The position numbers and the translations under genes were made by a program. This document shows positions 1 through 64,000 of a stretch of 64,000 bases of DNA, one piece after another (the stretch's first letter is position 1; every line of letters starts with the position of its first letter). The stretch is taken from NCBI RefSeq assembly GCF_002356295.1, contig NZ_AP018042.1, positions 3,008,361-3,072,360 on the forward strand, written 5' to 3'. Under the pieces are notes generated by a model, which worked only from the letters and a program-made list of their open reading frames with translations, did not search any database and was not told the origin of the DNA. The DNA comes from Labilibaculum antarcticum (GTDB lineage Bacteria > Bacteroidota > Bacteroidia > Bacteroidales > Marinifilaceae).

Positions 1-1
1 T

Positions 2-136
2 GATAACAATAATCTTGTTTTCACAAATCTTGAAACAGCTATTGCTAAAGATGCTTCATTAAAAGCGACTGCAAAAACTGATATGGAATTTGCTAAAGTT
101 TTTGAAGATGCTAAATTCAAAGCTATTGTAGAGTAA
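2..136 (+). CDS. C-terminal end of a TPR-like protein (truncated by window edge)
   Basis: An open frame enters from the left edge and ends at TAA 134-136. The 44 visible residues are helical and alanine/lysine-rich (ending FEDAKFKAIVE), which looks like the last helices of a tetratricopeptide-type protein, where a final aspartate-phenylalanine-rich helix pair is common. The start, length and function cannot be read here. A strong hairpin terminator follows 25 bp downstream, so this is the last gene of its transcript. The TPR assignment is an inference from a short stretch. Confidence 0.55.
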   Translation, partial: DNNNLVFTNLETAIAKDASLKATAKTDMEFAKVFEDAKFKAIVE

Positions 137-160
137 TTCGTTATTCTTAAAAATATTGAA

Positions 161-190
161 AAGCGACCCATTTATGGGTCGCTTTTTTTT
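161..190 (+). terminator. Rho-independent terminator
   Basis: A 10-bp perfect stem (AAGCGACCCA / TGGGTCGCTT) with a TTTA loop is followed by a run of T. It closes the truncated gene at the left edge. Confidence 0.9.
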
Positions 191-276
191 ATTCATGAAA
201 GTAGTTTATTCAGTAGATTTTTTAACTTCGTCATGTCACTTTTGTTTGTGAAATAAAGCATTAAATAGATTGTAGA

Positions 277-1089
277 ATGGAAATCGAATTCCCATATAAA
301 GTATTAAATAATTTTCAAGGATATGTTTTCTTTTCGGAAATGCATCACCAAACAAAGAATTGTTACGAGGAGCGAATTGTTCTGAACTTTGCAAACACAA
401 AGGTGATTGAATCTAATTTATTTGCCATCTTGGGAAGTGTTGTTGCTGGTTTAGAGCGTAGGAAGAATAAAATTAAGCTCGTAAACATGCAAGAGTCCAT
501 TCTGAATTTATTCAATTCCAAGAAGTTGATAAATGGTTCTGCACGAAAATATTTATGGAAGAGTTTCGTGAAATGCCAGCAGTTTGCCTCGGCCGATGAA
601 GAGGCTTTGTCTGACTATTTGGTAAAAAGAATATTTCCTGAACGTCCTGAAATAAAATTAAATCAGCAATTAAAAATGGCGGTACAGTTGTGTGTTGCCG
701 AAGTGTATCGAAATGCATTTGCACACAGTAATTGCAAAGAGGTTTTTATTGCCCATTACTATTCGGTGTATAATAAAAAGCTGATTGTTAGCATTGTCAG
801 TCAGGGGCGGCCATTTAATTTATTGGTCAACAAAATTCTAAATAAAAACCTAAATAACGTAGGCGCAATAGAATGGGCCGTTGAAGAAGGAAATACAACA
901 CAAGAAGATACTCACAAAGGAATTGGATTGTATACCATTCGCCAATTTGTGAAACAAAATAGAGGCCGAATTCAAATTATGTCGGGCGATGGAGTATGGA
1001 AACAAGTGAAACACCGAACTTTTTCAAAATTGTACGAAAAAGAATTTCCAGGATCTGTTGTCTCCTTAGAATTCAACCTTCAGGAATAA
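277..1089 (+). CDS. STAS-like / HATPase-domain ATP-binding protein
   Basis: This is a 270-residue soluble protein. Residues about 1-90 contain a STAS-like alpha/beta segment (ERIVLNFANTKVIESNL followed by a helix rich in R/K). Residues about 130-270 form a GHKL ATPase domain: the N-box is VAEVYRNAFAHS and the G-box is GIGLYTIRQFVKQNRGRI. There is no dimerisation/phosphoacceptor histidine region, so it is not a complete histidine kinase. It resembles anti-sigma-factor-type kinases (SpoIIAB/RsbW class) fused to a STAS-like module. The fusion suggests a partner-switching regulator, but no sigma or antagonist gene is adjacent. It ends 2 bp before the convergent TrmH gene. The ATPase fold is well supported; the pathway is unknown. 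Confidence 0.8.
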   Translation: MEIEFPYKVLNNFQGYVFFSEMHHQTKNCYEERIVLNFANTKVIESNLFAILGSVVAGLERRKNKIKLVNMQESILNLFNSKKLINGSARKYLWKSFVKCQQFASADEEALSDYLVKRIFPERPEIKLNQQLKMAVQLCVAEVYRNAFAHSNCKEVFIAHYYSVYNKKLIVSIVSQGRPFNLLVNKILNKNLNNVGAIEWAVEEGNTTQEDTHKGIGLYTIRQFVKQNRGRIQIMSGDGVWKQVKHRTFSKLYEKEFPGSVVSLEFNLQE

Positions 1090-1091
1090 TC

Positions 1092-1631
1092 TTATTTCTT
1101 GTGATGGTTTAGTTTCGAGAAAATATCCCAAAGAACAATACCGCAACTTACCGATACATTAAAAGAGTGTTTTGTCCCAAACTGAGGGATCTCGATACAG
1201 CCTTCCGATTGGCTGACAATATTCTGCTGAACCCCTTTTACCTCATTTCCAAAAACCAAAGCATATTTCTTTGAAGTGTCTACTTTAAAATCCTCCAAAG
1301 AAGTGCTGTTTTCAGCTTGTTCAACCGAGTAAACGTCAAATCCATTACTTTTTAATTTCGCTGTCGCATCTTCAGTCTTGTCAAAATACTCCCAGTGAAC
1401 AGAATCCTCAGCCCCTAAAGCCGTTTTGTGCAATTCCCGGTGAGGAGGAGTAGCAGTAATTCCACAAAGATAAACCGCTTCAACCAAAAGCGCATCCGAT
1501 GTACGAAAAACAGAACCAATGTTGTTCAGGCTTCTTACATTATCCAATACGATTATAATAGGAGTCTTTTCAGACTCTTTAAACTCATCAATACTCTTTC
1601 GGTTTAATTCACTATTCTTTAGTTTTCTCAT
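1092..1631 (-). CDS. TrmH/SpoU-family RNA 2'-O-methyltransferase
   Basis: This 179-residue SPOUT methyltransferase is predicted to transfer methyl from SAM to a ribose 2'-OH in tRNA or rRNA. All three family motifs are present: NNIGSVFRTSDA (motif 1, with the catalytic Arg), FGNEVKGV (motif 2) and GTKHSFNVSVSCGIVLWD (motif 3, the trefoil-knot SAM site). It lacks the N-terminal substrate-binding domain of RlmB-type enzymes, so it is a short single-domain form. The target nucleotide cannot be assigned from sequence. It is convergent with the upstream ATPase gene with a 2-bp gap. Confidence 0.9.
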   Translation of the reverse strand: MRKLKNSELNRKSIDEFKESEKTPIIIVLDNVRSLNNIGSVFRTSDALLVEAVYLCGITATPPHRELHKTALGAEDSVHWEYFDKTEDATAKLKSNGFDVYSVEQAENSTSLEDFKVDTSKKYALVFGNEVKGVQQNIVSQSEGCIEIPQFGTKHSFNVSVSCGIVLWDIFSKLNHHKK

Positions 1632-1681
1632 TGCTTAATTGGAATGTAAGAGGGTTTTGTTCGATTTGGATACAAAAATAT

Positions 1682-1710
1682 AAAAAAAGGAATCCTTTTG
1701 AGATTCCTTT
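1682..1710 (-). terminator. Rho-independent terminator of arcA
   Basis: Read on the minus strand, a 9-bp stem (AAAGGAATC / GATTCCTTT) with a 7-nt loop is followed by a T-run (the A-run at 1682-1688). It sits about 20 bp past the arcA stop codon. Confidence 0.8.
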
Positions 1711-1730
1711 GATTTATTTTGTTGGTATTA

Positions 1731-3020
1731 TTACCAATTAACAGGTTTACGGCGAACCGGCATAGTCATGCAACGTGCACCACCACCACCACGCGGTAAT
1801 TCCGATCCCTCAAGGGTAATTACATATTTATCGTAATCCGAAAGTTCAACTTTATGACGAATAATGTCTTTAGCACGAAGAATCTCGAATCCATTTTTGT
1901 TCATCTCTTCCATGGTGTAAATATTTCGACCATAGCCAATAACTTTACCCGGACCTACAGCAAAAAAGTTAGCACCACTGTGCCATTGCTCTCTTTCCTG
2001 ATTCCAAGGATCACCATTTCCACCACAATAAATTGGTTTCAAATCCATGCCTAGTTTTTTCAAGGCCTGAAGAAGATTGTTCTCATGTTTAATAGAAACA
2101 ACTTTACCGTTTTCGATTGTGATATGAACCGTTTGGTATTTGTTCGGACGAATAATTAATGGTTCGTAAACCATACATTTATCAACATCCAAAAGCGTAA
2201 ACACCATATCCAAATGAATGAACGATTCAGGATGACTAGGTAACTCTTGAATCAATAAATGGCGTTGTTTCTTTTCTTTCTGACAAAGTAACTGAGCCAA
2301 AATAAAGTCAATACCCTGAGTTGAAGTACGGGTTCCGTTACCAATAATCATGATGTCATCGCGGGCGATTAGTAAATCACCACCTTCAATCGTGCAATTT
2401 GGATCCATGGCAGGATTATCGATAGGATTAACCGTTTTGGTTTTAAAACCAGGAGTATAATCAAAAATCGCCTGCATAATTAAAGATTCCCTATCTCGAA
2501 CCGAACTGGCCATTTTGCCAATAAGAACCTCATCCAAAACCGACATTGATGCATCTCTTGTAAAGAAAAAATTGTGCAATGGACGAATCGCATAACGTTC
2601 CTTACTCATAAATTTGGTCAGGTTATCTCTTTTTAAGGGCACCCCTTCAATTAGTAAAGAAGCCAGATCCATTGGGTTCTGTTCCAGCAAAAGATCTTTA
2701 ATGCAGTGGGTATTCCCTTTCACACTAATTTGAGGTTCCATCGCACATATCTTGTCGATAATTACCTCTTTTATTTTATCGTCTGCAAGAACATTGGCCA
2801 ATAAATCTTTAACCTGATAGGTTTCTGAAATTTCTGATAGAACACCAGTCAACTGTTTGTATTCATCCCTTGCAACCGATAAATTTAAAATATCACTGTA
2901 AAGGGCTCTTTCTGCATTTTCGGGAGTCATGTTTTCAACTTCCGAACCAGGAGTATGAAGGATTACACCTTCTAATTCTCCGATCTCCGATCTAACATTT
3001 AATTCGACAAATTTTGTCAT
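1731..3020 (-). CDS. arcA: Arginine deiminase
   Basis: This cytosolic enzyme hydrolyses L-arginine to L-citrulline and ammonium, the first step of the arginine deiminase pathway. The length of 429 residues is slightly above the usual 405-420. The guanidino-hydrolase active site is complete: FTRD (Asp about 156), EGGD (Glu about 212), HLDMVF (His 269, Asp 271) and the nucleophile Cys 417 in GGGARCMTMP close to the C-terminus. The usual NGTRTSTQG and GGNGDPWNQEREQW segments are present. No carbamoyltransferase, carbamate kinase or antiporter gene is adjacent, so the rest of the pathway would be elsewhere or absent. It has its own terminator and appears monocistronic. Confidence 0.96.
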   Translation of the reverse strand: MTKFVELNVRSEIGELEGVILHTPGSEVENMTPENAERALYSDILNLSVARDEYKQLTGVLSEISETYQVKDLLANVLADDKIKEVIIDKICAMEPQISVKGNTHCIKDLLLEQNPMDLASLLIEGVPLKRDNLTKFMSKERYAIRPLHNFFFTRDASMSVLDEVLIGKMASSVRDRESLIMQAIFDYTPGFKTKTVNPIDNPAMDPNCTIEGGDLLIARDDIMIIGNGTRTSTQGIDFILAQLLCQKEKKQRHLLIQELPSHPESFIHLDMVFTLLDVDKCMVYEPLIIRPNKYQTVHITIENGKVVSIKHENNLLQALKKLGMDLKPIYCGGNGDPWNQEREQWHSGANFFAVGPGKVIGYGRNIYTMEEMNKNGFEILRAKDIIRHKVELSDYDKYVITLEGSELPRGGGGARCMTMPVRRKPVNW

Positions 3021-3276
3021 ACCTCTTTATTAAACTAGCATTTGTTAGTAATTGTTGGTATCCAGAAAATATATTTTCCGATTTGCAAATAAAGTGAAAA
3101 TTTAGTGCATAGACAAAGGAATGAGTTAAGTAAATCCCAAATTACCCCCAAAGTGTCTGAAATAGTTAAAGTAATGACGAGTAGGAAGGATTCCTTTTTT
3201 CAAGTAGCGCAGCGGCCTATGTTAAGCACCGACGTTTTTAATTTTGTAATATCAACTCATTTAAATTATTTATTTT

Positions 3277-3420
3277 GGGCGTTCCCTAAATTCCCCTGCA
3301 CTTTGTTTCGGGGAATTTAGGTCAGGCTTTTCGCTATTACTCCTCGCCATAACCTTCCGCTTCGCTTCAGATATGTCTGTGGGGTAGCCGCTTCAATCCT
3401 TAACGCAAGCATTTGCATGA
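3277..3420. repeat. Bacteroidota-type intergenic GGGCGTTCC...GTCAGGC element with hairpin
   Basis: This block is unusually G/C-rich for the gap. GGGCGTTCC is followed by an 11-bp perfect stem (3286-3296 CTAAATTCCCC with 3310-3320 GGGGAATTTAG), then GTCAGGCTTTTCGCTATTACT and a C/T-rich tail. The same head and tail (GGGTGTTC...GGCGGGCTTT) occur at 63620-63653 and 63966-64000. From memory such elements recur between genes in many Bacteroidota; their function is unknown to me. A short minus-strand ORF crosses it but shows no protein-like features. Confidence 0.6.
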
Positions 3421-3458
3421 AATACGGAGGGATAATTTCAATTACGTTTATTCCCAAT

Positions 3459-5147
3459 TTAATATCCAGCAGCCTGTCCATCTTTTCTCGATTCCGAGGC
3501 ACCAAAATATACCCCTCTTTCTTCATCGTAAAGAATGGCTTGGTAGCCACCATATCCGCCCATGTCATATTTTATTTTGTGTCCTTTTTCCATCAGCTCA
3601 CGAATACTTTGATAAGATATTCCCGATTCCAAATTTACCCATCCACCATCTGTCATTTTCCCTCCGGTTGGTTGTGACGAACCATCATGGCGAATTCTTG
3701 CTGCGTCGCCAGCCTCTTGCAGATTCATTTTAAAATCAATTAAATTAACAACAATTTGAGCATGACCCTGGGGTTGCATGGCACCGCCCATTAATCCAAA
3801 ACTGATAAAGGGCTTGCCATCTTTAGTAATAAAGGCTGGAATAATTGTGTGAAAAGGACGTTTACCAGGTTCGAATACATTGGCATGTCCTTCTTCCAAG
3901 CTAAATAATTCGCCTCTGTCCTGCAAAACAAAACCCAAACCATCAGGCGTCATTCCTGAACCCATGCCTCGGTAGTTGCTTTGTATTAAAGAAACCATGT
4001 TCCCCTCTTTATCAGCCACAGTCAGGTAAATGGTATTGCCTTGTTCCAGTTCACCGGCAGGATAGCTTTTCGCTGATTTGTTGGGATCAATTAAAGCTTT
4101 TCTTTCAAGTGCATATTCTTTCGAAATCAATTCTTTTAATGGGATTTTCGAAAAATCAGGATCGCAGTAGTACTTTGCTCTATCCTCGAAGGCAAGTTTT
4201 TTAGCTTCAATAAAAGTGTGCAGGTAATCACTGCTTCCAAAACCCATTTTTGCTATGTCATATTCTTCAAGAATATTTAGCATTTGAAGTGCGGCTGTGC
4301 CTTGTCCGTTGGGTGGTAGTTCCCAAACATCATAGCCTCGGTAATTTATTGATACCGGATCAACCCATTCCGATTTGTGTGCGGCCAAATCATCGTAAGA
4401 AAGAAAACCTCCTTGCTCTTTCATGTATTTTGCAATGGTTTTGGCAATATCACCTTTGTAGAATGCATCGCGACCGCCTTTGGCAATTTTCTCCAATGTA
4501 TTTGCTAAAAAGGGGTTCTTGAAAATATCACCCTTTTGTGGCATTTTACCATTAGGCATATAAGTTTCGGCAAATCCTTTGTAATTTTTTAATCTGCTCG
4601 CGCTGGCATTCATGTAGTAGGCGATCAATTCGCTCACAGGAAAACCATTTCGGGCGTATTGAATGGCGGGAGATAGAATTTGTTCCATATCCATTTTTCC
4701 AAATCTATCGTGCATGGTAAACCATCCATCTACACAACCAGGAACAGATACGGGTAATGCTCCAAAGGATGGAATAGAGGTGAAATTATTTTTTTGGAAA
4801 TATTCCAGACTGAGTGATTTGGGAGATCGGCCACTTCCGTTTAAACCATATAATTTTTTTGTTTTAGCATCCCACAGAATAACAAAAATATCACCGCCAA
4901 TTCCGTTTCCTGTAGGTTCCATTAAACCCAGTGTGGCATTGGCAGCAATAGCCGCATCAATTGCATTTCCTCCGGCTTTTAGTATATCAAGTGCAACTTG
5001 AGTGGCTAACGGCTGACTCGTACAAGCCATCCCGTTTTGCGCAATAACTTCAGATCGGCTTGCAAAATTTAATCCGGTAACCCGGTCTTGAGAAAATATT
5101 GAAATCGCGAAGATTGATAGTAAGCAGAGAAGAAAAGACTTTTTCAT
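3459..5147 (-). CDS. ggt: Gamma-glutamyltranspeptidase (exported)
   Basis: This 562-residue N-terminal nucleophile hydrolase cleaves gamma-glutamyl bonds, for example in glutathione, and transfers the glutamyl group to water or amino acids. A signal peptide spans about residues 1-19 (MKKSFLLCLLSIFAISIFSQ), so it acts in the periplasm or outside. The family core is clear: GGNAIDAAIAANATLG, GNGIGGDIF, and the autoprocessing/catalytic threonine, Thr 372 in QGNTIYLTVADKEGNMVS. The downstream YRGMGSG and GLMGGAMQPQGHAQ blocks of the small subunit are present. Length is normal for the precursor. The arcA promoter region and the palindromic element lie just downstream. It is divergent from the DUF4294 gene, with a 77-bp shared intergenic region. 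Confidence 0.95.
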   Translation of the reverse strand: MKKSFLLCLLSIFAISIFSQDRVTGLNFASRSEVIAQNGMACTSQPLATQVALDILKAGGNAIDAAIAANATLGLMEPTGNGIGGDIFVILWDAKTKKLYGLNGSGRSPKSLSLEYFQKNNFTSIPSFGALPVSVPGCVDGWFTMHDRFGKMDMEQILSPAIQYARNGFPVSELIAYYMNASASRLKNYKGFAETYMPNGKMPQKGDIFKNPFLANTLEKIAKGGRDAFYKGDIAKTIAKYMKEQGGFLSYDDLAAHKSEWVDPVSINYRGYDVWELPPNGQGTAALQMLNILEEYDIAKMGFGSSDYLHTFIEAKKLAFEDRAKYYCDPDFSKIPLKELISKEYALERKALIDPNKSAKSYPAGELEQGNTIYLTVADKEGNMVSLIQSNYRGMGSGMTPDGLGFVLQDRGELFSLEEGHANVFEPGKRPFHTIIPAFITKDGKPFISFGLMGGAMQPQGHAQIVVNLIDFKMNLQEAGDAARIRHDGSSQPTGGKMTDGGWVNLESGISYQSIRELMEKGHKIKYDMGGYGGYQAILYDEERGVYFGASESRKDGQAAGY

Positions 5148-5206
5148 TTTCTAGGGATTTTATGGATTAGTTATTGCTGAAGAATGTACTTAAAGATAGG
5201 AAAGAT

Positions 5207-5214
5207 TATCTTTG
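5207..5214 (+). promoter_or_regulatory. TAnnTTTG -7 box in front of the DUF4294 gene
   Basis: TATCTTTG matches the Bacteroidota primary-sigma -7 consensus. It lies 10 bp before the ATG at 5225, so the transcript would be almost leaderless. No clear -33 TTTG is seen. Confidence 0.5.
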
Positions 5215-5224
5215 AATAGGAATT

Positions 5225-5869
5225 ATGGATATGGCAAAATGGTTTAAAATAGGCTTGGTGATTTTTTTTGCTTTTGCAGGCTCGGCATCAGCAGAGGAGT
5301 TGCGCAATATTCACTCAATTGCACAACAAGACACTGTAGTTTTTCTTGATAGCAATTTGCATGTTAATCTCGACGAGGTTAAAATTCTACGCTACAAAAA
5401 AAGGAGACGAAAGCATTACCAAAATACAAGGCAATACTGGCGCACAGTACGAAATATTCGGATCGTTTATCCATACGCCGAAGCGGCTACCAAAACCATT
5501 GAGAATTTGACTAAAGAATTGGAAGGAATCGAAAGCAAGAAGCTACGCCGTAAGCTGATCCGAAAAGAATACAATGGACTGATGAAAGATTACAAAAGGC
5601 CTCTAATGAAACTGAGAATTTCGCAAGGCAAATTGTTGATGAAATTAGTCGATCGGGAAACTGGAAATACCAGCTACAATCATTTAAAAGAATTAAAAGG
5701 ATCGTTTACAGCAATATTCTGGCAATCGGTGGCTACTATATTTGGTTCATCGCTAAAAGCGGAATACGATCCTTTGGGCGACGATTGGATGATTGAGGAA
5801 ATACTGGATCGGATGAAGAGTGGCGAATTGCCGCCTCCAGGGAAATTACCTATGAGGAGAATCAATTGA
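5225..5869 (+). CDS. DUF4294 exported protein
   Basis: This is a 214-residue protein with a signal peptide (about residues 1-24, ending ASAEE). The body matches what I recall of the Bacteroidota-specific DUF4294 family: RQYWRTVRNIRIVYPYAEAA, a charged helical middle, then LVDRETGNTSYNHLKELKG and a C-terminal YDPLGDDWMIEEI. The family's biochemical role is not known. It is predicted periplasmic or surface-exposed and helical. A second in-frame ATG lies 6 bp downstream (5231) and would also give a good signal peptide. It ends 3 bp before a convergent membrane-protein gene. Confidence 0.8.
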   Translation: MDMAKWFKIGLVIFFAFAGSASAEELRNIHSIAQQDTVVFLDSNLHVNLDEVKILRYKKRRRKHYQNTRQYWRTVRNIRIVYPYAEAATKTIENLTKELEGIESKKLRRKLIRKEYNGLMKDYKRPLMKLRISQGKLLMKLVDRETGNTSYNHLKELKGSFTAIFWQSVATIFGSSLKAEYDPLGDDWMIEEILDRMKSGELPPPGKLPMRRIN

Positions 5870-5872
5870 TTA

Positions 5873-6433
5873 TCAATTCTGTTTTTTTAAATACTCCTCC
5901 ATCCTGCGATCAAACATCTGGTTTTTTTCTAAGTAATCAGCAAATTTAGCGCGACCAGATTCATTAATGAACTTTTTTAAGTCTTCAAAAGCCAGCTCTT
6001 TTTTTTCTTCGATATTCATTCTGTAGATATGCATGTATTGTTCAGCCTTTCTTTCCCAAGCATATTTTGTTAGGATAATTTTCTTGAATGGCAAACTCAG
6101 TATCAGACTTGTGAATAGCAAAAGCGAATTCGTAATTTCAGGAAAAAAAAGGATGGGTATTATCATTAGAAATATCGGTATCATGGCCGCAATGCAAAAT
6201 ACTCCAATTACCATATTGTTGTAGTATTCAGAAAAATGAACCAATTTCTTTTTTTGTGATGAATAGAAAATCAGCCAATTGATGAAGAGATTCAGAGCCA
6301 TACTATACAAAAGTATGGCTGCTTCATTCGCAGAATTTATGGAGAAGAATATACCAGCAAATAGCACGAAATTTGAAATGATGAAAGGGTAGATGTGGTT
6401 TTCTGCTACATCTTTGGTGTTTCTGTTTTTCAT
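5873..6433 (-). CDS. Hypothetical membrane protein with C-terminal helical tail
   Basis: Not recognised as a named family. With the start at 6433 (MKNRNTKDVAENH) it has 186 residues. About four hydrophobic segments span residues 14-130, followed by a charged helical cytoplasmic tail (ERKAEQYMHIYRMNIEEKKE to the end). An upstream ATG at 6481 would add 16 residues (MLAYCCKLLANITFPS). I prefer the internal start because it gives a polar cytoplasmic N-terminus, but the longer form begins just 5 bp after elbB and cannot be excluded. It lies in the same direction as elbB and is probably co-transcribed. Confidence 0.65.
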   Translation of the reverse strand: MKNRNTKDVAENHIYPFIISNFVLFAGIFFSINSANEAAILLYSMALNLFINWLIFYSSQKKKLVHFSEYYNNMVIGVFCIAAMIPIFLMIIPILFFPEITNSLLLFTSLILSLPFKKIILTKYAWERKAEQYMHIYRMNIEEKKELAFEDLKKFINESGRAKFADYLEKNQMFDRRMEEYLKKQN

Positions 6434-6486
6434 AGAAGGAAATGTGATGTTGGCTAAAAGCTTGCAGCAATAAGCCAACATCTAAT

Positions 6487-7140
6487 TTATAATGCCATAA
6501 TCGTTTTAACTACATTGTCTGCACCATCACCAATTTGTGCAATAGTTGCATCAAGCATATAGCAAGGTGTTGTCACAATTTTATTCTCTTTGTCAAATAC
6601 TATTTCACCATGAGTTGTGGCAACATGAGTTGCTCCCATTTTAGAAATTGCTTCAGCTGTTCCTTCATCGTGTCCAATAGTTACTTCAACCTCACCCAAT
6701 ACTTTTGCGATAAGGGCAGGAGCAATGCATAAGGCCCCGATTGGCTTTTTTGCTTTGTGCATTGCCTTTATGGCTGATTCAACATCAGGATTTACCTGAC
6801 AGTCGGCACCTGAAAAAGCAAAAGAGCACAGGTTTTTTGCGACCCCAAATCCGCCGGGAAAAAGAATAGCATCAAACTCATCGGCCGAGAATTCTTTTAA
6901 ATCTTTGATATTTCCTCGTGCAATACGAGCAGCTTCAACCAATACATTTCTTGTTTCAGGCATCTCTTTTCCTGTAATATGGTTAATTACATGATGTTGA
7001 TTCACGTTTGGGGCAAAAATCTGATAGCTTCCTCCGTTTTTCGAAATAGAATATAAGGCTAAGGTTGCTTCATGAATTTCAGAACCGTCATAAACACCGG
7101 AACCGGCTAGAACAACTGCAAAATTTTTCTTTGAATTCAT
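6487..7140 (-). CDS. elbB: ElbB-type glyoxalase / isoprenoid biosynthesis protein of the DJ-1/PfpI superfamily
   Basis: This 217-residue class I amidotransferase-like protein was historically linked to isoprenoid biosynthesis and shown in E. coli to act as a glyoxalase. Diagnostic features are VVLAGSGVYDGSEIHEA at the N-terminus, LFPGGFGVAKNLC in the middle, and the nucleophile-elbow Cys in GALCIAPALIAKVLG, followed by TIGHDEGTAEAISKMGA. Length is normal for the family. It is monocistronic or leads the short membrane-protein gene 5-50 bp downstream. The physiological role in this organism is inferred from family membership only. Confidence 0.9.
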   Translation of the reverse strand: MNSKKNFAVVLAGSGVYDGSEIHEATLALYSISKNGGSYQIFAPNVNQHHVINHITGKEMPETRNVLVEAARIARGNIKDLKEFSADEFDAILFPGGFGVAKNLCSFAFSGADCQVNPDVESAIKAMHKAKKPIGALCIAPALIAKVLGEVEVTIGHDEGTAEAISKMGATHVATTHGEIVFDKENKIVTTPCYMLDATIAQIGDGADNVVKTIMAL

Positions 7141-7233
7141 CTTGATATGCTTTATTTTACTGTGTAAGTTGTTTGTTTTAAATTACGAGTACCTGTTCTT
7201 TATATTCCATTTGTATAAATACAAATTAAAAGA

Positions 7234-7812
7234 ATGAATACGAAACGTATATTTGTTGCAATAAAGATAAATAATACTGATCAAATTAATGATCTTTTTC
7301 GAAAAGTTGAATTTGATTTATTTGAAGAAAGTATAAAATGGGTCGATAAAAACGGACTTCATATTACGCTTCTTTTTCTGGGATCGACAGATGTGTCTGA
7401 AATTGTAAAGGTTAACAGCAAATTGAATAAGATTGGGAATCAATTTGCTCCTTTTCGGATGAATTTAAAATCTATGGGAGCTTTTCCCTCAATGGATCAT
7501 CCCAGAATACTATGGATGGGAATTAATTCCGACTCGAGCTTATTTGACCTGCAAAAGATAATTTTGAATGATCTTCTTAAAAAAGGCACTATCGAGCATT
7601 CTAAGTATACACCTCATTTGACCATTGGTCGAATTAAAGGAGGGGTTAAGAATCCGGAAAAGGTAAAGGAATGTCTTCTGAAATTGAAAGATTGGCAGGA
7701 TAGTGAGCTTCTAATTACTGAATTTGTTCTGATGGAGAGTGTTCTTACTCAACAAGGGCCAATTTATAAAGTTTTGGAAAATTTTAGTCTGAATAGATCG
7801 CGGGGGTCTTAG
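7234..7812 (+). CDS. thpR: RNA 2',3'-cyclic phosphodiesterase (2H family)
   Basis: This 192-residue protein is of the LigT/ThpR branch of 2H phosphoesterases, which open 2',3'-cyclic phosphates on RNA ends and ligate tRNA halves in vitro. Both catalytic histidine motifs are present: HITL (in DKNGLHITLLFLGST) and HLTI (in YTPHLTIGRIKGG), separated by the usual distance. The N-terminus (MNTKRIFVAIKIN) is the standard first beta strand. It is divergent from elbB and in the same direction as the metallo-hydrolase gene 113 bp downstream. Confidence 0.92.
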   Translation: MNTKRIFVAIKINNTDQINDLFRKVEFDLFEESIKWVDKNGLHITLLFLGSTDVSEIVKVNSKLNKIGNQFAPFRMNLKSMGAFPSMDHPRILWMGINSDSSLFDLQKIILNDLLKKGTIEHSKYTPHLTIGRIKGGVKNPEKVKECLLKLKDWQDSELLITEFVLMESVLTQQGPIYKVLENFSLNRSRGS

Positions 7813-7925
7813 GTTGTGACCGCCTGATAGGGAGGTTTATATAGAGCTTATTGATATTTCCTTTGCTTAGGGTTTTTTAAATTAATGATTAAATGTAAAT
7901 TTGGGCTACTTAAAAATATTCGAAT

Positions 7926-8576
7926 ATGATTACGATAGAAACATTTGTGTTTAATCACTGGCAGGAAAATACATACATATTACACGACGAAACCGGAGAA
8001 GCAGTATTGATTGACTGTGGTGTTTTCTTTGAAGACGAAGGGACTAAGTTGATCAATTTTGTGAAGAAGAAAGGAATAAAATTGGTAAAGCAATTGAATA
8101 CTCATTTGCATATCGATCATGTGTTGGGGAATCAATTCATGAAGGATCAGTTTGGATTGCTTACTGAAGCTCATAAGGATGATGAGTTTTTATTGGCTGA
8201 AGCTCCTAATCACGCAGTTCGATTGGGATTGGAAAATGTGGTGGAACCACCTCCGGTTGGTAAGCTGATCAAGGAGGGAGACCTTATTAAATTTGGAAAT
8301 TCGGAGTTGAAAGTTATTCATGTTCCCGGACATTCTCCCGGACATATCGTATTCTACAATGAGAAGCAGAAATTTTTAATTGCAGGGGATGTTTTGTTCC
8401 GTGAAAGTATTGGGCGAACAGACTTACCATACGGCAATTACGACCAATTGATTGAAGGAATCAAAACCAAACTGCTGGTTCTTGACGATGATGTTAGTGT
8501 TTATCCTGGTCATGGCCCGGCTACGTCTATTGGACATGAAAGATCTAAGAATTTGTTTTTAAAAGGGTTGAGTTAA
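7926..8576 (+). CDS. MBL-fold metallo-hydrolase (glyoxalase II-like)
   Basis: This 216-residue metallo-beta-lactamase-fold hydrolase has the full metal site: THLHIDHVLGN (HxHxDH), HVPGHSPGHI, AGDVLF (bridging Asp) and YPGHGP. It is the short YcbL/GloB-like form without the C-terminal glyoxalase II substrate domain, so the substrate may be a thioester or another small molecule. Persulfide dioxygenase is less likely from its length. A Rho-independent terminator follows. The substrate cannot be set from sequence. Confidence 0.9.
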   Translation: MITIETFVFNHWQENTYILHDETGEAVLIDCGVFFEDEGTKLINFVKKKGIKLVKQLNTHLHIDHVLGNQFMKDQFGLLTEAHKDDEFLLAEAPNHAVRLGLENVVEPPPVGKLIKEGDLIKFGNSELKVIHVPGHSPGHIVFYNEKQKFLIAGDVLFRESIGRTDLPYGNYDQLIEGIKTKLLVLDDDVSVYPGHGPATSIGHERSKNLFLKGLS

Positions 8577-8597
8577 AACCCCAAAATAATAGTTTGA

Positions 8598-8626
8598 AAC
8601 TCCTTAGTTAATAAGGAGTTTTTTTG
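8598..8626 (+). terminator. Rho-independent terminator
   Basis: A 9-bp stem (AACTCCTTA / TAAGGAGTT) with a short GTTAA loop and a T-run lies 20 bp after the MBL-hydrolase stop codon. Confidence 0.88.
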
Positions 8627-8839
8627 TATCCTTCTTAGGCGTATCATTTAGTTGTGAACATGATAAAAATCATGTTTGTATCATTCTATAAAACAATTTG
8701 TTAGGAAGAATTGTTGTTAGGGTGGAGGATGTTGAAAAACAGTGATGAAATTCAGTGTTTCACCTCTTAGTAAATTTAAATCTTTTACTACTTTTACAAT
8801 CACAAGTATTTTATAAACACACCTAATTTAAACAACAAT

Positions 8840-11731
8840 ATGGCAACTGAAAAGTTTGTTTCCCGTCACATTGGACCTCGCAATGGCGATATTAAAACAA
8901 TGTTGGAAACCGTTGGAGCTTCTTCTCTGGAAGCACTGATTGATGAAACAATCCCTTCAGGTATTCGTTTGGAAAAAACATTAGACCTTCCAAAAGCATT
9001 ATCAGAATACGAGTATCTTTCGAAGATTAAAAGAATTGCTGCTAAGAATAAAGTATACCGAACCTTTATAGGTCAAGGCTATTACGATACAATTACTCCT
9101 GCTGCTATTCTGCGAAATGTATTGGAAAATCCAGGATGGTATACTCCTTATACACCTTATCAGGCAGAAGTATCGCAGGGTAGATTGGAAGCTTTATTGA
9201 ATTTTCAGACAATGATTTTGGACTTAACCAAAATGGAATTGGCTAATAGTTCACTTTTAGATGAAGCGACCGCAGTGGGCGAGTCTATGTATATGATGCA
9301 AGCTCTTCGTTCTCGCGCGAAGAAAAAGGCTGGTGCCAATCAGTTTTTTGTAGACGAGAATGTATTTGCTCATACTTTAGATGTTTTAACTACACGTGCA
9401 ATTCCTTTGGGAATAGACTTAGTTATTGGTGACTTCAATACATTTGAATTTAATGAGAATGTATTTGGTGCAATCGTTCAGTATCCTGCTTCAAACGGAA
9501 GTGTTGAAGATTATTCAGGTTTTGTTGAGCGTGCTCATCAGGCTGAAGCTTTGGTTTCAGTTTCTGCTGATTTAATGAGTTTGGTGCTGTTAACACCTCC
9601 AGGTGAATGGGGCGCTGACATTGTTGTTGGTACATCTCAACGTTTTGGTGTTCCAATGGGATATGGCGGACCTCATGCTGCATATATGGCTTGTCGCGAT
9701 GCTTACAAAAGAAATATACCAGGACGTATTATTGGTGTAACCAAGGATGCTCAGGGGAATAATTCTTTGCGTTTGGCTTTACAAACTCGCGAGCAACATA
9801 TAAAACGTGAAAAGGCGACTTCTAATATCTGTACTGCTCAGGCTTTACTGGCAACAATGGCTAGTTTCTATGGCGTGTATCATGGTCAGGAAGGTTTGAA
9901 GAGAATTGCTATGCACATTCATTCTGCTGCAGGTATTTTATCTGAAGGATTAAAATCCTTAGGTTATAATCAAACTGTTGAAAACTTCTTTGATACTTTA
10001 CAAGTTGTGATTCCCGCTGGAGTTTCTGTTGAGGAAATCCGTAAGGCAGCTTTGGAAGCTGAATTCAATTTTAATTATATCAACGAAAGTTTGATTGGAA
10101 TTTCAATTGACGAAAAAATTAGTGCCGATGAATTAAGTACTATTCTATGCATTTTCGCAAAAGCAGCAGGCAAAGCTGAAGTTGTTGTGGAGGAAATTGA
10201 AGATAAAATTTCATTCGATTCAAAATATACAAGAACAAGCGAATTTTTAACTTATGATGTATTTAAGCGTTACCGTTCCGAAACGGCTTTGATGCGTTAC
10301 ATTAAAAGCTTGGAGAAGAAAGATATTGGATTGAATACATCTATGATTTCTTTAGGTTCATGTACAATGAAGCTAAATGCGGCAGTTGAAATGTTGCCAA
10401 TTAGCTGGCCGGAGATTGGTGGGATTCACCCATTTGTTCCTATTGATCAGGCTCTTGGTTATAAAGAAATTATTGAAGATCTGGAAAAATGGCTTTCGGT
10501 TATTACCGGATTTGCAGGATGTACTTTGCAGCCAAATTCAGGTGCTGCAGGTGAGTATACCGGATTAATGGTGATCCGCGAATATCATATTTCAAGAGGT
10601 GAAGGTCACCGAAATGTTGTTTTAATTCCATCGTCGGCTCACGGAACAAACCCAGCTTCGACAACTATGGCTGGAATGAATGTTGTGATCGTGAAATGCG
10701 ATGAGAACGGGAATGTAGACTTTGCGGACTTAAAAGAGAAAGCAGAAAAGCATAAAGATGATTTGTGTGCTTATATGATCACATATCCATCTACACATGG
10801 TGTATTCGAGACAGGAATTAAAGAAATGATGAATCTGATTCACGAAAACGGCGGACAGGTTTACATGGATGGAGCGAATATGAATGCTCAGGTTGGCTTG
10901 ACTAATCCGGGGACTATTGGCGCTGATGTTTGTCACTTGAATCTTCATAAGACATTTGCAATTCCTCATGGTGGGGGTGGACCTGGTGTTGGCCCAATTT
11001 GTGTGGCTGAACATTTGGTGCAATTTTTACCCTCTCACAAATTTGTGAAAACAGGTGGCGAAAATGCAATTACGGCTGTTGCTGCGGCTCCATTCGGGTC
11101 GGCAAGTGTATTGCCAATTACTTATGGATACATTGCCATGTTAGGTGCTGATGGATTGGAGGAAGTTACAAAGATGGCTATCTTGAATGCCAATTATTTA
11201 GCTTCGTCATTCGAGAAGTTAGGATTTAAAATCCTTTATAAAGGAGCAAATGGTCGTGTAGGTCATGAGATGATCTTTGATTGTCGTGAGTTTAATAAAT
11301 CAGTAGGTATTACAGATACTGATATTGCTAAACGATTGATGGATTATGGTTTTCACGCCCCAACATTGTCGTTCCCTGTTCATGGAACATTAATGGTTGA
11401 GCCTACAGAAAGTGAGCCGTTGGAAGAAATGGATCGTTTTATTGAAGCATTGGCGAAAATCAATGAAGAAATGAAAGAGATCGAAGATGGCGTAGCCGAT
11501 GTTTCTGATAATGTATTGAAAAATGCACCTCATACGCATATGGTATTAACTGCAGATGAGTGGAATCATACATACAGTCGTAAAAAAGCGGCTTATCCAT
11601 TAGCTTGGGTAGCTGATAATAAATTTTGGCCTTCGATAGGCAGAGTAGATGATGCTTTTGGTGATCGGAATTTAATGTGTACATGTGCTCCATTGGAAGC
11701 GTATATGGAAGAACATATCAATGTTGACTAA
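8840..11731 (+). CDS. gcvP: Glycine dehydrogenase (aminomethyl-transferring), P-protein
   Basis: This 963-residue single-chain P-protein of the glycine cleavage system decarboxylates glycine with PLP and passes the aminomethyl group to the lipoyl H-protein. Both halves of the fused form are present. The N-terminal half starts [13 protein letters not shown]. The C-terminal half carries the PLP lysine, about Lys 704, in [19 protein letters not shown], and GSCTMKLNA and SAHGTNPAS in the substrate/PLP pocket. GcvT and GcvH are not adjacent, which is common in this phylum. The 213-bp upstream region has a small hairpin (8657-8676) but no glycine-riboswitch core that I could recognise. Confidence 0.97.
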
Positions 11732-11758
11732 GTAGTCAAAATAATATAAAAAGGTAAG

Positions 11759-11792
11759 AATCCGGTGAGTTAATTCTCATCGGATTTTTTTA
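11759..11792 (+). terminator. Rho-independent terminator of gcvP
   Basis: An 11-bp stem (AATCCGGTGAG / CTCATCGGATT, one G-T pair) with a 6-nt loop and T-run lies 28 bp after the gcvP stop codon. Confidence 0.9.
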
Positions 11793-11814
11793 TATATAAG
11801 TGCAAACTTGTGGA

Positions 11815-11848
11815 CGCAAAAAAGGAGGCTGCCCCGGCCTCCTTTTAT
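11815..11848. terminator. Second, bidirectional hairpin in the 410-bp gcvP-ddl gap
   Basis: A 9-bp G/C-rich stem (AAAGGAGGC / GCCTCCTTT) with a 7-nt loop is flanked by A-run and T-run, so it can work in both directions; ddl transcription converges here. The rest of the gap (11849-12141) holds a CTAACCCTAAA stretch, an A-rich tract with three ATGAAAAAA-like units at about 12033-12067, and no ORF of note. Confidence 0.7.
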
Positions 11849-12141
11849 TGTTCTATTACTAACCCTAAAATTTAACTATGAAAATAATGAATTGAATAAA
11901 TTCACTAAATCTACCTTTTTTTACGTGAGAGTTGTGAAAAAGTTTTAGTTCTTAAGAGGTTAGATCCTCAATTTAGTTTGAGTAATTTTCATAAAAATGA
12001 CTCTTTCCCTTTCATTACAAGTCTTTCCCTAGGATGAAAAAAAATGAAAAAAAAATGAAAAAAAAGATATTTCCCTCTTTATTTAACGAAATGTTGTAAT
12101 CGTCAGAATTTCAATTGTTTAATGGAACTTAAAACAGGGGA

Positions 12142-13116
12142 TTAAAATTCATCTTCGATCACCATACTCAGAATATCTTTTAAATCTTTATTCATTGCAG
12201 CAACTTGCTGGGGTATAAAACTAGTTGCAGTCATTCCAGGAACAGTATTCGCTTCCAAAATAAAAATCTCATCATTCCGAAGCATGTAATCAACTCGCAC
12301 AATCCCTTTGCATTTTAAGACATCGTAAATCTCAGATGATAAATTCTTAAATTGAAGGGTTAATTCTTCCGAGATTCTTGCTGGAGTAATTTCTTCGGCC
12401 ATCCTGGTTGGATCATACTTGGATTCGTAATCAAAGAATTCATTTTTAGGCACTATTTCCGTTATCGGGAAAATAATACTTTCCTTTTTTGTTTTAACGA
12501 GTCCGCAAGTGTATTCAAGGCCATCTATGAATTCTTCAATAATTACCTCTTTTCCTTCCATAAATGCTTTTTTAATCGCACCATCAAGATCTTTCACTTT
12601 TTTAACTTTCGAAATACCAAAACTAGATCCATCTGCATTTGGTTTCACAAAGCAAGGCATGCCTAGTTTTTCTTCAATTGCTTTGGTCGAATAGTTTTGT
12701 CCTCGTTTTAATAAAATGGATTTGGCTACACTGTAGCCAAATGATTTTAGATATGTATTACAGGCATGCTTATCAAAACTAAGCGCACTGCTAAAAACAT
12801 CAGAAGTAGAGTGAGGAATATTTAATAAATTTAAATATCCCTGTAAAATTCCATTTTCGCCAGGAGTTCCATGAATTCCAATGTAAGCAAAATCAAACTT
12901 TACTTTTTTATTATCTACACTAAAACTAAAATCATTTAGATCGATTGGGTAATATCGATCTTCAATTTTAACATTCCAATCTGTTCCCTTTAGCATTACT
13001 AAAAAGGGAGTGTAATTCTCAGTATCTAAGCTTGAGAAAATTAGACTTGCAGTTTGAAGAGAGATCTCAAATTCAGCAGAATCTCCTCCGGTAATTACAG
13101 CGATTGTTCTTTTCAT
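12142..13116 (-). CDS. ddl: D-alanine--D-alanine ligase
   Basis: This 324-residue ATP-grasp ligase makes the D-Ala-D-Ala dipeptide for peptidoglycan, used directly by MurF (here the fused enzyme at the right end of the window). Motifs: ITGGDSAEFEISL at the N-terminus, GIHGTPGENG, the ATP-binding VKPNADGSSFGISKV, and the metal/substrate site RVDYML...ILEANTVPGMT. Length is normal. It is the last gene of a minus-strand cluster with RluA and PASTA genes (16-bp and 14-bp gaps). Confidence 0.96.
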   Translation of the reverse strand: MKRTIAVITGGDSAEFEISLQTASLIFSSLDTENYTPFLVMLKGTDWNVKIEDRYYPIDLNDFSFSVDNKKVKFDFAYIGIHGTPGENGILQGYLNLLNIPHSTSDVFSSALSFDKHACNTYLKSFGYSVAKSILLKRGQNYSTKAIEEKLGMPCFVKPNADGSSFGISKVKKVKDLDGAIKKAFMEGKEVIIEEFIDGLEYTCGLVKTKKESIIFPITEIVPKNEFFDYESKYDPTRMAEEITPARISEELTLQFKNLSSEIYDVLKCKGIVRVDYMLRNDEIFILEANTVPGMTATSFIPQQVAAMNKDLKDILSMVIEDEF

Positions 13117-13132
13117 TGGGCATTATATAGTT

Positions 13133-14209
13133 TTAATCTTCTTCTCCTACTTCTAAGGGTCTGTTAGATGTGTAATCTCTCCATTTTTGGATGAGAGTCG
13201 CCATGTCTTCAGGGATTTCTGAATCGAATGAAACATACTCTTCAGTTACTGGATGAATGAAGCCTAATGTTTTAGCATGTAAGGCTTGTCTTGGGCAAAT
13301 TTTGAAGCAATTCTGTACAAACTGTTTGTATTTGGTAAAGGTGGTTCCTTTTCTGATGTCATCTCCGCCATATTCAGCATCGTTGAACAGAGGATGACCG
13401 ATGCTCTTAAAATGGACACGGATTTGATGAGTTCTTCCGGTTTCTAAGATACACTCCACTAAATTCACGTAACCAAGTCTCTCAAGAACTCTATAATGAG
13501 TTACGGCATGCTTTCCATATTCTCCATCAGGAAAAACATCCATTACTTTTCGGTTTTTTAGGTTTCTTCCAACGTGACCCGTAATTGTTCCTTCGTCCTC
13601 TTTAAGATCTCCCCACACTAGTGCGCGATATTTTCGATCACTGGTTTTGTTGAAAAACTGCAATCCTAATTTGGTTTTGGCATCTTCTGTTTTTGCAATA
13701 ACAAGAATTCCTGAGGTGTTCTTATCAATACGGTGTACCAATCCCGGACGAGGATCCTTAGCATTAAACAGAGGTGAATTTTGCAAATGAAATGCCAATG
13801 CATTCACCATAGTACCGCTGTAGTGTCCGTACGAAGGATGTACAACCATTCCTGGTTCTTTGTTAACGATTAGGAAAGAATCATCTTCGTAAACAATATT
13901 TATTGGAATATCTTGGGCAATAATTTCAATTTCTCTAGGCGGATAACTCAGTACAATAGTGATTACATCCCCTGGTTTTACTTTGTAATTTCTTTTAACA
14001 CACACATCATTTACGAAGATATTCCCATTGTTAGCCGCATCTTGAATTTTATTTCTAGATGAGTTAAACATTCTGGCAACAAGAAATTTGTCGATCCTTA
14101 GTGGTGTTTGTCCAGGATCAGCCTCGAAGCGAAAATGTTCGAATTGTTCTTGGTTTACATCCAATTCAGCGTCAATATTGATTTTATCTAAAGGCTCTTT
14201 TTCAGTCAT
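13133..14209 (-). CDS. RluA-family pseudouridine synthase
   Basis: This 358-residue protein has an N-terminal S4 RNA-binding domain (about residues 35-95: RIDKFLVARMFNSSRNKIQ) and a RluA catalytic domain. The catalytic Asp is in VHRIDKNTSGILVIAKT, with Ile replacing the commoner Leu of HRLDxxTSG. The TGRTHQIRVH motif is intact. The S4 arrangement and length suggest RluD-type modification of 23S rRNA, but exact target sites are not readable. It lies between the PASTA and ddl genes with gaps under 20 bp, so they form one transcript. Confidence 0.92.
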   Translation of the reverse strand: MTEKEPLDKINIDAELDVNQEQFEHFRFEADPGQTPLRIDKFLVARMFNSSRNKIQDAANNGNIFVNDVCVKRNYKVKPGDVITIVLSYPPREIEIIAQDIPINIVYEDDSFLIVNKEPGMVVHPSYGHYSGTMVNALAFHLQNSPLFNAKDPRPGLVHRIDKNTSGILVIAKTEDAKTKLGLQFFNKTSDRKYRALVWGDLKEDEGTITGHVGRNLKNRKVMDVFPDGEYGKHAVTHYRVLERLGYVNLVECILETGRTHQIRVHFKSIGHPLFNDAEYGGDDIRKGTTFTKYKQFVQNCFKICPRQALHAKTLGFIHPVTEEYVSFDSEIPEDMATLIQKWRDYTSNRPLEVGEED

Positions 14210-14223
14210 TTTTTGAATTGTTT

Positions 14224-15051
14224 TTAGTAAAGCAGGTTGCTTAAACGTTGTTGTAGCAGAGAATCAGCAAGTTGAAGCTTTAACGAATCTTTTGTTAGCC
14301 AGATATCAATTTTGGACCCTGGAGGCATCTTTTGATTGTTAGTAAAGGATGGAGATTGCTTCCAGACCTTAGCTTGAATTGAATCAAAATGATTTCTAAT
14401 GGATGCATCAAATTCTATTCTTCCCACATTCATAGTGGATAATATAATTTTTTCTTTTGCTTGAGAGTGTGTTTTCCCAATTAAATTTGGTGCAATCATT
14501 CCATCATTATCACCCTTTCCTAAAACTAAGTCAATGCTTGCTCCCTTGTCAATCATGCTTCCGGCCTGTATCGTATCTCCATTGTATTTGGGGTACAGCA
14601 CAAGATTGAAAAATTGATTGTTGGCATATTCTAATTTTCCAATTTTAAATCCGTTGGTCATTAATAATTCATATGCTTGTCGGAATGAATTATCTACCAC
14701 ATTTGGAAATCGAACCTGCTCAGGATTACTGGCATTAATGGTCAAGAATAAATTTCTCTTTCTTTTAACAATAGCTCCTGCCAATGGTCTCTGGTCAAGA
14801 ACCGTGCCCGGAGCAAAATCTGGATTGAATATGGAATCGTAGATGGAAAATACTAATTGTTCCGATTTAAGCTTGTCTCCAGCATCTTCAAGACTCATGC
14901 CGTATAAGTCAGGTACTTCCAATTTTTCCCCATGATGAGTATACCATCCTAAACTAATTAGAGTGATCCAAATTAAAACTATTGCTACTAAGAAAGCAAT
15001 TCCTATTTGTATTAGAAATAGTTTACTCTTGAAGAATTCTACTGATTTCAT
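14224..15051 (-). CDS. PASTA-domain membrane protein
   Basis: This 275-residue protein has a short cytoplasmic N-terminus, one transmembrane helix (about residues 13-35) and three PASTA repeats (about 45-110, 115-185 and 188-255; recurring VPDLYGMSLEDAGDKL-like starts and TVLDQRP / KWQSP-type ends). PASTA domains bind muropeptides or beta-lactam-like ligands in other proteins, but there is no kinase domain here. Being first in a cluster with ddl suggests a periplasmic cell-wall-sensing role, which is inference. A TAnnTTTG box lies about 85 bp upstream. Confidence 0.9.
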   Translation of the reverse strand: MKSVEFFKSKLFLIQIGIAFLVAIVLIWITLISLGWYTHHGEKLEVPDLYGMSLEDAGDKLKSEQLVFSIYDSIFNPDFAPGTVLDQRPLAGAIVKRKRNLFLTINASNPEQVRFPNVVDNSFRQAYELLMTNGFKIGKLEYANNQFFNLVLYPKYNGDTIQAGSMIDKGASIDLVLGKGDNDGMIAPNLIGKTHSQAKEKIILSTMNVGRIEFDASIRNHFDSIQAKVWKQSPSFTNNQKMPPGSKIDIWLTKDSLKLQLADSLLQQRLSNLLY

Positions 15052-15134
15052 CTTTATATTGGGCTTTAGTATTCTTTATAAACAACTATCTGCAAAAGAA
15101 AATATTGCTTTAATTTTCCTTTATCTTCATTCTA

Positions 15135-15142
15135 CAAAAATA
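15135..15142 (-). promoter_or_regulatory. -7 box for the PASTA-RluA-Ddl cluster
   Basis: On the minus strand the sequence reads TATTTTTG, an exact TAnnTTTG match, 84 bp upstream of the PASTA start. A -33 TTTG is not evident. Confidence 0.45.
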
Positions 15143-15214
15143 GCAGAGATTTTTTAGATTACAGATAAAAATGACTTAAAGCAGCACTAAATACTCGATT
15201 TGGGGTTAATCCAT

Positions 15215-15238
15215 AAAAAAAGAGCTCCCTCGGAACTC
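15215..15238 (-). terminator. Terminator of rpmH
   Basis: On the minus strand a short interrupted stem (GAG-TCC / GGA-CTC with one mismatch) is followed by a T-run (the A-run at 15215-15221). It lies about 100 bp downstream of rpmH. Confidence 0.55.
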
Positions 15239-15338
15239 CATCTTCATCAATATATAGAATAAATAATATTCTATAAAATACAAAAAAGTAAAGAATATAG
15301 AATCCTTTACTTTCTGTATATCATCAACTTAATTAAAT

Positions 15339-15497
15339 TTAAGCCTTGTGTTTGTGTTCACTGGAAACTGACAGTTTTTTTCTGCCCTTAGCTCTTCTAC
15401 GAGACAATACTGCTCTACCGTTTGCTGAAGCCATTCTCTCTCTGAATCCGTGCTTGTTTCTTCTTTTTCTATTTGAAGGTTGAAATGTTCTTTTCAT
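15339..15497 (-). CDS. rpmH: 50S ribosomal protein L34
   Basis: This 52-codon gene was read directly from the sequence. It begins [20 protein letters not shown] and continues [20 protein letters not shown], the universally conserved L34 core. The C-terminal extension [12 protein letters not shown] is typical of the longer Bacteroidota form (about 50-53 residues versus 44-46 in many bacteria). It is an intrinsic component of the large ribosomal subunit. It has its own very good promoter (15549-15578) and lies between the PASTA cluster and rsmG on the same strand. Confidence 0.97.
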
Positions 15498-15548
15498 CGC
15501 GAAAAATTTTTATCGAATAATGTTATTATATGCGTTGATTTCGGATTG

Positions 15549-15578
15549 CAAAAATAGGATTTTTTTTAGTCTAACAAA
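15549..15578 (-). promoter_or_regulatory. Full-consensus promoter of rpmH
   Basis: On the minus strand the sequence reads TTTG (15575-15578), an 18-bp spacer, then TATTTTTG (15549-15556). This is an exact fit to the Bacteroidota -33 TTTG / -7 TAnnTTTG promoter, placed about 50 bp before the rpmH start. Confidence 0.75.
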
Positions 15579-15600
15579 AAGATCAGCGCATTTTTTTTTA

Positions 15601-16221
15601 CTAAATATCAAGATGTACTACTTTTTTGGTCTCAAAAAACTCTTCTTTGAAATAATCAGAACACTCGTAAAGGCTGATTCTACTTCCATACTCAGAGATT
15701 TCATCTTCAAAATCACCACCCTTTAAATAAATGATACCATTGGGTAAACTATTTTGATCTTTTGCCTTACTGTTTTTTTTAACCATGTCCACAAATTTAG
15801 GAAAAGCGGTAACAGCTCTACTTACAATAAAGTCAAATTTCTCTTTAACTTCCTGAGCTCTTATGTGTTCGGCATTTACGTTTCCTAACTCTAAGGCGCT
15901 GGCAACTTCCTTTACAACTTTTATCTTTTTTCCAATCGAGTCGATGCAATAAAAACTACATTTTGGAAATAAAATTGCAAGTGGAATTCCCGGAAATCCA
16001 CCTCCAGTTCCAACATCCATTATCTTTGAACCGGGAGTAAATTGGATTACTTTAGCTATTGCTAACGAATATAAAACATGATGTTCGTATAAAGCATCCA
16101 TATCTTTTCTGGAGATCACATTAATTTGTTCGTTCCAAAAAGTGTATAATTCTTTTAATCTGGAGAATTTTTGTTTCTGTTCTTCAGTTAAATCGGGAAA
16201 GTATTTTTCTATGATTTCCAT
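15601..16221 (-). CDS. rsmG: 16S rRNA (guanine-527-N7)-methyltransferase
   Basis: This 206-residue Rossmann methyltransferase of the GidB/RsmG family methylates G527 of 16S rRNA with SAM. Motifs: the SAM-binding KIMDVGTGGGFPGIPLAI, VSRAVTAFPKFVDM (family signature) and an N-terminal helix pair ending NVISRKDMDALYEHHVLYS. Length is normal. A TATCTTTG box lies just upstream on the minus strand (16245-16252), giving a short leader. Confidence 0.95.
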   Translation of the reverse strand: MEIIEKYFPDLTEEQKQKFSRLKELYTFWNEQINVISRKDMDALYEHHVLYSLAIAKVIQFTPGSKIMDVGTGGGFPGIPLAILFPKCSFYCIDSIGKKIKVVKEVASALELGNVNAEHIRAQEVKEKFDFIVSRAVTAFPKFVDMVKKNSKAKDQNSLPNGIIYLKGGDFEDEISEYGSRISLYECSDYFKEEFFETKKVVHLDI

Positions 16222-16244
16222 GCCAATTCTAATTTTAAACCTGG

Positions 16245-16252
16245 CAAAGATA
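16245..16252 (-). promoter_or_regulatory. -7 box of rsmG
   Basis: The minus-strand sequence TATCTTTG matches TAnnTTTG exactly and lies 24 bp before the rsmG start. No -33 match was seen. Confidence 0.5.
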
Positions 16253-16300
16253 GGCTAATTTTTGAAGATGAAGATAAGAAAGCGATAAGGGAAACAGATC

Positions 16301-16915
16301 TTATTCCTTTTTCTTCTCAATCTTCACCTCTGAATCCTTAAGGGTATTGAAAAGCAATTCTCGAGCTCTAAATAATTGTGCTTTAACGGTTCCAATCGGT
16401 AAATTTAGTTCTTTAGCAATTTCCTCGTAGGAGAACTCTTCAAAATAGCGAAGTTCAATCAATCTTCGGTAGCGTTCCTTTAAACGACCTACCTCGGTGC
16501 GCATTATTTTTGCTTTTTGGTCTTTAATAAATTCTTGCTCTGGATTAAGAGTGTTGGATTCCAGAGGAATAGTCCGTTCATTATCATTGTCATCTCTTCC
16601 GTCAATGGAAATTGTATTTCCTTTCTTCTTTCTTAGGAAATCGATGCAGTTATTAGAGGCAATTTTAAATAACCAGGTACTAAATGCATATTTTGGTGAG
16701 TACTGTCTTATATTTCTGAATGCTTTTCCAAATGCTTCAAAAGTTAGATCTTCAGCATCATTTTTGTTGTTCACCATTTTTAGCAACATGAAAAAGATAG
16801 CGTCTTTGTATCTTTTGAAAAGCTCTTCGTATGCTTTTTGTGAACCATTAATGGCAGATAAAACAAGCCTGTAATCGTGTTGAGCTTTTTCCGAGAGGTT
16901 AGGATTTATTTCCAT
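16301..16915 (-). CDS. ECF-type RNA polymerase sigma factor
   Basis: This 204-residue sigma-70-family protein has only regions 2 and 4. Region 2 is at about residues 25-95 (NKNDAEDLTFEAFGKAFRNI, then STWLFKIASNNCIDFLRKKK). Region 4 is at about 145-195 (ELRYFEEFSYEEIAKELNLP, with the recognition helix GTVKAQLFRARELL). There is no anti-sigma gene next to it. Its start overlaps the end of the glycosyltransferase gene by 10 bp, so the two are translationally linked. The regulon is unknown; a role in envelope or surface functions would be a guess. Confidence 0.93.
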   Translation of the reverse strand: MEINPNLSEKAQHDYRLVLSAINGSQKAYEELFKRYKDAIFFMLLKMVNNKNDAEDLTFEAFGKAFRNIRQYSPKYAFSTWLFKIASNNCIDFLRKKKGNTISIDGRDDNDNERTIPLESNTLNPEQEFIKDQKAKIMRTEVGRLKERYRRLIELRYFEEFSYEEIAKELNLPIGTVKAQLFRARELLFNTLKDSEVKIEKKKE

Positions 16916-18039
16916 TGGTTGCTTTTACTAAAAATGAAATTTGCACATAAAAAATAGATCTTTGAAAATAGTACAAAAATGTCATATAAGTACGAAGATA
17001 AAAATAATTTTTCTTCCTTCAAATGACTAGTGCTTATTTTAAAGAGGCTTCCAATTAAAATTATTCTTGCTAAATAAATTATTGCAAGGAAAAAGTATAA
17101 GTGTGTGAAGAATAGAGCATAAACAATTGTAGCGAAAAAAAATAATTTGCTTACCGGTTCTAAATCAATAAGTAAGCGGATTTTTAAAGGCAGGTATTTT
17201 CTGCATTTATAATATTGTTGATTTATTTTAACCCATTGACTAAATGCGTTTTCCGATGAGAGGTAGATTTTTGCCTCAGGTTGGATGCAGACTGATGTTC
17301 CGGAAAGTTTGCTTAGTTGTAAAACCATTAAATGATCATGCCCGGCCTCGAAATGCGAATGTTTCACGAAACCTTTGTTGGCATAGAATTCGGATTTCTT
17401 GTATCCAAGATTATCTCCATTTCCTGAATGGGCTTTTCCTGAAGATGCGAAGCTTGCATTTTTAATGTTCTTGGAAAGCAAATCAAATTTAAAAAAATTA
17501 TACAGGAAGCCTTTTTTGTTTTCAAAGTTAACGTAACCTATTTGTACTCCTTTGTCCCATGAATTTACAAATTCCTGTAACCACCTTTTACTTGAAGCTT
17601 TGCTCTGAATATTAGTGAAAACTATTTTTTCATTTTTAGCCGCTTTTATTCCGATACTAAGGGCTAGTTTTTTGTTGTGATGAAATTTGTCATCCAAAGG
17701 TATTTTTGTGGTTCGAAGATTAGGGTACTTTATTTGATGCTGTGCGATTATAGTTTCGGTGTCGTCTTCACTACCATCATTTACTACAATCAACTCAAAA
17801 TTGGGATAGTCTTGTTCTAAAAATCCGGAAAGGTTCTCTTGTAAGTATTGCCCTTCGTTTTTTGCGCAAATAACTATTGAGACTGGTTCTGTTTTTTCAC
17901 TGTAAATGTTTTTCTTTTCTTTTTTGAAAAATAAAATATAGTGTAGATGATATAATCCCTGTATGCAAAATGCTATAAAGAGAATAATTAAAATCGCCCA
18001 TTGACTATTTGATGCGGGTAGAGTAATTATTGTTTCCAA
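16906..18039 (-). CDS. Family 2 glycosyltransferase, membrane-bound, with altered DxD motif
   Basis: This 377-residue protein has an N-terminal transmembrane helix (about residues 15-36), a GT-A catalytic domain (about 50-280; VSIVICAKNEGQYLQENLSG, then FELIVVNDGSEDDTE) and two to three C-terminal hydrophobic segments (about 295-370). The usual metal-binding FTDADC-type motif is here KIVFTNIQSKASSKRWL, so the DxD aspartates are missing. The later acceptor region (EAGHDHLMVLQLS) is retained, with ...QQYYKCRKYLP downstream in place of the usual (Q/R)xxRW-type motif. Either metal binding is altered or activity is lost. The gene is upstream of and overlaps the ECF sigma gene. Donor and acceptor sugars are unknown. 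Confidence 0.85.
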   Translation of the reverse strand: METIITLPASNSQWAILIILFIAFCIQGLYHLHYILFFKKEKKNIYSEKTEPVSIVICAKNEGQYLQENLSGFLEQDYPNFELIVVNDGSEDDTETIIAQHQIKYPNLRTTKIPLDDKFHHNKKLALSIGIKAAKNEKIVFTNIQSKASSKRWLQEFVNSWDKGVQIGYVNFENKKGFLYNFFKFDLLSKNIKNASFASSGKAHSGNGDNLGYKKSEFYANKGFVKHSHFEAGHDHLMVLQLSKLSGTSVCIQPEAKIYLSSENAFSQWVKINQQYYKCRKYLPLKIRLLIDLEPVSKLFFFATIVYALFFTHLYFFLAIIYLARIILIGSLFKISTSHLKEEKLFLSSYLYDIFVLFSKIYFLCANFIFSKSNQWK

Positions 18040-18061
18040 ATTTAGGTTTATTTATACTTCC

Positions 18062-18069
18062 CAAAAATA
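18062..18069 (-). promoter_or_regulatory. -7 box of the glycosyltransferase-sigma operon
   Basis: The minus-strand sequence TATTTTTG, an exact TAnnTTTG, lies 23 bp before the glycosyltransferase start. Confidence 0.45.
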
Positions 18070-18215
18070 CGAGAATCTTATTGATTAAAAAACTTAGTTA
18101 TGCAGAATGATTGATGTCTGAAAAGTTCGCCGATTCATATTTTGAATGTTCCTGATATAGATATCAGCTCTTTACATTTGAATTGAATGAATGATTTCCG
18201 AATAGGATTAATTAG

Positions 18216-18223
18216 TATCTTTG
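18216..18223 (+). promoter_or_regulatory. -7 box of tgt
   Basis: TATCTTTG (followed by CTGCC) matches TAnnTTTG exactly, 62 bp before the tgt ATG. A weak TTTC lies near the -33 position. Confidence 0.5.
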
Positions 18224-18284
18224 CTGCCTGATTTTTTACAGATTGGAAGAGAAACCTGTTTGTAAATAAATAAAAATAGTTTGT

Positions 18285-19415
18285 ATGGATTTTAAATTAC
18301 TGAATACAGATCCTAAGTCTTCGGCTAGGACAGGAGAGTTGACTACTGATCATGGGAAAATTCAAACTCCCATTTTCATGCCGGTAGGGACACTTGGCTC
18401 TGTAAAAGGCGTACATCAAAGAGAATTAAGAGATGATATCAATGCCGAAATAATTTTGGGAAATACATATCATTTGTATTTACGCCCAGGTTTGGATGTG
18501 TTGGAAAAGGCAGGAGGCCTGCATAAGTTTAATGGTTGGGAACGCCCTATATTAACCGATAGTGGTGGGTTTCAGGTTTTTTCTCTTGCTGATAATAGAA
18601 AGTTATCTGAGGAAGGGGCAATGTTTCGTTCTCACATTGATGGGTCGAAGCATTTCTTTACACCAGAAAATGTAATGGATACTCAAAGAACGATTGGAGC
18701 CGATATTATTATGGCATTTGATGAATGTCCTCCGGGAACGTCAACTTACGAGTATGCGAAAAATTCACTGGAGCTTACTCAAAGATGGCTGGAACGTTGT
18801 GTGAAAAGATTTGATGAGACTGAGCCTAAGTATGGTTACTCACAAACTTTATTTCCGATAATACAAGGTTGTGTATATAACGATTTACGGGTTAAATCAG
18901 CAGAACATGCAGCATCTTTAGATCGGGACGGATACGCTATTGGTGGTTTGGCTGTTGGTGAGCCTGTGGAAGATATGTATTCGATGATTGAGGTTGTAAA
19001 TAAGGTTTTACCTGAAGACAAACCGAGATATTTAATGGGGGTTGGTACTCCGGTTAATATATTGGAAGCTATTTCGAGAGGTGTAGATATGTTTGATTGT
19101 GTTATGCCTACCAGAAATGGTCGAAATGGCATGATGTTTACAAGTGAAGGAACTATCAATATTAAGAATAAGAAATGGCATGATGATTTTTCACCAATTG
19201 ATCCTAATGGAACATCATATGTGGATCAGGCCTACTCAAAAGCTTACGTTCGTCATTTAGTTCATTCGGGTGAGCTGTTGGGTTCTCAAATTTGTAGTAT
19301 TCACAATTTGGCATTTTATCTGTGGTTGGTGCGCGAAGCAAGAGAGCACATCATTGCAGGAACCTTCTCAACATGGAAAGAAATCATGGTTAAGAAATTA
19401 GCTGTTCGCTTATAA
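18285..19415 (+). CDS. tgt: Queuine/preQ1 tRNA-guanine transglycosylase
   Basis: This 376-residue TIM-barrel enzyme exchanges G34 for preQ1 in GUN-anticodon tRNAs. The core is clear: LTDSGGFQVFSL, IIMAFDECPPG, YAIGGLAVGEPVEDMY (GGLAVGE) and MPTRNGRNGMMFT. The C-terminal zinc site is unusual: where E. coli-type enzymes have a CxCxxC run before YLRHL, this protein has DPNGTSYVDQAYSKAYVRHL with no cysteines. The following IHNLAFYLWLVREAR is normal. I recall other Bacteroidota Tgt proteins looking similar, so this is probably a lineage trait. It is followed at 119 bp by the LptF/G gene. Confidence 0.95.
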   Translation: MDFKLLNTDPKSSARTGELTTDHGKIQTPIFMPVGTLGSVKGVHQRELRDDINAEIILGNTYHLYLRPGLDVLEKAGGLHKFNGWERPILTDSGGFQVFSLADNRKLSEEGAMFRSHIDGSKHFFTPENVMDTQRTIGADIIMAFDECPPGTSTYEYAKNSLELTQRWLERCVKRFDETEPKYGYSQTLFPIIQGCVYNDLRVKSAEHAASLDRDGYAIGGLAVGEPVEDMYSMIEVVNKVLPEDKPRYLMGVGTPVNILEAISRGVDMFDCVMPTRNGRNGMMFTSEGTINIKNKKWHDDFSPIDPNGTSYVDQAYSKAYVRHLVHSGELLGSQICSIHNLAFYLWLVREAREHIIAGTFSTWKEIMVKKLAVRL

Positions 19416-19534
19416 CTGTTAAAAAATCTTACAATACAGCCAGCTCGATTGGTAATTGAAGAATAAGTTATACTTTTATCCTGGAATTTGTTATTCTGCA
19501 ATTTTCGGGAAATAAGGAATTTAAAATTCAGGTT

Positions 19535-20611
19535 TTGAAGAAATTAGATTTATACATTATCCGAAAGTTTTTGGGAACTTTCTTTTTCGCTATTGTCTTA
19601 ATAATAAGTATTTCAGTAGTTTTCGATTTTTCGGAACATATCGATGAATACATAGATAAAGAAGCTCCGCTAAGGGCAATTATTTTCGATTATTACCTAA
19701 ATTTCATTCCATACTTCGCCAATCTTTTTAGTGCGTTGTTTACCTTTATTGCGGTAATTTACTTTACCTCTAAAATGGCTTATGATACTGAAGTAATTGC
19801 CATATTAAGTAGTGGAATTAGCTTTCAAAGGATGATGTATCCCTACTTTATTTCAGCGCTAATTATTGGAATCTTTTCATTTGTTTTAAGTAATTACATT
19901 ATTCCTCCAGCCAATCAAAAAAGACTTGACTTTACAGCGACATATATTGATAAGCAATTTCGAAATAAAGAGCGAAATATTCATAGACAGATAAAACCTG
20001 GTGTTTTTATCTATATGATTAATTACGAGGTGTCAAGTAATACGGGGTACAAATTTGCGCTGGAGAAGTTTGAGGGAAAGGAATTGGTGTCTAAATTAAC
20101 TTCCCGGTCGATTCGATGGAGTAAAGAGAAGAAAAAATGGACCATTAATGATTTCTTTATTCGCACAATAGATGGTGATAAAGAATCGTTTGAGACTGGA
20201 AGGACAAAGGATACGACTTTTAACTTTGGACCAGAAGAGTTTGGTTCGAAGAAAAATATTGTTGAGGCAATGAATTTACCTCAGTTGAATGCATATATTG
20301 ATCAGCAATCGATGCGGGGTGATAGTAATATTGAAGCGTATAAAATTGAAAAATATAAAAGGATGGCAAATCCATTCTCGATTTTTATTCTTACGCTAAT
20401 TGGTGTGTCATTGGCATCACGTAAGATTCGTGGAGGGATGGGACTGCATTTAGGGATTGGATTAGTGTTAAGTTTCTCTTTTATCCTTTTTATGCAGATA
20501 TCCATTGTTTTCGCAACTAATGGCAGTATGAATGCATTGCTTGCCGTTTGGTTGCCTAATATTGTTTTTTCAATTATAGCGATGTATTTGTATAAAACTG
20601 CGCCAAAATAG
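19535..20611 (+). CDS. LptF/LptG-family permease
   Basis: This 358-residue YjgP/YjgQ-family inner-membrane protein belongs to the ABC complex that extracts lipopolysaccharide and feeds the Lpt bridge. Three transmembrane segments lie at about residues 10-32, 52-80 and 95-118 (MKKLDLYIIRKFLGTFFFAI start). A periplasmic beta-jellyroll region spans about 125-265. Three further helices lie at about 280-355 (NPFSIFILTLIGVSLASRK). The start codon is TTG, supported by the normal family N-terminus and the lack of a better upstream ATG. LptB is not adjacent. Confidence 0.9.
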   Translation: MKKLDLYIIRKFLGTFFFAIVLIISISVVFDFSEHIDEYIDKEAPLRAIIFDYYLNFIPYFANLFSALFTFIAVIYFTSKMAYDTEVIAILSSGISFQRMMYPYFISALIIGIFSFVLSNYIIPPANQKRLDFTATYIDKQFRNKERNIHRQIKPGVFIYMINYEVSSNTGYKFALEKFEGKELVSKLTSRSIRWSKEKKKWTINDFFIRTIDGDKESFETGRTKDTTFNFGPEEFGSKKNIVEAMNLPQLNAYIDQQSMRGDSNIEAYKIEKYKRMANPFSIFILTLIGVSLASRKIRGGMGLHLGIGLVLSFSFILFMQISIVFATNGSMNALLAVWLPNIVFSIIAMYLYKTAPK

Positions 20612-20743
20612 AAAAATTACAAATAGTTTTTTCTGAATTGATTTGATTATCAGACGAAAGAGCTTATTTTATATGTGGCTAATTGTGGGGTGATATTGAA
20701 TAGAATTTTTTTTTACCCTAAAAATTAGTAATGTTGTATCTTG

Positions 20744-20767
20744 GAGTTTCATGAGCTCATGAAACTC
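20744..20767. promoter_or_regulatory. Perfect 24-bp palindrome upstream of mmdA
   Basis: The half-site GAGTTTCATGAG is followed immediately by its exact reverse complement, ending 48 bp before the mmdA start. There is no T-run after it, so it is not a normal terminator. TATCTTGG, a near-match to the -7 box, lies directly in front (20737-20744). The position suggests an operator or mRNA-leader hairpin. Confidence 0.6.
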
Positions 20768-20815
20768 AATATATATATATGAAAGTATATATTTTCTAAA
20801 CTAAATGTACAAAAT

Positions 20816-22360
20816 ATGTCATTGAAACGAAACATTCTTGATCTTAGAAAGAGAAAAGAAAAAGTGCTTCAAGGTGGCGGTGAAAAAGCCATTCAGAAGC
20901 AAGTTGCGATGGGGAAATTGACTGCCAGAGAAAGAGTAACGTCTATATTAGATGAAGATTCTTTTCATGAATACGATATGTTTGTTGAGCATGAGGCTCG
21001 CGACTTTGGTATGGAAAAGAAAGAACTCCATGGTGATGGAGTTATCATTGGAACCGGAACTATCTATGGTGAGCCCGTGTGTATTTTTGCACAGGATTTT
21101 ACCGTTGCTGGGGGTTCTCTTGGTCTTATGCATGCACGTAAAATTACTAAAATCATGGATCATGCATTGAAGATGCGTGTACCGTTGATTGGTATTAATG
21201 ATTCGGGAGGAGCCCGTATTCAGGAAGGTGTTAATTCACTGGCTGGATATGGAGAAATCTTTTTCCGAAACACATTAGCATCAGGTGTAATTCCTCAATT
21301 GTCAGTTATTCTTGGTCCTTGTGCTGGTGGAGCTGTTTATTCTCCTGCGCTTACCGATTATGTTTTTGTGGTTGAGAACATTTCTAAAATGTTCATTACC
21401 GGTCCTGAGGTGATAAAAACAGTTTTGGGTGAAGAAATTACCATGGAAGAATTGGGTGGAGCTAAAGTTCATAGTGAAATCACAGGTAATGCTCATTTCT
21501 ATGCTCTAAGCGAATACGAATGCTTCGAACAAATTAAGAAGCTGCTTACCTTCATACCATGGAACAATACGAAAAAAGCGAAGGCATTTCCACCTAAACC
21601 ACCAAAACCAGAATACAAAATTGAAGAAATTGTTCCTTCTGATCCTACTCAGCCATATGATATTCGTAACGTAATCAAATCTATTGTAGATGATTCGGAT
21701 TTCTTTGAGAGTATGGAAAATTTTGCACGAAACATTGTAATTGGTTTCGGTAGAATGAATGGTGACACAGTAGGTTTTGTTGCGAATCAGCCATTAGTAT
21801 TGGCAGGTGTATTGGATTGTGATTCATCAGATAAAGCTGCACGTTTTATTCGTTACTGTAATGCTTTTAACATTCCACTTGTTACCCTTGAGGATATGCC
21901 AGGTTATTTGCCAGGTGTTGATCAGGAGCATATGGGTGTTATTCGTCACGGTGCTAAAATTCTTTATGCATACAGTGAGGCAACAGTTCCTAAAATCACA
22001 GTTATTATCCGTAAAGCATACGGTGGAGGTTACATTGCGATGAATTCTCGCCATATGAAGGCCGATTTCATGTTTGCATGGCCAAATGCTGAAATTGCGG
22101 TTATGGGACCTGATGGAGCGGCTAACATTATCTTTAAAAAGGAGATCATGGCAGCAGAGGATCCTGAAGCTATGAGAAAAATAAAGGTGGCTGAGTACAG
22201 AAAGAAGTTTGCTAATCCTTATGTTGCGGCAGCTAAAGGTTATATCGATACTGTTATTGAACCACAGGAGACACGTAACATATTGTTGCACTCTATTGAG
22301 GTTTCTAGTAACAAAGTTGATTACAGACCTGCGAAGAAACACGGTATTCCTCCATTTTAA
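20816..22360 (+). CDS. mmdA: Acyl-CoA carboxylase/decarboxylase carboxyltransferase subunit (methylmalonyl-CoA decarboxylase alpha / propionyl-CoA carboxylase beta)
   Basis: This 514-residue biotin-dependent carboxyltransferase moves CO2 between biotin and propionyl-CoA/methylmalonyl-CoA. It has the two crotonase-like halves: GGARIQEGVNSLAGYGEIF and GPCAGGAVYSPALTDYVFV in the first, and DMPGYLPGVDQEHMGVIRHG with RKAYGGGYIAMNS in the second. Length and sequence fit MmdA/PccB. The next gene, 12 bp downstream, is a small biotin carrier, but no biotin carboxylase or sodium-pump subunit is adjacent. The decarboxylase-versus-carboxylase question is therefore open. A perfect palindrome lies in the leader. 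Confidence 0.93.
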   Translation: MSLKRNILDLRKRKEKVLQGGGEKAIQKQVAMGKLTARERVTSILDEDSFHEYDMFVEHEARDFGMEKKELHGDGVIIGTGTIYGEPVCIFAQDFTVAGGSLGLMHARKITKIMDHALKMRVPLIGINDSGGARIQEGVNSLAGYGEIFFRNTLASGVIPQLSVILGPCAGGAVYSPALTDYVFVVENISKMFITGPEVIKTVLGEEITMEELGGAKVHSEITGNAHFYALSEYECFEQIKKLLTFIPWNNTKKAKAFPPKPPKPEYKIEEIVPSDPTQPYDIRNVIKSIVDDSDFFESMENFARNIVIGFGRMNGDTVGFVANQPLVLAGVLDCDSSDKAARFIRYCNAFNIPLVTLEDMPGYLPGVDQEHMGVIRHGAKILYAYSEATVPKITVIIRKAYGGGYIAMNSRHMKADFMFAWPNAEIAVMGPDGAANIIFKKEIMAAEDPEAMRKIKVAEYRKKFANPYVAAAKGYIDTVIEPQETRNILLHSIEVSSNKVDYRPAKKHGIPPF

Positions 22361-22372
22361 AAAGTATTCGAT

Positions 22373-22681
22373 ATGGGAAATTTAAAACAATTCAACGTTG
22401 ACGGTACTATTTATACAACAGAATTAACTAAGAAGTTTGAGGAAAGAAAGCCTTGGGTTAGACCTAACCCTAAGCATATAAATTCATTCATTCCTGGTAC
22501 AATTGTTGAAATATACGTTAAGGAAGGACAAGAAGTTAAAGAAGGTACAACGATTATGATTCTTGAAGCTATGAAGATGAAGAATCAGATTAAAATGCCT
22601 TTTGATGGTAAAATTGGTGCGATCCATGTTGTTGAAGGATCAAAGGTTCCCAACAGGTTATTAATGGTGGAAATCGAGTAA
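22373..22681 (+). CDS. Biotin carboxyl carrier subunit
   Basis: This 102-residue protein has a C-terminal biotinyl/lipoyl domain (about residues 38-102) with the biotinylation site EAMKMKN (Lys in AMKM). Its N-terminal 35 residues (MGNLKQFNVDGTIYTTEL...) are a short partner-binding extension without the Ala/Pro linker of many carriers. It carries carboxybiotin for the MmdA/PccB-type subunit encoded 12 bp upstream, in the same transcript. A convergent terminator follows. Confidence 0.92.
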   Translation: MGNLKQFNVDGTIYTTELTKKFEERKPWVRPNPKHINSFIPGTIVEIYVKEGQEVKEGTTIMILEAMKMKNQIKMPFDGKIGAIHVVEGSKVPNRLLMVEIE

Positions 22682-22700
22682 TTTTTCCGATTTAAAATAA

Positions 22701-22735
22701 AATGAGCCTGTTCGTTACGAACAGGCTCATTCTGT
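22701..22735. terminator. Bidirectional terminator between the mmd genes and ispE
   Basis: A 14-bp perfect stem (AATGAGCCTGTTCG / CGAACAGGCTCATT) with a 3-nt loop lies between two convergent genes. T-rich sequence is on the plus side and A-rich sequence on the other. Confidence 0.88.
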
Positions 22736-22752
22736 TTTTAAGGCTTTTGGTA

Positions 22753-23568
22753 TTACAGCTTGCCTTTCCAGCAAAAATAGTCACTCCATATTGCGGGACA
22801 GTTTGGTTCACCCTTAAAAATCCCGAATAAAGAAGATCCACTGCCCGACATGGATGCATAAATTGCACCTATGTCATACAGGTTATTTTTGATTTCTTCC
22901 AGTTCTGGATGATTGGGGAAGATGCTGTTTTCAAAATCATTAAATAGTAAGTCTTTCCAGTTTTCGAGGGGTTCTTTAATAAGTTCTTTTATTGATTTGT
23001 TGGGACGCGAAGGAATTATCTTTGAGTAAGCCTCGGGTGTACTAATGTGAATATTTGGTTTTACCAGCATAATGTGATATCCAGAAAGATCAATAAGTGC
23101 CTCGGAGAAAGCATCACCCTTTCCTTCTGCGAAAATGGGTTTGTTGGTAATAAAAAAAGGACAGTCGCTACCTAATTGTCCAGCCATATTTTTCATTGTA
23201 TCCGATGAAAGCCCCAGTTTGTAATGATCGTTCAGCATTTTTATCATAAAGGCTGCATCCGAAGATCCACCTCCCAACCCAGCGCCAAACGGAATGTTTT
23301 TGTGCAAATGAATATTGGTTGAAGGGATGTTGTTGCTGGCACGAAGCAATTCAAATGCTTTGCAAACAATATTATCCTTGTCGTCAATATCAATTGGAAT
23401 GCCTGATGAACTGAAAGTGTAATTTTTTTCATTGTTCGAATCCGTAATTTCCAAACCATCGGTAAGAGGAATTGGGTAAAATATGGTTTCGATGTTGTGA
23501 AATCCATCCGGTCTTTTCTCAACGATGTTTAATCCGATATTAATTTTAGCATTTGGGAAGCGAAGCAC
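22753..23568 (-). CDS. ispE: 4-diphosphocytidyl-2-C-methyl-D-erythritol kinase
   Basis: This 271-residue GHMP kinase phosphorylates CDP-methylerythritol in the MEP isoprenoid pathway. Motifs: the N-terminal FPNAKINIGLNIVEKRPDGFHNIETIF, the GHMP ATP-binding loop IPFGAGLGGGSSDAAFMIKML, and the C-terminal ASMSGSGSSLFGIF. Length is normal. It has its own promoter region and is divergent from dnaB. Confidence 0.96.
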   Translation of the reverse strand: MLRFPNAKINIGLNIVEKRPDGFHNIETIFYPIPLTDGLEITDSNNEKNYTFSSSGIPIDIDDKDNIVCKAFELLRASNNIPSTNIHLHKNIPFGAGLGGGSSDAAFMIKMLNDHYKLGLSSDTMKNMAGQLGSDCPFFITNKPIFAEGKGDAFSEALIDLSGYHIMLVKPNIHISTPEAYSKIIPSRPNKSIKELIKEPLENWKDLLFNDFENSIFPNHPELEEIKNNLYDIGAIYASMSGSGSSLFGIFKGEPNCPAIWSDYFCWKGKL

Positions 23569-23630
23569 AAGTAATAAGTTTTATGATTGAAGGGTAAAAA
23601 TACTCGATTTATAAGAGCAAAAAAAATCAA

Positions 23631-23658
23631 TTTGTAGTATTTTTATTTTCTATCTTTG
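23631..23658 (+). promoter_or_regulatory. Promoter of dnaB
   Basis: TTTG (23631-23634), 16 bp, then TATCTTTG (23651-23658). The -7 box is exact and the spacer is slightly short. It lies about 100 bp before the dnaB start. Confidence 0.55.
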
Positions 23659-23760
23659 GCCTTGCGTTCTGTAATTTTTCTTTAGCTTTTTTTAAGGCTG
23701 GGTTAAATATGTAGAGTGTTGATTTTAAAGGGATAATGAATTATTACAATTTGATATTTT

Positions 23761-25293
23761 ATGGCTGGGGCAAATAAATATAACAATCAACCGAAGAATA
23801 AAGTAGATCTTGATTACGGGAAAGTTCCTCCACAGGCTTTAGAGCTTGAGGAAGCTGTTTTGGGAGCATTAATGCTTGAAAAGGATGCAATGATTTCGGT
23901 AGGGGATATTTTAAATGTTGATTCATTCTATAAGGATGCTCACCAGAAAATATACAAAGCCATACTGTCTCTTTCAATTAATGAGGAGCCTGTTGATATT
24001 TTAACGGTAACTGAGGAGTTGAAACGTCAGGGGACGATAGATGATGTAGGTGGACCATTTTACATTACGCAGTTAACCAATAGAGTAGCTTCGGCAGCTC
24101 ATATTGAATTCCATGCAAGAATTATCGCTCAAAAATTTATTCAGAGAGAATTAATTAGAGTTTCATCTGAAATTCAAACACAAGCTTTTGACGAAAGTGT
24201 TGATGTGGCTGATCTTTTAGATAGAGCTCAACAAGAGGTTTTTGAGATTGCTGAGGGAAATATTAAAAAAGAATCTTCTCATATTCGCCCTTTGGCCGAT
24301 GAGGTAATCAATCAAATTCTTGAGGCGGGAAAACGTACCGATGGTTTGAGTGGTGTGCCTTCAGGATTTACTGCCTTGGATCGTATTACTTCCGGATGGC
24401 AAAAGTCCGATTTGGTGATTATTGCAGCTCGTCCTTCTATGGGGAAAACAGCATTTGTGTTGTCTATGGCTCGAAATATGGCCGTTGACCATAAAGCACC
24501 TATCGCTATCTTCTCACTCGAGATGGGTGCAGATCAATTGGTGAAACGTTTGATATCCAGTGAAACGGAATTAGGTTCTGAGAAGTTGAGAAGTGGACGT
24601 TTGGAGGATTTTGAATGGGAACAATTGCACGTGAAAATTAAAGATCTTGTTGAAGCGCCCATCTATGTTGATGATACGCCAGGTTTGTCTATTTATGAAT
24701 TACGGTCAAAGTGCCGTAGATTAAAAGCAAAACATGATATAAGTTGTATCGTAATTGATTATTTGCAGCTGATGACAGCTGGTTCTGATATGCGCGGTAA
24801 CCGTGAGCAGGAAGTAAGTTTAATATCGCGACAGCTAAAAATTATTGCAAAAGAATTAAATGTACCGGTAATTGCACTTTCTCAGCTGAATCGTGGAGTG
24901 GAGCAAAGAACTGGTGATGCTAAAAAACCAATGCTTTCCGATTTACGTGAATCTGGTGCGATTGAGCAGGATGCGGATATGGTGTTGTTTATTCACCGAC
25001 CAGAGAGATATGGAATTACGGAAGATGCAGAAGGGAATTCTTTAATTGGTATTGCAGATATCATTATTGCAAAACATCGTAATGGTGCCGTAGGAGATAT
25101 TCAGCTTCGTTTCCGTACTAATTTAGCTCGATTTACCGATTTAGAAGGTGAAGCAGCAAACCCATTCGCAACACCAGGTTTAGACGATGTGAAAACATTT
25201 AGTTCTAGCATGAATCAGGAACCTTCAGGTTTTGATGATTTTAATGCAGGCCTTGGCGGAGGAAATGATTTTAATGATGCTCCTCCTTTTTAA
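23761..25293 (+). CDS. dnaB: Replicative DNA helicase
   Basis: This 510-residue hexameric helicase unwinds DNA at the replication fork. It has an N-terminal DnaB domain (about residues 20-125: PPQALELEEAVLGALMLEK) and a C-terminal RecA-like ATPase. The Walker A motif is ARPSMGKTAF, the Walker B region is ISCIVIDYLQLM, and the later motif is LSQLNRGVEQR...LSDLRESGAIEQDAD. The C-terminal tail is Gly/Asp/Phe-rich (DFNAGLGGGNDFNDAPPF), as in other Bacteroidota. No intein or frameshift is seen. Confidence 0.97.
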   Translation: MAGANKYNNQPKNKVDLDYGKVPPQALELEEAVLGALMLEKDAMISVGDILNVDSFYKDAHQKIYKAILSLSINEEPVDILTVTEELKRQGTIDDVGGPFYITQLTNRVASAAHIEFHARIIAQKFIQRELIRVSSEIQTQAFDESVDVADLLDRAQQEVFEIAEGNIKKESSHIRPLADEVINQILEAGKRTDGLSGVPSGFTALDRITSGWQKSDLVIIAARPSMGKTAFVLSMARNMAVDHKAPIAIFSLEMGADQLVKRLISSETELGSEKLRSGRLEDFEWEQLHVKIKDLVEAPIYVDDTPGLSIYELRSKCRRLKAKHDISCIVIDYLQLMTAGSDMRGNREQEVSLISRQLKIIAKELNVPVIALSQLNRGVEQRTGDAKKPMLSDLRESGAIEQDADMVLFIHRPERYGITEDAEGNSLIGIADIIIAKHRNGAVGDIQLRFRTNLARFTDLEGEAANPFATPGLDDVKTFSSSMNQEPSGFDDFNAGLGGGNDFNDAPPF

Positions 25294-25340
25294 TATATTC
25301 TAAAAATCTCTTACCAAATAGAATTCCTTATCTTGTTTTC

Positions 25341-26630
25341 ATGATAGAAGATAAATTGTTCTTAAAATTATTTGCTCGAAAAATAGTTCTTCTGCTATTT
25401 CTTGTTTTGTCTGCCCATGTGTCTTTTTCAGCGAGTTTGTTGATTCAGATGGATGATACACAGAAGAACCATTTAAAGGCTTATGGAATTGCATTCTGGG
25501 CCTTGGAGGATAATTATGAGATTCATTGGTTGTTAAATTATCGGGGAGGGTCCTTTTTAGTTCCTTTCCATAAGGAAATTCAAGATGAGTGTCAGATTCG
25601 AGGTGTTAGTTTCTCCGTTTTAAGTGATGTCTCTGCCCAACAGATATTAAATGATATTTCGAGCGATGAAGTGAATATGGATGCGGTTAAACTTGAAAAA
25701 GTACCCTTAATTGCAGTTTATTCCCCAAAAGGAAAGAAACCTTGGGATGATGCGGTTACTATGGCACTTAGCTATGCCGAAATTCCTTATGACATTATTT
25801 ATGATGATGAGGTGATGACAGGGAAATTGTCAAAATACGATTGGTTGCACTTGCATCATGAGGATTTTACCGGACAGTTTGGAAAATTCTATGCGTCTTA
25901 CCGAAATATGAAATGGTATAAGGATGAGGTGCAATCAAATCTGGAGATGGCTAATCGCTATGGTTTTTCGAAGGTTTCAGATTTGAAAAAAGCAATATCT
26001 GTAAAAATAAGAAGCTTTGTTGAGGCGGGTGGTTTTTTGTTTGCTATGTGTTCTGCCACCGATACCTTCGATATTTCATTAGCTGCTGGGAAACACGATA
26101 TTTGTGCTGCTGTATTTGATGGTGATCCAATGGAGCCGGATGCTCAGTCTCATCTGGATTATTCAAAAACTCTCGCCTTTCAAAATTTTTCGATTGAAAC
26201 AAATCCGAATGTATATGAGTTTTCGGATATTGATGTGACCTTAACGAGAACGATAAGGCAGGATGAAGATTATTTCTCCTTGTTTGAGTTTTCAGCAAAA
26301 TGGGATCCCGTGCCAACAATGTTGTGTCAGAACCATAAGAACCTAATAAAAGGGTTCATGGGACAAACAACGGCCTTTAAATTGGAGTTACTAAAGCCAA
26401 GTGTACTTGTAATGGGACAGAATAAGTCTGCCGGTGAAGCTCGGTATATTCATGGGAATTTGGGGAAAGGAACCTGGACCTTTTATGGGGGACACGACCC
26501 CGAAGATTACCAGCATTTAGTTGGAGATCCACCCACAGATCTTAATTTGAAAAAGAATTCGGCAGGTTATCGCTTAATTCTAAATAATGTTTTATTTCCT
26601 GCAGCAAAGAAGAAGAAGAGAAAAACGTAA
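25341..26630 (+). CDS. Conserved exported protein (often labelled asparagine synthetase B in Bacteroidota)
   Basis: This is a 429-residue protein with a signal peptide (about residues 12-31, KIVLLLFLVLSAHVSFSA). The mature part starts SLLIQMDDTQKNHLKAYGIA. Databases commonly name this Bacteroidota family asparagine synthetase B, but I see neither the N-terminal Cys amidotransferase nor the SGGxDS PP-loop of AsnB, so that label looks wrong. Notable are VEAGGFLFAMCSATDTFDIS and the C-terminal GKGTWTFYGGHDPEDYQHLVGDPP, which resemble a glutamine-amidotransferase-like fold used in an extracytoplasmic setting. The end is Lys/Arg-rich. Function is unknown. It is 47 bp downstream of dnaB. Confidence 0.7.
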   Translation: MIEDKLFLKLFARKIVLLLFLVLSAHVSFSASLLIQMDDTQKNHLKAYGIAFWALEDNYEIHWLLNYRGGSFLVPFHKEIQDECQIRGVSFSVLSDVSAQQILNDISSDEVNMDAVKLEKVPLIAVYSPKGKKPWDDAVTMALSYAEIPYDIIYDDEVMTGKLSKYDWLHLHHEDFTGQFGKFYASYRNMKWYKDEVQSNLEMANRYGFSKVSDLKKAISVKIRSFVEAGGFLFAMCSATDTFDISLAAGKHDICAAVFDGDPMEPDAQSHLDYSKTLAFQNFSIETNPNVYEFSDIDVTLTRTIRQDEDYFSLFEFSAKWDPVPTMLCQNHKNLIKGFMGQTTAFKLELLKPSVLVMGQNKSAGEARYIHGNLGKGTWTFYGGHDPEDYQHLVGDPPTDLNLKKNSAGYRLILNNVLFPAAKKKKRKT

Positions 26631-26672
26631 AGAGAATCGAAAAGTCAAAAAGTCTGGAAGAGTCTTGAAAGG

Positions 26673-26715
26673 TCAAATGGTCCAAGATTCGAAAAGTCAA
26701 ATGGTCCAAAATTCA
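26673..26715. repeat. Two tandem GTCAAATGGTCCAARATTC units
   Basis: A 19-bp unit is repeated with a 24-bp period, preceded by looser AAAAGTC copies from 26641. It sits at the start of the 613-bp gap before the HAD gene. Farther on (26830-26870) is a CTCTGTGTAACTCCGTGTTG-type stretch, a text I recall as recurrent between genes in many bacteria. Nothing coding is seen in this part of the gap. Confidence 0.6.
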
Positions 26716-26930
26716 ATATGCTGTGTGCCTTTTTGGTTCTTGTGAAGTTCATCGTGCTAAGTTTCTACTTGCAAAACATCTGTGAATAATTCCACTCCAA
26801 CCCGAATAAGGCAAAACTATTTTAATGATTTTTTCTCTGTGTAACTCCGTGTTGTCTGTGGTGAAACTTTTTTTCTTTATTTCCATTTCTTTGAAATAGT
26901 GGTTTTTTTTGAAAAATAGAGACAAAAAAA

Positions 26931-27121
26931 AAGGCTGCGTCCCCTAAACGCAGCCTTCGTATTTCAACATCGGTTAAATACCAGTTTCAATATATTATTA
27001 ACCATTTGTAATCTATTAACCTTAGTAACTTCACTAACCCTTTAGAATTATTTATGAATGTCACAGTACAAAACCGGATGTTGGCAACAAAACAAGTTTG
27101 CATATCGGGTTTTGTTGTTTG
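26931..27121 (-). ncRNA. Candidate structured small RNA (about 190 nt)
   Basis: On the minus strand TACATTTG (27128-27135), an exact TAnnTTTG box, is followed by a 9-bp hairpin (CAACAAAAC / GTTTTGTTG, 27085-27117). Then come two distant segments that can pair (AACATCCGGTT near 27079 and AACCGATGTT near 26970, one bulge). A strong terminator follows: GGCTGCGT / ACGCAGCC stem at 26937-26957 with a run of nine T. No ORF lies inside. It could instead be a long 3' UTR of the HAD gene ending at 27244. Confidence 0.4.
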
Positions 27122-27243
27122 CTACCACAAATGTAAAAGTTTTTTCTTATAATTACTCAGCTTTCATCTGTTTTTTGTTGCGAATTGTTAAAAAATATTA
27201 AAACCAGCTTACAGATTGCAATTAAAACATGTTGATTAGCATA

Positions 27244-27945
27244 TTATAGGATGTTTTTTATTTCAAGCAAATTACTAATCTCAAATGTTGGCTCAACTTT
27301 GTGATTGGTTCTGTGAGGATTAAAATAGATTTGATCCATTTTCATTCTTTTGGCACCGGCAATATCTGTCGAAAGATCATCCCCAATCATTATGCTGTTT
27401 TTTGCTAAAGCACCAGCTTCAGAAAATGCATATTCAAATATTTGCGGAGTCGGTTTATTTGCACCTGCATCTTCCGAGGTAATAATCTTTGTGAAATAGC
27501 CGTCTAATTTTGAGTTTTTGAGTTTTTTGCCTTGAACCTCATTAAAACCATTTGTGATGATATGTAATTGGTAGCCTTTTTCTTTTAAATAGCCAAGGGT
27601 TTCATGTGTGTTTGGGAAAGTGACTGTTTGTAAGGGGCTTATTTCAATAAAATCACTTGCAATCTCTTTCGCTAAAGCCAAATCATCCTTTCCCGCTTCT
27701 TTCAGTGTCAGATAAAATCTTCGGTACATCAAATCTTCTTTTGAAAGCCTTTTTTGATAGTAAGCATTCCATAATTTTCCGTTGTGATATTCATATCGTG
27801 ATTTAAAGAACAGAAAGCTGCCAAATGTTGATTGCAATTCGTAATCTCTAAAGAGTTGATGAAGACTAACTTCTGAGTTTTTATTGAAATCCCAAAGTGT
27901 TCGGTCGAGGTCGAAAAAAATATGTTTGTACTTTAAACTTGTCAT
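27244..27945 (-). CDS. yjjG: YjjG-family HAD nucleotidase
   Basis: This haloacid-dehalogenase hydrolase is predicted to dephosphorylate non-canonical pyrimidine nucleoside monophosphates. I start it at ATG 27945 (MTSLKYKHIFFDLDRTLWDF), giving 233 residues. The longer open frame upstream adds a hydrophobic, non-conserved extension. Motifs: I, FFDLDRTLWDF; II, HIITNGFNEVQ; III/IV, KPTPQIFEYAF...IMIGDDLSTDIAGAKR. The first third of this gene and its promoter are duplicated at 30061-30420. Confidence 0.9.
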   Translation of the reverse strand: MTSLKYKHIFFDLDRTLWDFNKNSEVSLHQLFRDYELQSTFGSFLFFKSRYEYHNGKLWNAYYQKRLSKEDLMYRRFYLTLKEAGKDDLALAKEIASDFIEISPLQTVTFPNTHETLGYLKEKGYQLHIITNGFNEVQGKKLKNSKLDGYFTKIITSEDAGANKPTPQIFEYAFSEAGALAKNSIMIGDDLSTDIAGAKRMKMDQIYFNPHRTNHKVEPTFEISNLLEIKNIL

Positions 27946-28052
27946 GTAGTATGTGAGTTTTTTTATTATACAGAATAAAAGTAAATAAATGTGGTAGTTC
28001 TGCGTACTATTTTCTAGTTTTATATATATTAATATAATCAATATTGATTTAT

Positions 28053-30059
28053 ATGACTAGGTGTTTATTGCTGTTTTTATTGATGTTAGGGTTTTCTGGT
28101 ATGGGAGTGTCTGCTAAAGATCTACCCTTGATTTCTATTAGTGTTGATAATGATAATATCTTAAAAGATGGAGGTGAAGCTATAGTTACTGTAAGCTTAA
28201 GTAAAAAAAGTAATGGTAATAATGCTATAGTAAGCTTGAGTTATGAGACGAACGGTACAGGATCAATGAATTATGATTTTGAAATCGAACCTGCTGTTTA
28301 TTACAGGAAGTTTGATAATAATGAGACTAGTTTTTCTTTTAAAATTATTGGTGTTTATCAAGAATGGGGTTCCTCGAAAGTTGAGTTAAAAATAACTCTT
28401 TCTGGAATTGAGAATGCAACACCTTCAGGGCCAACATCATTATTGGTTGTAATTGCTGATGGTGCTGATGTTACGCCACCCGTTTTTCAAAATCCACAAG
28501 CAAATATTACGATCGATGCATTAGGAATCGAATGTGGAGAGATTGTAAATTACACCTCGCCTTCCGCGACAGATAATTTTTCTGCTTACACCGGAACTTT
28601 AACAGGTTTTTCCTATTTGGGAGAATTAGATTACCATACTTACTATTATTCCGACGGAATTGCATCTGCAACTGATGCAATGTTAGCGGCTGCGAATGTT
28701 GGAGGACATTTAGTAACTATTACCAGTCAGACTGAAAACGATTTTATTGATAATTTGGTTGGTGGAATTTGGATAGGGTTAAATGATGCGACAAATGAAG
28801 GAACATTTGCTTGGTCTAATGGAGAAGCTGTAAGCTATACCAATTGGAATGGTGCTGAACCTAATGATTATAGCACAGGAGAAGATTATACCGAAATGTA
28901 TACTACTGGCCTGTGGAATGATTTACCCGTGGGATCTACTCGTAGATATGTTGTGGAGTTTGAAGGTGCTTTAGTGACTCAAACTGTTGGTTTGCCTTCT
29001 GGTTCTTTGTTTCCGGTAGGAACAACAACGAATACTTTTCTTGCAACCGATAATGCTGGGAATACTGCGACCCATAGTTTTACTGTAACTGTTGCAGATG
29101 TTACGCCGCCTAAAATTTCAGCTTTACTAGCAGACTATTACGATGGACTGAATTTTGATACCTTTCAAGAAACCATAGCTGTTGATGAATTGAATTATTA
29201 TTGGGGCTCAGGAGCTCCTGAATCGACTCTGGTTGGAAGTGATTATTTCTCCATTCGATTTCAAGGAAGTGTTCAGGCTGTTGATGCAGGAACTTATACT
29301 TTTTATACGACCTCGGATGATGGAGTCCGCTTGTGGGTTGCCGGGTCACAGGTTGTTAATAATTGGACTGATCATGGGACTACAGTAAATTCAGGAGCGA
29401 TATCTTTATTGGCAGGACAAGTGGTACCAATTATTTTAGAGTATTATGAACGCACAGGTGGTGCTGTTATAAAATTAGAAATGAGTGGGCCAGGACTTGC
29501 GCGGCAGTTTGTGAAGAGCGATGGTTCTGGAGCGTGTCAGGATGTAACGGTGGATGTTAGCGCAACAGGCTCTTATGATCTTACGGTAGATGAGGTGGAT
29601 CCTAGCTATTCCGATGAATGTGGTATCGCTTCAAGAACGTTAAGTAAAACTAATTTTACATGTAATGATAGTGGAGATAATGCCGTGACTTTCACAGTAA
29701 CTGATGTGAACGGGAATTCTACATTCTGCGATATTAATGTGAAAGTTGTGGGAACACCAGATAATTCTTTAACGGTTACAGACGATACGCAATGTGAAGG
29801 CGTGGATGCAAGTGTAACGATTCTGGCTAGCGAAACTGATGTTGTGTACTCCTTATTTAATGGGACAACACAAATTGGAAGTTCTGTTACAGGAGGTGTA
29901 TCTACTCTCGTATTAACGATTCCCTCTTCAGTATTAAGCGTAGGCGATAATACAATTACTGTTCATGCAGCAAAGGGTGCTTGTGAATTAGATCTTCTGA
30001 ACAAGGCTGTGATACATATTGATCCTATTCCTTTGCCAATTGGGATTTATTTTGAATAA
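28053..30059 (+). CDS. Exported adhesin with C-type lectin and PA14 modules nested in HYR domains; PxPxGI tail
   Basis: With ATG 28053 this is 668 residues (a TTG 9 bp earlier is less likely). Order: signal peptide (about 1-22, ending VSA); Calx-beta-like sandwich (25-135); HYR first half; C-type lectin-like domain (about 187-304, WIGLNDATNEGTFAWSNGE and WNDLPVG); HYR second half (FPVGTTTNTFLATDNAGNT); another HYR start; PA14 domain (about 358-489, YTFYTTSDDGVRLWVAG); HYR end; C-terminal Ig-like domain (about 570-655). The last residues are IPLPIGIYFE. No T9SS C-terminal domain is present. Lectin and PA14 domains bind glycans in other adhesins; the ligand here is unknown. First gene of the surface locus. 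Confidence 0.88.
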   Translation: MTRCLLLFLLMLGFSGMGVSAKDLPLISISVDNDNILKDGGEAIVTVSLSKKSNGNNAIVSLSYETNGTGSMNYDFEIEPAVYYRKFDNNETSFSFKIIGVYQEWGSSKVELKITLSGIENATPSGPTSLLVVIADGADVTPPVFQNPQANITIDALGIECGEIVNYTSPSATDNFSAYTGTLTGFSYLGELDYHTYYYSDGIASATDAMLAAANVGGHLVTITSQTENDFIDNLVGGIWIGLNDATNEGTFAWSNGEAVSYTNWNGAEPNDYSTGEDYTEMYTTGLWNDLPVGSTRRYVVEFEGALVTQTVGLPSGSLFPVGTTTNTFLATDNAGNTATHSFTVTVADVTPPKISALLADYYDGLNFDTFQETIAVDELNYYWGSGAPESTLVGSDYFSIRFQGSVQAVDAGTYTFYTTSDDGVRLWVAGSQVVNNWTDHGTTVNSGAISLLAGQVVPIILEYYERTGGAVIKLEMSGPGLARQFVKSDGSGACQDVTVDVSATGSYDLTVDEVDPSYSDECGIASRTLSKTNFTCNDSGDNAVTFTVTDVNGNSTFCDINVKVVGTPDNSLTVTDDTQCEGVDASVTILASETDVVYSLFNGTTQIGSSVTGGVSTLVLTIPSSVLSVGDNTITVHAAKGACELDLLNKAVIHIDPIPLPIGIYFE

Positions 30060-30060
30060 A

Positions 30061-30358
30061 ATAATTCGCAATTTCTTTTGCTAAAAGCAATTCATTTTTT
30101 CCTGCCTCTTTTAAGGTCAGGTAAAATCTTCGGCACATCAAATCTTCTTGTAAGCCTTTTCTGATAGTAAGCATTCCATAATTTGCCGTTATGATATTCG
30201 TATCGGGATTTAAAGAATAGGAAGCTACTAAATGTTGATTGCAATTGGTAATCTCGAAGAGTTGATGAAGACTAATCTCTGAGTTTTTATTGAAATCCCA
30301 AAGCGTGCGGTCTAGATTGAAGAAAATGTGTTCGTATTTTAAGTTTGTTATATTTTAA
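30061..30358 (-). pseudogene. Truncated, decayed copy of the 5' end of the yjjG-type HAD gene
   Basis: Aligning by eye, 30061-30358 matches 27650-27945 (roughly the first 100 codons of the HAD gene) at most positions. Small indels, such as a lost stretch in the FSKED region near 30150, break the frame. The ATG is lost (TATATTTT in place of the start). The duplication continues through the gene's upstream region to about 30420. The remaining two-thirds of the gene are absent, replaced by the end of the preceding adhesin gene at 30059. Confidence 0.85.
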
Positions 30359-30403
30359 AAAAAAGTGTTTTTAGTTTTACAGAATAAAAGTAAACAAATG
30401 TGT

Positions 30404-30411
30404 TAGTTTTG
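30404..30411 (+). promoter_or_regulatory. Duplicated promoter box in front of the second surface gene
   Basis: TAGTTTTG matches TAnnTTTG exactly. It lies in a block (AGAATAAAAGTAAACAAATG and on) that is a copy of 27972-28010 upstream of the first surface gene, where the box reads TAGTTCTG (27995-28002). Both would drive the downstream adhesin gene 50-65 bp away. Confidence 0.5.
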
Positions 30412-30474
30412 CGTAATATGTCTTAGTCATTATCGATTTATTGTTTTTATTTTTTTTTACAAAGAGTAAATATT

Positions 30475-31395
30475 ATGAAGAAGCCCCTAATCTTTGTTCT
30501 GTTATTTTTAACATTCTCAACTGTTTGTTTTGGACAATATACTTCCATTGATAGTTATTCTGGCAGCTGGACAGATTCTGGATCCTGGTTGTCATCTATG
30601 CCACCATTGAATGGTGTAAGTGGAAATACAAGTATTTATGGCGAAATAAATGCTGGTGCTAATTTAAAATATAATTCAGGGACGTTGACAGTTAGAGATA
30701 CTCTAGTAGTTTACGGTGATCTTATCTTGGGGAATAATGCCGATTTGGTTTTAGGAAGTGGTGCTGTTTTAATTGTATTAGGTAGTGTTTCTGTTGCAAA
30801 TAAGGTTGATATTGAAGCAGGTGGGACATTTATTGTTCAAGGGGATCTGGCATTTTTAGGGAGTAGTAAGAACGGTAGTTTTACAAGTGATCAGGATCCC
30901 GCGCAAGTATATGTTGGGGGTAGCGTGTCGTTGCCAAGCGGTAAAGATCCATTTACAAATTATCCTGTTTTGGAATGTAATACAGGAGATCATACTAATT
31001 CTGATTGTAATTATGGATATATAGAAGATCTTGAAGGAAAGAATATTGAAGAGTATTATCAAGAGGTTCTGTGCGGTGTTGGTATAGATCCGGGTAGTAT
31101 TGGTAGTAATCAAACTGTTTGCATTGGGGATAATCCTTCAGAGATTGTTCAATTAACTGCAAGTACTGAGACTACCTATCAGTGGTTTTTGTCGATAGAC
31201 AGTACTGATTCTGATGTGCCGAATTGGACTGAAATAAGTGGAGCTACTCAGTTAAATTATACTCCAGGTGTATTGTCACAAACGACTTCGTATTATCGAC
31301 AAGTGCAAAAAGGGAATGGCTGTGTTGCAAATTCAAAAGCAGTAACGATTACAATTACACCAACTCCAAGCCCATTAGGGATTTTCTCCAAATAA
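30475..31395 (+). CDS. Exported beta-solenoid-like protein with Ig-like C-terminus; PxPxGI-type tail
   Basis: This is a 306-residue protein with a signal peptide of about 20 residues (ending CFGQ). Residues about 50-130 are short hydrophobic beta strands in a regular pattern (LTVRDTLVVYGDLILGNNADL, then GAVLIVLGSVSV, GGTFIVQGDLAF) that suggest a small right-handed beta helix. Residues about 205-295 form an Ig/PKD-like domain with one Cys pair (NQTVCIGDN ... KGNGCVANS). The end is TPTPSPLGIFSK. It is a paralogue of the 32322 gene, with a Rho-independent terminator 32 bp after the stop. No T9SS domain; binding function unknown. Confidence 0.8.
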   Translation: MKKPLIFVLLFLTFSTVCFGQYTSIDSYSGSWTDSGSWLSSMPPLNGVSGNTSIYGEINAGANLKYNSGTLTVRDTLVVYGDLILGNNADLVLGSGAVLIVLGSVSVANKVDIEAGGTFIVQGDLAFLGSSKNGSFTSDQDPAQVYVGGSVSLPSGKDPFTNYPVLECNTGDHTNSDCNYGYIEDLEGKNIEEYYQEVLCGVGIDPGSIGSNQTVCIGDNPSEIVQLTASTETTYQWFLSIDSTDSDVPNWTEISGATQLNYTPGVLSQTTSYYRQVQKGNGCVANSKAVTITITPTPSPLGIFSK

Positions 31396-31426
31396 GTACA
31401 AGCTTTCAATTATAACATAAAAATCG

Positions 31427-31457
31427 AAGCCTGGGGTAGTTTACTCCAGGCTTTTTT
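31427..31457 (+). terminator. Rho-independent terminator
   Basis: The stem AAGCCTGG...CCAGGCTT encloses a short inner GGTA/ACTC region and is followed by a T-run, 32 bp after the 30475 gene. Related terminators lie after the 32322 and 33986 genes. Confidence 0.88.
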
Positions 31458-31533
31458 GTGATTTGTTTGCAAACAAAAACAAGCTTGACAAGTTGCTGAC
31501 TTATACTGCCAGATGTATTCGTGTCCGTTCGTG

Positions 31534-31692
31534 GAGAATTATAGTATTACAATTCCGACAGCAGGATTTTCGATTGGAAATAATGTAATTAATTTCAAAG
31601 CAGTAAGTGGTTCATGTGAAGCAAATCTGACCAATTCTGCCACACTTGTAGTCAATCAAAACCCAACGGGCGTTGGGTTTTACCATGAGTAA
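31534..31692 (+). pseudogene. Orphan C-terminal fragment of a surface adhesin
   Basis: An open stretch encodes ENYSITIPTAGFSIGNNVIN, then FKAVSGSCEANL..., ending QNPTGVGFYHE at TAA 31690. It matches the last 50-60 residues of the 28053 protein (VSTLVLTIPSSVLSVGDNTI and the Cys in KGACELDL) and of the SprB-repeat protein. The upstream 31393-31534 is a degraded copy of the intergenic block found at 33126 and 41009. No start or signal peptide is linked to it, so it is the remnant of a lost adhesin gene. Confidence 0.75.
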
Positions 31693-32321
31693 TTTGTAAT
31701 GTTGAGTCAGATAAAAAGTATCAGACTATTTTAGGATGACTCTTTTTTTTGCATTTCCTGAAACTAATCTTTATTGGTAGTTGTAATTGATGAATGTAAG
31801 GCTGGCGTATTTTGTTTTATGATCTCTTATGAATCGTTGATGTGTAAAAATATTCATTTGACAAACAGTTTGATAATCCTGACATAACAAATGAATATGT
31901 TGACGGAATACTTGTGACTTGACATTTAAGTTGTAGTGCGTGTGTGCGACTTGTTGTTACCTTTGTTTGTACTGTTTAGTATAAGTAGTTGGTTGAATCA
32001 CGCCTTATGTACTTTCAAATGAATATTCCGTTGGTAAAAGAAGAGGTTTTATTGTGTGTATCCTTGCACCCTTTTGTTAAATCTATTTTGTTACTGATAA
32101 ATCATCTTAAATTCAAAAGCTTTTCCCGCATCACAAATTTCAGGGTTCGCTGTTCGTTTATTTTATGTACTACTATCAGTCAATGATTTGATGGCTCAAA
32201 AAGGAAAAAATACGGCCAAAGAGCCTAATTCATCTATAAATATTAATTATATTTCTACTGATGCTGGAGTTGAATCTTTATTTAATGTTCACTTTCAATT
32301 AACAAATTTAGGTATCGTACT
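31693..32321. other. 629-bp gap, no convincing gene
   Basis: Two short ORFs occur (31989-32186 and 32188-32454). The second has a weak signal-peptide-like start (VRLFYVLLSVNDLMAQ, 32149 onward) followed by KGKNTAKEPNSSININY and overlaps the next gene in another frame. It may be a decayed adhesin start. AT-rich; no terminator or promoter was identified with confidence. Confidence 0.4.
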
Positions 32322-33125
32322 ATGGCAAATTATTTTTTTAAAAGTATCTTATTCATTGTATGTTTATTGTTTAGCTTTTCTTTGCTTGCAAGAGAAATTA
32401 AACTCGGAGTTGAGGAAGTTCACGAGACCAGTTTTACATCAGATGAAAATATAATAGTTAATGGTACTTTAATTGTATTAGGTGACCTTGTTATGGGTGA
32501 GAAGGAAAGTTTAACAATTAATGAGGGAGGTATCGTAATTGTTACAGGGAATTTATTAATAGGGAAGAATGTTAGTGTGTCAGCTCTTGGTTATTTAATT
32601 GCGGAGAGTTTTACTTCTCCCGATAAGTGGGGAGGAAAATTTAAGGAAGGTGCAATAAGTAAAGTATTCATAAACGAAGCTTATGGAGGTGATAAACAGC
32701 ACATGCCTGTATTGCTTCCTGGAGGTCATTCTATAATTCCGGAATTAGAAGGTATTGATAAAGATGTTTGGGATTATTACCAGAAAGTAATTGGTGGTGT
32801 TACCGGGGGTACTATTGAGCTTGATGGCAGTTCGACTAGTTGTGCTGGGTCTTCTTTGCCTTCAATTGTAAATATGACTGTGGCTTGGCCTGCTGCTTTT
32901 AAGAAATATTCCTGGGAGTATTCTGTTGATAATAATAACTGGAACATTATTGAGGGCCAGGCTGATATTGAGTTAATATCCCTTGGTTTGGAACTAATGG
33001 ATGGAGCTTATTATTTTAGAAGGAAAGTTTCAAAAAAGAATGATGAGGAAGATTATATGTACAGTAATTATGTGGAAGTTACTGTTGTTCCATTACCTGC
33101 TCCAATAGGAATTTTTTTCAAATAA
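32322..33125 (+). CDS. Exported beta-solenoid-like protein with Ig-like C-terminus; PxPxGI tail
   Basis: This is a 267-residue protein with a signal peptide of about 22 residues (ending SLLAR). Residues about 45-90 repeat a solenoid-like pattern (NIIVNGTLIVLGDLVMG, then GGIVIVTGNLLIGKNVSV), very close to the 30475 paralogue (DTLVVYGDLILG). The rest is an Ig-like domain (about 170-255, with WEYSVDNNNWNIIEGQ). The end is VPLPAPIGIFFK. It keeps the same order as its paralogue but lacks the internal Cys pair near the end. It ends in front of the first copy of the 350-bp direct repeat. Function unknown. Confidence 0.78.
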   Translation: MANYFFKSILFIVCLLFSFSLLAREIKLGVEEVHETSFTSDENIIVNGTLIVLGDLVMGEKESLTINEGGIVIVTGNLLIGKNVSVSALGYLIAESFTSPDKWGGKFKEGAISKVFINEAYGGDKQHMPVLLPGGHSIIPELEGIDKDVWDYYQKVIGGVTGGTIELDGSSTSCAGSSLPSIVNMTVAWPAAFKKYSWEYSVDNNNWNIIEGQADIELISLGLELMDGAYYFRRKVSKKNDEEDYMYSNYVEVTVVPLPAPIGIFFK

Positions 33126-33480
33126 GTACAAGCCTTCATTTTCTAACTTGTACTTTTCACAAGAAAAAGCTTTTCTTAATAACAATACAGGCCTGAGGTA
33201 ATTTACCTTGGGCTTTTTTTTATGATCCGTTCGTAAAAAACAAACAAACTTGACATACTGCTAGCTTGTCCTGACATGTATTTTATGGCCGTTGGTGGAT
33301 ATTTTGATTATTTCATGTTTTGTGTTGAATATAATATAGCTGTTGTTATAATCTTTAAAAGGCTTTAATTCAGGCTTGTATGTGGATGGTGTTTTTCAAT
33401 ATGAAATTTCTGTTTCTCATTCCCTTTTTAAGCCGGATTGGAATTATTACTCAAAAATGATCAACCCTAATTAAACCCAA
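33126..33480. repeat. Direct repeat, left copy (about 350 bp)
   Basis: Starting AAGTACAAGCCTTCATTTT right after the stop codon, this block matches 41009-41362 closely by eye. That includes the terminator, the GACATACTGCTAGCTTGTCC segment and AAGCCGGATTGGAATTATTA. The two copies bracket the giant 33986 gene. A third, more degraded copy spans about 31393-31534. Confidence 0.85.
33191..33221 (+). terminator. Rho-independent terminator
   Basis: The stem GCCTGAGGTAA / TTACCTTGGGC (one mismatch, one wobble) is followed by a T-run. It is the homologue of the terminators at 31427 and 41072. Confidence 0.82.
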
Positions 33481-33487
33481 ATACAAT

Positions 33488-33667
33488 ATGAGTATAGAAA
33501 GCAGCATTAGTATTGAAGTGGATGGTATAAAACGCGAAGCCCTTTAAGCAAATCTTGATGGATTCGAAAAAAGCAGAAAAGCTTTAGTGAATTTGCCAAA
33601 GCTATTTCGAAAAATCAAATCAGTTCTTTACTCCATTAAAAACTCTCTTTACTTTCCCTTTTTATAA
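33488..33667 (+). pseudogene. Dead copy of the 162-residue cytosolic gene (41369)
   Basis: ATG 33488 begins MSIESSISIEVDGIKREAL, matching the 41369 protein (MSIENRISIKVDGAKREAI). TAA at 33545-33547 stops it at codon 20. Beyond the stop the same frame continues ANLDGF, then passes straight into two AAAGCTTT-array units (33578 and 33598) and ends at TAA 33665. A deletion has thus removed most of the gene and most of the array that lies downstream of the intact copy. Confidence 0.8.
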
Positions 33668-33874
33668 GAAAAGTGACCAATCGAAAATAAAATTGCATTT
33701 TTATCAACTTTTTTTCTATTGTGGTGCAAGTGTATTTATTGATAAAGTGACTGTAATCTTACAGGAAGCCTAATGTTTTGTAGATAAAACATTTGCGGCC
33801 GGATGTGCTGATTGTTTCAGAATGATTAACTATTTGAGTTTAGAGAGGTGGCTTGTCATAATGCCTTAATCATC

Positions 33875-33950
33875 TAAAAATTAGCCAAATACTTTTAAAC
33901 AATCACCATCCTAAAGCTTACATTGCGAAAAAATAGATTCCATTTTAATT
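33875..33950 (+). promoter_or_regulatory. Shared leader block, copy 1
   Basis: AAAAATTAGCCAAATACTTTT and the following AACAATCACC...CGAAAAAATAG match the leaders at 42461-42536 and 46125-46200, at nearly the same distance (35-50 bp) from the TTG starts of the three largest surface genes. A degenerate -7-like TACATTGC lies inside. Confidence 0.6.
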
Positions 33951-33985
33951 AGAATAAGTGCCAATTGCACATTAAAATCATCCCC

Positions 33986-36900
33986 TTGACGAAACATCTA
34001 CACCTAAAATTTTTCTTCCTATTCTTCTTTCTTTGTTCGCTGAGTGGTACTTTGTTGGGGCAGACAGCAAGTGTTTTACACCCAACCACTCCAACGAGTA
34101 ATGATGGAAGTATTACTATAAATTGGCCTGCTAATGGGGTAAAGTATGTTAAGATTAATGGAATTCAGAAGGCTAATAATGTCTTGAATTTTAACGGACT
34201 GGATGAGGGTGATTATGTGTTAGAATATTGGCGGAAAAGTCGCTCCGATTGGAATAAGGCTGGAGATGAGACTGTTACTCTTGTAGCAGCCCCGTATTGT
34301 TTAGCTAAAGCGACCAATCAGTATGAGTATATAAGTAGAGTACAAGTAGGTAGTATTGATAAATTCAGTGGTTGGTCTGGTTATTCTGATTATACATCCC
34401 TGTTAACAGATGTTAATATAGGAGTAGGATATTCAATAACTATTACGAATGGGTATTATTGGTCTGGAGATCAATATGGAATTTGGGTTGATTGGAATCA
34501 GGATGGAGATTTCAATGATAAAGATGAAACTATTTCTGCCTCCAGTGGCTCTGCAGTATTTATTAGAACAATAACTCCTCCATCTGGTGCTACAATAGGT
34601 AGTACAAGAATGAGGATAAGAATTAATGATGGTGCTGTAGATGCTTGCGGAGATTCATTTTGGGGTGAAGTGGAAGACTATACTTTAAATATTGTCTCTC
34701 CAGATTCCGGATCAGATCCATGTACTCCAGCTGTTGGCGCAACAGCTATTTGGAATGAGAATTTCAATAGTTTGCCAATAAAAGGAGTTGCTACTTTTGA
34801 TTATGGAGATCTTAAGAGAGATGAATATCCACTGTCTAAATCTGATTGGGGATTGGTTGGTAATAATCTATCTCCATATCAAATATCAGGTTCTTATGAA
34901 GGGGTGTGGTTGAGTGAGGCGATTCCAATTTCCAGTTATTCTGATATTAAAGTCTCTATGGATGTCGGTTCTTGGGCAATAAATGGGAATAGCTTAGAGG
35001 ATACCGGTGTTCAGGCTGATTATGTCCGGGTTTATTATATAGTAGGTGGAGTGGAGTATCAATTTGATACTAGTTGGGAGTTTCTAGGTGATATTTCATT
35101 AGGTTCAAAATCGTGCACTACAGTCCCTGATGGGGGAATGTTACAAATTAGGGTGGTTTTAATGAATACCTTTACGGATGAGCTTCAGTATATCGACAAT
35201 ATTAAAGTTACGGGTGTGCGTAAACCGCCTGAAATTAGTAGTATTACTTCTAGTGCCTGCGAGAAATCAAATGCTGAAATTACAATTGAAGGAAATTATT
35301 TAGATGGCGCAACGGAAGTTACAGTTGGAGGTAAAGCAGCAACAATAAAATCGAATACCACAGACGAAATAATTGTAATTCTCCCGGATGACGCAACAAC
35401 GGGTAAAATAACTGTCACTATAGGCGGAATATCTGTAACAAGTGACGGTGATCTTGTCATAAATCCTTTAGTTGGCGATGCTGGGATTATAGCAGGTGAT
35501 GATGTTGTTTTAAAAGGGCAAACAAGTGTGAGTTATAAGGTTTCTTCAATTACTAATTCAGATAGCTACGAGTGGTCGTATTCAGGAACTGGAGAAACTA
35601 TAAACAATAATGGTAACAATGAGATTACAATTGATTTTGCTGACGATGCTACCTCAGGAGACCTGACGGTTAGTGGAGTTAATTCATGTGGAAATGGTAA
35701 TTCTTCTGCATTATCAATTACTGTAAACTCGGGAACAACTGCAGCTCCTGAAATTACAGCAAGAGGAGATCAGTCAATTTGTGCTGATGATAATAAGCAA
35801 ATTTTTGTTGTTGAATCAATTATGGTTACGAGTGGAACTGCTTTGGTTTCAATGTCTGTGCAAATTTCAGGTGGCTATGTTTCAGGTGAAGATAAATTAG
35901 AGCTTTTTGCAGGTCCAGATCATATAGGTGATATAACTTCGAGTTGGGATGAAACTACAGGGATGCTTATATTAACCGGATCGGCTTCTACTACTGATGC
36001 TCAGTTTCAGAATGCAATAAAGTATGTTGAGTTTGTTAGTCTTACTAGTCCTCGCACAGAAGGTCCCCGGACTTTTTCAATAACCTTAGAGGATGCCAAT
36101 TTTCTTCCTGAGTCGGGCCATTTTTATCAATTTGTTTCGGAGCTGGATATAACATGGACAGACGCACGTGATGAGGCAGAGAAAAAAACTTATTATGGCC
36201 TCAAGGGCTATCTGGCAACATTAACATCTGAGGAAGAAGCTGTTTTCGCAGGTGCTAAAATAACTGGCTCTGGAACCATTGGTGCTGGGTGGATTGGTGC
36301 TAGTGATGCAGATGGAGACGAAGATGGTGAATGGAGATGGGTTACTGGTCCAGAAGGAAAAAAGGATGGTGGTAAAGGACTTCATTTTTGGCAGGGGCGT
36401 TCATCTAAAAATGGAGGTGTTCCTGTTAATGGTGAATATTCGAGATGGAACACGAATACTTATAAGTCGGAGCCTAACAATAGTAGTGATGAATATTATG
36501 CTCACATTACCGATCCAACTCATACTGAGAATGTAGAATGGGGTTGGAATGATTTAGATAATAGAGGAGGAAGTGGTCAGTATCAGCCCAAAGGTTATAT
36601 TGTTGAATATGGTGGGTTTACGACTGATCCAAAGCTTAGTATTTCTGCAAGTACTACGATAATGGTTGGAGATACTGAACTTCCGGTTATTGGCGGAATG
36701 CCAGCAGATATAATTATAACTAATTGCAATCAGGTGGTTAATTGGACAGAGCCAACTGCATTAGATAAATGTGGTGCAGTTACATTAACTAAAGATTATG
36801 ATCCAGGAAAGGCGTTCCCTTTTGGCGAAACCGTGGTTACCTATACGGCTACGAATGGTGCTGGTCGTGTTCCTGCAAGTTTTAAGGTGACAGTTCAGGA

Positions 36901-39900
36901 TGGCGGACAAGCTCCTCTACTTTGTTTTGAGGCCGAGAATTATGCATTTGAGGGAAGTGCGAGTCAATCCAGTTTGTATGGTAGTGGAATCGCTCCGCGT
37001 GCCGTAGATGGGAATATTAGTGGAGATTGGAGTGATAATTCGGTAACTCATACCCAAAATAATCTGCAAGAATGGTGGCAGGTTGACTTGGGTGCTCAAG
37101 AGAATGTGGATTATGTGAATATATATCGAAGAACAAATTGTTGTCCAGATCGTTTGCAGAATTTCTATGTGTTACTTTCAGATAATGATCTTCAAAGTGT
37201 TTCGCTTACTGATGCTTTACATGATCCGACAGTGGAGAGTTATTATGTGGTCGGTGATCCTAGCGATTTGAAACGGATTTTAACGTCAGGAAATACTTTT
37301 CGCTATGTGAAAATACAGCTAAGCGGCACTAATTACCTTTCATTGGCAGAAGTTGAGGTTATGGGCTGTACTTCTCAAACTAAGGCCAATATTAACATTT
37401 CTGCTGAATCTGGAAAATGTTCAGCTCAGGCCACATGGGATACGCCTTCTGCAATAGACAACTGTGGTACTGTAACCCTATCCTCTGATCACAATAGTGG
37501 AGATGATTTCCCTGTTGGAACAACAAAAGTTACTTATACGGCAACAGATGGCGCCAATGAGCTAACCTCCAGTTTTAATGTTATTGTAACTGATGATGAG
37601 GATCCTACAATTACCTGTCCTGGCAACCAAAATGCAAACTACACCAGTTCTTGTAATTATACTTTGCTCGATTATACGGATACTGGATTGGCAAGTGTGA
37701 GTGATAATTGCGATTCAGCTCCTGTTGTGACACAGAGTCCTGCTGCAGGAACTATTGTGGGTGTAAATACAACAATTACTTTAACAGCAACTGATGCCAG
37801 TAGTAATTCAAGTGACTGTTCGTTCGATGTTATCTTGTCTGATACAACAGATCCGGTAATACCAAAACTGGAAGACGTAACAGGTGAATGCTCAGCTACA
37901 GTAGTAGCGCCAACAACCGCAGATGCATGTGCCGGAACCATTACGGGAACAACATCAGATCCGTTGACTTATATCACTCAAGGTACCCATACAATTACTT
38001 GGAACTTTGACGATGGCAATGGAAATGATATTGATGTGACTCAAGATGTAGTTATTGCTGATGTCACAGATCCAACAATCATCTCTCCGGTTGATGTGAC
38101 AGCATTTGCAGATGCAGGTTTGTGTACAGCAAGTTCGGTAGTATTAGGAATGCCAAAAGTCGCAGATAATTGTATGTTTGCAAGTGGCGAAGAAGGATCA
38201 TTACCAACCGTGAATTTAGGTCTGGCAGGGGAATTTACAATTCTGTCAGAAACAGGCGTTACCAGTGTCTTTCAATCAAATATTACCGGAGATGTAGGTT
38301 CTGGTCCAATTGGAGGTACCTCAATTACCTTAGACTGTGCCGAAGTTGACGGAACAATATATTCAGTTGATGCTGCCGGCCCAAAACCATGTGCTGTAAC
38401 CAATGCCAGCAGGTTAGCCAAAGCCGTAGCTGATATGGCAGCTGCCTATACTGATGCTGCCGGACGTGTTAACCCTGATTTTTATAATTTCAGCGCAGGA
38501 ATAATTGGTGGCAAAACACTTACTCCTGGTCTTTACTCATTTACGACAGCAGTTACTATCCCAACAGATGTTACTATTGCGGGGGGGCCAAATGATATTT
38601 GGATATTCCAGATTGCTGGTACCCTTAATATGAGTTCAGCTGTAAAAATTATTTTAACAGGAGGTGCCCAGGCAAAAAATATCTTCTGGCAGACAGCCGG
38701 TGCAGTTACTTTAGGAACATACAGTCATTTTGAAGGAATCATTTTAGGGAAAACTAGTGTTGCTTTACAGACAGGCGCTTCAATCAATGGAAGATTTCTG
38801 TCTCAAACTGCAGTGACACTTGATCAGAACACAGTGAATTGTGCCAATGGAAGTGTCACAAGTGATGCGCCAGCAGTATTCCCAATCGGAATTACTACAG
38901 TAACCTGGACCGTGACAGACGCATCAGGAAATACAGCGACTTGTAAGCAAACAGTAACAGTAAGTGATAATGAAGCTCCAACAATAGCAGCACCAGTTGA
39001 TGTTGCCGTAGATTCAGATTTGGATAATTGTACAGCGAGTTCAGTTATGCTGGGAACACCCGTAACGGATGATAATTGTGGCATTAAGTCTGTTAAGAAT
39101 AATGCTCCAGTTACATTTCCGCTGGGAGAAACAATAGTGATTTGGACTGTAACGGATAATGTTGGTTTGAAAAATACGGCAACCCAGAAAGTGACTGTAA
39201 CAGATAAGGTTGAACCAATAGCGATTTGTCAGAATATCACCGTACAACTAGATGCAACGTGTAATGTGACGATCGCAGCAACAGACATAGATAATGGATC
39301 AAGTGATAATTGTGGTATCACCAGCATGAGCTTGAGTAAAACAACTTTTAGTTGTTATAATGTAGGAGCAAACAAAGTTACATTGACTGTAAAAGACGCA
39401 CATGGAAATACAGGTAATTGTGTAGCTCTTGTAACGATAGAAGATGAAATAAATCCAACAATCACATGTCCAGATGATGTAAAAGTATTTGTAGATGCAG
39501 GCTTGTGTACAGCAAGTTCTGTAGCATTAGGAACACCAATAATTGCAGATAATTGTGGCGAAGAAGAAGCATTGCCAACCGTAAATCTAGGTCTGGCAGG
39601 CGAATTTGCAATTCTGTCAAAAACAGGTATTACCAGTGTCTTTAAATCAACGATTACCGGAGATGTAGGTTCTGGTCCAATAACAGGTGCCGCAATGACC
39701 TTAAGCTGTCTCGAAGTTGCCGGAACAATATATTCTGTTGATGCTGCCGGACCGTCATGTGTTGTAACCGATGCCAGCAGGTTAGCCACGGCCGTAACTG
39801 ATATGCAAACTGCTTATGCTGATGCTGCAGGACGTGTTGGTCCTGATTTTTTGGATTTAGGCGCCGGAAATATTGGTGGCAAAACACTTACACGTGGTCT

Positions 39901-41008
39901 TTACAAATTTACGACTGCAGTTACTATCCCAACAGATGTTACTATTGCGGGGGGGCCAAAGGATATTTGGATATTCCAGATTGCGAGTACACTTGATATG
40001 AGTGCAAATGTGCGAGTTACTTTAACAGGAGGTGCCCAGGCAAAAAATATCTTTTGGCAGACAGCCGGTGCTGTTACTTTAGGAGCAGCCAGCCATTTTG
40101 AAGGAATCATTATGGGGAAAACTAGTGCTACTTTACAGACAGGTGCTTCAATCAATGGGATGTTGCTGGCTCAAACTGCCGTTACTATGGGTCAGAGCAC
40201 AGTGACAAATCCGGTAGTATTAGGAACACCAACAGCAGTAGATAATTGTACCATTGCAAGTATAAAAAATAATGGACCAGCTGTATTCCCAATCGGAACT
40301 ACTGAGGTAACCTGGACGGTAACAGACGGATCAGGAAATACAGCGACTTGTACGCAAAATGTTACGGTAACAGATGATAGTAAGCCAATACTCACAGATT
40401 GCCCAACTAATATAACAGTTGGTGCATGTAATAATACTGTAAATTGGATAGCACCTACTGTTACCGATAATTGTACTTTTGAATTAATAAGTACCCATCA
40501 ATCGGGAGATATTTTTACAGTTGGAACAACAACAACTGTTATTTATACTGCTACTGATAAGGCGGACAATATAGCTACTTGTAGTTTTGATATAACCGTA
40601 ACCGATGATGAAAAACCAATTCTAGAAAATTTAAAATCAATGTCCATAACGCTTTGTGCTGATGAGGGTACAAAGGGGGATACACCTCAAACAGCGAAAG
40701 TTGACGATTTAAGCTTATCAGAAGATAAGTATTCCGATAATTGTTCATCTGATGCGAATATGACAATAGAATACAGAATCAGATTTAAGGCTGATGAGAG
40801 TTCCACTTATGTTGAAATAGTGTCTTTTGGTAGTGATCCTGATGATATTGGACCTATAACAACTAGTGACCCTAGTGGATATGCATTTCCGGTAGGGATT
40901 TCTCAGGTTACCTATAAAGTGATGAATGAAGCCGGAAAAAGTAAACGTAAATCATTTTGGGTAACAGTTAATCCAAAACCACACCCAATAGGAATTTTCT
41001 TCGACTAA
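33986..41008 (+). CDS. Giant modular adhesin (about 2,340 residues) with two ice-binding-type domains; PxPxGI tail
   Basis: Start TTG 33986 (MTKHLHLKFF) is chosen because the homologous 42571 and 46232 genes begin the same way; the frame opens 7 codons earlier. Order: signal peptide (1-26); GEVED domain (about 104-236, WVDWNQDGDFND and GEVEDYTL); TIG/IPT domain (414-493); PKD-like; cadherin-like frame with a C-type lectin (710-876); HYR; F5/8C discoidin (981-1129, WWQVDLGAQENVDYV); several HYR domains. Two DUF3494 ice-binding domains follow (1406-1618 and 1863-2073; SVDAAGP, TPGLYSFTTAVTIP, NIFWQTAGAVTLG), each lodged in a HYR frame, then HYR-like domains. It ends NPKPHPIGIFFD. No T9SS domain was seen. 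The ligand set (glycans, surfaces, possibly ice) is inferred from families. Confidence 0.88.
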   Translation: MTKHLHLKFFFLFFFLCSLSGTLLGQTASVLHPTTPTSNDGSITINWPANGVKYVKINGIQKANNVLNFNGLDEGDYVLEYWRKSRSDWNKAGDETVTLVAAPYCLAKATNQYEYISRVQVGSIDKFSGWSGYSDYTSLLTDVNIGVGYSITITNGYYWSGDQYGIWVDWNQDGDFNDKDETISASSGSAVFIRTITPPSGATIGSTRMRIRINDGAVDACGDSFWGEVEDYTLNIVSPDSGSDPCTPAVGATAIWNENFNSLPIKGVATFDYGDLKRDEYPLSKSDWGLVGNNLSPYQISGSYEGVWLSEAIPISSYSDIKVSMDVGSWAINGNSLEDTGVQADYVRVYYIVGGVEYQFDTSWEFLGDISLGSKSCTTVPDGGMLQIRVVLMNTFTDELQYIDNIKVTGVRKPPEISSITSSACEKSNAEITIEGNYLDGATEVTVGGKAATIKSNTTDEIIVILPDDATTGKITVTIGGISVTSDGDLVINPLVGDAGIIAGDDVVLKGQTSVSYKVSSITNSDSYEWSYSGTGETINNNGNNEITIDFADDATSGDLTVSGVNSCGNGNSSALSITVNSGTTAAPEITARGDQSICADDNKQIFVVESIMVTSGTALVSMSVQISGGYVSGEDKLELFAGPDHIGDITSSWDETTGMLILTGSASTTDAQFQNAIKYVEFVSLTSPRTEGPRTFSITLEDANFLPESGHFYQFVSELDITWTDARDEAEKKTYYGLKGYLATLTSEEEAVFAGAKITGSGTIGAGWIGASDADGDEDGEWRWVTGPEGKKDGGKGLHFWQGRSSKNGGVPVNGEYSRWNTNTYKSEPNNSSDEYYAHITDPTHTENVEWGWNDLDNRGGSGQYQPKGYIVEYGGFTTDPKLSISASTTIMVGDTELPVIGGMPADIIITNCNQVVNWTEPTALDKCGAVTLTKDYDPGKAFPFGETVVTYTATNGAGRVPASFKVTVQDGGQAPLLCFEAENYAFEGSASQSSLYGSGIAPRAVDGNISGDWSDNSVTHTQNNLQEWWQVDLGAQENVDYVNIYRRTNCCPDRLQNFYVLLSDNDLQSVSLTDALHDPTVESYYVVGDPSDLKRILTSGNTFRYVKIQLSGTNYLSLAEVEVMGCTSQTKANINISAESGKCSAQATWDTPSAIDNCGTVTLSSDHNSGDDFPVGTTKVTYTATDGANELTSSFNVIVTDDEDPTITCPGNQNANYTSSCNYTLLDYTDTGLASVSDNCDSAPVVTQSPAAGTIVGVNTTITLTATDASSNSSDCSFDVILSDTTDPVIPKLEDVTGECSATVVAPTTADACAGTITGTTSDPLTYITQGTHTITWNFDDGNGNDIDVTQDVVIADVTDPTIISPVDVTAFADAGLCTASSVVLGMPKVADNCMFASGEEGSLPTVNLGLAGEFTILSETGVTSVFQSNITGDVGSGPIGGTSITLDCAEVDGTIYSVDAAGPKPCAVTNASRLAKAVADMAAAYTDAAGRVNPDFYNFSAGIIGGKTLTPGLYSFTTAVTIPTDVTIAGGPNDIWIFQIAGTLNMSSAVKIILTGGAQAKNIFWQTAGAVTLGTYSHFEGIILGKTSVALQTGASINGRFLSQTAVTLDQNTVNCANGSVTSDAPAVFPIGITTVTWTVTDASGNTATCKQTVTVSDNEAPTIAAPVDVAVDSDLDNCTASSVMLGTPVTDDNCGIKSVKNNAPVTFPLGETIVIWTVTDNVGLKNTATQKVTVTDKVEPIAICQNITVQLDATCNVTIAATDIDNGSSDNCGITSMSLSKTTFSCYNVGANKVTLTVKDAHGNTGNCVALVTIEDEINPTITCPDDVKVFVDAGLCTASSVALGTPIIADNCGEEEALPTVNLGLAGEFAILSKTGITSVFKSTITGDVGSGPITGAAMTLSCLEVAGTIYSVDAAGPSCVVTDASRLATAVTDMQTAYADAAGRVGPDFLDLGAGNIGGKTLTRGLYKFTTAVTIPTDVTIAGGPKDIWIFQIASTLDMSANVRVTLTGGAQAKNIFWQTAGAVTLGAASHFEGIIMGKTSATLQTGASINGMLLAQTAVTMGQSTVTNPVVLGTPTAVDNCTIASIKNNGPAVFPIGTTEVTWTVTDGSGNTATCTQNVTVTDDSKPILTDCPTNITVGACNNTVNWIAPTVTDNCTFELISTHQSGDIFTVGTTTTVIYTATDKADNIATCSFDITVTDDEKPILENLKSMSITLCADEGTKGDTPQTAKVDDLSLSEDKYSDNCSSDANMTIEYRIRFKADESSTYVEIVSFGSDPDDIGPITTSDPSGYAFPVGISQVTYKVMNEAGKSKRKSFWVTVNPKPHPIGIFFD

Positions 41009-41365
41009 GTACAAGCCTTCATTTTATAATTTGTATTTTTTACGAGCAAAAGCATTTATTAAGAACAATACAAGCCTTAGGTAGTTTACCTGAGGCTTTT
41101 TTTTATGATCCGTTCGTAAAAAACAAACAAACTTGACATACTGCTAGCTTGTCCTGACATGTATTTTATGGCTGTTGGTAGATGTTTTGATTATTTCATG
41201 TTTTGTGTTGAAGATAATATAGCTGTTGTTGCTATCTTTAAAAGGCTTTAATTCAGGCTTCTGTGTGGATCGGGTTTTTCAATATGAAATTTCTGTTTCT
41301 CATTCCCTTTTTAAGCCGGATTGGAATTATTACTCAAAAATGATCAACCCTACTAAAACACATAT
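41009..41365. repeat. Direct repeat, right copy (about 350 bp)
   Basis: This is the partner of 33126-33480, in the same orientation and about 7.9 kb away, with only scattered base differences visible by eye. It leads directly into the intact 41369 gene. Confidence 0.85.
41072..41105 (+). terminator. Rho-independent terminator of the giant adhesin gene
   Basis: The stem AAGCCTTAGGTA / ACCTGAGGCTT with a short loop is followed by eight T. Confidence 0.88.
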
Positions 41366-41368
41366 AAT

Positions 41369-41857
41369 ATGAGTATTGAAAATAGAATTAGTATTAAAGT
41401 AGATGGTGCAAAACGCGAAGCCATCGAAACAAATCTTAACGGATTAAAAACAGAATTAAGCACCTTGCTGATTGCTTTGTCGGCAGCTGAGAAAAAAGAT
41501 TTGCCCAAAATAGGCGAGCATTACATGGATTTTGTAGATCGTGCCTTCGAAGGAGCCGAAAAAAATCCTGAATTGGTGCCTCCCTATTTAAAACTCGACG
41601 AAGTTAAGGTAGATATGGAAGCATGGAAACTGCTTCATGCTATTGAGCGTGATCTTGAGCGTTTGGTAAGTCTTTTAGGCGATACCGCTACGCTGAGTGG
41701 CAGCGAGTCTTACTCCTCAATGTTGAGTTTTTACAATTTTTTAAAGCAGGCTGCAAAAGATGGTGTGCCAAATGCAAAACCCCTTTACAATAGCTTGAAA
41801 CACTATTTCCCGGGAACCGGAAATAAATCGAATGCAAATAAAACGGAAGAAGAATAG
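41369..41857 (+). CDS. Small cytosolic helical protein of a Bacteroidota hypothetical family
   Basis: This 162-residue protein without signal peptide or membrane segment is predicted all-helical. Features: an N-terminal MSIENRISIKVDGAKREAIE, a middle DLPKIGEHYMDFVDRAFEGA, and a C-terminal SYSSMLSFYNFLKQAAKDGVPNAKPLYNSLKHYF. I recall similar stand-alone proteins in other Bacteroidota without an assigned function. It is the only cytosolic gene within the surface locus. A dead copy sits at 33488. It is bracketed by the direct repeat upstream and a strong terminator plus the AAAGCTTT array downstream. A regulatory or chaperone role would be a guess. Confidence 0.75.
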   Translation: MSIENRISIKVDGAKREAIETNLNGLKTELSTLLIALSAAEKKDLPKIGEHYMDFVDRAFEGAEKNPELVPPYLKLDEVKVDMEAWKLLHAIERDLERLVSLLGDTATLSGSESYSSMLSFYNFLKQAAKDGVPNAKPLYNSLKHYFPGTGNKSNANKTEEE

Positions 41858-41882
41858 TTACTAACCAGGGGTGATGAATACA

Positions 41883-41926
41883 AAGAATGGTGAGAAAATT
41901 TATATTTTCTTGCCATTCTTTTTTTT
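41883..41926 (+). terminator. Terminator of the 41369 gene
   Basis: A long 17-bp stem (AAGAATGGTGAGAAAAT / ATTTTCTTGCCATTCTT, two non-Watson-Crick positions) with a TTAT loop is followed by eight T. Confidence 0.88.
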
Positions 41927-41956
41927 GGCAAAGACTCTAGTTTTGGTGAAATCATC

Positions 41957-42160
41957 AAAGCTTTGATAAAATCAGCAAGTGGTTTGAAGAAAACATCAAA
42001 GCTTTCATAAATTTACCAAAGCTTTCGTAAAATCAGAAAAGGCTTTGATGAAATGAGTAAAGCTTTCAAAAAAATACCAAAGCTTTTGCTGAAATGAGTA
42101 AAGCTTTACTGAAAGGATCAAATTCTTTACGATTTAGTCAAAGCTTTCTAAATCTCTTGA
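41957..42160. repeat. AAAGCTTT array, ten units at 20-21 bp spacing
   Basis: Units start at 41957, 41977, 41998, 42018, 42039, 42059, 42079, 42100, 42120 and 42140. Seven contain the exact palindrome AAAGCTTT and three are variants. The intervening sequence is A-rich (GATAAAATCAGC, GAAATGAGT types). The steps (20,21,20,21,20,20,21,20,20) place every palindrome on nearly the same face of the helix. The 20/21 mix rules out a maintained 7-codon repeat. It lies 410-610 bp before the 42571 gene; two units survive at 33578-33605 in the deleted copy. Confidence 0.9.
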
Positions 42161-42460
42161 GTTTTGCTCCCATTCAAAACTGTTTTCATAAAAAAAATAG
42201 ATGCCTTCCTCAATTAACGATGAAAAGCTCTTTTTACTTTCCCGCCTTATAGATATATTCGCCATCCTAAAAATGAAATTGCAATTTTAATGGTTTTTCC
42301 CTGTTGTGTTGCAAGTATATTTATTGATCAAGGAAATATATTCTTAGATTAAGCTTAATTTATTGCTGATTAAGTGCTTGTGAGGGTGGGTGTGTGACTG
42401 TTTTAGAATGACTAACTGCTTTAGTTTAGAAGGTAAGGTCGTGGTAATCCGTTTTTAACT

Positions 42461-42536
42461 AAAAAATAGCCAAACCCTTTTTAACAATTCGCGTATAGAT
42501 ATTTATATTTCCGAAAAATAGAGGCCTTTTTAATTT
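42461..42536 (+). promoter_or_regulatory. Shared leader block, copy 2
   Basis: AAAAAATAGCCAAACCCTTT is followed by TTAACAATTCGCGTATAG and TATATTTCCGAAAAATAG, the counterpart of 33875-33950 and 46125-46200. TATATTTC sits where the -7 box would be. Confidence 0.6.
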
Positions 42537-42570
42537 GAATAAGTACTTGTTGTACATTAAAACCATACTC

Positions 42571-45500
42571 TTGACGAAACATTTACACCTAAAGTTCTTT
42601 TACCTACTTTTCATTCTTTGTTCGCTGAGTGGTTCACTCTTGGCAAAGGATGTTAAAATGAATAGTAAATCTCCTGTTACTGTAAGTACTGGAGATTATT
42701 TTTATGATGATGGTAAGAACAATGATTATAGCAAAAATAAGGACTACACACTAGTTTTAAAGTCTGCTGCAGGAACTGTGATTCGAGTTACTTTTGAGAG
42801 TTTTGATATTGAAAGTCAGACTGATTGCAACTATGATTGGTTAAAAGTTTTTGATGAAGATGGTACGACCATGAGTTCTCTAAGAGGAAAATATTGCGGA
42901 TTAAGCAAACCTAGTCCTGTACTATCAACTGGGAGTGATTTGACATTTCAATTTCATTCAGATGGATCGGTTGAAAATTCAGGATGGAAAGCAGTAATTG
43001 AGGTTTTGGATCCAAATGTTTCAACTGTTCCAACTGTTGCTGATTGTTTAGGTGCGAAAACAATTTGTAATTCTTTTTATGATGAGCCATCTCCAGAAAT
43101 AGAGGGGCAAGGTAATGTAACTAACGAACTTCCTACTGGTGATTGTATTCCTGATGAAAAAAATGGAATTTGGTATGCATTTTCACCGCAGAATGATATT
43201 GATGCTGAACTAAAATTTTCTATTACCCCAAGCAATAGTAAAGATGATTATGATTGGGTGATTTTTGATGTTACTGATGTTACATGTGAAGATTTATCTA
43301 GCATTGATATTTCTACCAGTGATGTGTTTATTAGTGGAAATACTTATGGTGCGAATAACAATAATGAGACTGGAGCAGACTCAGATCAGGGAAGTGGGAA
43401 TTGTAATGGCCCGGGAACAAGTAATGGCCCAAAGTGGAATGCTGATATTCCTGTAAAGCCAAACCGAAATTATGTTTTGTATGTATCGAATTGGTCTGAA
43501 AGTAATAGAGGATATACAATTAACTTTAATGAGGGAGGAACAGCGATAATTTATGACGACGTACTGCCTGATTTAGATGGAGTTGTGCAGGCTTGTTATG
43601 GGGAAGATAAATTGAAGGTAGAGTTTTCAGAGATAATTCCTTGTGGAAGTCTTAATAAAAACGATATTACTGTTCAAATTGGAGGTGTGGCATATGGTGT
43701 TGCGGATATTTCTTCTTCGAATTGTGATTTAGGAGGTGTTGGCAGTAATAGTTATATTATTTTTTTAGATGAAATTATTGCTGACTCAGGGCTAGCAGAG
43801 ATTAAGATAACGGCTGCAGGTATTATGGATATGTGCGGGAATGTGAATGATGAGGAAAGCACCTTGACTTTTACTGTATCTGAACTAACAGCATCGCTGT
43901 CAGTTGATAAAAATCCTGCTTGCGCCGATGATGATATTGTTATTACAGCTAATGCTAGTGGAGGAACGGGTGTTTATACATACGAGTTCTTCTTGAATAA
44001 TACGCTACTTGTGAGCAATGCTCAGTATAGTATTACTGACAATCAATTGTCTTCAAAAGTATTTGTTGATGGAGATAAAGTTAAGGTGGAAGTATTAAAT
44101 GAGAATGCTTGTTCTACTACCAGTATGGAAATAAATGTGGTAATTAGTTCTTTGCCAGCAGCGCCCACAGGGGCGGGAGCTCAATCTTTATGTAGTACTA
44201 GTACTAGTACTGTGGCTGATTTAAGTGCAATACCACCATCAGGAAGTACTGTTAATTGGTATCCTGCAGTTACAGGAGGAACTGTTTTAGCTAATACTGA
44301 AGTTTTGGTTAATGGAACAACTTACTATGCCGAATCAGAAAATATCGCAACGGGCTGTTTGAGTTCAAGTCGATTAGGTGTTGGTGTTGCTGCTTCAGAG
44401 CCTGTAATTAATATTGTTACCGCAGCAAATACAACTTGTGTAACATCTATCGATGGACAAATTGTGGTGAATGATATTACAATTGGTTCAGGAGCTGTTG
44501 AATATAGTATTGATGGCGCAAATTGGCAAGCCTCAAATATTTTTACTGGATTATCTGCAGGTAATTACGATGTGAAAATTAGAGCAAAAATAGGCGTAGG
44601 GTATTGTGAATCTGCCTCTAAATCAGTTTCCGTTGACAATCCTACTGCAATAACGATTAGTCAAAGCAATTTAATAGATGCAACTTGTTCTGCAAATACG
44701 GATGGAGAAATAAATATAAATGTGAGTGGTGGAGATCAAGTGATGTCGTTCGATGGGACTGATAGTTATATTGCCTTGGATTTGAATTACAATTCAACCA
44801 CAGCAATTCCCGAAATGACTGTTGCAGCCTGGGTTAAAGTTGGTCCGGCTTCCGGAGGTGGAGGTTGGTCAATATTGGATTTTGACAGATCTGAATATTT
44901 CAATTTTACAATTGGCGGTATAAATGCTTCTGATGTTTATCATGTTTCATTCAATACTCGTTCCCCAAGTGGGAATATACACGATTTTAATTCGTTAAGT
45001 ACGATAGGTGATGATCAATGGCATTTTGTTGTAGGCGTTTACGATGGTACTGATAAATATATTTACATTGATGGAGAATTAGATTCTTCTACTGCTAATC
45101 CTCATTCAGGGAGTGCTTTAGGTTCTTCGAATACTCGTTATGCATTTATTGGTACTGGTTCTGAAGCTTCTACTTTTGATGGTGCTAAAAATGGAGGTCG
45201 GATCTTTGATGGCAATATTGCTGATGTTTGGTACTTCGAGAGTTCAATAACTAGCACGGATGAATTAAAGGGTTTGAGTCAGGGAACAATCCCGGGAGGA
45301 CACACAGCAAAAGGGCATTGGAGATTAAATGATATAAGTAATGGCTTTATTTCCAACCTGGTGAATTCAGATTCTTATGGGCAAGTGTTTGGTATGGATG
45401 CCTCAAATATTACTGCAGCGAACTTGTATACATTCTCATGTACAAAAGATGGAGCCTCTTTTAGCCTAGATGGAAATATTTCTGAAGAGGATAGCAATAA

Positions 45501-45942
45501 TTATAAGTTAAGCAACTTAGCTGTTGGTGATTATGTGCTTACGGTAATTGATCATAAGGGATGTACTAAAAACACATTGTTTACCATTGAGAATGGAGAC
45601 ATAAGCCTGCCAGTAATCATTGGGCTAAATGATGTGAACATGTGTGCATTGGATGCATTAACACAGAAAGCAATTGTTTCAGGTATTGAATTGCCTGATG
45701 TAAATTATACCGACAATTGTGGTGGTGTTTTAACGGTTCAATATCAAATTAAAGCTAAGGATGATGCAGTGTTGGTTGATTTTGGAGATGATTCGGATGG
45801 TGATGCAAGTGGTTTTGAATTTCCTGAAGGTGTCAATACTGTTACTTATGAAGTGACTGATGCAGTTGGTCTGTCTTCCGAAATGAGCTTTAAAGTTACA
45901 ATACAAAAAAAACCAAACCCAATAGGAATTTTTGGCGAATAA
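42571..45942 (+). CDS. Modular exported adhesin with CUB and nested LamG domains; PxPxGI tail
   Basis: From TTG 42571 (MTKHLHLKFFYLLFILCSLS) this is 1,123 residues; the frame opens 12 codons earlier. Order: signal peptide (1-26); CUB domain (about 36-146; DCNYDWLKVFDEDG, then VENSGWKAVIEV); a bacterial jellyroll-like domain (about 155-325, NGIWYAFSPQNDID); Ig-like domains with Cys pairs; SprB-type repeats (about 620-720). A LamG/concanavalin-type domain (about 721-947, MTVAAWVKVG, WHFVVGVYDG, YIDGELDSS) is inserted between the halves of one SprB repeat. A HYR-like end follows (FPEGVNTVTYEVTDAVG). The tail is KKPNPIGIFGE. No T9SS domain. Ligands are unknown, carbohydrate or protein by family. 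Confidence 0.87.
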   Translation: MTKHLHLKFFYLLFILCSLSGSLLAKDVKMNSKSPVTVSTGDYFYDDGKNNDYSKNKDYTLVLKSAAGTVIRVTFESFDIESQTDCNYDWLKVFDEDGTTMSSLRGKYCGLSKPSPVLSTGSDLTFQFHSDGSVENSGWKAVIEVLDPNVSTVPTVADCLGAKTICNSFYDEPSPEIEGQGNVTNELPTGDCIPDEKNGIWYAFSPQNDIDAELKFSITPSNSKDDYDWVIFDVTDVTCEDLSSIDISTSDVFISGNTYGANNNNETGADSDQGSGNCNGPGTSNGPKWNADIPVKPNRNYVLYVSNWSESNRGYTINFNEGGTAIIYDDVLPDLDGVVQACYGEDKLKVEFSEIIPCGSLNKNDITVQIGGVAYGVADISSSNCDLGGVGSNSYIIFLDEIIADSGLAEIKITAAGIMDMCGNVNDEESTLTFTVSELTASLSVDKNPACADDDIVITANASGGTGVYTYEFFLNNTLLVSNAQYSITDNQLSSKVFVDGDKVKVEVLNENACSTTSMEINVVISSLPAAPTGAGAQSLCSTSTSTVADLSAIPPSGSTVNWYPAVTGGTVLANTEVLVNGTTYYAESENIATGCLSSSRLGVGVAASEPVINIVTAANTTCVTSIDGQIVVNDITIGSGAVEYSIDGANWQASNIFTGLSAGNYDVKIRAKIGVGYCESASKSVSVDNPTAITISQSNLIDATCSANTDGEININVSGGDQVMSFDGTDSYIALDLNYNSTTAIPEMTVAAWVKVGPASGGGGWSILDFDRSEYFNFTIGGINASDVYHVSFNTRSPSGNIHDFNSLSTIGDDQWHFVVGVYDGTDKYIYIDGELDSSTANPHSGSALGSSNTRYAFIGTGSEASTFDGAKNGGRIFDGNIADVWYFESSITSTDELKGLSQGTIPGGHTAKGHWRLNDISNGFISNLVNSDSYGQVFGMDASNITAANLYTFSCTKDGASFSLDGNISEEDSNNYKLSNLAVGDYVLTVIDHKGCTKNTLFTIENGDISLPVIIGLNDVNMCALDALTQKAIVSGIELPDVNYTDNCGGVLTVQYQIKAKDDAVLVDFGDDSDGDASGFEFPEGVNTVTYEVTDAVGLSSEMSFKVTIQKKPNPIGIFGE

Positions 45943-46124
45943 GTATTGCCAGGTTTGGAGGTATTGCATTTAGAAAATAATTGCATTTTATTTTATTACA
46001 TGAAAAGAATAGTTAAATACTTGAAATGCAATTAATTGTTGATTAAGGCCGGAAAATGATGATTTTTAACTGTTCTGATAAGCTGTTTTGTAATCATTAA
46101 ACAAAATATTTTTATTTTATTTAA

Positions 46125-46200
46125 TAAAAAACTAAACACTTTTTAACAATTGCCGTATCAAAGAGTAGTTTTAAGAAAAATTTAGTTTATTTTACACCGG
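46125..46200 (+). promoter_or_regulatory. Shared leader block, copy 3
   Basis: AAAAAACTAAACACTTTTTAA then CAATTGCCGTATC and TAGTTTTAAGAAAAATTTAG align with 33875 and 42461. TAGTTTTA replaces the -7 consensus. The rest of the 289-bp gap is AT-rich without visible genes. Confidence 0.5.
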
Positions 46201-46231
46201 TGATTTTACTTGCACCCTTAATACACAACGC

Positions 46232-49093
46232 TTGAAGAGACTTTTACACTTCAAACTTCTTCTACTAATTGGCCTGAACATTCTGTTCGGGTATTCTGCG
46301 TTGGCACAAAGTATAATAGATACACCTCCCATAGAGCAGCATGTATGCTCCGAGGCTGAGATTATCTATTCCTTTTTTGGGTATGAAGGTTCAACCATAA
46401 AACGTTATGTGGATGGAACAGAGTTGACTCCGCCAATTGTGTTGAATACACCAGCCAACAATGTGCCGAGTTCTTCTCCTGTATATCAAAAGGGGAGTTT
46501 TACTCATACTTGGGATGCCACCTCATATCCTCCTAAATCAACTGCATATTTATTGCAGATAAAAGAGTTTTCGGCAAATTGCGAATCAGATTTAATAAGT
46601 TTGAATATTTATGTGCACCGCAAACCTTCAGTTAGCGCAACTGTGACTCCAATTTCTTGTAATGGATTAACCAATGGTAAGATATTAATAGGTAATACTA
46701 CTCCACCTTTCGCACCACCGTTGACTCCATCTTCCAATTTTGATGTTATTCAGGAGTTTAGTTTGGATGGCAGTAATTATACGGAGGTTAGTGAGTTCAG
46801 CAATTTAGGACCGGATAATTATACATTGTATTACCGTTATACCTATGATGATAATGGTACTACAATGATTGTTAGTGAGAGTAGCGGGACGATTACAGGA
46901 ATAGAAGTTACAGAACCAGCAGTAATCACATTGACAAGTGCAGGTGTGACCAGTCCTGTTAACTGTAACGGAGGTGATGCCACAGTAACTTTGGTAGCAA
47001 CCGGAGGAAACGGAGCACTGTCTTATACATTTGCAGGAGTAACCAATACAAGTGGAGTATTCACTCATGCAGTTGGAACGAATTTATCTTACAGCATTAC
47101 AGATGCCAATTCCTGTACCGCAGTAACAGGAACTTTAAATATTACAGAACCAGCAGTAATCAGTTTGACCAGTGCATCAGTAACCATTCCGGTTAGCTGT
47201 AAGGGCGGTGATGCAACAGTAACTTTGTTAGCAAGCGGAGGAAGCGGTGCATTGACTTATGCCTTTGATGGAGTTGACAATACAACAGGCGTATTCACTC
47301 ATGTAGCTGGAACCAGTTTATCTTATAGCATTACAGATGCCAATTCTTGTACCGCAGTAACGGGTACTTTAGATATTACAGAACCAGCAGTAATCAGTTT
47401 GACCAGTGCAGGTGTAACCAGTCCTGTTAGCTGTAACGGTGGTGATGCAACAGTAACTTTGTTAGCAAGCGGAGGAATCGGTGCCTTGACTTATACTTTT
47501 GATGGAGTAAGCAATACAACAGGCGTATTCACTCATGCAGCTGGAACCAGTTTATCTTATAGCATTACAGATGCCAATTCTTGTACCGCAGTAACGGGTA
47601 CTTTAGATATTACAGAACCAGCAGTAATCAGTTTGACCAGTGCAGGTGTAACCAGTCCTGTTAGCTGTAACGGTGGTGATGCAACAGTAACTTTGTTAGC
47701 AAGCGGAGGAATCGGTGCCTTGACTTATACTTTTGATGGAGTAAGCAATACAACAGGCGTATTCACTCATGCAGCTGGAACCAGTTTATCTTATAGCATT
47801 ACAGATGCCAATTCTTGTACCGCAGTAACGGGTACTTTAGATATTACAGAACCAGCAGTAATCACATTGACAAGTGCAGGTGTAACCATTCCGGTTAGCT
47901 GTAACGGTGGTGATGCAACAGTAACTTTGTTAGCAAGCGGAGGAATCGGTGCCTTGACTTATACTTTTGATGGAGTAAGCAATACAACAGGCGTATTCAC
48001 TCATGCAGCTGGAACCAGTTTATCTTATAGCATTACAGATGCCAATTCCTGTACCGCAGTAACGGGTAATTTAAATATTACAGAACCAGCAGTAATCAGT
48101 TTGACCAGTGCAGCAGTAACCATTCCGGTTAGCTGTAACGGTGGTGATGCAACAGTAACTTTGATAGCAAGCGGAGGAAGCGGTGCATTGACTTATGCCT
48201 TTGATGGAGTTGACAATACAACAGGCGTATTCACTCATGCAGCTGGAACCAGTTTATCTTATAGCATTACAGATGCCAATTCCTGTACCGCAGTAACCGG
48301 AACTTTAAATATTACAGAACCAGCAGTAATCAGTTTGACCAGTGCAGCAGTAACCATTCCGGTTAGCTGTAACGGCGGTGATGCAACAGTAACTTTGATA
48401 GCAACCGGAGGAAGTGGTGCATTGACTTATACCTTTGATGGAGTTGACAATACAACAGGCGTATTCACTCATGCAGCTGGAACGAATTTGTCTTACAGCA
48501 TTACAGATGCCAATTCCTGTACCGCAGTAACCGGAACTTTAAATATTGCAGAACCTGAAGCAGTCACAATATTACTTGCCGAATCTTCATCAATTATTTG
48601 TAATGGATCTAATGCTCAAGTTACAATAACTGCAGCAGGAGGAGATGGGACTTACACTTATAGCAACGATGGATCTACATACCAAGCTTCTAATTTGTTT
48701 AGTTTACCAGCAGGAAATCACACCTTATATGTGAAAGATGGAAAAGGCTGTGTTGCTTTTGATGATATAATAATTGTTGAGCCTACTGCTATTATAACAA
48801 ACTTGGTACTTAATGCATCAAATATTTGCTTTGGCGATGCTGGTGTCATTACTATTAAAGGTTACGAGACTGATGTTACTTACTCTTTATTTGAAGGAGC
48901 GAGTTCATTAGTATATGCATCAAGTGTTAGTGGTTCGGATCTCATTCTAACCATTGATGCTATCATTTTGAATACAGAGAATACATACAATATTTTAATC
49001 AAGGCAGAAAGAGGAGGGTGCACTTTGGATATGGATACGGGAGTATCAATAACCGTAGAGCATAAACCAAATCCTAGCGGGATAAATTTTTAA
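46232..49093 (+). CDS. SprB-repeat surface protein with seven 78-residue repeats; KPNPSGINF tail
   Basis: This is a 953-residue protein with a TTG start (MKRLLHFKLLLLIGLNILFG, homologous to the starts of 33986 and 42571) and a signal peptide ending ALAQ. Residues about 27-225 are Ig-like and degenerate SprB domains. Residues 227-772 are seven tandem SprB repeats of exactly 78 residues (VSCNGGDATVTLLASGG, then SYSITDANSCTAVTGT). One diverged SprB repeat follows (773-860), then an Ig-like terminal domain (ETDVTYSLFEG) that is homologous to the end of the 28053 protein. SprB repeats build long cell-surface filaments in gliding Bacteroidota. It lacks a T9SS domain. A stalk-like role in this locus is inferred. 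Confidence 0.9.
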   Translation: MKRLLHFKLLLLIGLNILFGYSALAQSIIDTPPIEQHVCSEAEIIYSFFGYEGSTIKRYVDGTELTPPIVLNTPANNVPSSSPVYQKGSFTHTWDATSYPPKSTAYLLQIKEFSANCESDLISLNIYVHRKPSVSATVTPISCNGLTNGKILIGNTTPPFAPPLTPSSNFDVIQEFSLDGSNYTEVSEFSNLGPDNYTLYYRYTYDDNGTTMIVSESSGTITGIEVTEPAVITLTSAGVTSPVNCNGGDATVTLVATGGNGALSYTFAGVTNTSGVFTHAVGTNLSYSITDANSCTAVTGTLNITEPAVISLTSASVTIPVSCKGGDATVTLLASGGSGALTYAFDGVDNTTGVFTHVAGTSLSYSITDANSCTAVTGTLDITEPAVISLTSAGVTSPVSCNGGDATVTLLASGGIGALTYTFDGVSNTTGVFTHAAGTSLSYSITDANSCTAVTGTLDITEPAVISLTSAGVTSPVSCNGGDATVTLLASGGIGALTYTFDGVSNTTGVFTHAAGTSLSYSITDANSCTAVTGTLDITEPAVITLTSAGVTIPVSCNGGDATVTLLASGGIGALTYTFDGVSNTTGVFTHAAGTSLSYSITDANSCTAVTGNLNITEPAVISLTSAAVTIPVSCNGGDATVTLIASGGSGALTYAFDGVDNTTGVFTHAAGTSLSYSITDANSCTAVTGTLNITEPAVISLTSAAVTIPVSCNGGDATVTLIATGGSGALTYTFDGVDNTTGVFTHAAGTNLSYSITDANSCTAVTGTLNIAEPEAVTILLAESSSIICNGSNAQVTITAAGGDGTYTYSNDGSTYQASNLFSLPAGNHTLYVKDGKGCVAFDDIIIVEPTAIITNLVLNASNICFGDAGVITIKGYETDVTYSLFEGASSLVYASSVSGSDLILTIDAIILNTENTYNILIKAERGGCTLDMDTGVSITVEHKPNPSGINF
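46911..48548 (+). repeat. Seven tandem 234-bp coding repeats
   Basis: Unit starts (CAGAACC) fall at 46911, 47145, 47379, 47613, 47847, 48081 and 48315, with an exact 234-bp period. Units 3 and 4 (47379-47612 and 47613-47846) appear identical base for base, and unit 5 shares most of their body. This indicates recent unequal exchange. Confidence 0.97.
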
Positions 49094-49119
49094 ATAAACA
49101 AAACTTAAATATACTACTT

Positions 49120-49806
49120 ATGAAAACGACGTTATTGAGATTTACAGGATTTATACTGTTGCTTTTTATTAGTTCTGTAGCTTTTGCTCAAGGACATACT
49201 AAAAATGTAGGGGATTCATATACTTATACTGTTACGGCCGATACTGGACCAGGAACAAATACCTATGAATGGACCATTGGAGGTACGGAGAATGATCAAT
49301 GGGAAGTTACTTCCGGATCGTTAACGAGTACAAGTGTTACTATTTTATGGTTGAAACCTGGTACTTATAACGTGGAGTTTAAACAAGATCAGGAGCATGG
49401 GGGTGTTACATGTTCAACAATTAAGTCTGGTGATGTGATTGTTTCTAATAATTTCGATGCAACTATAGCAAATGGAACATCTGTTTGTGGAGGAACTACT
49501 GGAAGTACTAATTTTACATTTAGCGTGTCAAAATCTGGAGGTAATCCAAATTGGAGTTTTCATTATACAACAGATGGATTAGGTGTTGGAGATGAGGTTG
49601 CAGATGATATAAGTGTGGTAGGAGTAGATAGTTATAGTTTGGTGATACCGGTACTTAATGTTACAGATGGAACTGATAAAACATTTAATGTTGTACTAAC
49701 TCTTATTAAAGATTCCGCTGGCAATGTAGATACTGATAATTCTAATGATGAAACAGCTACAGTAACTCTATATGGAGTGCCTAATACAGGTGGTATTAAT
49801 TGGTAA
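49120..49806 (+). CDS. Small two-domain exported subunit 1
   Basis: This 228-residue protein has a signal peptide ending FAQ (mature N-terminal Gln). Domain 1 (about 25-112) is PKD/Ig-like: SYTYTVTADTG, YEWTIGG, ILWLKPGTYNVEF, then a Cys before GDVIV. Domain 2 (about 113-218) starts NNFDATIANGTSVCG and has all-beta strands. The end is LYGVPNTGGINW, closest among the small proteins to the PxPxGI tails of the large ones. It lies 26 bp after the SprB-repeat gene, first of seven paralogues in a row. There is no enzyme motif and no T9SS domain. A structural subunit role is inferred. Confidence 0.82.
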   Translation: MKTTLLRFTGFILLLFISSVAFAQGHTKNVGDSYTYTVTADTGPGTNTYEWTIGGTENDQWEVTSGSLTSTSVTILWLKPGTYNVEFKQDQEHGGVTCSTIKSGDVIVSNNFDATIANGTSVCGGTTGSTNFTFSVSKSGGNPNWSFHYTTDGLGVGDEVADDISVVGVDSYSLVIPVLNVTDGTDKTFNVVLTLIKDSAGNVDTDNSNDETATVTLYGVPNTGGINW

Positions 49807-49841
49807 TAAATAACTAAGACGAATATAAAAATTAAATTACA

Positions 49842-50702
49842 ATGAAAACTTTAGGAAAATTAATAATTGTGCTTGTTGGTTTGTTTGTTTCTGTTCAGGC
49901 AATGGCTCAGAGTGGGACAAATCCTTATGAAGGATCGACACATACCTACACTATAGACAAAGGGATGACAAATTCCGATTTAGCTTGGAGTGTTACGAAT
50001 GGTGCAGCTGGAGATTTTGACTTTATTGATGGATCAGGAAGTGTTACGACAGCTCCTCAGACAGGTACATCGGTAAATATTCGATGGAATGTAGCAAAGG
50101 CTACAGCATATAATTTACAGGTTACTGAAACTCGTAATGCAGCTTCGGGATTTACAGGTTGTCCTGTAACTCGTCAAATTCCAGTTACAGTTATTGCAAA
50201 TGCTTTTGATGTATATGCGGATGTAATTACAGCTACTGAAGCTTGTGCAAGCGTAACCAATCCAGTAGTTGATAACGATACAGCAGGAGATGGTACAGAT
50301 CTTGGGAATAATTCTGATGATGTATTTGGCCTGACAAGTAGAGAGTTCTTAGTAACAGCTGTTGGCGCAACAGGTGACTGGGATTTCACATACACATTGA
50401 CACATAAGAGTGCTGGTGTTGATGAGAGTATTGGTGATTTGGCTGTGAAAATTGGAACTACAGATATATCTGCCACTGGACAAACTGTAAGTGTAGGTTC
50501 TGGTATAACAACAAATACAATTACCGTTTCTTATACTACAAATGCTGATAGACAAGATGGAGATTTTGATTTTGTGTTGACAATTACAGGAGCTACAGAT
50601 TCTTTAGGTACTTCTGATGGTGATGTAACAGTAGGTAAGACTAACGGTGCAACATATACTGTTTATGCAGTTCCTGCAACTACAGGCATAACAACGGACT
50701 AA
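49842..50702 (+). CDS. Small two-domain exported subunit 2
   Basis: This 286-residue protein has a signal peptide ending AMAQ. Domain 1 starts SGTNPYEGSTHTYTIDKGMT with the family W (LAWSVTNG), VNIRWNVAKATAYNLQVTET and a Cys in GCPVTRQIPVTV. Domain 2 starts NAFDVYADVITATEACASVT. The end is VYAVPATTGITTD. It is the longest of the seven because domain 2 is larger. It is followed by a perfect 11-bp intercistronic hairpin before subunit 3. Same family and inferred role as subunit 1. Confidence 0.82.
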   Translation: MKTLGKLIIVLVGLFVSVQAMAQSGTNPYEGSTHTYTIDKGMTNSDLAWSVTNGAAGDFDFIDGSGSVTTAPQTGTSVNIRWNVAKATAYNLQVTETRNAASGFTGCPVTRQIPVTVIANAFDVYADVITATEACASVTNPVVDNDTAGDGTDLGNNSDDVFGLTSREFLVTAVGATGDWDFTYTLTHKSAGVDESIGDLAVKIGTTDISATGQTVSVGSGITTNTITVSYTTNADRQDGDFDFVLTITGATDSLGTSDGDVTVGKTNGATYTVYAVPATTGITTD

Positions 50703-50710
50703 TAATATTT

Positions 50711-50740
50711 TGGTTAAGGGATTTATCAATCCCTTAACCA
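50711..50740 (+). other. Intercistronic hairpin inside the subunit operon
   Basis: The stem TGGTTAAGGGA / TCCCTTAACCA (11 bp, perfect) with an 8-nt loop lies in the 56-bp gap between subunits 2 and 3. It is followed by TCACTAAAAT rather than a T-run, so it is more likely a stability or processing element than a terminator. Confidence 0.8.
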
Positions 50741-50758
50741 TCACTAAAATTCAAAACT

Positions 50759-51544
50759 ATGAAAGCTACAAAGATTTTCATCTTAGCTTGTTTACTTATG
50801 ATTGGAGGACAGGCTTTCTCACAAAATGGTACAAATCCATTTGTAAATTCAACACACACTTATACAGTTACTCCTGGAGATGCTGGAAATACTCTTGTTT
50901 GGTCTGTTTTAATTGCTGATGGTCTAACAGCTGCTGATGCTGGTGATTTTGATATAGTCACTAATGGCAATGCTACTGTTGATATCAAATGGAATAAAGC
51001 TAACGATGCTACTATTGTTAACTATGTTGTGCAATTATCTGAAGAATCTGCAAATGGTTGTTTCACTTTACGTCAGTTTCCTGTAACAGTTCAAGCTAAT
51101 ACTTTCTATTTAGCTGCAAGTGAAGATGGGAATGAGTGTCACGATGAAGATGGGAATATAATAGCTTTAGGAGCTTCTTTAGCTACAACTGTTGATTTTA
51201 CTGTAACCATAGATAATGCGACCTTCCTTTTAAATCTTACAACATGGGAATTTGATTTAGCTTTTGGTTTAGTAGGAACTTATTCTATTAATGAAGTGAA
51301 AGTAGGCGGAAATATTGTAACCGCTCCATATAATAGTATTTCTATTGATGGTGGTGTTGAAAATGTAACTGTATCTGTAAAAGTAACAGGTAATGTTCAA
51401 ACTGCAGAAACAGTGACAATGACAGTGTCGAATGGTAAAGCGATAAAAGGTACCACTGTAAATCTAGATAATGATAGTGGTGATAGAGTTCAAGCTTTAA
51501 CCATTAATGCATTACCAGGTACTACGGAAATTACAACTGATTAA
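50759..51544 (+). CDS. Small two-domain exported subunit 3
   Basis: This 261-residue protein has a signal peptide ending AFSQ. The mature start NGTNPFVNSTHTYTVTPGDA is nearly the same as in subunit 2. Family landmarks are LVWSVLIADG, VDIKWNKAND, VVQLSEESANGCF, FPVTVQANTFYL at the domain junction, and a second Cys in GNECHDEDG. The end is INALPGTTEITTD. It lies 24 bp upstream of subunit 4. A run of the same text in another frame at 50710-50919 is a shadow. Confidence 0.82.
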   Translation: MKATKIFILACLLMIGGQAFSQNGTNPFVNSTHTYTVTPGDAGNTLVWSVLIADGLTAADAGDFDIVTNGNATVDIKWNKANDATIVNYVVQLSEESANGCFTLRQFPVTVQANTFYLAASEDGNECHDEDGNIIALGASLATTVDFTVTIDNATFLLNLTTWEFDLAFGLVGTYSINEVKVGGNIVTAPYNSISIDGGVENVTVSVKVTGNVQTAETVTMTVSNGKAIKGTTVNLDNDSGDRVQALTINALPGTTEITTD

Positions 51545-51568
51545 TAATAAATCCTAAAAAATAACATC

Positions 51569-52471
51569 ATGAAAAAAATTAGAAATTTATGTATTGTACT
51601 TATAGCTCTTATTGGGCTATCTAGTACCGTTTATGCACAAGGGACTGGAACTGCTCCTTATGTTGGTTCAAATCATCCTTATTCTGTCAGTAATGATACT
51701 GACAATACTTATGAATGGTTTGTTACTGCAAACTTTGGAGATCTTGTAGGTAATGTATCTGCAGATGTAGCTACTCTTTCAGCAACTACAGGGAGCTCAA
51801 TTGATATTACTTGGGGTACTGCATTGGTTGGAACAACTTATTTTGTACACGTTATAGAAACGTCTACTATTACAACTTGTTCAAATCATAAGGTGATGGC
51901 CGTAACTCCTATTAATGGATTTAGTCTTGCTATTGCAGCTGTTTCTTCTGGCGATGTTATATTAACTGGCGATGATCTTAAAGATTGTGCTCCAAATGCT
52001 ATTGTTTCTGGTTATACAGTAGGTACTCAGACTTTTGATTACAACTATGGTGTAAATACTTTTTATTATAAAATTACAGCATCGGGTATTGGAACTAACG
52101 GTTGGAGTCCTCAGTTGACTATTGCTGCAACTGATACAGATTCTGATGTAGATAAAACTACTGATACTAAAGTGACTTACACAGCTGAGTGGGCAACTTC
52201 AATTGGTGGTACTTATACTGGTGGTTTAACTGTTGATGGTCTTATGAATGACATTACTGTTGATCCTAGTAATCCTTCTATTTGGGTCAAATTAACTGTT
52301 GATAATGCTGAAGGACTAGCTGATAATCAAATCTTAATTACATTATTAGACGATGCTAATACATCAGTAGATGAGTTTGGTAATGCGGTTAATATAATTA
52401 CTGGTACTAATGATGTGAGTACTCAAACTGTTAATGCTAGACCTACAGTAACTGGTATCACAACAGACTAA
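51569..52471 (+). CDS. Small two-domain exported subunit 4
   Basis: This 300-residue protein has a signal peptide ending VYAQ. Domain 1: GTAPYVGSNHPYSVSNDTDN, YEWFVTANFG, IDITWGTALVGTTYFVHVIE, with a Cys in TTCSNHK. Domain 2 starts NGFSLAIAAVSSGD with a Cys in LKDCAPNA. The end is VNARPTVTGITTD. It shares the ITTD terminus with subunits 2 and 3, so these three form the closest subgroup. Inferred structural subunit. Confidence 0.82.
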   Translation: MKKIRNLCIVLIALIGLSSTVYAQGTGTAPYVGSNHPYSVSNDTDNTYEWFVTANFGDLVGNVSADVATLSATTGSSIDITWGTALVGTTYFVHVIETSTITTCSNHKVMAVTPINGFSLAIAAVSSGDVILTGDDLKDCAPNAIVSGYTVGTQTFDYNYGVNTFYYKITASGIGTNGWSPQLTIAATDTDSDVDKTTDTKVTYTAEWATSIGGTYTGGLTVDGLMNDITVDPSNPSIWVKLTVDNAEGLADNQILITLLDDANTSVDEFGNAVNIITGTNDVSTQTVNARPTVTGITTD

Positions 52472-52499
52472 TTTCAATTAATAGTTAAATAAGAACTAT

Positions 52500-53195
52500 T
52501 TGAAAACTCAAATACATAAAGGGATTTTATTCATGATTTTCATGATCCTAGCCGTGGCAAATGCCACGGCTCAGGATACTTTTATGCTATTTGAAAAAGC
52601 CTCTCACGTATATACTGTCATTGAAACAGATGGTAATATTTATAGCTGGTCGGTATTTGAAATGTCCGATTTGAATAATGAAATATTAGATACTGATATC
52701 GTTGAATTCATTAGTGGAAAAGATACATATCAGACTGAAATAAGGTGGAAACAAGCAGGAGAGTACGTGCTTGTTATAGAAGAGGTTGGCTCATGCCAAA
52801 ATTTAAAAGCCAATAGGGTTATTGTCGTATCTACTGCCACAATAGCCTTTAAAGATTTAACATCAGACGATTGTGCTGACTTAGATCCACAATTTGCTAC
52901 AGAACTGGTAGCCATATACGATTCAGGTACCGAGTTGCCCGAATCACAATATCCGATTACAGTGATCTATCGTTTAGATGATGCTGTTGATCGAACTGCA
53001 ATTGTAAATGCAGATAAAATGCTCCAAGTAGAGGGCGTTGAAGAAAATGTAATTACGGAAACAATCAATCATATAACCATAATAAGTGCAACCAATAAGT
53101 ACGGAGGTACGTTAAAAGTGGTAACTGATCAAGAAGTTCATACTAGAACAATATTTGCTTTACCAGCAAAACCTATTATAACAATAATAAACTAA
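52500..53195 (+). CDS. Small two-domain exported subunit 5 (TTG start)
   Basis: This is a 231-residue protein. The start is TTG at 52500 (MKTQIHKGILFMIFMILAVA), giving a signal peptide ending ATAQ; no in-frame ATG gives a comparable signal. Domain 1: SHVYTVIETDGNIYSWSVFE, TEIRWKQAGEYVLVIEEVGS, Cys in GSCQNLK. Domain 2 starts TATIAFKDLTSDDCADL. The end is FALPAKPIITIIN. It is more charged than subunits 1-4. The next gene is 11 bp downstream. Confidence 0.8.
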   Translation: MKTQIHKGILFMIFMILAVANATAQDTFMLFEKASHVYTVIETDGNIYSWSVFEMSDLNNEILDTDIVEFISGKDTYQTEIRWKQAGEYVLVIEEVGSCQNLKANRVIVVSTATIAFKDLTSDDCADLDPQFATELVAIYDSGTELPESQYPITVIYRLDDAVDRTAIVNADKMLQVEGVEENVITETINHITIISATNKYGGTLKVVTDQEVHTRTIFALPAKPIITIIN

Positions 53196-53206
53196 AAAAA
53201 CTACAT

Positions 53207-53953
53207 ATGAAAAATTTACAACGACTCTTTTTGCTTGCTATTTTTAGCTTTTGCATTCTTGGAAATACGTTTGCTCAATTAACTCCTGATGTGAATCAAC
53301 CAGGAGTTGTTATTGGTGCAATTCATCAATATGATGTTGACGAGCATGCAGGGAGTACTTATACTTGGTCTGTAGTTGATGTAGACGATAATGCTATTCT
53401 TGCATCAGCAACTACTTATCAATTTACTGATGAATCGATTGCTTTTAGCAGAACTATAAAATGGAATATGGATGGTACTTATTATTTAAAAGCCATAGAA
53501 ACCATAACAGCAACCTCTTGTAGTAACTTTTTTGTTATTCAAGTTGATGTTATTGGAGATTCTTATTCTGTACAATTCGTGTCTACAGTAACTCCTTCTT
53601 CAAATAGTATTTATTGTGCTGATGATACTGCATTAGGCTCTCCTGAAATCACCTTAGATGTTAAATTAGGTGCTACGCTACCTGCGGATACATATTATCC
53701 AATGAACGTATTTTACTCTTTAGATGGTGGAACTACTGAATTGAGTGCTTCAATTTCTAATACAAATATGTTTAATTTAGGTGCAGTTGATATAGGATCG
53801 GACAAAACGGCTCCTAATACAACAGCAGTTACTGTTACATTGTTAAGGATTGTTGATAAAAATGGAGTGATTTTTACACCAGTTGCTGTTGATAAGGAAT
53901 TTGGTATTACAATTAATCCAATTCCAGGAAAACCAACAATTACAATTTTATAG
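53207..53953 (+). CDS. Small two-domain exported subunit 6
   Basis: This 248-residue protein has a signal peptide ending TFAQ. Domain 1: IHQYDVDEHAGSTYTWSVVD, RTIKWNMDGTYYLKAIETIT, Cys in TSCSNFF. Domain 2 starts DSYSVQFVSTVTPSSNSIYC. The end is INPIPGKPTITIL. It resembles subunit 5 in its hydrophobic terminus. The next gene starts 18 bp after the stop. Inferred structural subunit; no catalytic motif. Confidence 0.82.
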   Translation: MKNLQRLFLLAIFSFCILGNTFAQLTPDVNQPGVVIGAIHQYDVDEHAGSTYTWSVVDVDDNAILASATTYQFTDESIAFSRTIKWNMDGTYYLKAIETITATSCSNFFVIQVDVIGDSYSVQFVSTVTPSSNSIYCADDTALGSPEITLDVKLGATLPADTYYPMNVFYSLDGGTTELSASISNTNMFNLGAVDIGSDKTAPNTTAVTVTLLRIVDKNGVIFTPVAVDKEFGITINPIPGKPTITIL

Positions 53954-53971
53954 TATAATAAGATTTAAACT

Positions 53972-54685
53972 ATGAAAAGAATACTCACATTACTAATAAT
54001 CACCATCGGATTTGTTGGGCTTGCAAAAGCCCAACAGACCCAATCGGTTACCTATGGGGTTTCTAAATCGTATACGGCTAATCCTGCAGCCGGGACTACT
54101 GTTGACCACTATGTGTGGCAATTGGTCGATGCTTCAGATGTTTCAGTAAGAGATTTGTCTACCGAAACAGGTGCCACGGTGAGTATTACTTGGGATCTGA
54201 CGATAGGGACAACTTATCGATTAAAATCTCAGGTTGTTGATGATAATAATTGTAGCAGTGCATTTGTTTATGTCGATGTAACGATTGCTGGAGATGCCTC
54301 AATGATGTTTGCAACTGCAACTGATAATATTGAAGACTGTTCTCCTCTTTTGGGAGATACTCCAACACCAAGAAATTTCGAAGTAGTTATTACAGGTGGT
54401 GTAGCACCATTTGATATTACCTACAAGTTGACCGATAAAGATGGTGTTGAGTCTACATTAATAGAGACATTTGGTACTGCAGGTGATCCAACTCCTTTAA
54501 CAGGCATTCTCTCAATTTCTGATTTTGAGAATACGACTGGAGCGAATCAAAGCATAAGTATTGAATTGATTAGTGGAGTAACTGCTGATGGTTCTGCAGT
54601 AACTGTTGATTCTGATGTGACTAATAACAATAGAAGTGTGACCATTTACTCAAAACCTGTTATCACCAATCTTACTTTGAACTAA
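53972..54685 (+). CDS. Small two-domain exported subunit 7
   Basis: This 237-residue protein has a signal peptide ending AKAQ. Domain 1: SKSYTANPAAGTTVDHYVWQ, VSITWDLTIGTTYRLKSQVV, Cys in NNCSSAF. Domain 2 starts ASMMFATATDNIEDCSP and includes GGVAPFDITYKLTDKDG. The end is IYSKPVITNLTLN. It is next to the T9SS-sorted protein, whose N-terminal module has the same order, so it may be the subunit contacting the base (inference from gene order only). Confidence 0.82.
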   Translation: MKRILTLLIITIGFVGLAKAQQTQSVTYGVSKSYTANPAAGTTVDHYVWQLVDASDVSVRDLSTETGATVSITWDLTIGTTYRLKSQVVDDNNCSSAFVYVDVTIAGDASMMFATATDNIEDCSPLLGDTPTPRNFEVVITGGVAPFDITYKLTDKDGVESTLIETFGTAGDPTPLTGILSISDFENTTGANQSISIELISGVTADGSAVTVDSDVTNNNRSVTIYSKPVITNLTLN

Positions 54686-54702
54686 GCTAAATTTTAAAAT
54701 AG

Positions 54703-57261
54703 ATGTTGAGAACCTTACTACATAAAACACTGCTTACTGCAATGGCCATCCTTTTGGGAGGATGGGCTGTTGTGGCACAGCAGTATGTGGTTAAGGGAAC
54801 AACACTTAATTTTAAGGTGGATGAAGTTACCGGTTATGAATATCATTGGTCAGTAACGCATACAACAAGTGGTGCGGTAGCTTATCTAACGTCAAAAACA
54901 TTTGAGTCCGGCGATTACGTATTCGATAATGAAGGTGATTATCAAGTAAAAGTATATCCAGAGGATTTAGGAACACATTGTTTTGGTGATCCTTTAACTA
55001 CGATGGTTATTGTTGATGGCGCAGCTCCAACAGCTGAGTTCGACGATTTGGAAGTTCCCTATGTTTGTTCTGCAAATAATGGCGGAGATGCAAATGGGAA
55101 GGTGAGTTTAACAGTTAATTATACTGGTCCTAAACCATGGACATTTAAAATTTCAGTGGATCGTGCACCTGCGGTTATGCCAGTAGGAGCAGAAGAATTA
55201 TATACCAATACTTTTGAGTTTGAATTGGAAATTCCGAATACAAGTGGTAAAAGACATCGAGCAGAGATCTTATTGGTTGAAGCGAAGACTTTATCAGGAA
55301 TAGGAGTAACCGAAGACCTTGCCAATCAAACTTTGGAGGTTGATGTAATGGCCTTGCCAAATACTGTTTTTGGAGATTACGAACCTGTAATTCAGGCAGG
55401 AACATTTCAATCTTACACTGCAAGCATTGAGAAAAATGAAAATTACAAACTTTTCATTCCTGATGGAGCATCAGTTTTAAATGAAAAAACAAAGAAACTA
55501 AGCGATAAGTACCATAGTGAATTAAGTTTTGATGTTCAATGGGGAAATACGCCGGGAGATTATCAAATAAAATTAATAGAACGTACTGCTTTTGATTGTG
55601 CAGGAGATACGATTTATGCAGATGTTACGGTAGTTGAATCTTTCGTAGTTAGTTTGGGTGGTGATATTAGTATCTGTCAAGGAGAGAGTGCAACTCTAAG
55701 TCCGACTATCGACTTTGATGGGACTTATACTTACCTATGGTCAGATGGATCAAACGGCTCTTCATTATCCGTAACTGAGACAGGAACGTATTCTGTTACA
55801 GCAACTGATTCCGGTACTGGTAAATCATCATCGTCAACAGCGAATGTAACTGTATTAACAGCTCCGATTGTTGATTTGGGAGCCGATTATGAATTGGCCG
55901 ATGCAGAAACGAAAGTATTGGATGCAGGTAATCCTGGTTTAAGCTATTCTTGGTCTACTGGGGAGATTGGCCAGACAATAAGCGTGAATACTAGCAATAC
56001 CTACAGTGTTGATGTGACTAATGAAAATGGCTGTGTAGGAACAGATGAAATTATTATAAGCAGCACAAGTGATGTATTTGCCATTAATTTAGGCGAAGAC
56101 AAAGATATTTGTGATGGTGAAGAGTTGATCTTGAATCCAAATCCAAGTATATCACAGAAATATGCTTACTTATGGTCCAATGGCGCAGGAACATCCACTT
56201 TAGCTGTAACTAAATCGGGTACATATTCGGTAACTGTAAGAGATGCTGCCGGTAATGAAAAATCAGATGAGATTGAAGTAATTGTGCATGCCTTACCAAT
56301 TGTTGATTTAGGGGATGACATTACATTGTTCGATGGAGAAACTACGACTTTAGATGCAGGTAATCCCGGTGCGGCTTACGATTGGAGTACTTTAGAAACG
56401 ACACAAAAAATTACGGTAAGTGAGGAAAACGTTTATTCTGTTCAGGTGACTGATGTGAGTGGATGTAAAGGGGCTGGAGATGTTAGTGTTTTCACCCGTC
56501 AGTTTACTGTTGATTTAGGTGCTGATCCAGCTCCAATTTGTATGGGGGAAATTATCGACGATTTGACTCCAACAATTAAGGGAACAATCAGTGCTGATAT
56601 AAGTTATGCATGGAAAACTCCAGTGGGAGAAGACCTTAATGAGTCAATTTCAGTAAATGTTGGAGGAGAGTATTGTGTTTCTGTGACTGACAAAAATAGT
56701 GGAATTACAGAGACCGATTGTGTGTTTATTACTGTTAATCCTTCTCCTGTTGTTGATTTGGGTGAAGACCGTATTCTACAGGTTGGGGACGAAATAGAGC
56801 TGGATGCGGAGAATGAGGGTTCTAACTACAAGTGGGATGGTCCAATAAATAGTATTAAGCCTAATTCTATATCTCAGAAGGTTACTGTTGATCAGATTGG
56901 AGAATATAGCGTTTTGGTAACTAGTGAGATCGGATGTGTCGCCAGCGATACGCTTACTATTAGTTCGGGTAGTCAGTATTTTGTTGATTTCCCATCGGCA
57001 TTTTCACCTAATGAGGATGGTAAAAATGATGAGCTCAAGCTCGTTGGTGATATTGATATGATTGATAATACGAAGAAAATGAGTTTGATTATCTATAATC
57101 GTTTAGGTCATAAAGTTTTCAACGTCGATCGTAATATTCCTTGGGATGGAAGATTTAAAGGGCGTAAATTGGATATGGATGTTTATGTGTATTTCTTAAA
57201 TGTTACATTTAAAGATGGTAGTTCAATGGTAAAACAAGGAAATGTTACACTATTGTACTAA
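54703..57261 (+). CDS. T9SS type B-sorted surface protein with subunit-like N-terminal module
   Basis: This 852-residue protein has a signal peptide ending VVAQ. Residues 27-215 copy the architecture of the small subunits (LNFKVDEVTGYEYHWSVTHT; Cys in GTHCFG; second domain with YVCSANNGG). Residues 214-228 (VDVMALPNTVFGDYE) correspond to the subunit tails but here link to a further PKD-like domain (230-312). Then come six PKD-like repeats (about 315-755; VDLG.D and YSV.VT signatures). Residues about 762-852 are a type B (gliding-associated, CHU_C) sorting domain: FPSAFSPNEDGKNDE, IYNRLGHKVF, WDGRFKGRKLDMDVYVY, KQGNVTLLY. This is the only T9SS signal in the locus, so it is the likely outer-membrane base. 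Confidence 0.93.
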   Translation: MLRTLLHKTLLTAMAILLGGWAVVAQQYVVKGTTLNFKVDEVTGYEYHWSVTHTTSGAVAYLTSKTFESGDYVFDNEGDYQVKVYPEDLGTHCFGDPLTTMVIVDGAAPTAEFDDLEVPYVCSANNGGDANGKVSLTVNYTGPKPWTFKISVDRAPAVMPVGAEELYTNTFEFELEIPNTSGKRHRAEILLVEAKTLSGIGVTEDLANQTLEVDVMALPNTVFGDYEPVIQAGTFQSYTASIEKNENYKLFIPDGASVLNEKTKKLSDKYHSELSFDVQWGNTPGDYQIKLIERTAFDCAGDTIYADVTVVESFVVSLGGDISICQGESATLSPTIDFDGTYTYLWSDGSNGSSLSVTETGTYSVTATDSGTGKSSSSTANVTVLTAPIVDLGADYELADAETKVLDAGNPGLSYSWSTGEIGQTISVNTSNTYSVDVTNENGCVGTDEIIISSTSDVFAINLGEDKDICDGEELILNPNPSISQKYAYLWSNGAGTSTLAVTKSGTYSVTVRDAAGNEKSDEIEVIVHALPIVDLGDDITLFDGETTTLDAGNPGAAYDWSTLETTQKITVSEENVYSVQVTDVSGCKGAGDVSVFTRQFTVDLGADPAPICMGEIIDDLTPTIKGTISADISYAWKTPVGEDLNESISVNVGGEYCVSVTDKNSGITETDCVFITVNPSPVVDLGEDRILQVGDEIELDAENEGSNYKWDGPINSIKPNSISQKVTVDQIGEYSVLVTSEIGCVASDTLTISSGSQYFVDFPSAFSPNEDGKNDELKLVGDIDMIDNTKKMSLIIYNRLGHKVFNVDRNIPWDGRFKGRKLDMDVYVYFLNVTFKDGSSMVKQGNVTLLY

Positions 57262-57368
57262 TATTGTTGATGAATAAAATGATTTATTACTGTTAAGTTT
57301 CATCTTATTAATTATATTTATGCCGAATAATTTATAGAAAAAGTAAATGTGAAAATAAATAGTTAAGC

Positions 57369-57401
57369 ATGGGTAATAGGCAATTATTACCCATTTTTAT
57401 A
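57369..57401 (+). terminator. Terminator of the subunit/anchor operon
   Basis: A 10-bp perfect stem (ATGGGTAATA / TATTACCCAT) with a 6-nt loop is followed by TTTTATATTTTT, 107 bp after the anchor stop codon. Confidence 0.85.
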
Positions 57402-57407
57402 TTTTTG
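57400..57407 (+). promoter_or_regulatory. -7 box of the PorP/SprF gene
   Basis: TATTTTTG, an exact TAnnTTTG match, starts within the terminator tail and lies 67 bp before the PorP/SprF ATG. The gene therefore can be expressed separately from the operon upstream. Confidence 0.5.
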
Positions 57408-57474
57408 CATAAGGGTTTTTGTTTTGCTGCATGAAAATTATTGCTAATCAGCTGAAAAACCGGTAAAATTGGAT

Positions 57475-58542
57475 ATGAGGAAGAGTTTAATTGTTTTACT
57501 GCTGATATCGTTATTCGGAGTCTTTAAAGTCTCCGCTCAGCGTGTGCATTCTTCTCAATTCTATTCTATTCCATTATTGTTAAATCCTGCTCTTACTGGT
57601 AATTCTGATTATAACCTTCGTGGAGGGATGAATTATCGAAATCAATGGAACAGTGTAACCACCCCCTTCGTTTCTCAATCGGTATTTGTAGATGGTAAAT
57701 TGTCGACTCAACTGTTGAGTTCATCCTGGCTTGGTATTGGAGGAATGATCTTTAATGACAAAGCTGGAGATGGTGGATTAAAAACTACGCAGGTCATGTT
57801 TGCCGGATCTATAAATAAAAGTCTGAATGCTGGTAATACCTTGTTCTTACATATGGGTCTTGGTTTAGAACTTGTCAATAAATCTGTTGATTTTAGTAAA
57901 TTAACTTTTGGAGAACAGTGGGAGAATGGCATATATAATCCTTCAGGTGGAAGTGGAGAAGTTTATGAGTCTCAATCTCTGTTTTATACCGATTTCTCTG
58001 CTGGTTCAATGGTTACCTATTTTAGAGGGAAGTCAAAATATTTCATGGGAGTTGCAGTTAGTCACATCAATCAGCCAAGGGAATCTTTTTATGGCGAGGA
58101 TAATGTTATAAATAACCTTAAAAGACGATTTGCCTGGCATGGCGGTGTAGAGTCAAGATTATCTTCAAAATTGTATGTGAAGCCTGAATTAATGTTTACA
58201 ACAGAGAAAAGTGCAAACGAATGGATTGCCGGAGCTAATTTTATGATGTTGTCTGGAGAAAAAGGAACAATACTGCATTACGGTTTGTGGTATCGTTTTA
58301 CTCAGGATATTATTCCCACATTTGGATACGAGAAAAATCGAATGAAACTGATGATTAGCTACGATATTAATGTCTCTGATTTACAGGTAGCTTCTTCGAG
58401 TAGGGGAGGTCTGGAAATTTCACTTACCTACAATTATAATTATTCAAATCCAAGAGAAATCCGTAAGTTGAAACGTCGTCAGAAAGTTAAAAAATTGGGC
58501 GATAAAGCAATCTCTTGTCCTAAATTCTCACACGAAGACTAA
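57475..58542 (+). CDS. PorP/SprF-family type IX secretion outer-membrane protein
   Basis: From ATG 57475 (MRKSLIVLLLISLFGVFKVS) this is 355 residues; a TTG 6 bp earlier is possible. A signal peptide ends VSAQ. The mature start RVHSSQFYSIPLLLNPALTG is the PorP/SprF hallmark, followed by GMNYRNQWNSVTTPFVSQSV and alternating beta strands of a roughly 14-stranded outer-membrane barrel (SWLGIGGMIFNDKAGDGGLK, IGVAVSHINQP-like and SYDINVSDL segments). Family members sit next to, and are needed for secretion or surface retention of, type B-sorted proteins, which matches the 54703 neighbour. The C-terminal 40 residues are basic (REIRKLKRRQKVKKLG). Confidence 0.94.
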   Translation: MRKSLIVLLLISLFGVFKVSAQRVHSSQFYSIPLLLNPALTGNSDYNLRGGMNYRNQWNSVTTPFVSQSVFVDGKLSTQLLSSSWLGIGGMIFNDKAGDGGLKTTQVMFAGSINKSLNAGNTLFLHMGLGLELVNKSVDFSKLTFGEQWENGIYNPSGGSGEVYESQSLFYTDFSAGSMVTYFRGKSKYFMGVAVSHINQPRESFYGEDNVINNLKRRFAWHGGVESRLSSKLYVKPELMFTTEKSANEWIAGANFMMLSGEKGTILHYGLWYRFTQDIIPTFGYEKNRMKLMISYDINVSDLQVASSSRGGLEISLTYNYNYSNPREIRKLKRRQKVKKLGDKAISCPKFSHED

Positions 58543-58659
58543 TGCCAATTAAGAATTATAAATTACGAATTAATAATGTAGTTCTTCCAGTTAAATTATG
58601 AAAGGTTAGTTTCAAATAGGATTTGGTCCGATATAGGGTTAAATGTGATCTTTCTTTAG

Positions 58660-58975
58660 CCTTTTTCCTTTCGCCTTATCCCTTGTTACTTTATCCTTGT
58701 CCCTTTACCTTACTTTTTGTTTCCTTTTATCCTTTTATCCTTTTATCCTTTTATCCTTGTTCCTTTCTCCTTGCTCCTTGTCCCTTGTTTTCCTTGTTTT
58801 CCTTGTTTCCCTTTGTCCTTGCTCCTTGTTTTCCTTGTTCCTTGTTTCCCTTCCTCCTTGTCCCTTGTTTTCCTTGTTTCCCTTTATCCTTTTTCCTTTT
58901 TTCCCTTTTTTCCTTCCTCCTTGTTACTTTATCCTTGTTCCTTGCCCCTTGTTCCTTCCTTTTATTCCTTGGAAT
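58660..58975. repeat. Polypyrimidine low-complexity tract
   Basis: About 310 bp are almost entirely C and T on the plus strand, made of degenerate CCTTG, CCTTTTAT and CCTTGTTTT units (for example four tandem CCTTTTAT at 58729-58757). Long ORFs in all three plus frames encode only Leu/Phe/Pro/Ser-rich text and are not genes. The tract begins about 115 bp after the PorP/SprF stop codon and ends at the rsmI stop codon. Confidence 0.9.
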
Positions 58976-59689
58976 TTACATTCGATCTTTTTTAATGTAT
59001 TCTTTTTTCTTTTTCTCAATAATTTTACCGCCTACAACAATTACAATTTCACCTTTTACCGTTTTCGAGCTGAAGTGAGTGATGAGTTCAGGGAGGGTGC
59101 CACGTACGTTTTCTTCGTATAATTTAGTTAGTTCTCTGGATACAGAAGCTCTTCGGTCTGTTCCCATAACTTCAGCAAATTGTTCCAAAGTTTTTACCAA
59201 GCGGTGAGGAGATTCGTAAAAAATCATAGTTCTTGTTTCCTCAGCCAGTTCAGCTAATTTCGATTGACGTCCCTTCTTTTGCGGTAAAAATCCTTCGAAG
59301 CAGAATTTATCGTTTGGTAAGCCCGAGTTCACTAAAGCAGGCACAAATGCCGTTGCTCCTGGTAAACACTCTATATCTATTCCATTATCAACACAGTGTT
59401 TCACTAAAAAATAACCAGGATCCGAAATAGCAGGTGTGCCAGCATCAGAAATTAAGGCAATGGTTTCTCCAGCCTTAATTCGATCAACTATATTATCGGC
59501 CGTTTTGTGTTCGTTGAATTTATGATGTGAGTGCAAAGGTTTTGAAATTCCGTAATGCTTCAATAGAAAACCTGATGTTCTTGTGTCTTCAGCAAGAATT
59601 AAATCTACTTCTTTTAATATTCGTAAAGCTCTTAGGGTGATATCTTCTAAATTTCCAATTGGTGTTGGAATAAGGTAAAGTTTCGACAT
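58976..59689 (-). CDS. rsmI: 16S rRNA (cytidine-1402-2'-O)-methyltransferase
   Basis: This 237-residue tetrapyrrole-methylase-fold enzyme methylates C1402 ribose in 16S rRNA. Motifs: YLIPTPIGNLEDITLRALR, LAEDTRTSGFLLKHYGI, ALISDAGTPAISDPGY, CLPGATAFVPALVNSGL, YESPHRLVKTLE. It is slightly short of the usual 270-290 residues and ends in a Lys-rich tail right at the polypyrimidine tract, so the normal C-terminal helical domain is reduced. It shares a transcript with the downstream-facing neighbour at 59692 (2-bp gap). Confidence 0.94.
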   Translation of the reverse strand: MSKLYLIPTPIGNLEDITLRALRILKEVDLILAEDTRTSGFLLKHYGISKPLHSHHKFNEHKTADNIVDRIKAGETIALISDAGTPAISDPGYFLVKHCVDNGIDIECLPGATAFVPALVNSGLPNDKFCFEGFLPQKKGRQSKLAELAEETRTMIFYESPHRLVKTLEQFAEVMGTDRRASVSRELTKLYEENVRGTLPELITHFSSKTVKGEIVIVVGGKIIEKKKKEYIKKDRM

Positions 59690-59691
59690 GT

Positions 59692-60324
59692 TTAAAATTT
59701 TCTTTTGGTGATTTCGATGAATTGGGCTACGTTTGAATCTTCAAGATCCCATTCTTTTTCTGTTTTTATCCAATTCAGAACAGATTCAAAACTATCTGCT
59801 TTATTTACGAAGGAGATCGCAGTATTGTATTCATCGATATTGTTTTCAAATAGCTCGCGGATAAACAAAAAGCGATCGTTAATTCCAATAGCTGACTGAA
59901 TATCTGCTAATTTCTGTGTAGATCGTTTTTCTCCAATCAATTGAAGTGGTTCTCCTTGAATATTTTGGTTTGGTATTGGCGTTTCTGTTTGTTCTTTTTC
60001 TTCAACTTCAGGTTTCTCCGGATTTACAAACTCAATATCCTTTGGTTTTTCAGAAGCTATAGCAACAGGTTTAACTTCTTTTGAAATTGGCTCTGGAGAA
60101 GTAAAAATAAGATCAGCATGAATGTTCGATGACAGGCTTTCCTCTTGCTTTACAGAACATTTTTTTTTCAAAATTTCAAAATCCCGACTTAAACCCTGTA
60201 TCCTCGACTCCAGGAGTTCAATTCCTTCACTCAAATCCGAAGGATTGTTTGAGAAATGTTCCAATAAGCTCTGAATTTCTTCAGTCTTGCTCTTAAGAAG
60301 TTGAATGACCAGTTTATTATCCAT
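59692..60324 (-). CDS. Hypothetical cytosolic protein of the Bacteroidota
   Basis: I start it at ATG 60324 (MDNKLVIQLLKSKTEEI), 210 residues. The open frame runs 31 codons farther upstream through a basic, low-complexity stretch that does not look conserved. Residues about 1-65 form a coiled-coil-like helix. Residues 75-140 are an acidic/proline-rich linker (EKPEVEEKEQTETPIPNQN). Residues about 150-210 form a compact helical domain (KLADIQSAIGINDRFLFIRE, then LFENNIDEYNTAISFVNKA) that I recall as a conserved C-terminal part of uncharacterised Bacteroidota proteins. It is co-directional with rsmI, 2 bp away. Function unknown. Confidence 0.75.
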   Translation of the reverse strand: MDNKLVIQLLKSKTEEIQSLLEHFSNNPSDLSEGIELLESRIQGLSRDFEILKKKCSVKQEESLSSNIHADLIFTSPEPISKEVKPVAIASEKPKDIEFVNPEKPEVEEKEQTETPIPNQNIQGEPLQLIGEKRSTQKLADIQSAIGINDRFLFIRELFENNIDEYNTAISFVNKADSFESVLNWIKTEKEWDLEDSNVAQFIEITKRKF

Positions 60325-60534
60325 GACCAGATTTTTTTGAAGTTTAGAATTATACCTTCCTATATACAAAAGTAAAGCTAATTTTTTTCGTATTGATTGC
60401 TTGAGAGGATTTTTCACTCAAGCAAAGGTTTTTTTACTTGGGTATTGTTTAAAAGTTTATCAACTCAATAATGCAAGTATGAAAGTGTTTTCCTATTTTT
60501 GTCTGTCTCTGTAAAATAACCTAAAGTTTATCAC

Positions 60535-61116
60535 ATGTTTCTTGAGAATGACATTAACAGAACTGGCAGAAATGGTTGGATCGAAGTAATAGTCGGGTCT
60601 ATGTTTTCGGGTAAAACCGAAGAATTGATTCGTCGATTGAATCGGGCAAAAATCGCTCGTCAGAATGTTGAGATATTTAAACCTCATATCGATGTGAGAT
60701 ACTCTGTGGACGAAGTGGTTTCGCATAATTCCAATTCAATTCGATCAACTCCCGTTGAAACATCTGCAAATATATTGTTGCTAGCCAGTAATGTTGATGT
60801 TGTGGGTATTGATGAAGCTCAATTTTTTGATGTTGGCTTATCCGAAGTTTGTAACGAATTGGCCAATCAGGGTATTCGTGTTATTGTTGCTGGTTTGGAT
60901 ATGGATTTTAAAGGAAATCCTTTTGGTCCAGTCCCAAGTATAATGGCCACAGCCGAATATGTTACCAAAGTTCATGCAGTTTGTATGCGTTGTGGAAATT
61001 TAGCCAACTATTCTCATCGTTTAGCCGAGGCTGAAAAATTAGTGTTGTTGGGCGAAAAGAGTGAATATGAACCGCTTTGCAGAGATTGTTATCAAAAAAT
61101 TTATCGAACATCCTAA
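60535..61116 (+). CDS. tdk: Thymidine kinase (type II)
   Basis: This 193-residue enzyme phosphorylates thymidine with ATP in nucleotide salvage. Motifs: P-loop GSMFSGKT (residues 21-28), the Walker B-like [25 protein letters not shown], and the C-terminal zinc-binding pairs CMRCGN and CRDC. Length fits the TK1-like tetrameric class. Divergent from the hypothetical gene and 20 bp upstream of the murF-alr fusion. Confidence 0.96.
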
Positions 61117-61136
61117 ACTAAATAAGTAAGCGTATT

Positions 61137-63611
61137 ATGACCTTTGCACAATTTTATACTATCGAATCGGTAGCTTCTATAACAGGAGGTGTATGTTATG
61201 GGAAAGAAAATCTCTCTATTAAAACCCTTTCGATAGACAGCAGGTCATTGCAACTTCCCGGAGAAACACTTTTTTTTGCTTTAGTGGGCGAGCGGCACGA
61301 TGGTCATTTATACATCAAAGATTTATATAAAAAAGGGGTTCGGGCATTTGTTGTAAACAATTTGGAAAGTGTAGATTCCAAACAGTTTCCTAATGCCGCT
61401 TTTGTATTGGTTCCCGATACGCTTCGGGCCTTGCAGAATTTGGCGCAAAATCACCGTAAGAACTTTTTATATCCCGTATTTGGAATTACCGGCAGCAATG
61501 GAAAAACCATTACAAAAGAATGGTTGTATCAATTACTCAACGAATCGTATTCTATTGTTCGAAGTCCCAAAAGCTATAATTCTCAGGTTGGGGTTCCAAT
61601 TTCTGTTTGGCACATGAACAATGAGGTCAATTTGGCCATTTTTGAGGCTGGTATTTCTCAACCTGGAGAAATGGATCAACTCTCAAAAATTATTCAACCT
61701 ACCTTCGGAATTTTTACTCATTTGGGAGATGCCCATCGGGAGAATTTTAAGAGTGAAGTTCAGAAATTAGAAGAGAAGATAAAATTATTCTCTTCCTGCA
61801 ATTCCATTGTGTATTGTTCCGATAAGAAACTTGTTGATGAATCGTTAAAGGCTCGATATGGACGGGATAAAGAATTGATATCCTGGTCAAGAAATCATGC
61901 AGCCAATCTGAAGATTGTTTCGGAAGAAATAAAAGGGAGTAGAACATTTATTAAAGCTAAATATAAGAAGAAATCAAAAGAGATAAATTTATCTTTTACC
62001 GACAAGGCTTCAATTGATAATGCCATAACTTGCTGGCTTTGTTTGTTGAACCTGAATGTTGATGATAAAACCATAAAAGAGGGATTTCTGAAATTGGAAC
62101 CGGTTGCCATGCGACTGGAAATCAAAGAGGGAATTGGTGATTGCACGCTGATTAATGATTATTACAATTCAGATTTAGATTCGCTCGGTATTGCCTTGGA
62201 TTTAATGAATCAGCAACAAAACGATAAGAGAAAAACACTTATCTTATCTGATATTTTTCAATCGGGTTACACAAACCGTCAGCTTTACAAGGCGATATCC
62301 AAATTGCTGGAGCAGAAGAAAATAAATCGTCTAATTGGTATTGGTGAAGGCATTTCTTCTCAATCGAAACTATTCAAGTGCGATGCTTCTTTTTATGGCT
62401 CAACCGATGTGTTTTTGGCCGATTTGAATCGGAATCATTTTAAGGACGAAATTATTTTGATAAAAGGAGCCCGAAATTTCCATTTCGAGAGAATTTCAAA
62501 TGCTCTTCAATACAAAGCACACCAAACGGTGTTGGAAGTGAATCTGAATGCAATGGTTCATAACCTGAACTATTTCAGGTCCTTGTTAAACCCAGATACC
62601 AAGTTGATTGTGATGGTAAAAGCATTTTCTTACGGAAGCGGATCAACCGAAATTGCAAATTTACTGCAACATCATCGGGTTGATTATTTAGCCGTTGCCA
62701 TCGCCGACGAAGGTGTCGAATTGAGAAATGCAGGAATCACGATTCCAATTATAGTGATGAATCCGGAGTATCACAGTTTTGATACGATGATTGAATATAG
62801 CCTGGAGCCTGAAATATATAATCAAGCTATTTGTCTCGAATTTGAGAAGGCATTAAAACGAAATGGAGTAAGAAACTATCCTATCCACATAAAATTGGAT
62901 ACCGGAATGAATCGTTTGGGTTTTGTTCAAAAGGATATGGACACTTTATTGTCTGTGATTGTGAAGAATAATCATTTCTTTATCAGCTCTGTATTTTCTC
63001 ATCTGGCAGGTGCCGATGAGCAACAGCATAACGATTTTACAGCTCAGCAAATTAATTTATTTACCAAATGGAGCGATCAAATTCTATCGCAATTTCCGTA
63101 TCATATCGATCGGCATATTTTAAATTCGGCAGGAATTGAACGATTCCCGCAAGCTCAATTTGATATGGTGCGCTTGGGAATTGGTCTTTACGGAATAAGC
63201 TGCGTTCATCAGGAAAAATTGATGAATGTGAGCAGCTTAAAAACGGCAATCTCTCAAATTAAAGAAGTTTCGAAAGAGAACACTGTTGGATATGGCCGAA
63301 AAGGGCATTTACAGAGCGATGCACGAATAGGGGTAATCCCAATCGGTTATGCCGATGGTTTTAATCGAAAGCTCGGTAATGGCCTTGGAAAGGTTCTGGT
63401 GAACGGACAGGCAGCTCCTGTTGTTGGCAATATTTGCATGGATATGAGTATGATCGATCTCACAAATACCGATGCAAAAGAGGGAGATTTGGTTCAGATT
63501 TTTGGCGACGATTACCCGGTAAGCATTCTGGCTGAACAATTGGATACTATTCCTTACGAAATTCTCACCACCATTTCCCGACGGGTGAAACGCGTTTATT
63601 TTCAGGGGTAG
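61137..63611 (+). CDS. Bifunctional MurF (UDP-MurNAc-tripeptide:D-Ala-D-Ala ligase) / alanine racemase
   Basis: This 824-residue natural fusion is typical of Bacteroidota. Residues about 1-450 are MurF: SRSLQLPGETLFFALVGER, the ATP loop FGITGSNGKTITKEWL, and EAGISQPGEMDQL. Residues about 455-824 are a fold-type III PLP alanine racemase: VLEVNLNAMVHNLNYFR, the PLP lysine at about residue 495 in IVMVKAFSYGSGS, IKLDTGMNRLGF, and GYADGFNRKLGNG with VGNICMDMSMIDLT. It makes D-alanine and attaches D-Ala-D-Ala (product of Ddl at 12142) to the peptidoglycan precursor. Follows tdk in the same transcript. Confidence 0.97.
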   Translation: MTFAQFYTIESVASITGGVCYGKENLSIKTLSIDSRSLQLPGETLFFALVGERHDGHLYIKDLYKKGVRAFVVNNLESVDSKQFPNAAFVLVPDTLRALQNLAQNHRKNFLYPVFGITGSNGKTITKEWLYQLLNESYSIVRSPKSYNSQVGVPISVWHMNNEVNLAIFEAGISQPGEMDQLSKIIQPTFGIFTHLGDAHRENFKSEVQKLEEKIKLFSSCNSIVYCSDKKLVDESLKARYGRDKELISWSRNHAANLKIVSEEIKGSRTFIKAKYKKKSKEINLSFTDKASIDNAITCWLCLLNLNVDDKTIKEGFLKLEPVAMRLEIKEGIGDCTLINDYYNSDLDSLGIALDLMNQQQNDKRKTLILSDIFQSGYTNRQLYKAISKLLEQKKINRLIGIGEGISSQSKLFKCDASFYGSTDVFLADLNRNHFKDEIILIKGARNFHFERISNALQYKAHQTVLEVNLNAMVHNLNYFRSLLNPDTKLIVMVKAFSYGSGSTEIANLLQHHRVDYLAVAIADEGVELRNAGITIPIIVMNPEYHSFDTMIEYSLEPEIYNQAICLEFEKALKRNGVRNYPIHIKLDTGMNRLGFVQKDMDTLLSVIVKNNHFFISSVFSHLAGADEQQHNDFTAQQINLFTKWSDQILSQFPYHIDRHILNSAGIERFPQAQFDMVRLGIGLYGISCVHQEKLMNVSSLKTAISQIKEVSKENTVGYGRKGHLQSDARIGVIPIGYADGFNRKLGNGLGKVLVNGQAAPVVGNICMDMSMIDLTNTDAKEGDLVQIFGDDYPVSILAEQLDTIPYEILTTISRRVKRVYFQG

Positions 63612-64000
63612 AAATACCTGGGTGTTCTCCTCGTTCCTCGTGGCGGGCTTTCCATACATCTTGAAGATGCGATATTATTATTATAGAATTAAAAGTTAAA
63701 CCATGGAGTGTTGACATTCAGTCCGGAGATCGGGACCCGTATAGTGAAGAGGGCGTCAAGAACAAAAAGCTGTTTGAGCAAAGCGAGTTCTTTTTGTTTA
63801 GCAATCGAACTGATAACGGGTGATTGAGGACGAGGTCAATGATTTTTTGTCTACTTTTTTATCCAAGAAAAAAGTAGAAGCCGGTCCGGCTAGAGGACAA
63901 AATAGATTTAGAATAACAGTTTAAAAAGGATTTGTCCATGGTCAATAAAGATAATTTGACTATTTGGGTGTTCCCCTCGTTCCTCGTGGCGGGCTTTTCA
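63612..64000. repeat. Composite intergenic repeat region at the right edge
   Basis: Two near-identical 34-35-bp copies of GGGTGTTC(T/C)CCTCGTTCC...GGCGGGCTTT lie at 63620-63653 and 63966-64000. Between them are three inverted repeats: GTCC / GGAC around 63721-63736, AACAAAAAG / CTTTTTGTT at 63761-63798, and CTACTTTTTT / AAAAAAGTAG at 63851-63877. No gene is visible in these 389 bp. The head and tail of the 35-bp copies resemble the element at 3277. Confidence 0.75.

Follow-up and report, generated by a model that had tools for sequence, protein, structure and literature searches.

Chaperone-usher pili (type 1 and P pili) are heteromeric fibres of fixed subunit order with an adhesive tip, in which strand complementation is provided by an N-terminal tail. 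Type V pili (Fim/Mfa) are composed of lipoprotein fimbrillins that are activated by a protease and contribute a C-terminal donor strand. The type B adhesins SprB of Flavobacterium johnsoniae and PG1035 of Porphyromonas gingivalis have a PorP/SprF partner (SprB-SprF and PG1035-PorP) and themselves carry the C-terminal sorting domain, or CTD (PMC9143113, PMC12618676). A Cys-X-Cys in the C-tail of SprF is reported to link it to GldK (PMC12635249).

The window analyzed, the whole stretch of 64,000 nucleotides, contains a plus-strand cluster (28053-58542) encoding 13 exported proteins without a T9SS sorting domain, a type B protein (54703) and a PorP/SprF protein. With SprB-SprF and PG1035-PorP the locus shares a type B base adjoining a PorP/SprF gene, SprA in the genome and SprB repeats, and differs in having thirteen exported partners without a CTD, including the SprB-repeat protein 46232. 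With chaperone-usher pili our reading shares a heteromeric fibre of fixed order with an adhesive tip and proposed strand complementation, whereas the tail is C-terminal; a pilus of this class was ruled out, as 0 of the 15 exported proteins matched an usher or chaperone family. With type V pili it shares a Bacteroidales host, a proposed C-terminal donor strand and tip, stalk and anchor subunits; in contrast, the base is T9SS-sorted, and the signals may lack a lipobox (a crude lipobox pattern, applied without a trained predictor, flagged none of the window proteins). A Fim/Mfa pilus was ruled out because no fimbrillin domain of Pfam was matched in the 15 exported proteins. Giant Bacteroidota surface proteins with tandem Ig-like/PKD arrays have the same domain types and P-x-P linkers, but there the array is one polypeptide, while here it is divided among many, with a tail extended by an I-x-hydrophobic motif. 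Limited literature searches returned no such chain system. We propose, as the reading that we hold to be on balance probable, an address-coded heteromeric adhesive fibre of fixed subunit order, whose C-terminal tails would dock onto the next subunit and which would end on a T9SS-exported base.

Organization of the Locus

The features are listed below; all tails except the in-cis segment end at a stop codon.

28053..30059, +, tip 1: 668 aa; C-type lectin, HYR, PA14; tail DPIPLPIGIYFE
30475..31395, +, tip 2: 306 aa; one Ig_7; tail TPTPSPLGIFSK
31504..31692, +, remnant of the 3' end of a further tip: tip-type tail NQNPTGVGFYHE
32322..33125, +, tip 3: 267 aa; sole domain match G8, below cut-off; tail VPLPAPIGIFFK
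33965..41008, +, tip 4: 2347 aa; GEVED, PKD_6, F5/8C, HYR (six stretches), two ice-binding; tail NPKPHPIGIFFD
42535..45942, +, tip 5: 1135 aa; CUB, Ig_7, LamG3, HYR; tail QKKPNPIGIFGE
46232..49093, +, adapter: 953 aa; D1-like N-terminal domain, SprB repeats; tail VEHKPNPSGINF
49120..49806, +, small subunit S1: tail LYGVPNTGGINW
49842..50702, +, small subunit S2: tail YAVPATTGITTD
50759..51544, +, small subunit S3: tail NALPGTTEITTD
51569..52471, +, small subunit S4: tail NARPTVTGITTD
52500..53195, +, small subunit S5: tail ALPAKPIITIIN
53207..53953, +, small subunit S6, v-type: tail NPIPGKPTITIL
53972..54685, +, small subunit S7: base-facing tail YSKPVITNLTLN
54703..57261, +, base: 852 aa; D1-D2 at ~26-216, further domains, type B T9SS CTD at ~761-850
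residues 217-228 of the 54703 protein, +, in-cis tail segment of the base: ALPNTVFGDYEP
57469..58542, +, PorP/SprF: candidate cognate carrier and anchor; single C-tail Cys (ISCPKFSHED)

The original prediction described a consecutive plus-strand series of exported proteins, the coordinates and order of which stand; the run is not unbroken, since a 162-aa ORF (41369-41857) without a signal peptide sits within it. Signal peptides were called by eye and with a crude hydrophobicity script, without a trained predictor. The "large ligand-binding proteins" of that prediction are borne out by the domains of 28053, 33965 and 42535, but not by 30475, with its one Ig_7, or 32322, with its sub-cut-off G8 only; the expected SprB repeats are present in 46232. 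A promoter scan gave 49 sites against a mean of 49.0 in shuffled sequences, which is no excess.

The C-terminus of 54703 matches TIGR04131/CHU_C above cut-off (43.4 bits, cut-off 35; 51.6 bits, cut-off 27), and no T9SS sorting domain of type A or B was matched at E≤0.01 in any of the other 13 exported proteins, confirming that a recognizable CTD is confined to 54703. The adjoining final gene, 57469, is PorP/SprF as predicted (179.8 bits), and the T9SS translocon gene SprA is present in the genome (2790.9 bits). The seven small paralogues (49120-54685) do form one family, which includes the N-terminus of 54703; the base starts with their two-domain module (D1-D2). The N-terminus of the adapter is D1-like (hhalign 96.9%, E 1.4e-10, a value without a control comparison) and is a candidate acceptor for the tip tails. 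None of S1-S7 matches Pfam or NCBIfam at E≤0.01, and the small-subunit profile has no match among PDB sequences at that threshold. Foldseek placed the base model with tandem Ig-type or similar arrays at low TM (best 50 of 1802 matches), and this generic fold assignment was rejected; the low-TM matches, together with the missing PDB sequence match, are why no family is named.

Conservation of Gene Order

Conservation in relatives, on which the original prediction had staked itself, was found: to the extent covered by their DNA, 21 of 22 relatives within the family have the order small subunits, base, PorP, and the arrangement is found again in other families. PorP follows the base in the window and in 19/22 relatives, the compared DNA ending earlier in the other three. 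Where a locus is complete, its 4 to 7 small subunits all differ, are present once each and follow a similar order. (The relatives compared do not include G005, G060 or the lone weak match of G032, and the chain analysis leaves out G009, in which the gene order differs.) In the genome of the window, a search with the small-protein profile gave eight matches, in this locus only, a ninth elsewhere having E=0.48; since the profile is confined to the locus and the order is kept in relatives, the cluster is not a product of chance.

Two relatives have fused modules. In G019, two are joined in one ORF, with the tail segment continuing into the next D1. In G006, a CUB tip is fused to the adapter, the adapter D1 is lost, the joint is without a tip-type tail, and no separate tip lies between the fusion and the HAD gene. 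G019 also has an adapter with a D1, yet no tip within ~25 kb upstream.

A Tail Shared by Proteins Without a Sorting Domain

The label "unsorted" is right as to sorting domains but overlooks what all 13 proteins have in common, a short tail directly at the stop codon that opens with a proline and continues in alternating hydrophobics (13/13). Tips have a single tail class: G-[IVL]-[FY] falls within the last nine residues of 30/30 tips from 12 genomes (window included; several tips mutually orthologous), with P two residues before the G in 29 of them, although their domains are unrelated. A tip of G001, outside this count, also ends in PIGIFFE. Small subunits, in contrast, have several classes.

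Tails and the Next Gene

Near-identical subunits switch tails where the following genes differ. In G008 and G004, of the same genus, a subunit is identical over ~60 residues up to the tail, which then reads FALPAKPIITVKN before a v gene (G008) and NKKPKISIINLN before an a2 gene (G004). In an independent case from another genus, a subunit of G072 and G026 is 95% identical before the tail and then ends in EKPIITVEN (next gene v) or TVSDIEY (next gene p). The v genes found in G008, in G072 and in the window are mutual best matches (37-57% identity), the v-facing tail precedes the v gene in the window as well, and p forms a separate family. G024 lacks one of the small subunits present in the others of its genus; the subunit that has come to face the base there ends in KPVISGTIIVN, which resembles the base-facing KPTISGTITLN more than it does KPVITAIELN, the tail of the G034 orthologue.

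Among pairs with alike own D2, which are not independent of one another, the tail is kept in 119/161 with an alike next D1 and in 25/114 with an unlike one; eight of these 25 exceptions are one adapter (G072) against eight relatives, and a few have diverged members of one family (v, p) as next genes. When 105 small subunits were entered in a regression, the largest weight fell on the next D1 (0.365), and only 2 of 2000 shuffles within own-body groups reached the observed tail-next correlation. Raw correlations were 0.537 with own D1, 0.524 with next D1 and 0.495 with own D2; within own-body groups they were 0.453 with own D1, 0.416 with own D2 and 0.369 with next D1. The near-duplicates G028 and G006 were left out of this set; an interruption in the reading frame of the G072 base excluded the final link of that genome. 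Where bodies are unrelated but the next D1 is alike (99 pairs), many of the 30 pairs listed have unlike tails (e.g., G014/G007). Tails thus tend to change with the next gene, the coupling not being strict, and since tail and next D1 adjoin in the DNA, linked recombination could mimic it. Our confidence in a chain is held lower because raw correlations with the own body match those with the next gene. To the earlier reading these comparisons add a likely linkage, by C-terminal tails that point towards the product of the next gene, and evidence of its direction.

Tails might link a complex without pairing one-to-one by gene order, for example in homopolymers of a small subunit or in stacked tips. 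In the window, S2-S4 have similar tails (PATTGITTD, PGTTEITTD, PTVTGITTD), and the 25/114 pairs that retain a tail before a different D1 would fit as well; single copies of distinct subunits in complete loci and the preference of the regression for the next D1 make such an arrangement unlikely.

A further alternative is that the proteins are PKD/Ig adhesins, secreted or periplasmic and acting independently, which became clustered via duplication, their tails being functionless linker leftovers of a split giant protein that linked recombination carries along with the next gene. Tandem Ig array linkers in relatives have a P-x-P and following hydrophobic as in the tails (e.g., PKPVVTNLSSYEICSG), and the correlation of the tail with its own body is as strong as that with the next gene. 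We nevertheless consider this improbable. Among 86 different tails of at least eight residues from a proline, hydrophobics occur at +5 (0.86) and +7 (0.63) against 0.31 after other prolines, and these extra residues are absent from 40 tandem Ig linkers. The likeness to such linkers is partial, and a reading of the tail as an exact A-strand of tandem Ig domains found only partial support. Moreover, AVPATTGITTD, which is found facing two subunit types, is identical in ten genomes despite bodies only 33-42% identical to those of the window, and the retained order of small subunits and base also argues against leftovers.

The view that a secretion factor reads the tail as a signal for sorting or retention, so that every protein is exported singly and no chain arises, would suit a short conserved motif at the stop codon of otherwise unrelated proteins in Bacteroidota, where C-terminal export signals are in use, but it has little to recommend it when tails vary by position, switch with the next gene, fall into one class in tips and several in small subunits, and are lost at the tip-adapter joint of G006.

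A Proposed Model for Fibre Assembly

In the address-coded fibre that we favour, the chain would run from the tips through the adapter (46232) and S1 to S7 to the base (54703). The ~10-residue tail of every subunit except the base would dock on D1, the first Ig/PKD-like domain in the subunit that follows, probably as an added β-strand. The base, alone in having a type B CTD, would leave through the T9SS and be retained by its PorP/SprF, and the other subunits would be brought to the surface attached to it, where the fibre could serve in adhesion. The tip, stalk and base series of the original prediction is still the best fit to the sequences, except that the five tips may be alternative heads with one docking tail rather than a stack, since several tips with the same tail would probably serve a single adapter acceptor.

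If this model is correct, the T9SS exports and anchors multi-subunit organelles as well as individual polypeptides, the majority of subunits can do without their own export signal, and subunit order is encoded in short tails and can be read from sequence. Such a chain could also explain Bacteroidales proteins without a sorting domain that adjoin type B/PorP genes. More tentatively, the locus could represent a new, widespread Bacteroidales fibre class in which C-terminal strands select the next subunit, with periplasmic pre-assembly, folded T9SS export via the base and exchangeable tip cassettes, the C-tail Cys conserved in the PorP anchors of this family perhaps coupling them to the moving PorK/GldK track; a Cys-X-Cys was looked for in the C-tail of 57469, where only one Cys is present.

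In the predicted structure of the base, the in-cis tail is mostly non-strand (block pLDDT 55). In a read-through dimer model of S6-S7 (mean pLDDT 62; tail 45-55), the S6 tail is predicted as a strand and the free tail of S7 is not.

Organization and conservation of the cluster

The window spans positions 3008361-3072360 of the 5.72 Mb genome. Its cluster, with genes named by start position, reads in the following order:

27244-28041, minus strand: HAD-family gene
28053, 30475, 32322, 33965 and 42535, plus strand: tips 1 to 5
46232, plus strand: adapter with SprB repeats
49120-54685, plus strand: seven small subunits, S1 to S7
54703, plus strand: base, the only type B T9SS-sorted protein
57469, plus strand: PorP/SprF

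The HAD-family gene and a second minus-strand gene, which we take from its sequence to be RsmI-like, flank the plus-strand genes. Gaps from adapter to base measure 11-56 bases, an operon-like spacing; the tips are separated by 415-1526 bases, and 289 bases precede the adapter. A 162-aa ORF lacking a signal peptide lies amid the tips (41369-41857); it has no match in Pfam or NCBIfam, similar ORFs were seen by eye in three relatives (G012, G071 and G001), and a remnant of the same type lies at about 33488-33655.

Among named relatives, the base protein matched Labilibaculum and two Marinifilum, so the host belongs to their family, Marinifilaceae. At E<=0.001, the profile of the two-domain module found in the small subunits had matches in 27 of 59 genomes, the own genome being counted in this and both following scans. 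The module was found in 26 of 56 genomes and 9 of 17 genera of the family at E<=1e-6 and in 63 of 393 genomes and 46 of 207 genera of the order at E<=1e-8, the order-level figures representing modules, some partial and weak, rather than loci, with six candidates scored per genome.

Loci were read in 22 relatives of the family. The original prediction that gene order is kept in relatives was borne out: small subunits are followed by the base in 21 of the 22, some loci being cut by contig ends. PorP comes after the base in 19 of the 22, the fetched DNA ending before its position in G061, G071 and G073. Among the 19 is G009, which deviates in having a small subunit, base and PorP followed by more genes; its base scores 35.6 for CHU_C, above the cut-off of 27, and 26.4 for TIGR04131, below the cut-off of 35. 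Additional tailed subunits are seen downstream in this variant locus (L038). Tips lie upstream of the adapter wherever the DNA extends, except in G006, where a tip is fused to it, and in G019, with none in about 25 kb. Outside the family, 11 genomes (12 stretches) were read; small subunit(s), a type B base and PorP are consecutive in four (G387, G230, G173 and G390), in G092 a type B base accompanies the subunits with no PorP adjoining, and tailed subunits are visible in the remaining six (G370, G355, G039, G417, G413 and G321).

The cluster is real, conserved and unusual. It belongs to none of the pilus families tested, resembles a donor-strand fibre in the outline of how it would work, and has a base that is itself an ordinary member of the type B substrates with a PorP. 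A multi-protein fibre on one T9SS-sorted base is not described in the available portions of the open-licence literature among the matches listed.

A C-terminal tail and a two-domain module

All thirteen exported proteins without a sorting domain end, at the stop codon, in a short proline-led tail, and the domains preceding it, where recognised, are of differing kinds (HYR, Ig_7 and SprB). Tip tails are PxPxGI[FY]xE-like, the adapter ends in HKPNPSGINF, and small subunits end in tails such as YAVPATTGITTD and YSKPVITNLTLN. Among 30 tips from 12 genomes, several of them orthologues, all carry G-[IVL]-[FY] in their final nine residues and 29 have a proline two residues ahead of the motif glycine. 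Across 86 different trans tails, a hydrophobic residue stands at +5 after the last proline in 86% and at +7 in 63%; for the remaining prolines in these proteins the figure is 31%.

At its N-terminus the base carries the two-domain module (D1, D2) of the small proteins; ALPNTVFGDYEP then separates this module from a D1-like domain that follows in cis. The adapter N-terminus is likewise D1-like (hhalign 96.9%, E 1.4e-10; Ig-like profiles may match in general), and its middle is variable, with SprB repeats in the window and HYR-like repeats, judged by eye, in G007. The model of the base N-terminus has tandem beta domains (mean pLDDT 77, pTM 0.56), for which the Foldseek matches, of low TM, are arrays of Ig type and the like; its in-cis tail segment is mostly without strand, partner strands not being visible with the tool. 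In a read-through dimer model of S6 and S7 (mean pLDDT 62), TITI of the S6 tail forms a strand and the free S7 tail does not, with the same limit on partner strands. The proposed reading is a heteromeric fibre in which each tail would dock on D1 of the next subunit, ending on the base.

Tails tend to follow the next gene

Tails were compared with the product of the next gene over 138 links from 22 genomes, the window included; the pairs have genomes in common and are not independent. With D2 of the subunit itself alike, mean tail similarity was 0.77 for the 187 pairs with a like next D1 and 0.33 for the 123 with an unlike one; with D2 unrelated, the values were 0.455 (61 pairs) and 0.081 (8317). 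With a different cut-off, 119 of 161 pairs with a like next D1 had kept the tail and 19 had changed it; of 114 with a different next D1, 25 had kept it and 80 had changed it. Eight of those 25 compare the G072 adapter with eight relatives, and in some of the 25 the next genes belong to one family whose D1 has diverged.

Regression over 105 small subunits gave the largest weight to next D1 (0.365), followed by own D1 (0.207), previous tail (0.177), own D2 (0.144), previous D2 (-0.049) and next D2 (-0.116). Simple tail correlations in this set were 0.537 with own D1, 0.524 with next D1, 0.495 with own D2, 0.438 with next D2 and 0.414 with the previous tail. Inside groups of like bodies (182 pairs), the tail correlated at 0.369 with next D1, a value reached in 2 of 2000 shuffles (null mean 0.096), and at 0.453 and 0.416 with own D1 and own D2. 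For the 27 such pairs with a different next D1, tail similarity was 0.35 despite the most-alike own D2 (0.68).

The clearest examples, G008 versus G002 and G004 in one genus and G072 versus G026 in another, are swaps: the stretch of about 60 residues ahead of the tail is 95-100% identical, and the sequence switches at the tail, as does the gene downstream. The next gene in G008 and G072 belongs to the family of window S6 (37-57% identity, mutual best matches), and nearly the same tail precedes all three. Recombination tracts starting near the gene end may, as a neutral alternative, have carried tails along with the next gene; breakpoints at the tail boundary, seen twice and in separate genera, favour selection for a matching tail and acceptor.

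Fusions and exchange of tips

In G019, two small modules share one 453-aa ORF, in which the first tail segment continues directly into the second D1. In G006, a CUB tip is fused with the adapter, whose D1 is missing; the joint has no tip-type tail, the one P-x-G-L-Y match of the fused protein being present within the adapter of G007 as well, and the fused gene and the HAD gene have no tip ORF between them. Judged from sequence, this fusion matches what the putative pairing of tip with acceptor predicts. G019 fits the pairing less well, having an acceptor-like adapter with no tip nearby.

Tips 32322 and 33965 match each other at 89% over 300 nt in their 3' ends, tail and spacer included, and tips 33965 and 42535 match at 80% over 141 nt in their 5' ends. 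A remnant of an additional tip end lies at 31504-31692, and tip content varies among relatives (nine tips scanned). The tips therefore look like exchangeable heads with a constant signal peptide and a candidate docking tail.

Between tips 1 and 2 (30051-30427), part of the HAD gene is present a second time in decayed form, at a spacing of about 2408, a hint that the tip region has undergone duplication. An internal duplication is seen in tip 4, whose two ice-binding-like domains (38047-38971 and 39430-40378) contain DNA stretches 79-87% identical.

Export and anchoring

Cognate PorP/SprF proteins serve as shuttles in the export of proteins with type B CTDs, which can remain bound to them (PMC12618676, PMC9143113). 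The simplest idea is that the thirteen CTD-less proteins would cross the outer membrane by riding on the base. In F. johnsoniae, the Cys-X-Cys of the SprF C-tail is disulfide-bonded to GldK, and sustained movement requires this motif (PMC12635249). The window PorP has a single C-tail Cys (58516-58518), in ISCPKF; such a Cys occurs in 9 of 9 family members examined and 0 of 4 outside the family, and CPKF ends two other PorPs of the genome in a scan covering eight of its nine PorP loci. Coupling of PorP to the track is therefore possible. Overlapping low-complexity ORFs rich in Phe, Leu, Ser and Pro lie 3' of PorP (58623-59122) and are probably a simple-repeat stretch rather than genes.
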